In this document: positions 1 through 28,895 of the stretch, piece after piece | How positions within the stretch are numbered: position 1 is the first letter of the stretch | Layout: each line of letters opens with the position of its first letter | IMG/VR virus record: IMGVR_UViG_3300023180_006626 | Location: 1-28,895 of that record | Direction: 5' to 3' (one strand) | DNA: 28,895 nucleotides | DNA from: a virus | Notes under the pieces: generated by a model | The model's database searches: none | What the model was told of the DNA's origin: nothing | The model's input: the letters and a program-made list of their open reading frames with translations, nothing else | Program-made: the position numbers and the translations under genes

Positions 1-1320
1 TGGGTCATCATCAATGTTGATAGTGATAACTCCACTTGAACTTGCATCATTGAAATTATCTTTATAAGTTGCATCATATTTATATGAATCAAAAATATCA
101 CTATTTAAATATTGTCCTGCTTTTAATTGTAATACTCCTGCACTTGTTACTTGGAATGGATTATTTGAGATATCAGTTTGTGAACTATTTCCACCACCAC
201 TTCCACTCGTTAATGATAAACCTGTAAATGTTACGGTATCACCCTCGTTATCATTAGTTACAATAGTACCAACAGTCGTTAATGAATTAGAATTACTTCC
301 TAATCCGTTATTATCATCATTACTTCCACTACTTTCATTTATATTGAAAACTTGACTTGCCATTGTGGGTGCTTGGTTTTGTGTAACATTAACCTCAATA
401 GGTAATGATGTTATAAACCCACTTGAACTTGGTGTTGAACCAAAGTGTTGGTCTGATGCACTTACAAACATTTTGTATTGTGATTTATCATCAAAATCAA
501 AACTTGAAGTTGCAGTTTGTAATAAAATTTGTTTTCCACCCACTACATCTGATGTACTTATTGTAAAATGGTTATCTACACTTTGTGATAATGGTGATAC
601 CGTAATTGTATCACTTTCTGTATCTGTAACAAACATAGTTAATACAGTTGTTCCACTTGTTGTATTCTCATTCACACTACCTGTTTGTGCAGTTATTTGT
701 GTTCCACTTACACTTGTAGTTCTGAAAATTGGTGCAGTATTTGGTGTTACTCTAATGTAAATTGTTGCATTGGATGATGTGATTCCATCTTCAACACCAA
801 TTAAGAATGGATGTGAATCACCACCTGCGTGATTTCCACTATCGGTGTTGAAACTTGCACTTGATAATGTATTTAATGTTATTGCTCCACTTCCACTATG
901 AATCTTAAAGAAATCATCTGAATATCCACTTTGAGTAACGAATGTTAAGGTTTGGTTTGCAGATTCCGCATCAGTTGCAGTGATTGTTCCTACTGAAGAA
1001 CCACTTACTTCAAATTCATTGATTGTAAATTGACTTGATGATACACTTGGTGCAGTATTTGGAAAGAATACAGCATCTAAAAATTCAGAAACACTACCTG
1101 TGGTTCCTGCATTAAACTGATTAGTGAATAAATCTCCTAAATCAGAGTTTAGTACAACTTTATTACCATCATAAGTAGTAGTGATACCTGTTACATCACT
1201 TGCATCACCTAATAATTTACCAAATGAAGCAGTAGTATTGGAATCACCAATAAAACTACCACTTAAGGTAAACGAACCCGTAAATCTTGGGTTTAACTGA
1301 CTACTTCGGATTAATGCCAT
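1..1320 (-). CDS. Cadherin-like repeat structural protein (partial, C-terminus off the left edge)
   Basis: The frame stays open for 440 codons from an ATG at 1320 to the window edge, so the C-terminus is missing. The N-terminus (MALIRSSQLNPRFTGSFTLS) is followed by at least three cadherin-like repeats. Their linkers are PNTAP at residues 87-91, PNTAP at 193-197 and QNQAP at 314-318, so the period is about 105-120 residues. Each repeat has an acidic turn of the TDAES, TDTES or NDNEG type, and the sequence is rich in Ser, Thr, Gly and Asn. Cadherin-like folds in phages are usually surface adhesion or fibre modules, so a virion fibre or decoration protein is inferred from its place after the neck genes. 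The start overlaps the preceding small gene by 20 bases and has only a weak ribosome binding site, which suggests translational coupling. Confidence 0.75.
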   Translation of the reverse strand, partial: MALIRSSQLNPRFTGSFTLSGSFIGDSNTTASFGKLLGDASDVTGITTTYDGNKVVLNSDLGDLFTNQFNAGTTGSVSEFLDAVFFPNTAPSVSSSQFTINEFEVSGSSVGTITATDAESANQTLTFVTQSGYSDDFFKIHSGSGAITLNTLSSASFNTDSGNHAGGDSHPFLIGVEDGITSSNATIYIRVTPNTAPIFRTTSVSGTQITAQTGSVNENTTSGTTVLTMFVTDTESDTITVSPLSQSVDNHFTISTSDVVGGKQILLQTATSSFDFDDKSQYKMFVSASDQHFGSTPSSSGFITSLPIEVNVTQNQAPTMASQVFNINESSGSNDDNNGLGSNSNSLTTVGTIVTNDNEGDTVTFTGLSLTSGSGGGNSSQTDISNNPFQVTSAGVLQLKAGQYLNSDIFDSYKYDATYKDNFNDASSSGVITINIDDDP

Positions 1321-1579
1321 ATCTCAAATCTTCTTGTTTCTTCTCCACCCACCAAGTAGTTATAGATTTTGAAATCTTCTTCTTGTGTTGAGTAGATTTT
1401 GGTTGTTTCATCTTCTCTATGGTTTCCATCGTGAATTTTCTATCTTGTTGAGCACAAGATTTACAAACACTATTGTTACCAACTGCTCTATCAAAAGCAT
1501 CTTTTCTTGTATAGGTTAATATCTTACTACAAGATGGACACTTTCTATTTTTTCTATCTTTCCAATGTCTTTTTCTCAT
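1301..1579 (-). CDS. Small zinc-ribbon protein with NUMOD3-like tail (homing-endonuclease-related?)
   Basis: About 92 residues from the ATG at 1579. A TTG 15 bases upstream is in frame but is not preferred. Two Cys pairs (CPSC at residues 14-17 and CKSC at 39-42) form a likely zinc ribbon. A basic segment follows that includes ETIEKMKQ and HKKKISKSI; this resembles the NUMOD3 DNA-binding motif of phage GIY-YIG and HNH homing endonucleases. No nuclease core is visible, so it may be a remnant, a free-standing DNA-binding protein or an unrelated zinc protein. It sits between two structural genes, behind a terminator-like hairpin and a TATTTATA motif that ends about four bases before the ATG, which leaves little room for a leader. 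Its end overlaps the next gene's start. Confidence 0.55.
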   Translation of the reverse strand: MRKRHWKDRKNRKCPSCSKILTYTRKDAFDRAVGNNSVCKSCAQQDRKFTMETIEKMKQPKSTQHKKKISKSITTWWVEKKQEDLRYGINPK

Positions 1580-1582
1580 ACT

Positions 1583-1590
1583 TATAAATA
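1583..1590 (-). promoter_or_regulatory. Candidate late-promoter motif (TATTTATA)
   Basis: On the gene strand this reads GATATTTATAAG and ends about four bases before the ATG at 1579. The same [GT]ATATTTATW string lies before five other genes in this window (5839, 9254, 10306, 18500 and 22350). It directly follows a terminator-like hairpin, a sensible place for a promoter. T4 late promoters read TATAAATA in the direction of transcription, so this is the reverse complement and the assignment stays tentative. Confidence 0.35.
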
Positions 1591-1593
1591 TCA

Positions 1594-1639
1594 AAAAGTT
1601 AAAAATGGTAATACCAATGTGGTACTTTTTTTAACTTTT
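1594..1639 (-). terminator. Long-stem terminator-like hairpin after the 281-residue structural gene
   Basis: Bases 1594-1605 (AAAAGTTAAAAA) pair perfectly with 1628-1639 (TTTTTAACTTTT), a 12-bp stem. Inside it is a second small hairpin, TACC at 1612-1615 with GGTA at 1621-1624. The structure overlaps the stop codon of the upstream gene (1638-1640) and ends just before the small zinc-ribbon gene. The stem is AT-rich, so its strength as a terminator is uncertain. Confidence 0.55.
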
Positions 1640-2483
1640 ATGAATTAAATTTACCCCAGGCAACTATTTCATCATCACTCTCTAAAGTGTATCCCAATGA
1701 ATTAGTATTTATATGTAATTCAAAATCATTTGATGGATTTTGTTGTATTGTTAATGCATCATATTCCATTAACATCCCATTTAAAAAGAATTGAAAATCT
1801 TGTACTGAAGTAGTGGTCATACCTGTTGATATGGATGCCGTTGTTGCAGCGAAACTTGCTGTGGCATCACTAATTGTATCTGCTTTTTTTGCATAAATCT
1901 TTCTTAAATATTCATTTTCAGTAATGGTATCTCCACCCAATACAATATAGGCAACTCTTTCCGTTACCACTACACCTTGTCTAGCTAAAGAAACATCTGA
2001 ATTATCCGATACACTAATTGAAGTTCCATTTAAACTCCAACTACCATTAACATTCATACTACCTGTTATTGTGTGTGTATCATCTAATGAATCTCCAAAC
2101 TTTGTACTACCAGAACTTTCTATTGATATTGTGTTTTGTTGTTCTGCATTCAAACTTCCAAAATTAATATTACCATTGATTGAAATATCATCTTCGTGTG
2201 TGTAGTTTTCACTTATACCTTGTTCATCGACTGTGAATTGAAGATTTGAACCACTAATAAATCCATACCCCAATACCATATTATCAGAATCAGTTCCAAT
2301 AACGGCAGTTTCTGATTCTGGTTGTGTAACACCATCAAAAGTAACTGCAGAATCCGTTTCTACTTCCTGTCCAATACTAAAAACATTAATTGTAGATACA
2401 GTTCCATCTTGGTCAAGAATAGAAGCTTGAAAACCATTTGAACCTGATGTTCGTAGTGGATTTTTAAATTTAAAATTTGGCAT
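1638..2483 (-). CDS. Virion structural protein, paralogue of the C-terminal half of the gp15-like neighbour
   Basis: 281 residues, Ser/Thr/Gly/Asp-rich with no membrane segment. Most of the protein matches residues 325-563 of the gene just upstream. Shared blocks in order are SIGQ-V-T, GSTKFGDSLDDTH followed by TGS, NGSW-LNGT, EYLRK, ATASFAA-TAS, FFLNGMLMEYDAL and the C-terminal LESDDEI-A-GKFNS. The FGD-x-x-DDTH and TGS elements look like a repeated beta-structured module of fibre-type proteins; that is a judgement from composition. Eight bases separate it from the gp15-like gene. A tail, neck or fibre-base component is likely, but the exact role is unknown. Confidence 0.7.
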   Translation of the reverse strand: MPNFKFKNPLRTSGSNGFQASILDQDGTVSTINVFSIGQEVETDSAVTFDGVTQPESETAVIGTDSDNMVLGYGFISGSNLQFTVDEQGISENYTHEDDISINGNINFGSLNAEQQNTISIESSGSTKFGDSLDDTHTITGSMNVNGSWSLNGTSISVSDNSDVSLARQGVVVTERVAYIVLGGDTITENEYLRKIYAKKADTISDATASFAATTASISTGMTTTSVQDFQFFLNGMLMEYDALTIQQNPSNDFELHINTNSLGYTLESDDEIVAWGKFNS

Positions 2484-2491
2484 CTTATTCC

Positions 2492-4183
2492 CTACGAGTT
2501 AAATTTACCTACTGCAATAATTTCATCATCACTTTCTAAATCATATCCAATACCTGAATTATCTACTTTTAATAAAAATACAGAACCACTCTGTTCTATT
2601 TCTAATGCATCGTGTTCCATATATTGTCCATTGATAAAGAATAAGAAATCATCTTCATTGGTTGCAGTATATCCAGCAGGTGCAGATGCAGTAACTGCTG
2701 CGAAACTTGCAGTTGGGTTAGTGATACTATTTGATGTTTTATAAAATTGTTTTCTCAAGTAAGTTTGTACATCTCCAACATTTGTTTGTGAAAAACTACT
2801 TAATGCATATTCACTAACTAATGCAGTAGTACTTGCATCACCTAATGTGGTATCTTGAGATATTTCATTTATTGTAGTTCCATTTAAAATCCAACTACCT
2901 GTAATTTGTAAACTACCTGTTCTTTCGTGTGTATCATCTGTAGTATCACCAAATCTTGTACTACCACTTTCAAATATAATACTTGATGATACATAAGTGG
3001 TTTTGATTTCTTGAGCAGTTAGTGTTCCTAATACAGTCATATCACCATTGACTGTAACATTACCACTTGTGGTTAAACTACCTGTAATGTTTACACTACC
3101 ACTAATACCTGTATATGAATATGTTGTTGGATTACCAAAGACTAATGTGTTTGTACTTACTTGATTGAATGTTACATTAGATGTTGTACTTACATCCTGT
3201 CCTATAGAAATATTTTGAGTAACTGGTTGTGAACCATCAAACCCAACACCATCACTACTTAAGGTAACACCTGTTCCTGCAGTAAATGTTAATGGCTTAG
3301 AAACCGATATACTATATACATCTTGTGTTGGTGTATTTATAGAAACCCCGCCACCTACTTCTGATTTAACAAATTCTTCTGCAGGTCTTTCGGTATCCAT
3401 GTTGATAATAACCTTTTTAGGTGTTAGATATTTTCTTGTAGTGGTATACCTATTAAATTCTTCAGGTATAATATATCCCATCATCTCAACTGTAAAATTA
3501 GTTTTTACTAATCGTTCACCTTGTGTATCCATTTCACTTGCATCACTAAATGATTCAATTTTACTTCTGAACCTCATCTTACCAGGTTCACCCCAATAAC
3601 TTCCATTAGTGTAATTAATTCTTTCTACAAGTTTGTTCATTTGTTCAATGTAAGATGTCCATATAGTGAACTCATAATTCAGTATCACATAATCTGGCAT
3701 CACTACATTGTAATAAGTTTTATTTGGTGTTAATCCTATTTGTTTTGAAAAGGCATCGTATCTATTTTGTTGATTATAATTCTGTTCTATAGTTACAAAT
3801 TGTTGTGGATTATTTGCATCAATTTTATTTTGTGGTAAGTTTTCATTCTTACTCATACCAGTTCTTCTAAACACTATCACTGGCGTAATTAATTGTTGGC
3901 GTTTATCTCTCATGAAACCCATCTTTTGTATACTTACCCATCTTTCAGGTGATGCATACATTACAGGTACCTTGACTGTTTCTTTATTTTCTGTGACTGT
4001 CGGTTTGATAACTTCATTGAAATAGTACATGATTGCACTATCCATATCGATAATTTGATTACTGATATTTTTTATGTCATCTTTATCTCTTCGTAACTCA
4101 CGACCTCTGTTATAATCTTCTCTTTGTGATAAATTACGAAAATCCCTACGAGCCTTTCTCGATAGTGGTTTCTGTCTTGCCAT
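2492..4183 (-). CDS. gp15-like tail-completion (sheath terminator) protein fused to a fibre-like structural domain
   Basis: 563 residues. Residues about 50-265 align with T4 gp15, which caps the contracted sheath and tail tube and joins the tail to the neck. The matches are VKVPVMYASPERW at 70-82 (T4 IRVPITYASKEHF), LNYEFTIWTSYIEQM at 168-182 (T4 YELSIFTRYEDDM) and RLVKTNFTVEMMGYIIP at 224-240 (T4 RRRIEWSLTFEVNGWMYP). T4 gp15 is about 272 residues, so residues 275-563 are an extra domain. That part is Ser/Thr/Gly-rich, with FGDTTDDTH and a GKFNS C-terminus, and is duplicated as the whole of the next gene. The first 35 residues are very basic. The start overlaps the end of the gp14-like gene by one base. 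The fusion is the unusual feature. Confidence 0.75.
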   Translation of the reverse strand: MARQKPLSRKARRDFRNLSQREDYNRGRELRRDKDDIKNISNQIIDMDSAIMYYFNEVIKPTVTENKETVKVPVMYASPERWVSIQKMGFMRDKRQQLITPVIVFRRTGMSKNENLPQNKIDANNPQQFVTIEQNYNQQNRYDAFSKQIGLTPNKTYYNVVMPDYVILNYEFTIWTSYIEQMNKLVERINYTNGSYWGEPGKMRFRSKIESFSDASEMDTQGERLVKTNFTVEMMGYIIPEEFNRYTTTRKYLTPKKVIINMDTERPAEEFVKSEVGGGVSINTPTQDVYSISVSKPLTFTAGTGVTLSSDGVGFDGSQPVTQNISIGQDVSTTSNVTFNQVSTNTLVFGNPTTYSYTGISGSVNITGSLTTSGNVTVNGDMTVLGTLTAQEIKTTYVSSSIIFESGSTRFGDTTDDTHERTGSLQITGSWILNGTTINEISQDTTLGDASTTALVSEYALSSFSQTNVGDVQTYLRKQFYKTSNSITNPTASFAAVTASAPAGYTATNEDDFLFFINGQYMEHDALEIEQSGSVFLLKVDNSGIGYDLESDDEIIAVGKFNS

Positions 4184-4668
4184 TAAAACGCCCTTGTTTG
4201 TTCTATGTTAAGTGAACTAATTCTTGTTAAGTTTGCAGTACAACTTATTGTCCAATTTTTATTATAATCACCTGCAACTAATTGGTTTTCATTGGTTTTA
4301 GTGATTTCAAAGTATCCTAAATTCCAACTCACAATATCACCGATATCTGGTCTAAAGTTTACATCAATTAACATATCTCGTTGAAAAGAAAATGTAGCCT
4401 CTTGTCTTGCATCTGGTCCAAATTCATTTGTTTCAAAATCAAAATCTTGTGCATCAATAATACAACTTAACTTCACACCAGCCTCATATACTTTACCACC
4501 ACCTGATTCACCATACATATTTGTTTTGGTTTCATATGTGGATACTCTGTAAAGTATAACTTCTTGTCCAATGATTCCACATTTTCCTTTATCAAGATTA
4601 CCAACTAATTCATCGTTGAATCGTTTGGCTAAGTTTGTATCTCGTGTTGGCCAATATCTACTTGCCAT
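4183..4668 (-). CDS. gp14-like neck (head-completion) protein
   Basis: 161 residues, shorter than T4 gp14 (256). The similarity is modest but in order: a central G-x-EVILYRVSTYETKTNMYGE block compares with the ECYYVPREYVSPDLIFGED region of T4 gp14. DIGDIVSWNLGYFEI at about residues 107-121 compares with EGDLIYFPMDNSLFEI, and a GDY/GQN-type segment follows. T4 gp14 forms the neck with gp13 and seals the filled head before tail joining. Its place between clear gp13-like and gp15-like genes matches the T4 13-14-15 order, which carries much of the weight. The ATG at 4668 lies four bases after the gp13-like stop. Confidence 0.65.
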   Translation of the reverse strand: MASRYWPTRDTNLAKRFNDELVGNLDKGKCGIIGQEVILYRVSTYETKTNMYGESGGGKVYEAGVKLSCIIDAQDFDFETNEFGPDARQEATFSFQRDMLIDVNFRPDIGDIVSWNLGYFEITKTNENQLVAGDYNKNWTISCTANLTRISSLNIEQTRAF

Positions 4669-4672
4669 GTGA

Positions 4673-5839
4673 TTAGCCTATGTATAAAGGTATCGGAACC
4701 TTACCTAATTTTTCTTGTAATGATTCTGCTGATTCTTTATCAGCTTCCATTAATGCCCTATTACTTGTTTGGTCTAACATTTCTCTTAATTGTTCTATTA
4801 ACTGGTCTTTTTCTGCAGTTGCTTCAGCTCTTAAGGTATCACCATCAAGTGAAACTTCTGCATTTGGAATAGGAATAGTTCCGTATTTAGAACGAACTAT
4901 ACCCAATAACTCTTTTGATAATGCCAACCCATATTTGCGAATCCATTGTTTACCCACATCATTGATAAAATTATACTCCATATTATCATAGGGAGCATTA
5001 CTAATATCTGATATTGTATCTGCAGAACCACTATATCGTGTACCAAGTGCATTATCTCTATCATTCACTTTAACCCATTCAATCCATAGTTTACCTGGTG
5101 CTGAATTATTATATGTAGGGAAAATTCTCAATTTATTATTAACAATTTCAAAAGTATATGATGATTTTCTTACTTGGTCATTCATTTCAATAGCCTGAAC
5201 TCGTAACAAATCTGCATATATAGGTTGTAACACAAATGAAATTGCTGGTGATGAACCACCAAACCCAAATGCATCTAACATATTATTAGTTTGTTGTCCT
5301 GTACCTGCATAAGGGTCAAAGTATCTTGAAATAGATGGTATTCCGTGAAAGAATACTCGTTTTACTTCAATAGGACCACTTCCACTTACTGCATTACCAT
5401 CTACAAGTAATTCATTTAAATCATAATCTTGTGAACCACTTGTTATTGTGATGTAATCTTTATATACTTCTGTTTGTCCACCTACACCTGCCTCTGAACC
5501 ATAAGTTTCGGATATAAAAATCTGTTCACCCATAGTATGTCTAATTCTTTTATGAGTTAGATTTGAACTTGTAGATTGTCCTTTTAAACTTAATAAGTTA
5601 TCTTTTATATTGAATTGATTAACTTGTGCAGAATACTCACTAATACTTTCTTCAAAACACGCGTAAAATTGAGTATCTTGTAGTTCAACTTCAGTTATAG
5701 GATACCCTAATCTCTTTGCACACCATGATGCAAATTTAGGAGCATCATTCTGAAAATCTGTTTCGTCATCGTAAAACCCAAATGGTGTTGAACCACTTGC
5801 AGCGGAACCACTTCCTGGCCATATTGCTTCTTGAGCCAT
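4673..5839 (-). CDS. gp13-like neck (head-completion) protein
   Basis: 388 residues against 309 in T4 gp13. The N-terminal FASWCAKRLGYPITEVELQD (residues 36-55) matches IKDFILRRLGAPIINVELAE in T4 gp13. The C-terminal region with a KYGLALSKELLG stretch, a SLDGDTLRAEA segment and the EQLREML and PIPLYIG ends corresponds to T4 ATQLAKELNG, TIDGQRL, EQLREEL and PVGILVG. Extra length lies in the first 20 residues and in a central insertion around 105-230. The protein should form the connector under the portal after packaging. A strong AAAGGAG precedes the ATG, and a TATTTATT motif lies about 40 bases upstream. It is the first gene of the leftward neck/tail group and divergent from the plus-strand gene at 6003. 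Confidence 0.85.
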   Translation of the reverse strand: MAQEAIWPGSGSAASGSTPFGFYDDETDFQNDAPKFASWCAKRLGYPITEVELQDTQFYACFEESISEYSAQVNQFNIKDNLLSLKGQSTSSNLTHKRIRHTMGEQIFISETYGSEAGVGGQTEVYKDYITITSGSQDYDLNELLVDGNAVSGSGPIEVKRVFFHGIPSISRYFDPYAGTGQQTNNMLDAFGFGGSSPAISFVLQPIYADLLRVQAIEMNDQVRKSSYTFEIVNNKLRIFPTYNNSAPGKLWIEWVKVNDRDNALGTRYSGSADTISDISNAPYDNMEYNFINDVGKQWIRKYGLALSKELLGIVRSKYGTIPIPNAEVSLDGDTLRAEATAEKDQLIEQLREMLDQTSNRALMEADKESAESLQEKLGKVPIPLYIG

Positions 5840-5876
5840 TAAAATTCTCCTTTAATAGTCTATTTGTATATACATT

Positions 5877-5884
5877 AATAAATA
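5877..5884 (-). promoter_or_regulatory. Candidate late-promoter motif (TATTTATT) before the gp13-like gene
   Basis: Gene-strand reading is TTGATATTTATTAATG. It matches the motif before the gene at 10306 (ATGATATTTATTAGAG) almost exactly. It would start the neck-gene transcript after the 6328-6359 terminator. Initiation just downstream would leave a leader of roughly 30 bases carrying AAAGGAG. Confidence 0.4.
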
Positions 5885-5935
5885 TCAATTATTGATTTTT
5901 TCTTATATTTTGATAAAAAAATTAAAAAAAAATAC

Positions 5936-5964
5936 TTGACTTTTACCAAAATATGGCTTATATT
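5936..5964 (+). promoter_or_regulatory. Sigma70-type promoter for the divergent plus-strand gene
   Basis: TTGACT at 5936-5941 and TATATT at 5959-5964 are separated by exactly 17 bases. Initiation is expected near 5970-5972. That coincides with the first in-frame ATG (5970), so the downstream ATG at 6003 is the better start. It differs from the TATTTATW motif seen before the leftward genes, which suggests a different expression class, perhaps early. Confidence 0.7.
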
Positions 5965-6002
5965 ATAGTATGATTGAAAACAATAATAAAGGAAACAAAA
6001 AA

Positions 6003-6281
6003 ATGGAAAATAAACCTACTTTTATAGAATTATATGAAACTAATACTAATGAACCAAGATTAAATATTATGAATTATGCTAATACTAATCTTGATGAATA
6101 CGCTATGTATAAAGGTATTCCTATGGAATTTAGGTGGAATCCGGTTATTAGAGAAATGATGATGACTGGTAATTATAGAATTAGGTATCGTGGTGGTAGT
6201 AAGCCACAATATGGTTATGTAAGAAATCCTTTCAATACCATAGCAGAATATGCCGATACTTTTGCAATTTATCCTAAATAG
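6003..6281 (+). CDS. Small protein of unknown function, the only plus-strand gene
   Basis: 92 residues. The ATG at 6003 is chosen over the one at 5970 because AAAGGA at 5988-5993 is well spaced for it, and because the predicted transcript begins at about 5970. The protein is soluble, rich in Asn, Tyr and Met, and has no membrane segment or recognised domain. Visible features are FIELYE near the start, an RYRGGSKPQYGYVR segment and FAIYPK at the C-terminus. It lies between the capsid and neck genes with its own host-type promoter and shares a bidirectional terminator with the capsid operon, so it is an independent unit like a moron. An early role such as host modification would fit, but nothing in the sequence proves it. 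Confidence 0.7.
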   Translation: MENKPTFIELYETNTNEPRLNIMNYANTNLDEYAMYKGIPMEFRWNPVIREMMMTGNYRIRYRGGSKPQYGYVRNPFNTIAEYADTFAIYPK

Positions 6282-6327
6282 GTGTTAATATCGTAATCCG
6301 TTTGGAACCTAATTTGTTTTCATAAAT

Positions 6328-6359
6328 GAAAAAACCCCTAAATTAATAGGGGTTTTTTC
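6328..6359. terminator. Strong bidirectional Rho-independent terminator
   Basis: A 13-bp perfect stem (6328-6340 with 6347-6359) carries a CCCC/GGGG core, an AATTAA loop, an A-run on the left arm and a T-run on the right. It can end both the plus-strand gene (stop at 6281) and the leftward capsid transcript (stop at 6409). It is the clearest terminator in the window. Confidence 0.9.
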
Positions 6360-6408
6360 TTACTACTTATGTAGTTAGCAATTAAATTCTAAAAGAATTA
6401 ACTACTCA

Positions 6409-8061
6409 TTACACATAGTTTACATCAGCAACTACGACTTTACCGTAGAACTCACTTCTAACCATCTTCTTAGCGTATCTGGTCATTACACCTTTTCTTG
6501 GTGTGAAGTTCTTAGGGTCGTATACTAATGGTGTCATGATTAACGGCACATATGGAGCATAAACCGCACCTGTTTCAAGGAAGTTACTTCCTCTGAAACC
6601 TGCTAGGATTACATTGTCCTGTGCGTAAGGGTTCTTGTAAACAGTAAATCTGTTGTTAAGAGCACCTACTTTTTGTACACCCATTGCGAATGATGATTTA
6701 GTTGAATCACCATCAGAATCTGCTGCGTATCCAGGAATAGACTCTATGATTGTTGCAGTCTCAGGACTTACAACGATGAAGTTAGCTCCACCTCTTAGAG
6801 TTTTTTGATGAATAGCGTTACTTACTGATTGTAGTTTGTTTCCAAGTGTTTGGAACCAAGTACCTTTTACATATGCATTTGAATTTGCAGATGATTCAGA
6901 AAATAGACCTGTTGCTGAGTCATACTCATATCCGACTCTTGCTGACCATCTTTCTGTCTTAGCAGATGCATTTGCATACAACATGTCTAAGATTTCTAAA
7001 TCAATTTCCATTGAAATGTACTCAGAAAGAAGAGCAGTTAATTCAGCTTCCGCATCAACACTATGGTACGCGTTCAAGTCTTGAGCAAGTTCTGGTGTCC
7101 AGACTGCTTTTAACTTACGAGTTTTAGCGATGATTGGAATGCTTTTTAATGCGATATCCAATTCTGGAATATCGATATCTGTTTCAGGGTTTGCATCAAT
7201 TTGATTTGCAGTTGCCTCAAAGTCTGTACGAGCATAATTGGTGCTCTTAACTTTGTGGTAAGATACTACTAAATCTCCAGGTGCACCTGCAGTTGATTTC
7301 AATACATAGAAATTAATTGCAGAATTCGCTGAATCGTATGATGTATGTGCTGGATAGAAAGCATCAAATCCAGAACCTGAAATTGAGAAAGCTCTAACAC
7401 CATCTGGGTCAAAATCAGTTATTGCACCAGTGTGTACAGAGATTTTCAATAGACCGTCATCTGCAACTTGTCCTGTAGATACAGAAGCAGATAGGTCTGG
7501 CTCAAAATTAACATCTGACCAGTTTACAGATGCAGTTGTGTATGCACCACTTGAAAGTGATGAAGCAATACTTACTGCAGATGAATCTGTGTCGTTAATT
7601 GAGTAGCCAAATTTACCAGCACCGTACAAACCGCCAGTAGCATCACCAGAACCTGATGTATTACCATATACATCTGAGTTGTTGGTGTGATTGTCAGTTT
7701 GAGCAGTACCATATTTGAAGTCAAGATAGAAAATCAGACCTGAAGGTAAGTTCATTGGTTGAACAGAAACAAATTCCTGTGCAGCCAACTCACCAAAGAT
7801 TCTACGAACTAAAGGAAGTGCAACACCTGACCACTCTTCAGCGTTTGCAGATGTACCTGTTCTTGAAGCTTCATCAATTAATTGACGAGCTTGGTTTTCA
7901 AGAAGAACAGCCATTCCGTTTACTTCATGTTCTTTGTTAAGACCTTCTAAAAGACCTGTTGGTTCCCATTTCTTGACTAACTTACGAGTTTGTTCCAATA
8001 GTTGTCTTTGTGGATTATATCCATCCATTAAAGACTCTATTGATTTAAATTTATCACTCAT
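6409..8061 (-). CDS. Major capsid protein (T4 gp23-like)
   Basis: 550 residues (T4 gp23 has 521). Characteristic segments are VSVQPMNLPSGLIFYLDFKYG at about residues 98-118 (T4 CGVQPMNSPTGQVFALRAVYG, shown in part), KAVWTPELAQDLNAYHSVDA with AELTALLSEYISMEID further on, and the C-terminal YAPYVPLIMTPLVYDP and GVMTRYAKK. The N-terminal 64 residues should be a delta domain. LIDE/A at residues 61-65 matches the T4 cleavage site after Glu65, so the gp21-like protease at 15302 probably trims it. The ATG at 8061 follows TTAGGAGACTAAAA, an excellent ribosome binding site, 14 bases after the scaffold stop. A TATAAT string at the end of the scaffold gene could be an extra promoter but lacks a good -35. 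Confidence 0.95.
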   Translation of the reverse strand: MSDKFKSIESLMDGYNPQRQLLEQTRKLVKKWEPTGLLEGLNKEHEVNGMAVLLENQARQLIDEASRTGTSANAEEWSGVALPLVRRIFGELAAQEFVSVQPMNLPSGLIFYLDFKYGTAQTDNHTNNSDVYGNTSGSGDATGGLYGAGKFGYSINDTDSSAVSIASSLSSGAYTTASVNWSDVNFEPDLSASVSTGQVADDGLLKISVHTGAITDFDPDGVRAFSISGSGFDAFYPAHTSYDSANSAINFYVLKSTAGAPGDLVVSYHKVKSTNYARTDFEATANQIDANPETDIDIPELDIALKSIPIIAKTRKLKAVWTPELAQDLNAYHSVDAEAELTALLSEYISMEIDLEILDMLYANASAKTERWSARVGYEYDSATGLFSESSANSNAYVKGTWFQTLGNKLQSVSNAIHQKTLRGGANFIVVSPETATIIESIPGYAADSDGDSTKSSFAMGVQKVGALNNRFTVYKNPYAQDNVILAGFRGSNFLETGAVYAPYVPLIMTPLVYDPKNFTPRKGVMTRYAKKMVRSEFYGKVVVADVNYV

Positions 8062-8075
8062 TTTTAGTCTCCTAA

Positions 8076-9254
8076 TTATAGTATGTTAGCTAATTTCTTG
8101 AATCTATTTTTAATCTCAGTACCCTCGTTTAAAACATCTTCTTTAGCTGGTTTAGTAGAAGCAACTGGTTTTGAACTTGAACCTTTTGATTCTCTAATTG
8201 GTTTTACATTTACACCTTTAAAAGATTCTGCAAGTGTAGAGTAAACCAATTTGATTTCTCTTAGGTTTTTAGTTCTATCAAAAGTTTCAACAACTTTTAA
8301 TTTTTGTTCGTTACTTAGACCAAACGCTCTAAATAGTTTGTTTGAGAATAAGAGTTTAGCATTCAATAAATTAACTTCGTTTAATTTTCCACGAAGATAT
8401 TTTACAACATCTCTGTGCTCTTTAATTTCTGCTTGAAGTGTAGCAATTTCATCTACTCCGTCCTCGTTATCATCTTCCTCTTCGGTTAATGCTTTAAGAA
8501 CTTCTTCTAAATCGATTTCTTCATCAACACTATCATCGCTGTCGGAATCTTCTCCCTCTTTAACCACTTCATGGTCATCAAGTTCTTTTCCAGCTTCTTT
8601 ATCACTACCTTGTGATTCAGGGCCTTGTCCAACTTTTGATGAATCACCAGCTTCACCTGGTTCTTTGTTATCTGAAGCACCAATGCCTGAAGATACATCG
8701 TTTTCATCAACAGTTTCGTCAACGTCTTCTTTATCGTCGTCTTCTTCTACTGTTTCTTCAACTCCGTCTTCATCAGCTTCTTCTTCTAGCTCAGCAAGAA
8801 TAGACTCAAGGTCGAGCTCTTCTTCCATTTCATCACCATCTTCTTCTTCATGATAGGTTTCATCAGCAGGTTCATCAGCCTCTTCTTCTTCACCATACAT
8901 AGCTTCATCAGAAGGTTCACCTTCTTCTTCTTCATCAGTTGGTTCTTCGTGAGAGTCTTCGTCTGCTGGCTCATCTTCGCCACCATGCATTTCGTCTTCA
9001 TGTGAATCTATTTCATCAGATGCAATGTCTTCAACCTCTTTCTCTTCTTCATCATCAAGTTCTTCTGTTTCAGGTTCTTCAATCTCTTCGACTTCATCAC
9101 CATCTTCTTCTTCGATTTCTTGTTGAATCTTTTGAGCTAACATTGATTTCAATTTAGGTGTAAATGCTTCTTCAAGTGCCATCTTTGCATTAGCTAAAGC
9201 TGTTTCACGAACTGCTTTCGCATCTGCAATGGCTTCTTTAAGTAAATCATCCAT
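8076..9254 (-). CDS. Prohead core scaffolding protein (T4 gp22-like), very acidic
   Basis: 392 residues. An N-terminal helix (LLKEAIADAKAVRETALANA, then ALEEAFTPKLKSML) is followed by about 240 residues dominated by Glu and Asp. The C-terminal domain includes LFSNKLFRAFGLSNEQKLKV, then FDRTKNLREIKLVYSTLAESF, shown in part. The end segments resemble gp22 core proteins of marine T4-like phages. T4 gp22 forms the core on which the shell assembles and is degraded by gp21. Here LKE/A, LEE/A and the C-terminal VLNE/G (residue 377) fit the same cleavage rule. It precedes the capsid gene as in T4 and has a long, structured 5' region of about 110 bases. The acidic stretch produces Ser- and Leu-rich shadows in other frames. 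Confidence 0.88.
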   Translation of the reverse strand: MDDLLKEAIADAKAVRETALANAKMALEEAFTPKLKSMLAQKIQQEIEEEDGDEVEEIEEPETEELDDEEEKEVEDIASDEIDSHEDEMHGGEDEPADEDSHEEPTDEEEEGEPSDEAMYGEEEEADEPADETYHEEEDGDEMEEELDLESILAELEEEADEDGVEETVEEDDDKEDVDETVDENDVSSGIGASDNKEPGEAGDSSKVGQGPESQGSDKEAGKELDDHEVVKEGEDSDSDDSVDEEIDLEEVLKALTEEEDDNEDGVDEIATLQAEIKEHRDVVKYLRGKLNEVNLLNAKLLFSNKLFRAFGLSNEQKLKVVETFDRTKNLREIKLVYSTLAESFKGVNVKPIRESKGSSSKPVASTKPAKEDVLNEGTEIKNRFKKLANIL

Positions 9255-9295
9255 TTTAATCTCCTAAAAAATTCGGATTCAATATAGTTATTAGG

Positions 9296-9310
9296 AACTA
9301 TAATATAGTT
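9296..9310. repeat. Odd-centred palindrome in the scaffold leader
   Basis: AACTATA-A-TATAGTT is a perfect 7-bp inverted repeat around one base. A direct copy of AATATAGTT occurs at 9281-9289. It lies 40-55 bases upstream of the scaffold ATG. It could be an operator or an RNA fold; neither is established. Confidence 0.35.
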
Positions 9311-9322
9311 TAATTCAAGATT

Positions 9323-9354
9323 ACACTTTATGATGTGCGAATGCACGAAAGTGT
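9323..9354 (-). promoter_or_regulatory. Hairpin in the probable 5' leader of the scaffold mRNA
   Basis: ACACTTT (9323-9329) pairs with AAAGTGT (9348-9354). Inside, GTGC (9335-9338) pairs with GCAC (9343-9346) around a GAAT loop, leaving an asymmetric internal bulge. No T-run follows on the gene strand, so it looks like a leader structure affecting stability or translation. It lies between the TATTTATA motif at 9366 and the ATG at 9254. Confidence 0.4.
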
Positions 9355-9365
9355 TTTTAGTTTTA

Positions 9366-9373
9366 TATAAATA
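9366..9373 (-). promoter_or_regulatory. Candidate late-promoter motif (TATTTATA) before the scaffold/capsid genes
   Basis: Gene-strand reading is TTTATATATTTATATAAAAC. It lies immediately after the bS21 terminator (9385-9415) and about 110 bases before the scaffold ATG. It would give scaffold and capsid their own high-level transcript ending at 6328-6359. Confidence 0.4.
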
Positions 9374-9384
9374 TATAAACTTTG

Positions 9385-9415
9385 AAAAAAATACACACTA
9401 AGTGAGTATTTTTTT
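9385..9415 (-). terminator. Terminator after the bS21 gene
   Basis: AAAAAAATAC-A-CAC (9385-9398) pairs with GTG-A-GTATTTTTTT (9402-9415) around a TAA loop. There is one A/A mismatch and a seven-base T-run on each strand's downstream side. It overlaps the bS21 stop codon (9414-9416) and could work in both directions. Confidence 0.75.
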
Positions 9416-9620
9416 AATTATCTTGTTCTTTTTCTTTAAGAACTTTGTATTTGTTTCGTAGAATTGCTTTATTTTTCTTTTCTCGTTTGATTGCCGATGG
9501 TTTTTCGTAAAATTGTCTATCACGATATTCCATTAATATACCACTATCTTTTACTTTTCGTTTAAAGATTGATATAGCCTTTTCTACAGATTGTCCTTTT
9601 CGGACCTCTACTTTAATCAA
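9414..9620 (-). CDS. rpsU: Phage-encoded ribosomal protein bS21
   Basis: 68 residues with the full bS21 pattern: V-x-VRKGQSVEKAISIFKRKV, then SGILMEYRDRQFYEKPSAIK and a lysine-rich tail ending NKYKVLKEKEQDN. Bacterial bS21 sits on the small subunit near the 3' end of 16S rRNA and helps initiation. Viral copies are known in marine phages and are thought to replace the host protein. The start is TTG at 9620, placed by AGAGG about five bases upstream; no in-frame ATG fits the conserved N-terminus. It lies eight bases after the previous stop and has its own terminator. The rare start codon suggests restrained translation beside very highly expressed head genes. Confidence 0.9.
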   Translation of the reverse strand: MIKVEVRKGQSVEKAISIFKRKVKDSGILMEYRDRQFYEKPSAIKREKKNKAILRNKYKVLKEKEQDN

Positions 9621-9628
9621 ATTAACCT

Positions 9629-10306
9629 CTACTTTTTAACTTCTGTTTTTGCTTGGAAATTCTTATCAACATAATTAAAGAACTTCTTTTTAGCCTCATC
9701 ATCAAGTTCTGCTGGTGATTTTATTCCAAATTTTTTCATTGCATTTGCAAAGAATTCTTGATAATCACCCTCATCAATACTATGACCTGATGGTGTTTGA
9801 TTATCCTTTACTGGTATATCTTCTAATCCAAGTCTTACCAATTCATCATGGTCTTCATCACCCTCTATTTCAAAATATCTACCAAGAACATGGCCCATAT
9901 CTTCATATAAACCACTCATTCTTTGTTGTAGTACTTGTGATTCTTGTGCAATCTTTCCAAATGATTTTGATAAGTTTGTTAATTCTTTCATGTTACGATT
10001 TACCGTAACTTTATCAAACCAATCTTCGGTTTCACTTAGAGTATAATTTTTTCCCATTTCTGCAATTGATGATAATCTTTCTGCAATCTTTTTAAGGTCT
10101 ATTTCTTTCTGTAATACTTTACCGAAACTTGCAAATTCCTTAACTGCCGCTCTTACTTCTTTTGCAGATATCTTTTCTTCTTTCTTACCATAAATATCCT
10201 CAACCATACTTGTTAAAGATGTATTGGTATTTCCGATTGGTGGTGTAGATACTACTCCACCCAATACTGAAAAGTTTTCTTTTACTAAATCTTTTAATTT
10301 TGCCAT
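9629..10306 (-). CDS. Putative internal head protein with capsid-targeting-like N-terminus
   Basis: 225 residues, function unknown. The start MAKLKDLVKE/N fits the M-x-[KR]-L-K-x-[LI]-[ILV]-x-E pattern of five sites in this region and ends in a possible gp21-type cut. The middle is charged and helical (about residues 40-135). An acidic segment follows (FEIEGDEDHDELVRLGLED), then a C-terminal module SPAELDDEAKKKFFNYVDKN that I recall from other marine phage proteins. The ATG has a strong AAGGAG and a TATTTATT motif about 20 bases before it, so it probably starts a transcript that includes bS21. A packaged internal protein is the favoured guess. Confidence 0.6.
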   Translation of the reverse strand: MAKLKDLVKENFSVLGGVVSTPPIGNTNTSLTSMVEDIYGKKEEKISAKEVRAAVKEFASFGKVLQKEIDLKKIAERLSSIAEMGKNYTLSETEDWFDKVTVNRNMKELTNLSKSFGKIAQESQVLQQRMSGLYEDMGHVLGRYFEIEGDEDHDELVRLGLEDIPVKDNQTPSGHSIDEGDYQEFFANAMKKFGIKSPAELDDEAKKKFFNYVDKNFQAKTEVKK

Positions 10307-10325
10307 TTGTATCTCCTTATACTCT

Positions 10326-10333
10326 AATAAATA
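10326..10333 (-). promoter_or_regulatory. Candidate late-promoter motif (TATTTATT)
   Basis: Gene-strand reading is ATGATATTTATTAGAGTATAAGGAG. It lies in the 30-base gap between two genes, so the leader would be very short and contain the AAGGAG of the gene at 10306. Confidence 0.4.
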
Positions 10334-10336
10334 TCA

Positions 10337-10933
10337 TTATCTTCGTTTTTTACCGCCAAGATAACTACGAAATCTTTTATCTACTTTTGTCCATAGTACA
10401 CCCAACATCTCTCTAACACCCATACTGGTATCACCTGTTGGACCTGTTTTAATACCACGAATTAAATCCATAGCATCATACTTACCATTTTTCACACCAT
10501 TCATCATTACTTTGATGGTTTGTTGTGATGCCTTGTTGAAAAACTTACCCATTTCTTTTATATCTTTTTCAACAAATTGTTTGGCCTCTGGTGATGAATA
10601 TTTTGACATTGGAAAACTATTCACCCCTTTACCCTTTAATGAACCTGGTACATACATCTCTGCTTCATCTAAACCAGATTTACCATCAAGATAAGTGTGT
10701 ACACTTTGTAAATTTTCTAATGCGATAGTAAGAGCAGATTGTAACCATGCAGGTAACTCTACTTCACCATCTTCATCTTTTTTCATATTATCAATAATCT
10801 CATAATTCATACGAGCTAATTTTATACTTCTCTTTAATTGAGATTTTGCCATCTGACCTTCATGGTCGCCTTTCTTCTCATTAAGACGAAAATCTTTCCA
10901 TTGAGACCACATTTTATGTGTCATATCACTCAT
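10337..10933 (-). CDS. Conserved-type marine phage protein of unknown function
   Basis: 198 residues, basic at the C-terminus (GGKKRR). Residues about 26-85 (EGQMAKSQLKRSIKLARMNY, then ELPAWLQSALTIALENLQSV and HTYLDG) resemble a helical module I recall from many marine T4-like phages, often at the ends of larger modular proteins. Its biochemical role is not known to me. The C-terminal half (from about 110) is helical with a glycine-rich GIKTGPTGDTSMG loop. The ATG overlaps the previous stop as TAATG, with AGGAGAGG just upstream. It lacks the capsid-targeting-like start of its neighbours. Confidence 0.6.
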   Translation of the reverse strand: MSDMTHKMWSQWKDFRLNEKKGDHEGQMAKSQLKRSIKLARMNYEIIDNMKKDEDGEVELPAWLQSALTIALENLQSVHTYLDGKSGLDEAEMYVPGSLKGKGVNSFPMSKYSSPEAKQFVEKDIKEMGKFFNKASQQTIKVMMNGVKNGKYDAMDLIRGIKTGPTGDTSMGVREMLGVLWTKVDKRFRSYLGGKKRR

Positions 10934-11352
10934 TAACCTCTCCTATATAACCAACCACCATGAACATCAAAACGAGCATATGATTTAGGTTCAAAGATAT
11001 TACCTCTTACACCTTTTGCTCTTCCATTGTATCCTGCAGGTTTATAAATATCGCCTGTTTCTTTATCTACAAAGAAATGAACACTTAATCCATTCTTTGG
11101 CTCTGATGCACGAACATTAACTATTCTATCAAATTTTGGTCCTTTTTTCAAAAGTGTTGGATACTCCCAATTTTTTTGTTCCCATGTAGATGGAAATGAT
11201 TTTTTAAATTGTTTTTCTGCAGATTTCTTCATAAAATCTAACATCTTTTTCATTGCTCTATCATATCCAGCCTTTGCCTCATTCATTGCATGAATTTCTT
11301 TAGCAATATCTTTTGCAATATCCTCACCAATAATATCTTTTAACTTAATCAT
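10933..11352 (-). CDS. Putative internal head protein with KETGDIYKPAG module
   Basis: 139 residues. The N-terminus MIKLKDIIGE/D fits the capsid-targeting-like pattern with a possible cut after Glu10. A further site, MNE/A, lies at about residues 23-25. The C-terminal part contains HFFVDKETGDIYKPAGYNGR, AKGVRGNIF and HGGWLYRRG. I recognise this as a module found in many marine phages, without a known activity. It overlaps both neighbours by one base, so it is translated with them. Confidence 0.6.
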   Translation of the reverse strand: MIKLKDIIGEDIAKDIAKEIHAMNEAKAGYDRAMKKMLDFMKKSAEKQFKKSFPSTWEQKNWEYPTLLKKGPKFDRIVNVRASEPKNGLSVHFFVDKETGDIYKPAGYNGRAKGVRGNIFEPKSYARFDVHGGWLYRRG

Positions 11353-13550
11353 TAGTAATACCCTCTGAATTTGTTTTTAAGAATTAGATTAACTATTTCA
11401 GCAACTTCCTTACCATATCTTGGTGCATTTCTATATGATTTAGGATGTTCAGGGTTTCTTTTTTCATAATCAATATCATCTTTAACTGCATTATTATAAT
11501 AAGTAACCTTATCATATAATCTATCCATTGCATCAGTTATATTTCTCATTAATTCCATTGCTTGCATTTCAGGTGCTCGAGTACTACTTAAACCTTTTAG
11601 TAATTTTTTGGCAGCTGCATTTGGTTTACCACCAATCAAACCTGTAATTAATCCATCTGTATAATCTTTTGCTCTTTTAACTTTTGCTTTAACTTTTTCT
11701 GGGTCATCATACATTGCCTTAATAGCATCTTCGTATTTTTCTTTATTTTGTCTTTTGAAAGATTCATCATCTCTCCATTTCCAAGAACCAACTTGTATAT
11801 CTGACCTTAAGTTTCTAACTTCTTTACCACCCATGTATGGCATGCTTTCCTCAAGTGATATTTTGTAAAACTCAACTCCGTTAATTTTCTTTACTGATGC
11901 TGCGTTTTGATATCCAAATTGATTTAAACCAAAGGTACGATTTTCAGATGTAGAGAATCCATATCCTTTTGTATCTGCAACTCGTATATCTTTTTTTCTA
12001 TTCTTATCGGATTCTCTCCAAGATTTTGTCCACCAAACTGCCTTACCATCTTTGAAAACACTCAAGACAACACCTTTATCAACTTCTAAATCACTTCTCC
12101 AATAAGATTTTCCTTTAGCTGGTAAACTTACTTTTTTACCAGTTACTGCAATCACAACACCTTTACCAGATAGTTTTGCAGTTTTTTCAATCATATCATC
12201 AGTTACTTTATCTGCTCGTACACCTAATCTAGCCAACCATCCATAGAAATCATTATCTAATTTGAAATCTTGTCTATTGGTGAATTTTCTTAATAATTTA
12301 CTTTGTAATGCCTCTACTAAATAAGATACTTTTGATTCTCTCATTACATCTTTTAATTTTATTATACCTTCCTTTGTTTCTTTTGTTATATCGGTTTCAA
12401 GGTCTAATGCTGCTTGTTTAATTTTATCTTGAATTTGTTTATCAAGTTTTTCATCTTTTGGATTTCCGTCGTCATCTAAATTATCTCTAAATTCTTTTCC
12501 TAAATCTTTAAATACTTTTGCATCTGGATTACCTAATTTTTCTAAATTGTCTGCTGCCATATCAACATAGTAAGGTTCAATACCACCAGCCATTTGTGGA
12601 TTTTTTATATTTCTGATAGCGTCGTTGTAATCATCTTGTGCTCTTTGTTTTTGTTTAGGGTCTAACTTTGGTTTACCTAATGTTGAATATTTTTTATGAA
12701 AATCAATAAGTATTTTTGTCTTTTTTTCTAATTCTTCTCGTGGAACTTCTGATAAGGCTTCATCATCTAAATCCATTACATTTACCTCCGCAGAATAGAG
12801 TTTATCTATATCTTCTTGTGGAATTTGTCCTTCTAATTCACTAGCTACATTATATATCTGTTGATTAAATTCATCTACATTATCATCTAAATCGTTGATT
12901 ACTTTAGTTACATTAGTTATTCCCTTATCATCATACCTATTCCAATCCATACCGTCGATTGCTTCTTGAGCATCATCATCAAGTTCTACTGGTTCATCTG
13001 ATTTAGGTTTTTCTTTAACATCAATACCAATATTATTACCATCCCCATCAAAAGCATCTTGATAATAAAAATCTTCTATATCATCTGAATCCATTTCATT
13101 ACCATCAGCATCAAACATTTTTCCGTCTTTTATTTTCATCCCACCATCTAAATCAAATTCACCTTTCATATTTTTAACATCATCTGCGAATTGTTGTGGG
13201 CCTGATGATTTAAGTTTTCCGTCTTTAACTTTAGTTCCTACTTCTGGTTCATCATGTATTGGGTCAAAATCACTTAAATCAGATGGTTCCATACCATCAT
13301 CATCTGATGGTAGTTCTCTATCGAAATCACTACCACTCAATCCTTTAGATTTAGGGTCTTCTTTTCCACCATCTTTACCAATCTTTACAAGTTTACCACC
13401 ATCATTTTTATGTGTGATACCATCTTGGCCTTCTTTACCATAACCTTTACCTTTCCAAACTAAACCAAGTTTTTTGGCTTTTTCTTTTTCGGTATCTTTT
13501 AACTTTGGAGCATCTGCTTCCATTAATAATGTTTTTAATTTAATCATCAT
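11352..13550 (-). CDS. Two-part putative internal head polyprotein with an internal capsid-targeting-like sequence
   Basis: 732 residues. The start MMIKLKTLLME/AD matches the capsid-targeting-like pattern. Residues about 20-60 form a GYGKEGQDGITHKNDGGKL-type module, then 80-270 are very acidic. At residues 396-413 the same targeting pattern recurs internally (IIKLKDVMRESKVSYLVE/A), so residues 1-395 and 414-732 look like two packaged proteins joined in one frame. The second half is basic, with an SYWRSDLEVDKGVVLSVFKD segment and a helical C-terminus; no enzyme motif was recognised. It overlaps the upstream gene by four bases (ATGA). The acidic half might act as core filler like scaffold. Confidence 0.65.
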   Translation of the reverse strand: MMIKLKTLLMEADAPKLKDTEKEKAKKLGLVWKGKGYGKEGQDGITHKNDGGKLVKIGKDGGKEDPKSKGLSGSDFDRELPSDDDGMEPSDLSDFDPIHDEPEVGTKVKDGKLKSSGPQQFADDVKNMKGEFDLDGGMKIKDGKMFDADGNEMDSDDIEDFYYQDAFDGDGNNIGIDVKEKPKSDEPVELDDDAQEAIDGMDWNRYDDKGITNVTKVINDLDDNVDEFNQQIYNVASELEGQIPQEDIDKLYSAEVNVMDLDDEALSEVPREELEKKTKILIDFHKKYSTLGKPKLDPKQKQRAQDDYNDAIRNIKNPQMAGGIEPYYVDMAADNLEKLGNPDAKVFKDLGKEFRDNLDDDGNPKDEKLDKQIQDKIKQAALDLETDITKETKEGIIKLKDVMRESKVSYLVEALQSKLLRKFTNRQDFKLDNDFYGWLARLGVRADKVTDDMIEKTAKLSGKGVVIAVTGKKVSLPAKGKSYWRSDLEVDKGVVLSVFKDGKAVWWTKSWRESDKNRKKDIRVADTKGYGFSTSENRTFGLNQFGYQNAASVKKINGVEFYKISLEESMPYMGGKEVRNLRSDIQVGSWKWRDDESFKRQNKEKYEDAIKAMYDDPEKVKAKVKRAKDYTDGLITGLIGGKPNAAAKKLLKGLSSTRAPEMQAMELMRNITDAMDRLYDKVTYYNNAVKDDIDYEKRNPEHPKSYRNAPRYGKEVAEIVNLILKNKFRGYY

Positions 13551-15094
13551 AGTCTCACTTGTTTACCGAACCTACTCCACAATTTAGCCATAAATACATA
13601 TAATTGTTTTTCGTTCATTTTGTTAATTTTTTCTTTTTGTTTATCATTTGCTTTTTCATACACTTGTTTAAATAAATTAGCAGTCATAGCATCTACGGTT
13701 CTACCACCGAGTTTTCCAAATGAATGGTCATCTGCCATCTTCATAATTTTTTCTACACCCTTACCTTCATTTACTGATTCATTCATAAACTCATTGTCTA
13801 AAAATGAATGAATATCACGAGTGGTTTTAGGTAGTTTTTTACCTGTTACTTGGTTAAATATTGCGATTGAGTATGGTTGGTTGTGTCGTAATTTAGATTT
13901 TAATGCTCTGATATCTTTTTTCTTTATTGCCTTTACCAACTCATCATAAGTTCGTTTTGCATTCGCTTTATTTTGTGCAGTAACAGCTTTGATTATATCT
14001 TGTTTTTTATATTTTTGTGCACCTTTATCACCTTTTTTAAGAGCTATCTCCCAATTTCCCAACATTCTTTTTATTGAACTTTTTAGGTGGAAATAATCTT
14101 TTTTTGAAAATAACTTATACAATTTTTCAAAATCTCTATTTTCGTTTATTGATTCTTTTACTGATTCTTTCTTTGAATAATCTGGGTCAAGTTTTCTTAA
14201 CTTGATTAAAATATCTCTTAACATCTCTCTATCTGTAGAATCAAATCCAATTTCAAAATTTGGTTTCTTCTTTAATAATACTGAGTAGGCCATTCCGATT
14301 TCTTTTTGTCCTAATGTTCTTTTCTTTTTATCAGGGTAAACTCCTTTAGGCCCATAGAAATCATTCATATATTTAATAAATCCTCTGTAATCCATTTCAT
14401 TCAATATACTCTCACCTAAATCTTTGGTTTGTTTTTTCATCCCTTTTGGATTCACTAAACTTACACCTAATGTTTCAGTAGATAATAAATCTTTAGTTTT
14501 CAACATAAACTCTATCCAATGTTTCTTATATAAATTCATCAATTCCATACCTCGTTTTCTATCTTTACGAGCAACATCTTTGATTTTACTTTTAATAAGT
14601 TTATCTATTTCTGACATTTTCATTTCATTTAAACCATATGCTTCATTTACTGATTCTGCCTTTACACAATTTGGATATTTTTTACCAAACAATTCTTTTG
14701 TTTTTTGAGTAGGATGTATTTTATATCCTTTCCAACATTTCTCACATAAACACCCACCCATCTTTTCTGCCAACTCTTTTAATTTTTTATCAACTTTACC
14801 TGTACCACCTGGTGATTTTAATTTATAATTAGGGTCGACAGCAGAAGTAGTGTAACCACATGCTTCCATTTCGGTGTTGGTTAACTCTTTAATTGTTTTA
14901 ACTATCCACTCTTTGTTCACTTTTTCTGGTTTCCCTTTATGTTTTGTTGAAGCATACTTTTCAGTAGACTTCGTATCCATTGATTTTGCTGCCTTCTTTA
15001 CTGCGGGTGAGGCATCACTTGGTTTCATTTCTCCTTTATTAAGAGCATGAACCATACCCATAAATCTTTGTTGAGCTTTAGATTTGGATGGCAT
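13547..15094 (-). CDS. Putative multi-module head polyprotein with DUF3008-like N-terminus
   Basis: 515 residues. The N-terminus (MPSKSKAQQRFMGMVHALNK, then ASTKHKG) looks like the DUF3008 family of T4-like phages. A Cys-rich module follows (C79, C115, C117, C120, C143) with GYKIHPTQKTKELFGKKYPN. After it come four lysine-rich helical segments separated by short linkers: ESVNE/A (after 151), GLNE/M (157), SILNE/M (233), ESINE/N (318) and ESVNE/G (443). The last segment includes GGRTVDAMTANLFKQVYEKA, another recurring marine phage module. The [LIV]-N-E linkers look like prohead-protease sites, so the product may be cut into five or so small internal proteins. No catalytic motif was recognised. 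The ATG overlaps the previous stop by one base. Confidence 0.65.
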   Translation of the reverse strand: MPSKSKAQQRFMGMVHALNKGEMKPSDASPAVKKAAKSMDTKSTEKYASTKHKGKPEKVNKEWIVKTIKELTNTEMEACGYTTSAVDPNYKLKSPGGTGKVDKKLKELAEKMGGCLCEKCWKGYKIHPTQKTKELFGKKYPNCVKAESVNEAYGLNEMKMSEIDKLIKSKIKDVARKDRKRGMELMNLYKKHWIEFMLKTKDLLSTETLGVSLVNPKGMKKQTKDLGESILNEMDYRGFIKYMNDFYGPKGVYPDKKKRTLGQKEIGMAYSVLLKKKPNFEIGFDSTDREMLRDILIKLRKLDPDYSKKESVKESINENRDFEKLYKLFSKKDYFHLKSSIKRMLGNWEIALKKGDKGAQKYKKQDIIKAVTAQNKANAKRTYDELVKAIKKKDIRALKSKLRHNQPYSIAIFNQVTGKKLPKTTRDIHSFLDNEFMNESVNEGKGVEKIMKMADDHSFGKLGGRTVDAMTANLFKQVYEKANDKQKEKINKMNEKQLYVFMAKLWSRFGKQVRL

Positions 15095-15300
15095 TATTTC
15101 GCCAAACCATCACCATTCCACTCGGTGTTGATTCTTCCACTTGTAGGTATTTTTAATTGTTCTAATCCACTATCACCACCTAAAGAATCGTTGCCTGTTT
15201 TGGTGAATGGTGATTTATATTTTTCTAAACCATCATCTCCTGCCAAACTATCGTTTTTCTTTGGTATATTTGGTAATTTTCTATCTTCTAAACCTGGCAT
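15094..15300 (-). CDS. Small protein made of 21-residue repeats
   Basis: 68 residues, almost entirely repeats. GLE begins at residues 3, 24 and 45 and GLA at 65, with NDSLAGD and NDSLGGD at matching places. The unit is roughly GLE-x-x-K-x-P-x5-NDSL-x-GD. No known family. AGAGGAG lies just upstream of the ATG at 15300, directly after the protease gene, and its end overlaps the next gene by one base. The repeat could bind a repeated head component such as core or shell subunits; this is a guess. Confidence 0.6.
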   Translation of the reverse strand: MPGLEDRKLPNIPKKNDSLAGDDGLEKYKSPFTKTGNDSLGGDSGLEQLKIPTSGRINTEWNGDGLAK

Positions 15301-15301
15301 C

Positions 15302-15922
15302 TTATTCTCCTCTTATAATCTTGTTGATTAAATCTTCTGCTTTACAATACTGACCACAAGTTCTTCCTTGTGTTGGTGTTCTTTCAACACCCTCTTGTAG
15401 TGGATACATGAAGGCACCATGTGTAGATGGATTACTTACAAAATCAAAAGCTATTAATTCAAAATCATTTCCAACTTTTGTTGTTGGTGTACCATCTGCT
15501 TCAGTAACAGTCTCTACTGAACCCATACCACGAGAACTGATACCTAATTTGATACCATTCTTAAATAATTCTCTTAAAATGTTTCCACTTGGTGTGGTTA
15601 GGATTTCAACTGTTCCTAATAAGTTGTCACCTTCCCAATGCATTTCAGTAATATTATGTGATACATTTTGTAAGTTCACTACTGAAGAATCTGGATGGTC
15701 AAGTTCACCTAATGCTCTCTTTTGAGAAATAAAGTTTTCTGTATAGTTTTTTGCTTCTCTCTGAAGAATGTTTGTTGGATATACTCTTCCATTTTGATTT
15801 TTTGCATTTGCTCTTTGTAATACACCTTTTACAATCAACTTTCCGTTGTTTTCTTTTAGTGATTCAGTTATCTGTTCCGCAGATAACTCAAAAGGTATAT
15901 AATCTACTAATAAGTTTCTCAT
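15302..15922 (-). CDS. Prohead maturation serine protease (T4 gp21-like, peptidase S80)
   Basis: 206 residues, near the length of T4 gp21. The early NGRVYPTNIL segment and the catalytic motifs are typical: His76 in GELDHP, Ser129/Ser130 in LGISSRGMGS, and Asp160 in FDFVSNPS. These enzymes work inside the prohead and cut the scaffold, the capsid delta domain and internal proteins after Glu in [LI]-x-E. The capsid (LIDE/A) and scaffold (VLNE/G) genes here carry such sites, as do the linkers of several accessory proteins. The C-terminal tail (RTPTQGRTCGQYCKAEDLIN) is lost or self-cleaved in comparable enzymes. It overlaps the preceding gene by one base. T4 places gp21 between gp20/67/68 and gp22; here six further head-region genes and bS21 separate it from the scaffold. 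Confidence 0.92.
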   Translation of the reverse strand: MRNLLVDYIPFELSAEQITESLKENNGKLIVKGVLQRANAKNQNGRVYPTNILQREAKNYTENFISQKRALGELDHPDSSVVNLQNVSHNITEMHWEGDNLLGTVEILTTPSGNILRELFKNGIKLGISSRGMGSVETVTEADGTPTTKVGNDFELIAFDFVSNPSTHGAFMYPLQEGVERTPTQGRTCGQYCKAEDLINKIIRGE

Positions 15923-16281
15923 TATTTCATCCTATTCACTAAACCTACAGCTTCTCTCATGAATTTAGTTACATTATCTTTGTAGGCCTTGTTAATCTGT
16001 TTTGCTAAATCTTTATTTTCACTATCTTCTTTGAAAACTTTTTCTAACTTTATTAATCTTTTTCTCAACACACCTTCTTCTTTTATAAACATCTGTAATT
16101 GTTTTTTTGCCTTTGCCTTTTCTTCACGACCTTCACTTATGTTGTCGTTTCCTTTCCAATCACTAGCTTGATTCTCTTGATGTTTTTCCATTACTGATTG
16201 AAGTGTTGGTAATGGTTGACCAAATTCTCTATCTAATAAACTAATACTTTCTGTTAGGTACTTATCGTTTGTTTTACTCAT
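15922..16281 (-). CDS. Small helical protein before the prohead protease, unknown function
   Basis: 119 residues, charged and helical with likely coiled coil from about 50 to 110. The N-terminus contains YLTESISLLDREFGQPLPTL. The C-terminal region has FMREAVGLVNRMK. Position between portal and protease corresponds to T4 gp67/gp68, small head-core proteins, but I see no sequence match strong enough to name it. It overlaps both neighbours by one base. Confidence 0.6.
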   Translation of the reverse strand: MSKTNDKYLTESISLLDREFGQPLPTLQSVMEKHQENQASDWKGNDNISEGREEKAKAKKQLQMFIKEEGVLRKRLIKLEKVFKEDSENKDLAKQINKAYKDNVTKFMREAVGLVNRMK

Positions 16282-16559
16282 TATATTTTATCCATTAATC
16301 GTTTAATTTGTTTTAGTGTTTTTGAAGTGAATTGTGCACTTTGAAACACTTTATAATCTTCACCTATTTTAACTAACTCATCGATTTGGTCTCTTAAATC
16401 ATATTTCATTTTTCTCCAAACCTTACTATCGATTTTGTTAGCTGGTATAACTTTAATGTTTTCATTAATTCTTACTTCAATCACTTGTTCTTTAGTGGAA
16501 CAACATCCCCCACCACATTCACAAGTATCTTCTTTTATTAAATTTTTTAACCTAATCAT
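16281..16559 (-). CDS. Small Cys-rich protein with capsid-targeting-like N-terminus
   Basis: 92 residues. MIRLKNLIKE/D at the start fits the shared targeting-like pattern with a possible cut after Glu10. A cluster CECGGGCC at residues 13-20 could bind metal. A second candidate site, INE/N, ends at residue 33, so the Cys peptide (11-33) might be released separately. The remaining 59 residues are helical and basic. The start overlaps the upstream stop (ATGA). A small packaged internal protein is inferred; no family recognised. Confidence 0.6.
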   Translation of the reverse strand: MIRLKNLIKEDTCECGGGCCSTKEQVIEVRINENIKVIPANKIDSKVWRKMKYDLRDQIDELVKIGEDYKVFQSAQFTSKTLKQIKRLMDKI

Positions 16560-17644
16560 TTTAAATTCCCTACTCTACTTGCTAATTTAACTAATCTCTC
16601 AGATATACTACTAAGAGCCTTGTGTGTGTTTTTCCAATAACTTCTTGAATCAACATTTAATTCATTTTTCAATCTTAAACTCATTTTGATTGTTTTATCT
16701 AATTCATTTAATGAGTTACGAACTTCACGAATTGATTTACCAATTTTTTGTTTTGGTGTTAAAGATTCGTCATTTCTCCAATCGTGATACTTACCCTCAT
16801 TTATACTTTCATAAAAATAATCATCCATTGGTTCTTTAACTTGAAAACTAATATAAGACCATACATTACCCTTTAGTTTTTTCAAAACTTCTTCAAAGTT
16901 AAATGCCATTTCTCTTGCTTTGTTCTTTTTAGCAAACTTCAACATCATTTCAGTTTCTTTTTCTAATTTTTTCCAATTGTTTGTGTATCGTTTAAGTAAT
17001 GCAGCAGCTTGTTTTTTTACTTTAGGGTCAACTGCCTCATCTACGGTTATTGATTCGTTTCTTATATGACCCTTTAAAATTTGACGAAGTGTAGTTATTT
17101 CTTTTGTAGCCTTTAAGATAGTTTCATAATACTTATTAAATTTTCTATCTTTAAGTGTTTTATCACCTATTTTAGCAATATTCCAATAATCTTTTTGTAG
17201 TTTTTCTAAACTGTTTTGAAGTTTTCGTAATGCATCAACTTCTTTTTTAGTAACTTCGTTTACATTTTCAATCTTTTTATCTACTTGTTTGCCAAGTGCT
17301 GGTTGTACACGAGATACACTTATAACTCCTTTTAAACCTTGTTTTAATTTTTTGGCAACCATTGTTTTTGCCATACCTTTTGAACCTGCATCCACAAGAA
17401 CTTTACCTTGACCTAATTTACCCATATCAACAGTTACAGCAAATTTTACTTCACTTACTTGTTTTAAACCAGATTGATTTGCAATATCATCTCGTTTCTT
17501 TTTATCTTTTTTTCTACCACCATCGAATGCCATTGGTGTCATGTATCCAGGTGTTGCTGCAGAAGTAGAGACTTCTTCAATCTCTTTCTTGATTAAGTTT
17601 CTTAAAGCTTCAATAAATTTTGCTTTATTTATCTTTGTGGACAT
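16556..17644 (-). CDS. Putative head polyprotein with TPGYMTPMAF module, unknown function
   Basis: 362 residues, basic and helical. The N-terminal helix (INKAKFIEALRNLIKKEIEE) runs into STSAATPGYMTPMAFDGG, a motif I recall from marine T4-like phages, then a DKKKRDDIANQSG segment. Linkers ENVNE/V (after 130), ITVDE/A (203) and ESINE/G (283) divide the rest into three helical parts. The last (LTPKQKIGKSIREVRNSLNE) is again a recurring module. The linker sites match the predicted protease rule. It overlaps the end of the upstream gene by 20 bases. Expected to be a head-internal or core protein, without known chemistry. Confidence 0.6.
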   Translation of the reverse strand: MSTKINKAKFIEALRNLIKKEIEEVSTSAATPGYMTPMAFDGGRKKDKKKRDDIANQSGLKQVSEVKFAVTVDMGKLGQGKVLVDAGSKGMAKTMVAKKLKQGLKGVISVSRVQPALGKQVDKKIENVNEVTKKEVDALRKLQNSLEKLQKDYWNIAKIGDKTLKDRKFNKYYETILKATKEITTLRQILKGHIRNESITVDEAVDPKVKKQAAALLKRYTNNWKKLEKETEMMLKFAKKNKAREMAFNFEEVLKKLKGNVWSYISFQVKEPMDDYFYESINEGKYHDWRNDESLTPKQKIGKSIREVRNSLNELDKTIKMSLRLKNELNVDSRSYWKNTHKALSSISERLVKLASRVGNLK

Positions 17645-18500
17645 TATCTAACTCCTTGATTAATTCATAGTATCTCATCAAAGACACAACATGAGAATCT
17701 TTTACAAACTTCCCACCTACTGCGTTATCTGTGTGTTTAATGGCTTCAGTTAATTTAATCTTAGTGATTTTATCATTTACTTTTGATAAATGATTTTTTA
17801 ACTTAGATTTTACTTTTGTAACTTCAGAATCTATGAATTCTCTCAAAGAATTAGTGTTTGATAGGTTATTGATGTATTCCCTTAATAGATTTTTTTGAGA
17901 TTCATTCAAAGTGCTGTATTTTTTGTTGAATTTATCTACTAACAACTGATAAGTAAGTAATCTTACATCAGTATCTTGTGTTGAGTAGTTTTCAACTACT
18001 TTATTTTGTGATTTTTTATTTTTTGTGTTTGTAAATGTGATATTTTCTAAAATAGTGATTTTTGAATCTGTTTCTTCAATAGCATCAACTACATCTTTAA
18101 TAGATTCGTTCTCAAATAGAGTATATACTGATGCCAATACTTTATAATTTGGTATTCTTGCATTAAAAAACGCATTTACATCATAATTCTCTTTAATTGT
18201 TTTAATTAAATTGAATTTTTCATTTTTTAACTTACGATTTGATAATTTTCTACGATTTTTAATTACTGCCTCAATCAAAATGTTTGCTTGTTCAGTAGTT
18301 TTGTATTTTTTCTCAATCAATACTTTATAAAGTTCATTTTCTTTACCTAATTGAGTATGTTCGTTAAAAAATTCTTTAATGATTTTAACAGAAGGCGAGT
18401 TTTTTGAATCATTCATCACATCAACTGCGATTTGTCTTGTTAGTAATTCAAAAAGTATACCCGTATTCTTAATTTTATTATGTTTTTTTCGATTCGACAT
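17625..18500 (-). CDS. Unknown protein following the portal gene
   Basis: 291 residues from the ATG at 18500. An ATG at 18512 is in frame, but the only good ribosome site, GGAG, lies between them and is correctly spaced for 18500. The protein is Lys/Asn/Ile-rich and helical (KIKNTGILFELLTRQIAVDV near the start), without membrane segments or a recognised domain. LNE and LTEA occur but with no clear domain boundary. It has its own upstream signals: a TATTTATA motif and a TGATATAAT extended -10. Position after the portal suggests a head-assembly role. Confidence 0.6.
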   Translation of the reverse strand: MSNRKKHNKIKNTGILFELLTRQIAVDVMNDSKNSPSVKIIKEFFNEHTQLGKENELYKVLIEKKYKTTEQANILIEAVIKNRRKLSNRKLKNEKFNLIKTIKENYDVNAFFNARIPNYKVLASVYTLFENESIKDVVDAIEETDSKITILENITFTNTKNKKSQNKVVENYSTQDTDVRLLTYQLLVDKFNKKYSTLNESQKNLLREYINNLSNTNSLREFIDSEVTKVKSKLKNHLSKVNDKITKIKLTEAIKHTDNAVGGKFVKDSHVVSLMRYYELIKELDNVHKDK

Positions 18501-18533
18501 CAAACACTCCATTTTTAACTATTATATCACATA

Positions 18534-18541
18534 TATAAATA
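18534..18541 (-). promoter_or_regulatory. Candidate promoter region: TATTTATA motif plus TGATATAAT extended -10
   Basis: Gene-strand reading is GTTTTATATTTATATATG, then TGATATAATAG. The second string is a perfect sigma70 extended -10, though no good -35 lies 17 bases upstream. The region follows a small hairpin after the portal stop and would start the head-region operon at 18500. Confidence 0.4.
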
Positions 18542-18550
18542 TAAAACTTT

Positions 18551-18570
18551 TAAGAAATCGCTATTTCTTA
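18551..18570 (-). terminator. Weak hairpin at the end of the portal gene
   Basis: TAAGAAAT (18551-18558) pairs with ATTTCTTA (18563-18570) around a four-base loop, overlapping the portal stop codon. The stem is AT-rich and the T-run after it is short and interrupted, so termination is probably partial. Confidence 0.35.
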
Positions 18571-20387
18571 CCCTTAAAATCTTCATATTCTTTACTTATT
18601 TCTTCACTCTCAGTAGTTTCTTTTAAGATTTCTTTAGCTTTTGAACCCATTGATTTCTTTAAAGCATCATAATGTGCTAATGCCAAAGGAACACCAGTTC
18701 TACCTAATGGGTCTCTACCTCGAGCACTACCTTGTTTCCCATATTTTGGATTTTCTTTTGGTCTTCCTGCACCATCCCATCCATCTTCAGGTACTTCTAC
18801 TTCTTTTTTAAAGATTGAACCTGATTTAGATTCTTGGTCAAATTCACCACCATTTGCTGATGATTGCATTTCACTTGGTGTTCCAACTGATTCACCTGTA
18901 TCTGCTGGGTCATTACCCTCTACAGATATTTGTTCAAATCTAAACTTAGTTTTTTGGTCATGAACAATTTGTGAATCCATTTCTTTAATTTGGTCATCAG
19001 AGAAATTAAATAAGTTTTTATAAATCCATTCACTACTCATCATTTGATTATCTTTCATATCACGAGCAAGATTTATTTTATTATTCCACAATTCAATCTT
19101 TTCTTGTTCATAAATTGTAGATGGATTTGTTAATTCTAATTCAAAGTTTGTTAATTCTGCATCTTGATATCCTTGTGAATACAAGTGAACTACTGCAATC
19201 TTTGTTAACTCACTTACAATAATTCTTTGTATTCTCTCAATAGTACGAGCAAATCTAACATCCTCAGCTGCCAATGTTGCTTTACTACCAAGTGATTCCT
19301 CATATCCTAAGAATGCCTTTGGAATATGTAATGCAGCTAATAAACGATTCTTTAAGTATTCAATATCTTCTGTAGTTTCATAAGTCATACCTGGTAAGGT
19401 ATCAATACCTGTACCACTATCACCACCACGAACTGGCAAGAAGAAATCTTCCGTTAAGTTCTGAATATTAAACTTCAAGTTATAATCACCAGTCTCGTTA
19501 TCGATGTATGGTGTTTTCTTCATCTTGTTGATAATTCTTTGCATGTAGTTATCAACTTCATTTGGTGGTATGTTTCCAATATCCACTTTGAAGATTCTTT
19601 TTTCTGGTGCTCTCATGATTCTATGAATCAACATAGCATCTTCCATCAATGTAACTTGTTTCCAAACCTTACGAGCACTTTCTAACATTGATTTACCATA
19701 AGGTAAAAGATTACTATCACTTGCCAATCTAAAGTGTGCAATTTGGAAATTCTCAAACTCAATCTTTTTACCTGTTGTGGAACGAGCAAAATAAGGATGA
19801 GTTGTGTTTTGTGCCTCCATTCTAAATTTTACCATATAAGGATTTTCTGGGTCTTCTCCCTCTACACGAAGTAACTCATAAGAAGAAACAGGTACAACAT
19901 TAGTAATACCATACTTATCTTCGATATCCAAATATAAAAAGAAATCACCATATTTACATAGATTTCTTGTCCATGGCCATAAGTTAAATTCGATATTTAA
20001 AATATCATAAAATAAATTATGTAGGATTTCTTTAATGTTGTTATTATCAGTTATGATATTCAGTACCTGTCCATATGGATTTTTCATAGTGGATTCATCG
20101 GCATAAATATCAAGAGCAGATGAGATAATACTATCACTATCCATACTTTCGTAATCTTTAAACAACCCTAATCTCGCTGCCTGTAATTGTGCGAAGGTGG
20201 AATAACCAGTATTTACCAAATCTAATCCACTATGTAGTTTAGAATATCTATCCACTAAGTGTGATTTAGTAGTTGCTTGAATTTGTGCAGTATCTGCGAC
20301 TTTTAATTTCTTACCACCAACATTTCTTACAATAACATTGGTACTGAATAATCGCCTCAGTCTACTATATAATGATTTATCTGCCAT
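18561..20387 (-). CDS. Portal protein (T4 gp20-like)
   Basis: 608 residues (T4 gp20 has 524). Recognisable segments are DSIISSALDIYADESTMKN at about 84-102, LCKYGDFFLYLDIE, LLPYGKSMLESARKVWKQ, MLIHRIMRAPEKRIFKVDIG at about 254-273, and LKNRLLAALHIPKAFLGYEE followed by SKATLAAEDVRFART. These belong to the T4-type portal core. Portals form a 12-subunit ring at one head vertex that starts assembly and carries the packaging motor. The last ~100 residues (from about 500) are an added polar tail rich in Gly, Ser and charge. GAGGT precedes the ATG, 14 bases after the terminase stop. Confidence 0.93.
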   Translation of the reverse strand: MADKSLYSRLRRLFSTNVIVRNVGGKKLKVADTAQIQATTKSHLVDRYSKLHSGLDLVNTGYSTFAQLQAARLGLFKDYESMDSDSIISSALDIYADESTMKNPYGQVLNIITDNNNIKEILHNLFYDILNIEFNLWPWTRNLCKYGDFFLYLDIEDKYGITNVVPVSSYELLRVEGEDPENPYMVKFRMEAQNTTHPYFARSTTGKKIEFENFQIAHFRLASDSNLLPYGKSMLESARKVWKQVTLMEDAMLIHRIMRAPEKRIFKVDIGNIPPNEVDNYMQRIINKMKKTPYIDNETGDYNLKFNIQNLTEDFFLPVRGGDSGTGIDTLPGMTYETTEDIEYLKNRLLAALHIPKAFLGYEESLGSKATLAAEDVRFARTIERIQRIIVSELTKIAVVHLYSQGYQDAELTNFELELTNPSTIYEQEKIELWNNKINLARDMKDNQMMSSEWIYKNLFNFSDDQIKEMDSQIVHDQKTKFRFEQISVEGNDPADTGESVGTPSEMQSSANGGEFDQESKSGSIFKKEVEVPEDGWDGAGRPKENPKYGKQGSARGRDPLGRTGVPLALAHYDALKKSMGSKAKEILKETTESEEISKEYEDFKGKK

Positions 20388-20401
20388 TTTTTACCTCTTT
20401 G

Positions 20402-21976
20402 TTATAAGAGCCATTCTAAAGACTCTTTTTTCTTATCTTTACCAACATCCCATTGCCAAGAATCATTTTCATTCTCGTCTGCAGTGTATAAACCATCTAC
20501 ATCTTGGAGTCGGTTTAATGTTTTCTTCGTTAACTCAATTCCCTCAGTTCGTAATCTTAACGCAGTATCACGAACCCACAATCCGATAGCAAACGACATA
20601 ACCAAATCATCATTGTATCCTGCCATTGCTTCGGCTCTATTATTATTATAGATGAAAGTAAATAATTCATCGATTAAACGATTACTACGAACCACTACAC
20701 TTTCCTCTCTAAAAAATTCTTCTAACTTAGCTATAATTAGTGGACGACTCTTCATTGTCGTTGAAAATCCTGCCACCATATTCTTTTCTTGAGCTCTGTA
20801 TTTATTTGTCATCTGATGTTGTACATCGATGTATTGTAAATCTTTACTTGTATAAAATAGATTAGGATAATCCCTATCTATCACTTGTTGGATGGTTGCC
20901 CAACCAATATTATTGTTTTCTATAATTAGTAAAGCATCGTTATATTCTGTTGAAATTGTTACTAATAAATTACCAAAATCTTTAGTACTCATTCTACCTT
21001 TATACTCTGCAACTTGTTCTACATTCTCCACATCAATAACATGGAATGCAGAATAATCTGCTGAATCTCCTCTACCAACATCAGCACATACAATATAATT
21101 CCTTGTGTAGTTTGGTGGTTGCCAAACCCATAAGTTTCCATCTATTCCTCTTTTTTCTATTGGGTCTTGTACATGGGCCTTTCTACAATTTTCTAATATC
21201 GTACCATCAATAACAGAAGTACCAGAAGTAATGAAATCACAATCACATTCTTGTGCAGCACCTTGTAAACCTAATAATTCATCTTGTTCATCTCTCCACT
21301 CTTGGTTTCTATCTGGATGAACACTCCAATGTAATTTAATATCATTGAACATTCCTCTACCTTCTTCGGCCTGTACCCAAGTTTGATGAAACCAATTACC
21401 AACTCCATTTGGTGTTGATAATGCAATACAACTACCACCCGTTGTAAGTGTTTGTTGAGATGCAGTCCATATATCATCAATCTTATCAATGAACGCTGCC
21501 TCATCCAATATCAATAATGATAGAGCTTCAGAACGAGCTGCTTCGGTTGATGATGCAACTGCTTTGATTTGTGAACCATTAACATATCGTAGTGATAATT
21601 TATTATCCTCAACACATCGTTGTTTCAACCAACTTGGTAAATTTGCGTGCATAACACGAACTTTCGTAACCAAGTTTTTTGCAGTATCTTGTTTAGTTGC
21701 AATTACCAAAATGTTTTTATCTTGGAAGAATGTCATCTGCCATAAAGAGTAACCAGCAGTTAGTGTACTTATTCCTAATTGTCTTGCCTTTAAAATAATA
21801 TTAAATCGATTCTCTTTAAATTCATTAACCGTTTCTTCTTGAAAAGGATACAAATGAAAAGGTATCTTACCCTTAATCGGGTGTTGAATCATACAATACT
21901 TTTTTAAAAAGTAGACAGGGTCTTGAGCACACTTAATATACTCTTGTTTGATTACTTCTTTTATCTGTTCTGCCAT
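20402..21976 (-). CDS. Terminase large subunit (T4 gp17-like)
   Basis: 524 residues (T4 gp17 has 610). The ATPase half has Walker A KARQLGIST at 63-71, Walker B LLILDEA at 154-160 with catalytic Glu159, and coupling motif STPNG at 187-191. The RNase H-like nuclease half has VCADVGRGDSADYSAFHVID starting near 296 (Asp299 and further acidic residues), IIENNNIGW and YNDDLVMSFAIGLW near the end. It cuts concatemers and pumps DNA through the portal; the T4 relative suggests headful packaging. The gene is intact with no intein or intron break. It shares a base with the previous stop (TAATG). Confidence 0.95.
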   Translation of the reverse strand: MAEQIKEVIKQEYIKCAQDPVYFLKKYCMIQHPIKGKIPFHLYPFQEETVNEFKENRFNIILKARQLGISTLTAGYSLWQMTFFQDKNILVIATKQDTAKNLVTKVRVMHANLPSWLKQRCVEDNKLSLRYVNGSQIKAVASSTEAARSEALSLLILDEAAFIDKIDDIWTASQQTLTTGGSCIALSTPNGVGNWFHQTWVQAEEGRGMFNDIKLHWSVHPDRNQEWRDEQDELLGLQGAAQECDCDFITSGTSVIDGTILENCRKAHVQDPIEKRGIDGNLWVWQPPNYTRNYIVCADVGRGDSADYSAFHVIDVENVEQVAEYKGRMSTKDFGNLLVTISTEYNDALLIIENNNIGWATIQQVIDRDYPNLFYTSKDLQYIDVQHQMTNKYRAQEKNMVAGFSTTMKSRPLIIAKLEEFFREESVVVRSNRLIDELFTFIYNNNRAEAMAGYNDDLVMSFAIGLWVRDTALRLRTEGIELTKKTLNRLQDVDGLYTADENENDSWQWDVGKDKKKESLEWLL

Positions 21977-22350
21977 TATTTTAGTTCGCCTGCAAGTTTA
22001 ACCGAAACCGAAGTTGCGGCAACACCATAAACAAACCATAACCATTTGTTTTCGTGCCACTTAGGTTTCACTACTTTCACTTTTTCTTTATACAGATTAA
22101 TAGTTTCTTCTTGTAATTGAAGTTGCTGAGTTCTAAAATCAATAATAAGAGAATCAGATTTTGCATTATCCTCTAATAATGAGATTTGTGTTTCCAAATC
22201 CATCACTAAAGATACATTCAAACTATCTTTTAACTCTAATTCTTTGATTTTGTTAGTGAACCCAAGAACTTCTTCCTCTGTAAAGGTGAAAGTTTTTGTA
22301 TCTTGCCCAAACAACAAACCAAGAAATAATATGTAAATAAAATATCTCAT
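21976..22350 (-). CDS. Exported coiled-coil protein with C-terminal membrane segment (spanin-like?)
   Basis: 124 residues. A signal peptide (MRYFIYILFLGLLFGQ, likely cut near residue 16) is followed by about 80 residues of coiled coil with leucine and charged heptads. A C-terminal hydrophobic stretch (KWLWFVYGVAATSVSV) follows. This resembles envelope-spanning lysis proteins (spanins) or periplasmic tethers in shape, but I see no specific family match. The FGQ-type end of the signal peptide is common in Bacteroidota and Marinimicrobia. A TATTTATA motif ends only a few bases before the ATG and no ribosome binding site is visible, so translation may be leaderless or weak. It is followed directly by terminase. 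Confidence 0.55.
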   Translation of the reverse strand: MRYFIYILFLGLLFGQDTKTFTFTEEEVLGFTNKIKELELKDSLNVSLVMDLETQISLLEDNAKSDSLIIDFRTQQLQLQEETINLYKEKVKVVKPKWHENKWLWFVYGVAATSVSVKLAGELK

Positions 22351-22353
22351 ATA

Positions 22354-22361
22354 TATAAATA
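22354..22361 (-). promoter_or_regulatory. Candidate late-promoter motif (TATTTATA) before the exported protein and terminase
   Basis: Gene-strand reading is AGTATATATTTATATATATG, with the gene's ATG (22350) at the very end. It lies in the 15-base gap between two genes. If used, the transcript would begin at or after the ATG, so it may instead serve the terminase gene. Confidence 0.3.
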
Positions 22362-22365
22362 TATA

Positions 22366-22650
22366 CTACTTACTAAATTTCTTCAAATATTTTACTGCCT
22401 CATCAACATCATCTGTTTTAACTGCTTCTTCGGCTTTTTCGATTTGTTTTTTGGTAGTAGTTACCTTTCTCTTAAGAGAAGCAACTTCTTTTTTGTTTAC
22501 TCTTTTTTTAGATTCAAGTTTTTCAACTTGTTTCTCAAGGTCTTTAACCTCTTCGTTTTTTGCCTTAATGGCTGTATCTAATTTTTTGACTTCTTCTTTT
22601 TTCTTTCCACCAAAAAATAGATTCATTATGAATTGAATAATTCCACCCAT
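22366..22650 (-). CDS. Small coiled-coil protein with hydrophobic N-terminus
   Basis: 94 residues. A short hydrophobic N-terminal segment (GGIIQFIMNLFFGG) is followed by continuous Lys/Glu-rich heptads to about residue 75 and an EAVKYLKKF end. Likely a membrane-touching coiled coil, perhaps acting with the exported protein encoded next. Family not recognised. AGGAG lies seven bases before the ATG, and 18 bases separate it from the previous stop. Confidence 0.55.
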   Translation of the reverse strand: MGGIIQFIMNLFFGGKKKEEVKKLDTAIKAKNEEVKDLEKQVEKLESKKRVNKKEVASLKRKVTTTKKQIEKAEEAVKTDDVDEAVKYLKKFSK

Positions 22651-22668
22651 TATTATCTCCTGTGTTTG

Positions 22669-23244
22669 TTATTTATTGTTTTTGGTTGTATTGAGTAAGT
22701 TTTCCTCTTCATCTATATCTGCTTGTAGTTTATCAATATGTGCATATGCCTCTTCTACAATCTTACTGAATTGTTCCTCACCCATTTCCCATTGTTCTTT
22801 TTCAAGTTCTACTTCTTGTACACCAACTTGATTAAAGAATTCTGCTTTACCACCATTTTGTTCAAATTCAACAATACTTTGTCTCAAATCTTTTAAATAT
22901 GCCTTTTTATTCTCTAATACTTTTCTTTTTGCATACTCTTCAAATTCACCTTTATATCTCAGTTTGGTTTCTATCTCTATTTGACAATCCATACAATGTC
23001 CAAATAATCTCCAAAACTTATTATCAAGTTTTTTCTTCATTGTTTTTTGACAATTAGGACAAAACCAAGGCATTCTTACTGATGCCATTACATCTGTTAA
23101 TTCTGATTTACGAGTTTCTCCACCACGATTTTCTTGTTTACCTTCATATCCGACTTGAATATAATCTTTAACATGCTCTTTACCAGACATCAAATCCTTT
23201 AAGGCTTTGTTTTGTCTTTCCATGTCCTTACTATAATTTGCCAT
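22669..23244 (-). CDS. Zinc-ribbon protein upstream of terminase, unknown function
   Basis: 191 residues. Cys62, Cys65, Cys84 and Cys87 (CPNC and CMDC, 18 residues apart) form a treble-clef or ribbon zinc site near the RMPWF segment. The N-terminal 50 residues are polar, the C-terminal half is acidic and helical. Two genes separate it from the large terminase. In T4 the small terminase gp16 precedes gp17, but gp16 has no such zinc site and I see no similarity, so I do not assign it. A DNA- or protein-binding role in packaging is possible. TAGGAG precedes the ATG. Confidence 0.55.
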   Translation of the reverse strand: MANYSKDMERQNKALKDLMSGKEHVKDYIQVGYEGKQENRGGETRKSELTDVMASVRMPWFCPNCQKTMKKKLDNKFWRLFGHCMDCQIEIETKLRYKGEFEEYAKRKVLENKKAYLKDLRQSIVEFEQNGGKAEFFNQVGVQEVELEKEQWEMGEEQFSKIVEEAYAHIDKLQADIDEEENLLNTTKNNK

Positions 23245-23252
23245 TGTAACTC

Positions 23253-26200
23253 CTATCCAAATTTTAAACTACCAAGTATTTGATTGATTGGAGCAAATGC
23301 ACCAGTAAACTTATATACTTTACCTTTGTACTTAAATACAATTCCCTCACTTGGAACAATTGATTTTAATCCACCAATTGCATTTAGTTTTTCTATTTGT
23401 GTTTTTAGTTTTTTTAATTTCTCTATATTATCTTTTTTACTTAAATCTCGATATGCCTTCTCCATTTCATCACGAACTTTCTGAACTGACTTATCAGGAT
23501 TTACTGCCATATAACCACTTATGTTTTTCAATATCTGTGCTCCCACATCAAAGAACAATACTTCAAATGGTTTTATATTATCTTTAAAAATTTTAGTGTG
23601 GTCAAACTTATCTGTATTCACTATCCACTCTACAAACTTTGGATTATCTTTGTAATCACTTCTAATTTCTTGTATCTTATATGATTTATCAAAGTATGCC
23701 CATCTACGAACTAACTTTGCAAATTGAGCAGGTTTTAACTTTACACCAAATTGTTTTGATGCATTAAAAATATACTCTCTCCAATATGCCTCATGATATT
23801 CACCTAATGTATTTTTATCATTCAATCCATATGTTGATTGTAATCTTTTTAATCTACCCAAGTATGTATTTTTTAATTTATCATAATCTTGGTGTTTTGG
23901 TACTTTTAAAAAGTTTGGTTTACCAATCTTAAATGTTTTTTGTATACTTTGATTCACTTGTTTAATCATACCTGCCAACATACGAGCAGAATCTTTTGGT
24001 TGTCCTATTGGTCTACCACTTTCATCATACTCTAATGTACCATGAAATACTATTTCTGCCACATCATAATCTATTACATTTGCTGTTGCTGGATACATAA
24101 CCTCTAAATTCATCCATCGTTTACCATTACCGAATACTTTTTCTTTTTGTTTATCCGATAAAGAACCGATTGCTTTTTCTAAATCTCTCATCGCACCTAC
24201 GAATGCTTTTTTAATATCACCTCTACCACTAAAAATAGATGCAACTCCTTTAGTATCTGGTGCAGTTTTACCAAAGTTTCTTAAGTGTCCTTTGTTTCTG
24301 GCAGCTTTTAACTTACCATCAATCCAACTAACCATTAGATTTTGTCCATCGAGTTTCTCTGTAACTCCATCTTCTCTATCTAACTTTCCACCGATACCAT
24401 TAATAATTATGGTCTTTAAATCTGAAAATGTAAGATTATTGTCATCGAAAGGATGACTCATGTGTCCATAGGCTCCACCCATTAATAATAACTCCTTTGT
24501 CTCTTTAATAAATGATTCTTGCATCTGCTTGATTCTATCACCCATCTCATCTTCTGCAGGTGTTAAATCAAGATTAATTGCTCTTTGTGTATTTTGGTCT
24601 TGTGTTTGTACACCAGGTAATGCAGGTGCCTCAACAGGTACACCAGTAACATTTTTAGTATCTGGTGTTAATCCCATCCACTTTAATATTTCAAAATCTA
24701 ATGTACCAACAACTTTTTCTATCCAATCTTTATATGCAATTACTGGGTCATCTTCACCAAACCTCTCTCCGTAAGGACCAGCACCTTTTCTACCATAGGC
24801 AACTGTCGGTACTTTGTTCATTCTTGTGGTGAAATCTAAACCTGGGTCATTTGCATTTGGACTTAAAATATACTGAACGATTTCCCAACCCATACCAGGT
24901 TCTCTATCAGTAATGTACATTTTATTAATCCATTGAGTAGTATGTGTTTTATAATCATCAAACCCATCATAGTATGTAGGTGGGCCATCATCAATAGGAA
25001 CTGCTGCTCTATCTGATGCCTCTTTAAGTAATTTACCCAAATCTATTTCTTGTATAAACTTATCAATCGTTTCAAATAACTTTTTAAATTTATTATTCAT
25101 CATTTGGAACACACCCTTATCATAATATCCAAATGCTTGTTTAAATAATTTTTCTCTATCTTGTTCGTAATCTGGTGAACCAAGTAATTGTCTCATTACG
25201 GTTCCACTCACTTCTTTACCACCAACCTTAACTGATTGATGTGGTGCAGTCATAAAGTATCCATGTTCTTCATATCCCTTTAGATTATTTTTATTCTTTT
25301 TATAATCTTGGAAATATGATAACCCACCAGATTTCTTTTTACCACCTGCTAATCTACCTGCATCTTTTTCACCAAAGATATAAATTACTGCGGTAGTTGC
25401 AGGGTCATATTTCTTAAGAACATTCTCTGCCTTAAGTGGTACTTTTTCCTTAACAATTCGATTTTTAGGAACACCCATTTTTACCATGTGTCGAACTTTT
25501 TCTGCAAAGTTCATAGGATGTCTTGGTGGTTTTTTGATATCTGAAGTAGTGATGTATGCATCATCCACTTGAGATTTTAACCATTTATAGGTTTTTAAAT
25601 GGTGAGGCCCAAACGGTTGATACCGTCCACCATAAATACCTACAACCTTTTTAATCTTTTGTTCGGAAATGGTTGCATTATCCCCATTTTCCATACTTAA
25701 ATATAAGGCTTTTTTCATATAAGAGTCAAGGTTTTTTTGTAAATTTTCTACTTTTTTATACCCACTTTTTTTATTAGTTTTGTTTTTCTTAACACCCTTT
25801 CTACTCGGTGATGGTATTACTCCTGCAGGTGCACCAAACTCTTCATTAATAATACCACCTCGTTCATTATACCATTTTCTAAATTGTGCTGGTGTTCCTA
25901 CGGTAACTTTACCTTTTGCAATTTTTTCTACTTCTTTTCTTATACTATCATATTGACCCACTCTTTTTAACATAAATACATCTTGAATATGAATTTGATT
26001 CACAACTATTTCATTCCACCCGTGTTCTGATGGTTTATCTTTTTGACTTAATATGTGTCGTTTGATTTGTGGTGCATACTTTCTCATTATTTTATAACAC
26101 ATATCAATATATTTTTTAATCCATTCTCTTTTGTAAGGCCCTAATGCCTTTTTTAGGTTTTCGTCGTGTGCTTGGTGGTCATATTGAGTATCACCATAAC

Positions 26201-28244
26201 CTGTTTTTTTCCTTACTTCAGCATCAACTTTATCCTGTATCTTGTCCCATTCTCGTCTATCTATTTTATTTTTTTCAACACCTTTTTTTAATTCATCATA
26301 CATTTTACCACCAGCACCTTTACCTGCTAAATGATATGGTGGAACCCATCTACGACCTGTTTTATCTGGTGTTGATTGTATATCTCTTGTGCTTGCAACT
26401 AATAAAGTTCCCTCTATTTGATAAATAACACCACCTTTACTTTGTATTCCTTGTCCTTTTGCAAGTTTCTCACCTTTGTCTACTGCGGTAAATGTAGATA
26501 ACGAACTTTTCTTCCCAACGATTCTTCCAACTTGTTGTATATCTGATTTTAATTCTGCAGCACCGACGTGAAATACACTTACTTTTTCCTTACCTATTAT
26601 CTTTTGCATAAATTTAGTAGATAATGGAACATAATTTGCATAAAAACCACCGAATGTTTGGTCGAATGATGACCTCGTGTGAACTGATTGAAACTTTGGT
26701 TCTGCCTCATTTATCACACCCTCACCTAAATACAATTTCTTTTCTAATTCTTTTATCTTATCACCAATCTCTGGCCCTTTTAACCCAACAAACTCTTTAC
26801 CACCTGGTCTTACACTTAATTTAAAGTTAACAAGTTTCTTAAAATCTTTACCTATCATCTTACCATAACTTATAATTTGGTTTGGTGTTAATGTAGTTTT
26901 TTCTTGTGCTTTTTTTACATTGTAGATATTTGATGGTTTAAAATCATTTAAGTATACTAAAAATGTTATATTCTTTACTTCATCACCACTATACTTTAAT
27001 TGATTTAAAATCTTTGGTAATTTATCTACTTTATTAGTTCTTAAAACAATTGCTAAAAATAAAATAAAATCCTTGACATTGGGATAAGGTTTACTTATAT
27101 TTAACTTGGGAAACATTTGTTTAGTGAATCCAAACTTATCAAGTGCTTCCATAAATAACTTTTGTGATTTTCCTTTTTGTATTCCTTTTATAAATTCTTC
27201 TCTAATTCGTTCTCTACTTACACCCGTTAAACTTGGATTCTTCATTAGAGCAATCTCTGTATCTTTATCCATCTTACCACCGATAACTGCTTGAAATCTT
27301 AATGCTCTTAATTTTCTTAATGGGTCTTCATCAAATCTTTCAGATGCTTTACCAACTGTTCTAACAATTTTATCTTTTAAATCTTGTAATCCACCTGTTA
27401 AATCCACTACTTCATTTCTATCAATATCATAAAACAATGAATTAATTGTTAAATCTCTACGATTCACATCACCTTTTATATCAGAGAAATCAACTGCCTT
27501 AGGTCTTCTACCTTTACCAATATCTTTTCTAAATGTGGCAATCTCATGTCCACCCACCACAACAACACCAAACTTTTTACCAACTGAAATAGTTTTGAAT
27601 CCACCTTTTTTTGCAATCTTTTCTACTTCATCAGGTTTTGCATTTGTGGCCAAATCAAAATCTTTAGGTGATTTACCAAGTATGGCATCACGAACTGCAC
27701 CACCTACGATATACAATTCTTTTTTAGATTGTCTGAATAATTTATAGATTTTTTTGATATCATTTGGAACTCGTAAAGTTATTTTGTTTTCATTGATTTC
27801 TTCTTTTTTCAATCTACTTTTTTCTCTACGACCTCTGTTTTTAGATTGGTCTTCATAACCTGAAATCTTACCATTTTTATGTGAAGCATCTTTCTTATCC
27901 CCATTTCCATAAGTACCTTTTTGACGATTATATTTATTTAATTCCGCTCTATACTTTTTCATCTTGGTAGATGATTGGAATTTTTTGTATTCGTCTTTAT
28001 AATCTCTTTCGGCCTTCTCTTCTAATTGTTCTTCACTATCATCATTTTGTTTTTTGATTGGGCGAAACTTTAGGGCAGGTCTACCATTTATCAATACATC
28101 ACCTTTTTCATTTGTATCTATGGATTTAACCTTAACTCTTTTATTTTTAAACTTACCCATTAAGACGGTATCACCAACTTCTACATCTAATTCAATACCC
28201 TCAACAAGTGGTTTAACTAACCATTCTGTGAGTTTTGTTTTCAT
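23253..28244 (-). CDS. Giant multi-enzyme putative internal head polyprotein (CCA/PAP-like, NMNAT-like and ligase-like domains)
   Basis: 1663 residues in one frame. Residues 1-15 (MKTKLTEWLVKPLVE/G) look like a capsid-targeting sequence, followed by a small KOW-like region to about 65. Residues 155-505 are a class II CCA-adding/poly(A) polymerase: YIVGGAVRDAILG, DFDLAT with catalytic Asp196/198, RRDLTINSL and RFDEDPLRKLRALRFQA. Residues 514-800 are unassigned. Residues 867-1020 are an NMNAT/cytidylyltransferase-type fold: GIYGGRYQPFGPHH and VSGTVMRQLL. Residues 1076-1230 are unknown. Residues 1250-1660 are a covalent nucleotidyltransferase (ATP-dependent DNA/RNA ligase type) with Lys1297 in EKLDG, ARNKG, NLEVMY, SEGIVFKYKG and YKFTG. 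[LI]-x-E sites lie between domains at 152, 513, 801 and 1075. The ribosome site is weak; it starts five bases after the upstream stop. Confidence 0.85.
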   Translation of the reverse strand: MKTKLTEWLVKPLVEGIELDVEVGDTVLMGKFKNKRVKVKSIDTNEKGDVLINGRPALKFRPIKKQNDDSEEQLEEKAERDYKDEYKKFQSSTKMKKYRAELNKYNRQKGTYGNGDKKDASHKNGKISGYEDQSKNRGRREKSRLKKEEINENKITLRVPNDIKKIYKLFRQSKKELYIVGGAVRDAILGKSPKDFDLATNAKPDEVEKIAKKGGFKTISVGKKFGVVVVGGHEIATFRKDIGKGRRPKAVDFSDIKGDVNRRDLTINSLFYDIDRNEVVDLTGGLQDLKDKIVRTVGKASERFDEDPLRKLRALRFQAVIGGKMDKDTEIALMKNPSLTGVSRERIREEFIKGIQKGKSQKLFMEALDKFGFTKQMFPKLNISKPYPNVKDFILFLAIVLRTNKVDKLPKILNQLKYSGDEVKNITFLVYLNDFKPSNIYNVKKAQEKTTLTPNQIISYGKMIGKDFKKLVNFKLSVRPGGKEFVGLKGPEIGDKIKELEKKLYLGEGVINEAEPKFQSVHTRSSFDQTFGGFYANYVPLSTKFMQKIIGKEKVSVFHVGAAELKSDIQQVGRIVGKKSSLSTFTAVDKGEKLAKGQGIQSKGGVIYQIEGTLLVASTRDIQSTPDKTGRRWVPPYHLAGKGAGGKMYDELKKGVEKNKIDRREWDKIQDKVDAEVRKKTGYGDTQYDHQAHDENLKKALGPYKREWIKKYIDMCYKIMRKYAPQIKRHILSQKDKPSEHGWNEIVVNQIHIQDVFMLKRVGQYDSIRKEVEKIAKGKVTVGTPAQFRKWYNERGGIINEEFGAPAGVIPSPSRKGVKKNKTNKKSGYKKVENLQKNLDSYMKKALYLSMENGDNATISEQKIKKVVGIYGGRYQPFGPHHLKTYKWLKSQVDDAYITTSDIKKPPRHPMNFAEKVRHMVKMGVPKNRIVKEKVPLKAENVLKKYDPATTAVIYIFGEKDAGRLAGGKKKSGGLSYFQDYKKNKNNLKGYEEHGYFMTAPHQSVKVGGKEVSGTVMRQLLGSPDYEQDREKLFKQAFGYYDKGVFQMMNNKFKKLFETIDKFIQEIDLGKLLKEASDRAAVPIDDGPPTYYDGFDDYKTHTTQWINKMYITDREPGMGWEIVQYILSPNANDPGLDFTTRMNKVPTVAYGRKGAGPYGERFGEDDPVIAYKDWIEKVVGTLDFEILKWMGLTPDTKNVTGVPVEAPALPGVQTQDQNTQRAINLDLTPAEDEMGDRIKQMQESFIKETKELLLMGGAYGHMSHPFDDNNLTFSDLKTIIINGIGGKLDREDGVTEKLDGQNLMVSWIDGKLKAARNKGHLRNFGKTAPDTKGVASIFSGRGDIKKAFVGAMRDLEKAIGSLSDKQKEKVFGNGKRWMNLEVMYPATANVIDYDVAEIVFHGTLEYDESGRPIGQPKDSARMLAGMIKQVNQSIQKTFKIGKPNFLKVPKHQDYDKLKNTYLGRLKRLQSTYGLNDKNTLGEYHEAYWREYIFNASKQFGVKLKPAQFAKLVRRWAYFDKSYKIQEIRSDYKDNPKFVEWIVNTDKFDHTKIFKDNIKPFEVLFFDVGAQILKNISGYMAVNPDKSVQKVRDEMEKAYRDLSKKDNIEKLKKLKTQIEKLNAIGGLKSIVPSEGIVFKYKGKVYKFTGAFAPINQILGSLKFG

Positions 28245-28249
28245 TTATT

Positions 28250-28895
28250 TTACCATTTACGACAAGACCAATATCTTGCTTTATGTCGTGGACCTGGATT
28301 ATCACAATTGTGTCTTGCTCTAAACGATTTCCTTGCTTGTGGATTAGATTTTCTAATTTTCATAGTTCCACCTTTGGCATCCCCACCTTGACCAAAATTA
28401 ACTTTTACAACATTACCTTGTGGATTCTTTACATACACTTTAAATTTCTTTACATCACCTTGCATTGGTTTACCAAGTTTTACTTTTCTACCTTGATACT
28501 CTGCCTCAGGTAGTAATCCAGCCATAGTGTATCCAAAAGAACCATCCTCTGCCCATATATCATATGATTCACTTTTTGATTTTCTCCAACCTCCACCAGC
28601 TGCTTTGTATTGTTTTGCTGCCCAACCATTTGCATAAGCACTTGGATACACATCAAACTTTTTCTTAGCCTGTGCCTTGTAGTACGCCCATTTACTTGGG
28701 TCTGTTGGTTTGTTTTCTTCAAAAAACAAGTTTAGTGATTCTTGTATAGTTTCTGACATTTTATTCTCCTGCTTTTTTCTTCCTTGACAATGTGCCTTTT
28801 GACTAAATCCTTTTGGGTTGTTGCAATCAATACTTCTTTTGTATTTGTCTGACCAATCTTCTTCTATTGTTGCCAATTTTGTATAATACTTCGGG
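28250..28895 (-). CDS. Modular marine-phage protein, partial at the N-terminus
   Basis: The frame is open to the right edge (PKYYTKLATIEEDWSDKYKR at the edge), so the start is probably outside the window. Modules in order are SIDCNNPKGFSQKAHCQGRK, then a DUF5872-like block with FDVYPSAYANGWAAKQYKAA and GGGW. A C-terminal block follows with KVYVKNPQGNVVKVNFG and RARHNCDNPGPRHKARYWSC. I know these modules from many T4-like marine phages, mostly without function. The sites IQE/S and LPE/A lie between them. An ATG at 28759 has a strong AGGAG, so a shorter product of about 169 residues may be made. It ends five bases before the giant gene and is likely co-translated with it. Confidence 0.65.
   Translation of the reverse strand, partial: PKYYTKLATIEEDWSDKYKRSIDCNNPKGFSQKAHCQGRKKQENKMSETIQESLNLFFEENKPTDPSKWAYYKAQAKKKFDVYPSAYANGWAAKQYKAAGGGWRKSKSESYDIWAEDGSFGYTMAGLLPEAEYQGRKVKLGKPMQGDVKKFKVYVKNPQGNVVKVNFGQGGDAKGGTMKIRKSNPQARKSFRARHNCDNPGPRHKARYWSCRKW

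Follow-up and report, generated by a model that had tools for sequence, protein, structure and literature searches.

The stretch of DNA analysed here (the window: 28,895 nucleotides of the IMG/VR virus record IMGVR_UViG_3300023180_006626) encodes a gp21-type prohead serine protease, a gp23-type major capsid protein (MCP) and a putative scaffold, as a T4-type capsid-targeting system requires. The protease gene sits among genes whose products share a short N-terminal peptide, hereafter the tag. The features concerned are the following, a slash marking a presumed or candidate cut.

6409..8061, minus strand: major capsid protein, gp23 type (phrog_138, 2.4e-73), with the presumed pro-site RQLIDE/A (Glu64)
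8076..9254, minus strand: acidic scaffold-like protein starting MDDLLKE/A, proposed from position and composition only; no PHROGs family match
10277..10306, minus strand: MAKLKDLVKE, N-terminal targeting-like signal of the 225-aa protein 9629-10306 (sequence and class A motif statistics)
11323..11352, minus strand: MIKLKDIIGE, N-terminal signal of the 139-aa protein 10933-11352, whose mature part matches DUF7717
13518..13550, minus strand: MMIKLKTLLME, N-terminal signal of the 732-aa protein 11352-13550
15302..15922, minus strand: gp21-type prohead serine protease, presumed cutting enzyme (phrog_207, 4.5e-53)
16530..16559, minus strand: MIRLKNLIKE, N-terminal signal of the 92-aa protein 16281-16559
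28200..28244, minus strand: MKTKLTEWLVKPLVE, 15-residue N-terminal signal of the 1663-aa giant protein 23253-28244

Four of these proteins, with minus-strand starts at 10306, 11352, 13550 and 16559, begin with M-x-[KR]-L-K-x-[LI]-[ILV]-x-E as the initial annotation had claimed, the one at 13550 once an extra Met is skipped. The giant had been placed in the same group; it does carry a signal at its start at 28244, but MKTKLTEWLVKPLVE departs from the ten-residue motif and belongs to a second, 15-residue class that is also found in relatives (MNKLTEWLTKPLIE, MNRLTEWLVRPLTE and others). The protease is 29% identical to T4 gp21, with GEL-x-HP and SSRG conserved. At the presumed MCP pro-site, [LI][IVL]xE stands before A or S in all 23 distinct pro-regions, drawn from 27 complete of 30 homologues, and the narrower L[IVL]xE in 22 of them, Flavobacterium phage immuto having IVSE. 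The MCP and the cargo signals share the L/I-X-E cleavage motif, with V also found at P3 in some cargo sites.

Using a slightly wider pattern than the motif above, we found the tag at 23 of 901 ORF starts and at none of 3,821 internal Met residues in six phage contigs (the window, three viral contigs, immuto and Microcystis phage Mel-JY01), the ORFs having been called mechanically with some wrong starts; the window alone has it at 4 of 27 ORF starts. The pattern occurred on 1 of 113 ORFs in the 73 kb of T4 scanned (of 169 kb), namely gp24, and on none of 68 in lambda. The head region of P-SSM4 (49 kb of 178 kb; 0 of 54 ORFs) argues against the motif being a property of all T4-like phages. Among 3,300 proteins from fetched loci the tag caps 168, including as class A three terminases (MKPERLKKVIREEYLK type) that are false positives. 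The 168 fall into 39 families (single-linkage, E<1e-3), in line with the earlier statement that the rest of each protein is unrelated. This set is enriched for the modules described below because of the way relatives were sampled: 80 of at least 600, with further sets of 80 of 233, 80 of 220 (one or more search patterns lying within the basic module of the giant) and 30 loci from 31 stretches. The 127 ten-residue signals have L/I/V at position 4, L/I at 7, a hydrophobic residue at 8 and E at 10, a profile that the search pattern dictates in part. When positions 6-16 were unconstrained, E stood at residue 10 in 124 of 176 cases and K in 27, the latter apparently a MIKIKHSKYKNTG-type head gene. 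The residue right after Glu10 varied freely (S, K, E, N, A, D, G, I).

In T4, targeting depends mainly on residues 4 and 7 of the capsid targeting sequence (CTS) and processing on residues 8 and 10, the gp21 motif being L/I-X-E; Asp in place of Glu10 prevents processing of the T4 CTS (passages of PMC9026906). The T4 starts (ipII and ipIII MKTYQEFIAE, alt MELITELFDE, gp24 MAKINELLRE) are, like the tag, ten-residue N-terminal peptides with Glu10, and ipII and ipIII share with it hydrophobic or aromatic positions 4, 7 and 8. In both phages the signal is common to otherwise unrelated proteins and the head genes include one for a gp21-type protease. Unlike T4, the lineage of the window has a KLK-core consensus, and our pattern finds gp24 but misses ipI-III and alt, in whose signals the KLK core is absent; carriers are many more (the 39 families of the fetched set), and the half of the signal that specifies cleavage recurs within proteins, packaging and cleavage being predicted here. 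The likeness to T4 in length, hydrophobic positions and Glu at P1 on which the initial annotation relied is visible in the peptides. Its suggestion that the proteins are drawn into the prohead and trimmed gains backing from comparison rather than biochemistry, through the tag match, the gp21-type gene among tagged genes and the end of the MCP pro-site.

Proximity of tagged genes to gp21/gp23 genes, the check named in the initial annotation, gave a mixed picture. Of the seven motif genes of contig G003, six fall within 17.6-37.9 kb, close to the terminase (about 27-28.6 kb) and the MCP (39.9 kb), and of the six in G001 four occupy 2-10.6 kb, flanked by a partial MCP on one side and the terminase on the other; such genes are near head genes in 0 of 2 cases in G002, 1 of 3 in Mel-JY01 and 0 of 1 in immuto. 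Proximity stood for G003 and largely for G001, but not for G002, Mel-JY01 and class A of immuto. Two other N-terminal classes (B and C) occur on 9 of 224 ORFs of immuto, 8 of these at 102-125 kb adjoining terminase and MCP; elsewhere they were found on 0 of 238 ORFs (Mel-JY01), 0 of 233 (G001), 0 of 72 (G003) and 1 of 107 (G002, away from head genes). Since clustering holds for G003, largely G001 and immuto classes B/C and fails in the other cases, it was rejected as proof. In T4, ipI-III and alt lie outside the head cluster, and gp22 and gp24 inside.

Beyond the initial annotation, the end of the signal, [LIV]-x-E, was also observed inside long proteins, at domain borders. Because of these internal sites several tagged genes look like polyproteins. 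The features of the giant and of the other long proteins are given below.

27789..27791, minus strand: Glu152, candidate site EEINE/N, after the first domain and the basic module and before the nucleotidyltransferase domain
26880..27722, minus strand: CCA-adding/poly(A) polymerase type nucleotidyltransferase domain, about aa 175-455 (PF01743, 2.8e-31)
26706..26708, minus strand: Glu513, candidate site GVINE/AEPKF; the stand-alone homologue in relative L204 starts MIKLKDLLNE/AEPKF
25842..26705, minus strand: domain 3, aa 514-801, ending at the candidate site GGIINE (Glu801); defined by stand-alone homologues
25662..25841, minus strand: low-confidence spacer, aa 802-861, with candidate sites IINE (801) and TISE (861) at its ends (AlphaFold2)
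25035..25661, minus strand: NMN/pantetheine adenylyltransferase-fold domain, aa 862-1070 (Foldseek, VIA, PF01467)
23256..24560, minus strand: tentative RNA-ligase-like C-terminal domain with EKLDG motif, aa 1229-1663 (PF09414, Foldseek)
12336..12365, minus strand: internal full signal IIKLKDVMRE, aa 396-405 of the 732-aa protein 11352-13550, followed by SKVSYLVE
13547..15094, minus strand: 515-aa modular protein with DUF3008 start; candidate sites SVNE/A 151, GLNE/M 157, SILNE/M 233, SINE/N 318 and SVNE/G 443, all five within pLDDT<50 stretches; relatives carry its parts in other arrangements
16556..17644, minus strand: 362-aa protein with candidate sites such as ESINE/G 283 and VNE 130 (sequence)

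The CCA/poly(A) type domain of the giant is firmly assigned, matching also phrog_2244 (8e-57) and NF009814 (1.7e-50, under the curated cut-off of that model). The NMNAT/PPAT fold is supported by PF01467 (E 1e-3, under cut-off), Foldseek (prob 1.00, E 4e-3) and VIA (Z 9.5), and the RNA ligase is tentative (PF09414 E 0.025, under cut-off; Foldseek to T4 RNA ligase 1 E 0.43). Compared by sequence with solved structures, the NMNAT-like and ligase-like parts had no match, and Foldseek yielded none at E<=0.001. For domain 3, Pfam matches were not above chance and NCBIfam gave none; an ADP-ribosyltransferase, suspected from the strings FHVG and STFT, found no support, and the VIA list for the giant, filled by the NMNAT/PPAT-type domain, is uninformative on the fold of domain 3. 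Residues 504-522, around Glu513, have low pLDDT (AlphaFold2), and GVTE/KLDG at 1296 lies on the ligase motif and probably stays uncut. The 515-aa and 362-aa proteins have no class A tag.

Internal sites and tags exchange places between relatives. In L204, domain 3 stands alone as MIKLKDLLNE/AEPKFQSVHT...GGIINE-stop, and inside the giant as GVINE/AEPKFQSVHT...GGIINE/EFG. Four of seven tagged domain-3 genes end at such a site, those of L204 and L210 exactly at the IINE Glu and those of L220 and L224 at ILDE, and the gene of L200 starts without a tag; the 35 rows of alignment A1 were picked by eye from lists of relatives' signals and domain-3 genes. The counterpart of the internal signal of the 732-aa protein is a separate gene in L015, starting MIKLKDILKE/SKVSHLITE. 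For the NMNAT-fold domain, [ILVMF].E occurs in the preceding 16 residues in 12 of 12 N-terminal contexts (L022 probably having a misplaced start) and in 52 of 53 internal ones, against a background of 19%; that the site is kept while the upstream sequence varies argues for selection on the site.

This exchange was assessed more broadly by taking cases in which the mature part of a tagged protein recurs within another protein and measuring the distance of the junction to the nearest site. A site lay within 8 residues in 372 of 418 counterparts (background 28%) and within 2 in 325 (9%). For junctions at residue >=80 the former count was 298 of 325, and at residue >=100 it was 279 of 302 (24% at random), with 246 of 302 (8%) within 2 residues. 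The rows are skewed, three modules making up 171, 109 and 26 of the 418; one family, partly mere longer starts, gives 35, most with junctions before residue 80. By family, a majority of junctions at residue >=100 had a site in 14 of 15, and with all counterparts included 3 of 16 lacked such a majority. Protease-type sites at domain borders thus interchange with the termini of separate genes, as would be expected of polyproteins cut by a separate protease.

A de novo word search at homology borders (3,500 of 6,866 left and 3,500 of 6,603 right borders) returned NE, L.E, I.E, V.E, VNE, INE, LTE and VKE, with PLG and RDP also raised at right borders. In the enrichment test (3,000 of 6,866), [ILV].E was raised 1.91-fold, while the same word ending in D (0.97), K (0.94), N (0.85) or Q (0.92) was not and Glu at the wrong spacing from [ILV] reached 1.26 and 1.32-fold; P.P was raised 1.79-fold. 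In the two stretches modelled with AlphaFold2 (mean pLDDT 63 and 66), all nine [ILV][NST]E sites, GVTE/KLDG at 1296 among them, lay in or <=2 residues from pLDDT<50 stretches, which make up 28-29% of residues; of the looser [ILV].E sites, 7 of 14 in the giant and 9 of 12 in the 515-aa protein did so. Low pLDDT may in part reflect poor alignment of variable linkers. The motif is too short for any single site to be called.

Taken together, we consider it probable that the common start of these proteins is a capsid-targeting sequence of the T4 style and that the long proteins are head-cargo polyproteins which the gp21-type protease cuts. Comparison shows that the motif exists, is confined to gene starts, recurs on unrelated proteins and trades places with internal sites, and that these sites lie at domain borders; core binding, packaging, cleavage, injection and the enzyme activities we infer from this. 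The short amphipathic N-terminal helix would bind the scaffold core and so bring a tagged protein inside the prohead, where the protease would cut after the Glu of [LIV]-x-E and remove the tag. Placing the same cleavage signal between domains, the lineage would also make cargo polyproteins: the tagged giant and 732-aa protein, the untagged 515-aa protein and probably the 362-aa protein. The string of modules would enter the head and be separated by the head protease into mature proteins, followed by co-injection with the DNA. From the giant would arise a CCA/poly(A) nucleotidyltransferase, domain 3, an NMNAT-fold enzyme and an RNA-ligase-like enzyme, presumably a tRNA-repair and NAD kit at hand when infection begins. 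No virion proteomics or N-terminal sequencing for this phage lineage was found in the open PMC literature.

It is unlikely that only the tag is a true, trimmed capsid-targeting sequence while the internal [LIV]xE is ordinary linker and the long proteins act uncut as multidomain (polyvalent) effectors. Such linkers would fit the KE, ES, EN, E.[ILV] (1.60-fold) and [KDEN]NE (1.64-fold) words also raised at borders, and there are precedents for multidomain phage proteins with predicted packaging, the N4 virion RNA polymerase being packaged unprocessed (passages of PMC5512222). They would also fit the raw site counts per protein: [ILV][NST]E was weakly raised in the six contigs, some tail and other proteins exceeded shuffles too, and the reversed control was inflated because many sites read ES[IV]NE; these counts, which did not single out cargo proteins, were dropped as evidence. 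However, the strongest enrichment is for Glu at one-residue spacing, sites and N-terminal signals swap at or near the same residue, and four of the seven tagged domain-3 genes end at the Glu of IINE or at ILDE. Even less probable is an unremoved amphipathic helix docking to a membrane, host protein or nucleoid; the amphipathic pattern and several carriers outside the head cluster would suit it, but Glu10 is conserved and the next residue free, as a cut site would show, and the tag agrees position by position with the T4 CTS and the gp24 start (passages of PMC9026906). That the internal sites are functionless scars of head-to-tail fusion of tagged genes is most improbable, despite the whole tag retained inside the 732-aa protein and modules that are separate genes in relatives, since many internal junctions hold only [LIV]xE without the KLK part and the NMNAT-fold contexts keep their site despite varied upstream sequence.

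Several known systems come close to the cargo polyproteins proposed here. In phiKZ and SPN3US a gp21 relative cuts inner-head proteins after Glu, long propeptides being cut at several sites; 13 of 14 mapped SPN3US cuts remove N-terminal propeptides and the remaining one trims the protease, and the passages of these sources (PMC10052503, PMC9026906) do not describe release of several mature enzymes from one chain. Polyvalent proteins (Iyer and others 2017) are large, with 2 to 15 domains, nucleotidyltransferases included, and are predicted to be packaged and injected; they were likened to RNA-virus polyproteins, with release ascribed to embedded peptidase domains, frequent though not universal (passages of PMC5512222, in which 'prohead' appears only in a reference title). 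In contrast, searches of the giant against PHROGs, Pfam and NCBIfam returned no peptidase domain, and its candidate sites fit the separate head protease. In P1, a 30-residue N-terminal signal of DarB suffices to bring a reporter to the capsid; this is another phage, and a code common to dozens of proteins is not reported in the passages of PMC9024508. The open PMC papers naming the capsid targeting sequence concern, in the parts available to us, T4, P1, P22, SPN3US, T4-based vectors or T4 biology, and in those parts we found no description of this lineage or of polyprotein cargo cut by a prohead protease.

We lean slightly towards extending this scheme to a whole uncultured T4-like lineage, in which any protein with a 10-15 residue tag would enter the head, the maturation protease would double as a polyprotein protease, and tRNA-repair, NAD-metabolism and other modules would be shuffled between [LIV]xE sites and arrive pre-cut at the start of infection. 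If this is true, a short pattern predicts injected proteins among the unknown genes of these phages together with the cut points into their mature parts, and hypothetical genes gain testable functions such as tRNA repair, NAD supply and early counter-defence. Moreover, the head protease of a tailed phage would then process polyproteins besides trimming, and the tags might serve as handles to load chosen proteins into phage heads.

At 32% G+C, the 28,895-base window carries its main genes on the minus strand. In gene order, the giant 1663-aa protein (23253-28244) comes first, followed by three small genes, the terminase, the portal, a series of small uncharacterized genes with a gp21-type protease gene among them, a scaffold-like protein and a gp23-type capsid protein. 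In the terminase comparison, Microcystis phage Mel-JY01 and Flavobacterium phage immuto were the nearest annotated records (53-55% identity), and many uncultured contigs were closer relatives than these. Directly upstream of the giant, a possibly modular protein (28250-28894, minus strand) with a weak DUF5872 match and a candidate junction (MSE, then T) is ended by the contig edge. Between the scaffold and the tagged genes lies a small basic ORF (9414-9620, minus strand), which by eye resembles the RpsU-annotated (bS21) gene of Mel-JY01 (locus L083, 22183-22410), so that the head cluster may include a phage bS21.

Four genes between portal and scaffold begin, as the initial annotation had reported, with M-x-[KR]-L-K-x-[LI]-[ILV]-x-E (class A); the giant, named there as fifth carrier, does have an N-terminal signal, in a longer variant of 15 residues instead of this motif. 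The motif exceeds chance: in six contigs (window, three viral contigs, immuto and Mel-JY01) it stood at 23 of 901 ORF starts versus 0 of 3,821 internal methionines. It was present on 33 of 765 ORFs in 80 loci of relatives (the best 80 of at least 600), and the location near head genes was supported in part only. Among 3,300 distinct proteins from all fetched loci, T4 regions included, 168 carried the motif, with exactly ten residues in 127 of these signals; their remaining parts form 39 single-linkage families, in agreement with the claim that the carriers are otherwise unrelated. When only residues 1-5 were fixed, residue 10 was Glu in 124 of 176 starts. The same motif matched none of 68 ORFs in lambda, none of 54 in the P-SSM4 head region and, among 113 T4 ORFs, solely gp24 (MAKINELLRE). 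Immuto (160 kb; loci L084-L086 with L082) has two further N-terminal classes, of MKKSQLRQIIKE type and FDLKKFLVENKLTxNS type, eight of nine at 102-125 kb, adjoining its head genes. Far from the head genes of Mel-JY01, two tandem genes (locus L087, 60276-61102) start with MIKLKSLL[QK]EIISDRVWHLTT and are possibly duplicated injected effectors.

In T4, residues 1-10 of IPIII are enough for packaging, residues 4 and 7 of the signal weigh most in targeting and 8 and 10 in processing, and gp21 cuts after L/I-X-E (PMC9026906). According to the fetched T4 record, ipII and ipIII start with MKTYQEFIAE and alt with MELITELFDE, and the ipI start is longer. The proposed T4-like length, spacing and Glu were confirmed, the window signals showing L4, L/I7, V/I/L8 and E10. 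Alignment of the window protease with T4 gp21 gave 29% identity, with GEL-x-HP and SSRG conserved. In the lineage's capsid proteins (30 homologues, of which 28 show the core pattern and 27 a complete start), all 23 distinct pro-regions have [LI][IVL]xE at their presumed end, followed by A or S, so that the presumed cleavage ends of cargo and major capsid protein match. The lineage signal appears to work like that of T4 and shows its testable features, but has another consensus, broader carriers and a site reused inside cargo. Since we found no proteomics for these phages, we infer the packaging, cleavage and injection of cargo; the proposed entry into the prohead and trimming is supported by sequence comparison. 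The C-terminal scaffold motif KLAGI (RFKKLANIL in the window) is similar to FRRMQKLAGIITE at the N-terminus of a protein that is putative cargo in immuto, and may be a core-docking motif common to scaffold and cargo. The proteins compared are:

8076-9254 of the window, scaffold
26610-27851 of immuto locus L082, scaffold
23870-24970 of Mel-JY01 locus L083, scaffold
12659-13123 of immuto locus L082, putative cargo protein

The end of the signal recurs inside long proteins. In some relatives the NMNAT-fold domain (giant residues 862-1070) stands at the N-terminus, behind signals such as MNRLVKQLITPFITE; elsewhere it is internal and preceded by KKVNE, INLNE or NATISE, with differing upstream sequence. 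The 16 residues before the domain contain a site in all 12 N-terminal contexts, one of which probably has a misplaced start, and in 52 of the 53 internal contexts, compared with 19% of random windows. Short motifs are unable to pinpoint single sites. Domain 3 (giant residues 514-801) sits inside a longer protein in the window and elsewhere, but is a separate gene with a class-A-like tag in relatives L203, L204, L210, L217, L220, L224 and L238, and a separate gene without tag in L200. At its start, MIKLKDLLNE precedes AEPKFQSVHT in L204 versus GVINE before the same residues in the window, the candidate cut following Glu. The L204 and L210 genes end directly after IINE, the sequence that precedes the next module in the window, and those of L220 and L224 directly after ILDE; those of L203, L217 and L238 have no stop directly after such a site. 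A 732-aa window protein contains an entire tag mid-protein, and the match to this tag in L015 stands at the beginning of a gene of its own. A basic module of ~75 residues (ERDYKDEYKKFQSS...GNGDxKDASHK...SKNRGRxEKSRLKKE; window about 27789-28022, minus strand; giant residues 75-152), which by eye looks HNH-like, was found in 46 fetched proteins, the giant's own family counted; many otherwise differ, and a [LIV]xE site is often at its right edge.

From 205 signal-bearing proteins (either class; 48 families), we collected 418 distinct counterparts of mature parts, each beginning no earlier than residue 40 in another protein. [ILVMF].E stood within 8 residues of the junction in 372 and within 2 in 325, compared with 28% and 9% at random positions in the same proteins, and 13 of 16 families, terminase included, had the site in the majority of counterparts. 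Because some of the 418 are homologous genes with longer starts, the test was rerun for junctions at residue 100 or later: the site lay within 8 residues in 279 of 302 (random 24%) and within 2 in 246 (random 8%), and in the majority for 14 of 15 families, again with terminase, 248 of the 302 rows coming from two modules.

An all-versus-all protein comparison gave 13,469 places where homology ends inside both partners. For left borders, strict [ILV][NST]E lay between -4 and +12 in 23.6% versus 8.3%, and for right borders it lay within 8 residues in 17.3% versus 8.0%. Words enriched at clustered borders without prior choice (3,500 of 6,866 left, 3,500 of 6,603 right) include NE, L.E, I.E, V.E, VNE, INE, LTE and VKE; the unrelated PLG and RDP were likewise enriched at right borders. 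After [ILV]x, Glu was the sole enriched third residue (1.91-fold; D, K, N, Q and S 0.85 to 0.98; 3,000 of 6,866 left borders). Shifting the spacing by one residue gave 1.26 and 1.32, and E.[ILV] (1.60), [KDEN]NE (1.64) and P.P (1.79) were also raised.

In AlphaFold2 models of moderate confidence, all five [ILV][NST]E sites of a 515-aa protein fall in stretches with pLDDT below 50 (29% of residues), and four of four in giant residues 490-1663 fall in, or at most 2 residues from, low stretches (28%). One such stretch, 802-861, spans exactly IINE to TISE. Of the four giant sites, the one at 1296 falls on the ligase motif and is probably not cleaved. The looser [ILV].E lies in low stretches in 7 of 14 cases (giant) and 9 of 12 (515-aa protein).

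Among known concepts, polyvalent proteins come closest to the long chains of this lineage, but release is attributed there to embedded peptidases (PMC5512222). In SPN3US, the cuts take off propeptides (PMC10052503). We found no report in the open PMC literature of a prohead protease freeing several mature enzymes from one chain.

Assignment of a CCA/poly(A) nucleotidyltransferase in the giant is firm at superfamily level, and that of an RNA ligase tentative. For the NMNAT/PPAT fold, support comes from the predicted structure (Foldseek gave a probability of 1.00, although with E 4e-3; VIA gave Z 9.5, 150 residues, 3.5 Å) and, weakly, from sequence. Relatives carry a tagged NUDIX protein (L184; PF00293, 6e-18) and a tagged protein judged HAD-like by eye (L098). 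Phage tRNA repair uses ligases and nucleotidyltransferases, NAD synthesis by phages is a possible counter-strategy, and ADP-ribose enzymes are packaged in phage heads (PMC9503650); the enzymes of the giant would, we infer, be delivered to the host.

Follow-up and report, generated by a model that had tools for sequence, protein, structure and literature searches.

Comparison with related contigs gives good support to the view that a 732-aa open reading frame (ORF) of an uncultured phage is an in-frame fusion, with the leader of its second gene kept at the joint. Taken as a whole, we consider it probable that a leader-bearing acidic cassette was fused in front of a basic head-protein gene, that the leader is a T4-type targeting signal, that an S77 protease would free two cargoes and that leader and linker codons act as joints for exchange. 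The window analysed here is the whole 28,895-nt stretch of IMG/VR virus record IMGVR_UViG_3300023180_006626. Its minus strand carries a T4-type head cluster, in which several ORFs with the same leader stand between the protease and the capsid genes (Table 1).

Table 1. Features of the window discussed in the text, with the basis of each assignment.
Feature	Position	Strand	Basis
Major capsid protein	6409..8061	minus	51.7-57.5% identity to nearest phage capsid proteins
Acidic scaffold-like ORF just before the capsid gene	8076..9254	minus	gp22 role suggested by position and composition
225-aa ORF, leader MAKLKDLVKE	9629..10306	minus	leader pattern
139-aa ORF, leader MIKLKDIIGE, DUF7717	10933..11352	minus	domain match and leader pattern
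732-aa fused ORF, putative internal head protein	11352..13550	minus	uninterrupted frame, 732 codons
Basic C-terminal putative cargo module, residues 414-732, net +21	11355..12311	minus	free-standing gene in 31/36 contigs
Second candidate cleavage site LVE/A, residues 411-413, conserved	12312..12320	minus	[LIVM]xE in 21/23 leader-bearing rows
Crossover interval, L016-like left, L013-like right	12324..12341	minus	base-by-base comparison
Internal leader IIKLKDVMRE, residues 396-405	12336..12365	minus	first codon ATA (ATG in L013)
Purine-rich 18 nt directly preceding the internal motif	12366..12383	minus	14/18 nt common to L013
Acidic variable region, residues 89-395, net -40	12366..13286	minus	sequence comparison and charge count
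First module, residues 12-88, with KEKAKKLGLVWKGKGYGK box	13287..13517	minus	also within a different protein of L013, L014, L016
N-terminal leader MMIKLKTLLME, residues 1-11	13518..13550	minus	leader type common at N-termini nearby
DUF3008 protein, 515 aa, module chain with S(V/I)NE linkers	13547..15094	minus	slot just upstream of the 732-aa ORF
Prohead core serine protease, gp21 type, Peptidase_S77	15302..15922	minus	PF03420 E 3e-27; PHROG 207 E 4.5e-53
119-aa ORF, free in the window	15922..16281	minus	joined after the shared first module in L013, L014, L016
92-aa ORF, leader MIRLKNLIKE	16281..16559	minus	leader pattern
362-aa ORF, module gain relative to L016, ending YESINEG	16556..17644	minus	sequence comparison
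Portal	18561..20387	minus	named by reading and gene order
Large terminase	20402..21976	minus	named by reading and gene order
1663-aa ORF with CCA/poly(A) nucleotidyltransferase, cytidylyltransferase-like and RNA-ligase-like parts	23253..28244	minus	cluster end with the terminase; domains bounded by xxE motifs

An earlier reading made from the sequence alone had placed the leader at the start of the 732-aa protein, with a repeat at residues 396-413 (positions 12312-12365) and a sharp change of charge there. Every coordinate proved correct: the internal motif IIKLKDVMRESKVSYLVE/A maps exactly to 12365-12312, and the net charge runs from 0 over residues 12-88 to -40 over 89-395 and +21 over 414-732.

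By itself, the internal motif would be only modest evidence for a second leader. Under a matrix built from 48 distinct leader N-termini, with the 732-aa ORF left out, it scores 11.2 bits, a value attained by 93 of 4001 shuffles of the protein; a decoy at residue 16 reaches 10.6 bits. The high content of K, L, D and E in the protein accounts for these shuffled matches. Set in the context of its homologues, the motif appears far beyond chance. A single leader pattern, tuned by eye on known leaders, was found at the N-terminus of 84 among 567 distinct proteins from the window together with 36 related loci, where it stands for 66 distinct 14-residue N-termini. At internal methionines of these proteins it was found once in 3035, at the homologous fusion junction of locus L013.

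Two further leader-like sequences were seen. The C-terminus of the portal (residue ~583) and of its homologues (L013, L016, L026, L027, L029, L036 and others) holds a conserved K(A/S)KxI(I/L)xET, which is also a decoy for the leader matrix and may be a cleavage or core-binding tail. In a 484-kb phage record (L052, LR756508.1, 468-10847) about 13 of the 30 listed ORFs share, by eye, a different start, MKxxxxKLRxIIREEI, which suggests another head-leader family.

A profile search of IMG/VR with the C-half returned 36 contigs. The C-half is a free-standing gene in 31 of these, fused in four (L013, L014, L016 and L026) and cut off at the contig end in one (L038). The free genes start in 20 cases with MIKL/MIKI-type leaders that align to the internal motif (one of them MVIKL) and in three with a start of the MNLKELS kind, and eight distant homologues start with MNKTINN-like sequences without a leader; leader targeting is therefore not universal in this family. 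The first codon of the internal motif is ATG in L013 and ATA in the window and in L016, and an AAGGAG stands ~12 nt upstream of the L013 internal ATG, a distance too great for a convincing start site. The alignment of the C-half used below has 28 rows, namely the window and 27 of the 36 loci; L014, L020, L025, L032, L038, L041, L045, L046 and L047 were left out as near-copies or fragments.

The sequence-only reading had taken the protein for a fusion of two genes, each to be sought as a separate gene in related phages. This stands for the second gene, which is free-standing from the motif onward in 20 of the 36 contigs and has another start in 11 more, but not for the first: among the relatives we found no free-standing gene for the N-half, which was present in fused loci or, by its first-module box alone, inside other ORFs. 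Homologues all of full length with a structured 380-430 region, which that reading had named as contrary to it, were not what we saw, since the C-half is often free and the leader has a pLDDT <50 in the model of the C-module.

By these comparisons the N-half is a mosaic cassette and not one intact gene that has been lost. Its first module is kept at 57-78% in close relatives and is reused in other proteins. The acidic middle is swapped wholesale for unrelated sequence in L013 and shortened in L016, and residues 185-300 match a 476/481-aa protein of the relatives. Weak matches (20-25%) between the N-half and scaffold-like ORFs were discarded as matches of acidic composition. A module with the KGYGK box was also observed in L054-L084; the ORFs that hold it are ~510-744 aa long and differ in their C-termini, and in many of them a DGMPDPKNRxH-type domain at the N-terminus precedes the module.

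The joint itself records an exchange. Upstream of the motif there are 20 differences in 330 nt between the window and L016, and 17 of them fall in the initial 21 nt, as the alignment passes out of the shared block; the first 42 nt of the motif show 0 differences, and farther on identity drops to ~65%. To L013 the window shows no relatedness farther upstream than the 18 nt that precede the motif, and from the motif on there are 3 differences in 42 nt and 8 in 288 nt (~95% identity). Because the window agrees with L016 at the three motif differences from L013, the crossover is placed at 12324-12341. The window is thus a mosaic with a crossover inside the leader codons. The 18-nt purine-rich stretch is possibly a relic of a ribosome-binding region.

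Furthermore, the tree of the C-module indicates that the fusion arose more than once. The fused or free state needs three changes on this tree, at least two of them forced by well-supported branches, and the C-module of L016 branches outside the group of the window, L013 and free genes (support 93/91, just below the starred level). A cassette difference was also found between two near-identical loci, L026 and L027, which agree at 986 of 1000 nt across the C-module and at 446 of 450 nt on the left-hand side. The gene is free in L027 (360 aa) and fused in L026 (523 aa), which carries an extra in-frame cassette of ~490 nt that consists of the leader MKKLSQILESINEV and ~163 residues; a similar start, MKKLSQLLESINEV, opens a 533-aa gene of its own in L012, on the same contig as L028.

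Joining of this kind extends to the neighbouring genes. A homologue of the free 119-aa ORF forms the C-terminal part of the 476/481-aa protein of L013, L014 and L016, behind a KGYGK-box module and with the junction NKYLVE/S, and this fusion is also present in a further contig, L057. In the 476/481-aa proteins of L013 and L014, FG(E/Q)PLPTL is repeated on both sides. As a separate observation, FG(E/Q)PLPTL followed by (E)DTxKAHKLK makes a second leader-like sequence (L013:2830-4260, L016:2189-3634), which flanks the acidic module in L013 and lies near the start of many small ORFs.

The DUF3008 proteins consist of modules strung in a chain. We counted 32 S(V/I)NE linkers in 17 DUF3008 proteins (shuffle mean 0.2) and 41 in 498 others (mean 3.5). 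The DUF3008 proteins of L026 and L027 differ by one 79-residue module, which lies between GESVNE and GESINE, and for those of the window and L016 the difference is a module flanked by AESVN and ESILNE. Homology blocks were compared in 34 proteins, selected because they had a DUF3008 start or two or more S(V/I)xE motifs; of the 160 block ends, 47 fall no more than 3 residues from S(V/I)xE (null mean 8.7, maximum 18 in 1000), a comparison that is partly circular, as shared linkers extend alignments. In L028, the final module of a 1043-aa protein corresponds to a PHROG family over its full 98 residues. Sequence comparison thus indicates that modules come and go at the S(V/I)NE linkers.

The codons of these linkers are biased, with GTA for 52 of 56 valines compared with 407 of 1011 outside and TCA for 55 of 75 serines compared with 478 of 1078, a contrast that is overstated, as many of the instances share descent; the bias fits exchange or copying at the DNA level. 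The linker 12-mer TCAGTAAATGAA occurs exactly at window positions 13766-13777 and 14642-14653 (minus strand) and on the coding strand in 30 of 84 loci (some on the same contig), among them the cultured Flavobacterium phage immuto (L050). An 841-aa multi-module ORF of the same phage (L050:3105-5630) has ESVNE and ESLNE linkers and holds two copies of a module that is a free gene of 91-95 aa in L015 and L021.

Next we consider how such a precursor would be processed. The leader is most likely a capsid-targeting sequence of the T4 type, judged by analogy, and the S77 protease encoded nearby is the likely processing enzyme. After the leader, [LIVM]xE is present in 21 of the 23 leader-bearing rows of the alignment and its E in 22, and the neighbouring residues vary. 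The free C-module of L027 (6935-8014) has lost the second-site glutamate (VIA/A), and the near-identical fused L026 retains it. Residues 12-395 hold three [LIVM]xE sites against 6.0 expected and residues 414-732 three against 3.7, and the 18-residue joint holds two; because the halves are below the expected count and the joint has two sites, both halves look spared and the joint exposed. For comparison, the acidic scaffold-like ORF has 25 sites against 17.3 expected (p 0.018).

We infer that the prohead protease cuts at E405/E413, and that the protein is packaged in the head with the N-half surviving the cut. Under this model, an acidic cassette made of a leader, a KGYGK-box module and a variable acidic region would have been inserted before a once free basic head-protein gene, whose own leader was left behind at the joint. 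The first leader would target the precursor, with assembly within the prohead. On head maturation the S77 protease would cut after residue 11 (E11) and a second time within the internal leader, following E405, E413 or both, so as to release two cargo proteins from one precursor inside the head. Leader and linker codons would double as recombination joints for the exchange of modules.

What the C-terminal cargo does is less easily named. The 732-aa protein has no match above cut-off in Pfam or NCBIfam and none in PHROG; the C-module finds no relative among solved structures (best E 0.28), and its structure model is of low confidence (pLDDT 65.7, pTM 0.46; pLDDT <50 for the leader at residues 1-15). 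Foldseek with these low-confidence models gave no match at E <=0.001. With no domain, structure or Foldseek match and models of low confidence, we name no enzyme for it. In the phage collection, tblastn with the whole protein, the C-half or the first module gave no match. Judged by capsid protein, the cultured phages with the closest heads are Microcystis phage Mel-JY01 (54.5%) and Flavobacterium phage immuto (51.7%).

Other explanations of the 732-aa protein differ mainly in the fate of the N-half and of the joint. The acidic N-half could be a long propeptide as in phage SPN3US, which serves the basic C-half as a scaffold or for targeting and is later cut to pieces, leaving one mature protein. 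Long propeptides cut many times are described in the available text of the SPN3US reports (PMC5694885, PMC10052503), and the N-half is indeed strongly acidic with a middle that is not conserved. We nevertheless hold this to be unlikely, as the N-half is poor in [LIVM]xE (3 against 6.0 expected) where the scaffold-like ORF is rich, and as its first module is conserved in close relatives and reused in other proteins. Alternatively the joint may stay uncut, leaving a single two-domain protein in which the internal leader is a harmless relic. The change from ATG to ATA in the window and L016, by which the start signal was lost, agrees with such a relic, but the leader pattern has been retained (MIKLKDVLRE in L013, IIKLKDVMRE in the window), the second site is present in 21 of 23 rows with the fused ones included, and the pLDDT of the leader is <50; we give this alternative little credence.

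A different possibility is that the leader and S(V/I)NE repeats are primarily DNA elements, either recombination sites or promoters, with any protein meaning secondary. The synonymous codon bias of the linkers speaks for it, although that test is overstated by common descent. Against it, the site that follows the leader keeps xxE even though its codons and its middle residue vary. The motif TATAAATA, which we take to be the T4 late-promoter core, is not above chance in the window, with 8 matches, a number reached by 12 of 100 shuffles, and linkers as T4 late promoters were discarded as a candidate. We regard this primacy of DNA elements as improbable. That the fusion is an artefact of assembly or sequencing seems to us very improbable indeed: every locus is a metagenomic contig, but the fused frame is open in the window and four other contigs with differing middles and conserved joint codons, and the 476/481-aa fusion recurs in four loci.

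Returning to the proposed precursor cut at its joints, the 1663-aa ORF suggests that enzymes too may be built in this way. Its nucleotidyltransferase part matches PF01743 (E 2.8e-31), with NCBIfam matches below their curated cut-offs, and is flanked by INE motifs at 150 and 511. The cytidylyltransferase-like part (E 0.013) is below cut-off, as is the C-terminal part, a weak RNA-ligase match (E 0.024) that contains EKLDGQN, which we take to be the ligase motif. A 639-aa protein of Mel-JY01 aligns to residues 865-1071 and 1256-1662 without the stretch between, and this absent stretch is bounded in the 1663-aa ORF by LLKE (1073) and IKE (1246). The ORF is possibly a packaged RNA-repair precursor. 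As a tentative extension, which we think more doubtful than not, injected proteins would be cassette polyproteins whose leader and linker codons are both protease cut sites and short recombination homologies, and cargo would be gained by placing a module between two such sites. The largest example would then be the 1663-aa ORF, as a ready-made RNA-repair set carried into the host.

Taken together, the joining and swapping of pieces at leader signals looks like a way to build and trade head-carried proteins, and evolution appears to reuse a T4-like tagging trick repeatedly and to link several cargoes in one chain. Were the joints cut, phage head cargo would have a polyprotein route with protease processing, and in uncultured phages the tags would give a simple listing of candidate injected proteins, many of them without an assigned function. 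How head cargo is exchanged while assembly of the head goes on undisturbed also becomes open to test. In the literature searched, mostly outside subscription journals and in partial text, we came upon neither internal capsid-targeting leaders nor S(V/I)NE linkers.

In phage T4 a ten-residue tag can direct foreign proteins into the head, and the letters of the leader found here presumably differ from those of T4. Like the genes of IPI, IPII, IPIII and Alt, the window has an S77 protease cluster with scaffold-like and T4-type capsid genes, and, as among the T4 internal proteins, a short N-terminal leader ending in xxE is common to otherwise unrelated proteins. The available text on T4 describes a ten-residue leader that sends internal proteins into the core and is removed by gp21, and one report (PMC9026906) presents this capsid-targeting sequence as a possible evolutionary mechanism that brings various proteins into T4-like capsids.

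Phages SPN3US and phiKZ share with our protein a long N-terminal region on a head protein, which in their case, according to the accessible parts of the reports, is removed at xxE by a T4-related prohead protease and discarded after multiple cuts (PMC5694885, PMC10052503). A region rich in protease sites, typical of these giant-phage propeptides, is not what we found, since by site counts, a proxy for real cleavage, the N-half is site-poor, and it carries a reused module. Polyvalent proteins, as far as the available text goes (Iyer et al. 2017, PMC5512222), likewise combine several domains in one polypeptide, are thought to enter the host with the DNA and have been likened to polyproteins. They often hold a peptidase domain of their own, whereas here a separate S77 protease is encoded nearby and none was found in the 732-, 515- and 1663-aa proteins with Pfam, PHROG and NCBIfam. 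Two or more recognised effector domains, also typical of them, are lacking in the 732-aa protein, which has none above cut-off.

We would therefore place the 732-aa protein, from its sequence, under the capsid-targeting system of T4, as a putative cassette-built precursor of several head cargoes. T4 has one gene per cargo and its leader at the N-terminus only, whereas here a leader lies at residues 396-405 within one ORF between two modules, with fusion in the window and in 4 of 36 contigs, and S(V/I)NE linkers join many modules into chains. The new element relative to T4 would be the leader inside the ORF.

Follow-up and report, generated by a model that had tools for sequence, protein, structure and literature searches.

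In phage T4, the protease gp21 cleaves behind L/I-x-E, and packaging requires no more than a capsid-targeting sequence (CTS) of 10 residues (PMC9026906). The T4 internal head proteins (IPI-III and Alt) are encoded as one leader-tagged protein per gene, Alt being also trimmed C-terminally. The locus described here resembles them in a short leader ending L/I-x-E, a gp21-family protease in the head cassette and presumed ejection, but differs in that the chain holds several enzymes and its internal sites appear to double as exchange joints. Polyvalent proteins (Iyer et al. 2017, PMC5512222) likewise join disparate enzymatic domains in one polypeptide and are predicted to be injected and processed. 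There, release of the parts is credited to peptidase domains, either embedded zincins or C-terminal assemblin-like ones (PMC5512222). The 1663-residue chain studied here yielded no peptidase domain, and the capsid protease would have to cut it in trans. The polyvalent hallmark domains (MPTase, ArdC-N, DdrB-ParB, MuF and others; common, not universal) are absent from it, Pfam giving only PolyA_pol, PolyA_pol_RNAbd and CTP_transf_like, and its set of domains is a different one.

Large head proteins of phiKZ-like phages and SPN3US are also cut after x-x-E by a prohead protease of the gp21 family and ejected; in the part of that account considered here, the cuts remove propeptides, and no chain is described as giving rise to several enzymes (PMC10052503). 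RNA repair in T4 and jumbo phages involves the same activity classes of ligase, kinase and CCA enzyme (PNK, Rnl1/Rnl2, CCA enzyme) as separate genes, whereas here they are fused and apparently virion-borne (PMC7824862). No papers on polyproteins resolved by a capsid protease in this manner were found in the literature searched. The polyprotein analysed below combines T4 CTS/gp21 processing with polyvalent-protein logic, and its sequence makes it likely that it is head cargo, cut by the prohead protease and packaged so that its enzymes are injected, most likely for tRNA repair.

Reading frame, head cassette and relatives

The window, that is, the whole stretch of 28,895 nucleotides analysed, encodes the polyprotein in a single uninterrupted frame (28244..23253, minus strand), in agreement with a sequence-only reading that had described one intact frame of 1663 residues and to which the strand is added here. 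An assembly chimera is unlikely because one IMG/VR contig (L001) encodes a 100% identical polyprotein and two more contigs (L008 and L127) share the domain order of the window. The head-cassette location is likewise directly established: the gene lies 1.3 kb upstream of TerL, and its neighbours form a T4-type head cassette (TerL, portal, gp21-like protease and major capsid protein). In all relatives showing both genes (73/73), TerL lies downstream of the polyprotein on the same strand, at a median of 1.5 kb. The phage is a marine T4-like virus. Among isolates, Microcystis phage Mel-JY01 and Flavobacterium phage immuto come nearest to it in TerL and MCP (~52-55% identity), and the polyprotein type is common to scores of relatives, represented by contigs that are fragments. 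Host assignment from binned MAG contigs returned four different phyla and was therefore not trusted.

The features of the window are as follows, with a slash marking each candidate cut.

6409..8061, minus strand: major capsid protein (MCP; phrog_138, 2.4e-73)
15302..15922, minus strand: prohead (gp21-like) protease, the presumed cutter (phrog_207 head maturation protease, 4.5e-53)
20402..21976, minus strand: TerL, marking the head cassette (phrog_2)
23256..24515, minus strand: ATP-dependent RNA ligase-like enzyme, residues 1244-1663 (EKLDG, EGIVFK and YKFTG conserved)
24516..25019, minus strand: middle module, residues 1076-1243, ending MQE/ (low AF2 confidence)
25020..25022, minus strand: Glu1075 codon, site LKE/A (Glu in 47/47 homologues, inside a variable linker)
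25020..25661, minus strand: NMNAT/cytidylyltransferase-like enzyme, residues 862-1075 (CTP_transf_like 9.5e-4; PRK01153 0.0036)
25662..25841, minus strand: short basic EFGAPAGxxPSPSRK module, residues 802-861, ending ISE/ (P1 Glu ahead of it in 11/11 distinct contexts; site 861 in 38/40 NMNAT contexts)
25842..25844, minus strand: Glu801 codon, site INE/E ([IV]INE invariant in 11 homologues; breakpoints at 800-819)
25842..26705, minus strand: fourth module, residues 514-801, with VFHV...LSTFT...WNEI motifs (homologue alignment; ADP-ribosyltransferase-like by eye only)
26706..26708, minus strand: Glu513 codon, site INE/A (BLAST breakpoints cluster at 505-514)
26706..27788, minus strand: CCA-adding/poly(A)-polymerase enzyme, residues 153-513 (Pfam 2.8e-31, catalytic motifs intact)
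27789..27791, minus strand: Glu152 codon, site INE/N, ahead of the CCA module ([LIV]xE exact in 8/8 distinct contexts)
27789..28016, minus strand: basic module, residues 77-152 (phrog_6437, 4e-9)
28047..28199, minus strand: small KOW/SH3-like module, residues 16-66 (Pfam KOW subthreshold, 0.0098)
28200..28244, minus strand: leader MKTKLTE/WLVKPLVE/, residues 1-15, with two [LI]xE sites (capsid-targeting-like)

The MCP carries a candidate propeptide site, LIDE/ASRTG, after residue 64, which fits the same [LIV]xE rule and which, by analogy with T4 gp23, we take to mark a T4-type propeptide end. Among the structural genes, a small ORF (1301-1594) has a zinc-ribbon-like CPSC...CKSC pattern and is possibly part of a homing endonuclease.

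Leader, predicted cut sites and module exchange

The chain opens, like a T4-type CTS, with a leader of ~10-15 residues ending [LI]xE; P3 is Leu at both of its sites, and relatives keep it as M..KLTEWLVKPLLE. In T4 itself, processing is prevented when CTS position 10 is Asp. Short 10-residue leaders of the MIKLKxLLxE type occur on neighbouring genes and on dozens of ORFs in relatives. Within the window, this family comprises MIKLKDIIGE/D, MMIKLKTLLME/A, MIRLKNLIKE/D and MAKLKDLVKE/N (10933-11352, 11352-13550, 16281-16559 and 9629-10306, respectively), and ORF 11352-13550 contains a second, internal copy (GIIKLKDVMRE/S).

Module swapping is observed directly, with 26 domain orders among 39 complete ORFs of homologues. 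The KOW/SH3-like module is found elsewhere behind a kinase module (L078/L079) or between NMNAT and ligase (L125, in the order middle module, NMNAT, SH3, ligase), and L055 and L079 carry the module of residues 77-152 in other ORFs. The [LI]xE sites earlier reported at Glu152, Glu513, Glu801 and Glu1075 are present, and homologues contain the same modules with partners changing at [LIV]xE sites, the kind of comparison that the earlier reading had asked for.

The number of motifs carries no such signal. The 1663-residue protein holds 16 [LI]xE against 13.6 expected from composition, a count near expectation that led us to reject raw enrichment as evidence of cutting, and some conserved [LIV]xE copies sit within folded cores (e.g. 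349 and 933). This lack of overall enrichment, together with Lys/Glu-rich linkers, favours an uncut multifunctional fusion acting in the cell as one chain, its [LIV]xE reflecting ordinary charged-linker composition; that Mel-JY01 carries just NMNAT and ligase, as one 639-residue protein, points the same way. The motif alone proves nothing; its placement at shuffling junctions is what argues for cutting.

Of the alignment breakpoints, 43% fall no more than 8 residues from an [LIV]xE, compared with 17% of random positions; for [IV]NE the corresponding figures are 15% and 2.2%, and the control motifs LxD and LxQ were below random in the same test. An exact [LIV]xE precedes the kinase module of relatives in 20/20 distinct upstream 8-mers, with junction entropies of 0 bits at P1, 1.4 at P3 and 3.2 at P2. 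The NMNAT junction (site 861) reads [LIV]xE in 38/40 contexts versus 13% by chance, and P1 is Glu ahead of the 802-861 module in 11/11 distinct contexts, these junction counts taking distinct sequences as separate despite shared ancestry, so that their independence rests on differing upstream partners. At module starts, P1 thus stays Glu and P3 stays Leu/Ile/Val, with P2 and P4 free to change, a pattern that, with the unenriched controls, speaks against mere linker composition. Some junctions keep P1 Glu with a P3 other than Leu/Ile/Val (KNE, TTE, FNE); Glu1243 is Glu in 45/47 homologues with L/I/M/F at P3, and where most relatives have LL[IV]E at the start of the ligase, the window has LLLM. 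Since the same modules also occur as separate leader-tagged genes and the location beside head genes is constant, we regard the uncut fusion as unlikely.

The earlier idea of a polyprotein cut between domains is thus strongly supported by module swapping at the sites, but its product list needs revision: the four sites stand, whereas Glu861 and Glu1243 had been missed and would split the products given as 274 and 588 residues, so that NMNAT, middle module and ligase are probably separated from one another. The predicted products are residues 1-7, 8-15, 16-152 (possibly cut at 76), the CCA enzyme 153-513 and 514-801, followed by a basic peptide 802-861, NMNAT 862-1075, the middle module 1076-1243 and the ligase 1244-1663.

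We propose that the two-site leader directs the chain to the prohead core, where the gp21-like protease would cut after the Glu of [LIV]-x-E at ~7, 15, 152, 513, 801, 861, 1075 and 1243 during head maturation. Left in the virion would be the CCA enzyme, the 514-801 enzyme, the NMNAT-like enzyme, the middle module and the RNA ligase. Once released into the cell along with the DNA, they would most likely mend cleaved tRNA before any phage gene is expressed, acting alongside a leader-tagged kinase whose gene lies nearby in close relatives. The cut sites would also serve as joints for module exchange between phages.

Enzyme modules and their candidate functions

Residues 153-513 are solidly assigned by profile and motif to a CCA-adding/poly(A)-type nucleotidyltransferase, CCA specificity being putative. 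Pfam identifies PolyA_pol (E 2.8e-31; 108.9 bits versus a cutoff of 23) and PolyA_pol_RNAbd (1.1e-6), and the top PHROG hit is annotated as tRNA nucleotidyltransferase. The class II NTase signatures GG[AS]VRD, DxD, RRDxxxN and EDxxRxLRxxRF are all present, above the curated cutoff, and the motifs GGAVRD, DFDLAT, RRDLTIN and EDPLRKLRALRF are conserved among homologues. Residues 1244-1663 are likely an RNA ligase, as judged from motifs and sub-threshold profiles: KxDG is invariant (EKLDG), EG[ILV]VFK is conserved across homologues, and the RNA_ligase profile matches weakly in 28/29 homologues (14.1 bits versus a cutoff of 27). A PDB sequence profile search with this module gave nothing, and the top four Foldseek matches of its model, a poor one (pLDDT 59), were all T4 RNA ligase 2 (E 0.08-0.38). 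Both assignments uphold the CCA/poly(A)-polymerase-like and ATP-dependent-ligase-like domains of the sequence-only reading, as does the profile match described below for its NMNAT-like domain.

Conservation of the CCA and ligase catalytic motifs in divergent homologues indicates selection on activity. It weighs against a scaffold-like role, in which the chain would be cut mainly to clear the core and its enzymes delivered incidentally or used in the producing cell, as does the placing of the predicted cuts in linkers instead of cores. T4 core proteins such as gp22 and gp67, cut to fragments that mostly leave the head, provide a precedent (PMC9026906); we nevertheless consider such a role highly improbable here.

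The NMNAT/cytidylyltransferase-like module (862-1075) matches CTP_transf_like slightly under the Pfam curated cutoff. Its SGTxxR motif is present (SGTVMR in the window) and conserved in nearly all relatives, whereas the window and almost every relative have GPHH in place of [HT]xGH, the exceptions being HSGH in two contexts and HKGH in L126. The NMNAT substrate is uncertain because HxGH reads GPHH in nearly all relatives though SGTxxR is intact. NAD rebuilding, the weaker half of the function first proposed, is therefore possible but poorly favoured by the motif. The other half fares better, tRNA repair by CCA enzyme, ligase and kinase being plausible by analogy.

Residues 514-801, earlier counted among the products holding one recognisable or compact unit, form a conserved fourth module and so more than a compact unit; in L013/L014 the module is part of a separate ORF. 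Its VFHV, LSTFT and WNEI motifs, invariant in the homologue alignment, suggest by eye an ADP-ribosyltransferase. Neither Pfam, NCBIfam, PHROG, PDB-sequence nor Foldseek searches (PDB, BFVD; AF2 model pLDDT 70) gave a match, tankyrase at Foldseek rank 10 (E 5.4) being noise, and no relative was detected outside this phage group, tblastn in phages also yielding nothing usable. With no usable profile or AF2/Foldseek match, the ADP-ribosyltransferase identity was not adopted and stays at motif level.

These results also bear on a variant that keeps the cutting, with 514-801 as an injected ADP-ribosyltransferase put to Alt-like use, NMNAT supplying NAD, host reprogramming as the main purpose and RNA repair secondary. 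The invariant motifs resemble ADP-ribosyltransferase strands, and T4 Alt is a packaged, gp21-processed ADP-ribosyltransferase (PMC9026906); given the empty searches, we hold the variant to be rather doubtful, and prefer cargo serving tRNA repair.

Candidate cargo modules in relatives and neighbouring genes

A P-loop kinase module (Zeta_toxin/AAA_33 in Pfam) occurs either within the polyprotein or as a separate upstream gene, one copy per locus. The separate gene often starts MIKLKDLLxE/G, that is, with its own 10-residue leader, and lies upstream of the polyprotein in L006 and L008; the kinase of the window's genome would lie past the window's end. Relatives also carry an HD-domain (phosphohydrolase) module inside the polyproteins of L046 and L024, which gives the chain the look of a general-purpose cargo rack and not of a single pathway. 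The three enzyme-like domains of the kit first described are present, and in relatives the repertoire extends to the kinase, the HD domain and a C45-type hydrolase.

The C45-type module is encoded in L029 (3032-3907) and L052 (927-1802). NCBIfam C45_proenzyme matches it at 7e-8 without spanning the putative nucleophile Cys, which stands exactly at P1' of VDE/C; sequence searches of Pfam and PDB gave nothing. C45-class enzymes (Ntn hydrolases) need an N-terminal Cys, so a cut at VDE/C would activate the enzyme. We lean towards a general rule whereby any enzyme placed after [LIV]-x-E can plug into the chain, be cut free and be injected, the VDE/C cut creating the N-terminal Cys of the C45 module.

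If the cargo reading holds, T4-type packaging is not confined to proteins tagged one by one but extends to polyproteins of combinatorial make-up that the capsid protease resolves, in marine phages that are widespread and for the most part uncultured. Lists of modules would predict the defences that these phages meet on entry, and the sequence rule is offered for finding virion-borne effectors in metagenomes. The idea is directly testable on the isolated relatives, Flavobacterium phage immuto and Microcystis phage Mel-JY01, the latter having NMNAT plus ligase only.

Similar proteins were noted beyond this gene. Flavobacterium phage immuto (vB_FspM_immuto) encodes a 907-residue protein (L129:2115-4838) that has LxE sites, an NMNAT-like part and parts judged by eye to be Pol-beta-like and zincin-like, as well as an 841-residue protein with LxE sites (L129:8990-11515); a leader with two sites, FL[VT]E/NKLT.N..[LI]LKE/, is common to its gp076 and gp077, and the site pattern of the polyprotein recurs in its gp077, gp079 and gp088. 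In the window, head-cassette genes at 13547-15094, 16556-17644 and 16281-16559 have repeated ES[IV]NE or ILNE sites between segments (AESVNE/A, KESINE/N, MNESVNE/G, YESINE/G), and with six [IV]NE versus ~0.4 expected they look like further polyproteins. The ORF upstream of the polyprotein (28250-28876) is DUF5872-like with phrog_7595 and has candidate sites TIQE/S and LLPE/A; its first segment, WSDKYKRSIDCNNPKG, reappears as a small module within relatives' polyproteins. A plus-strand ORF of 103 residues (5970-6281) lies in the interval between MCP and neck genes, opposite to the cassette direction.
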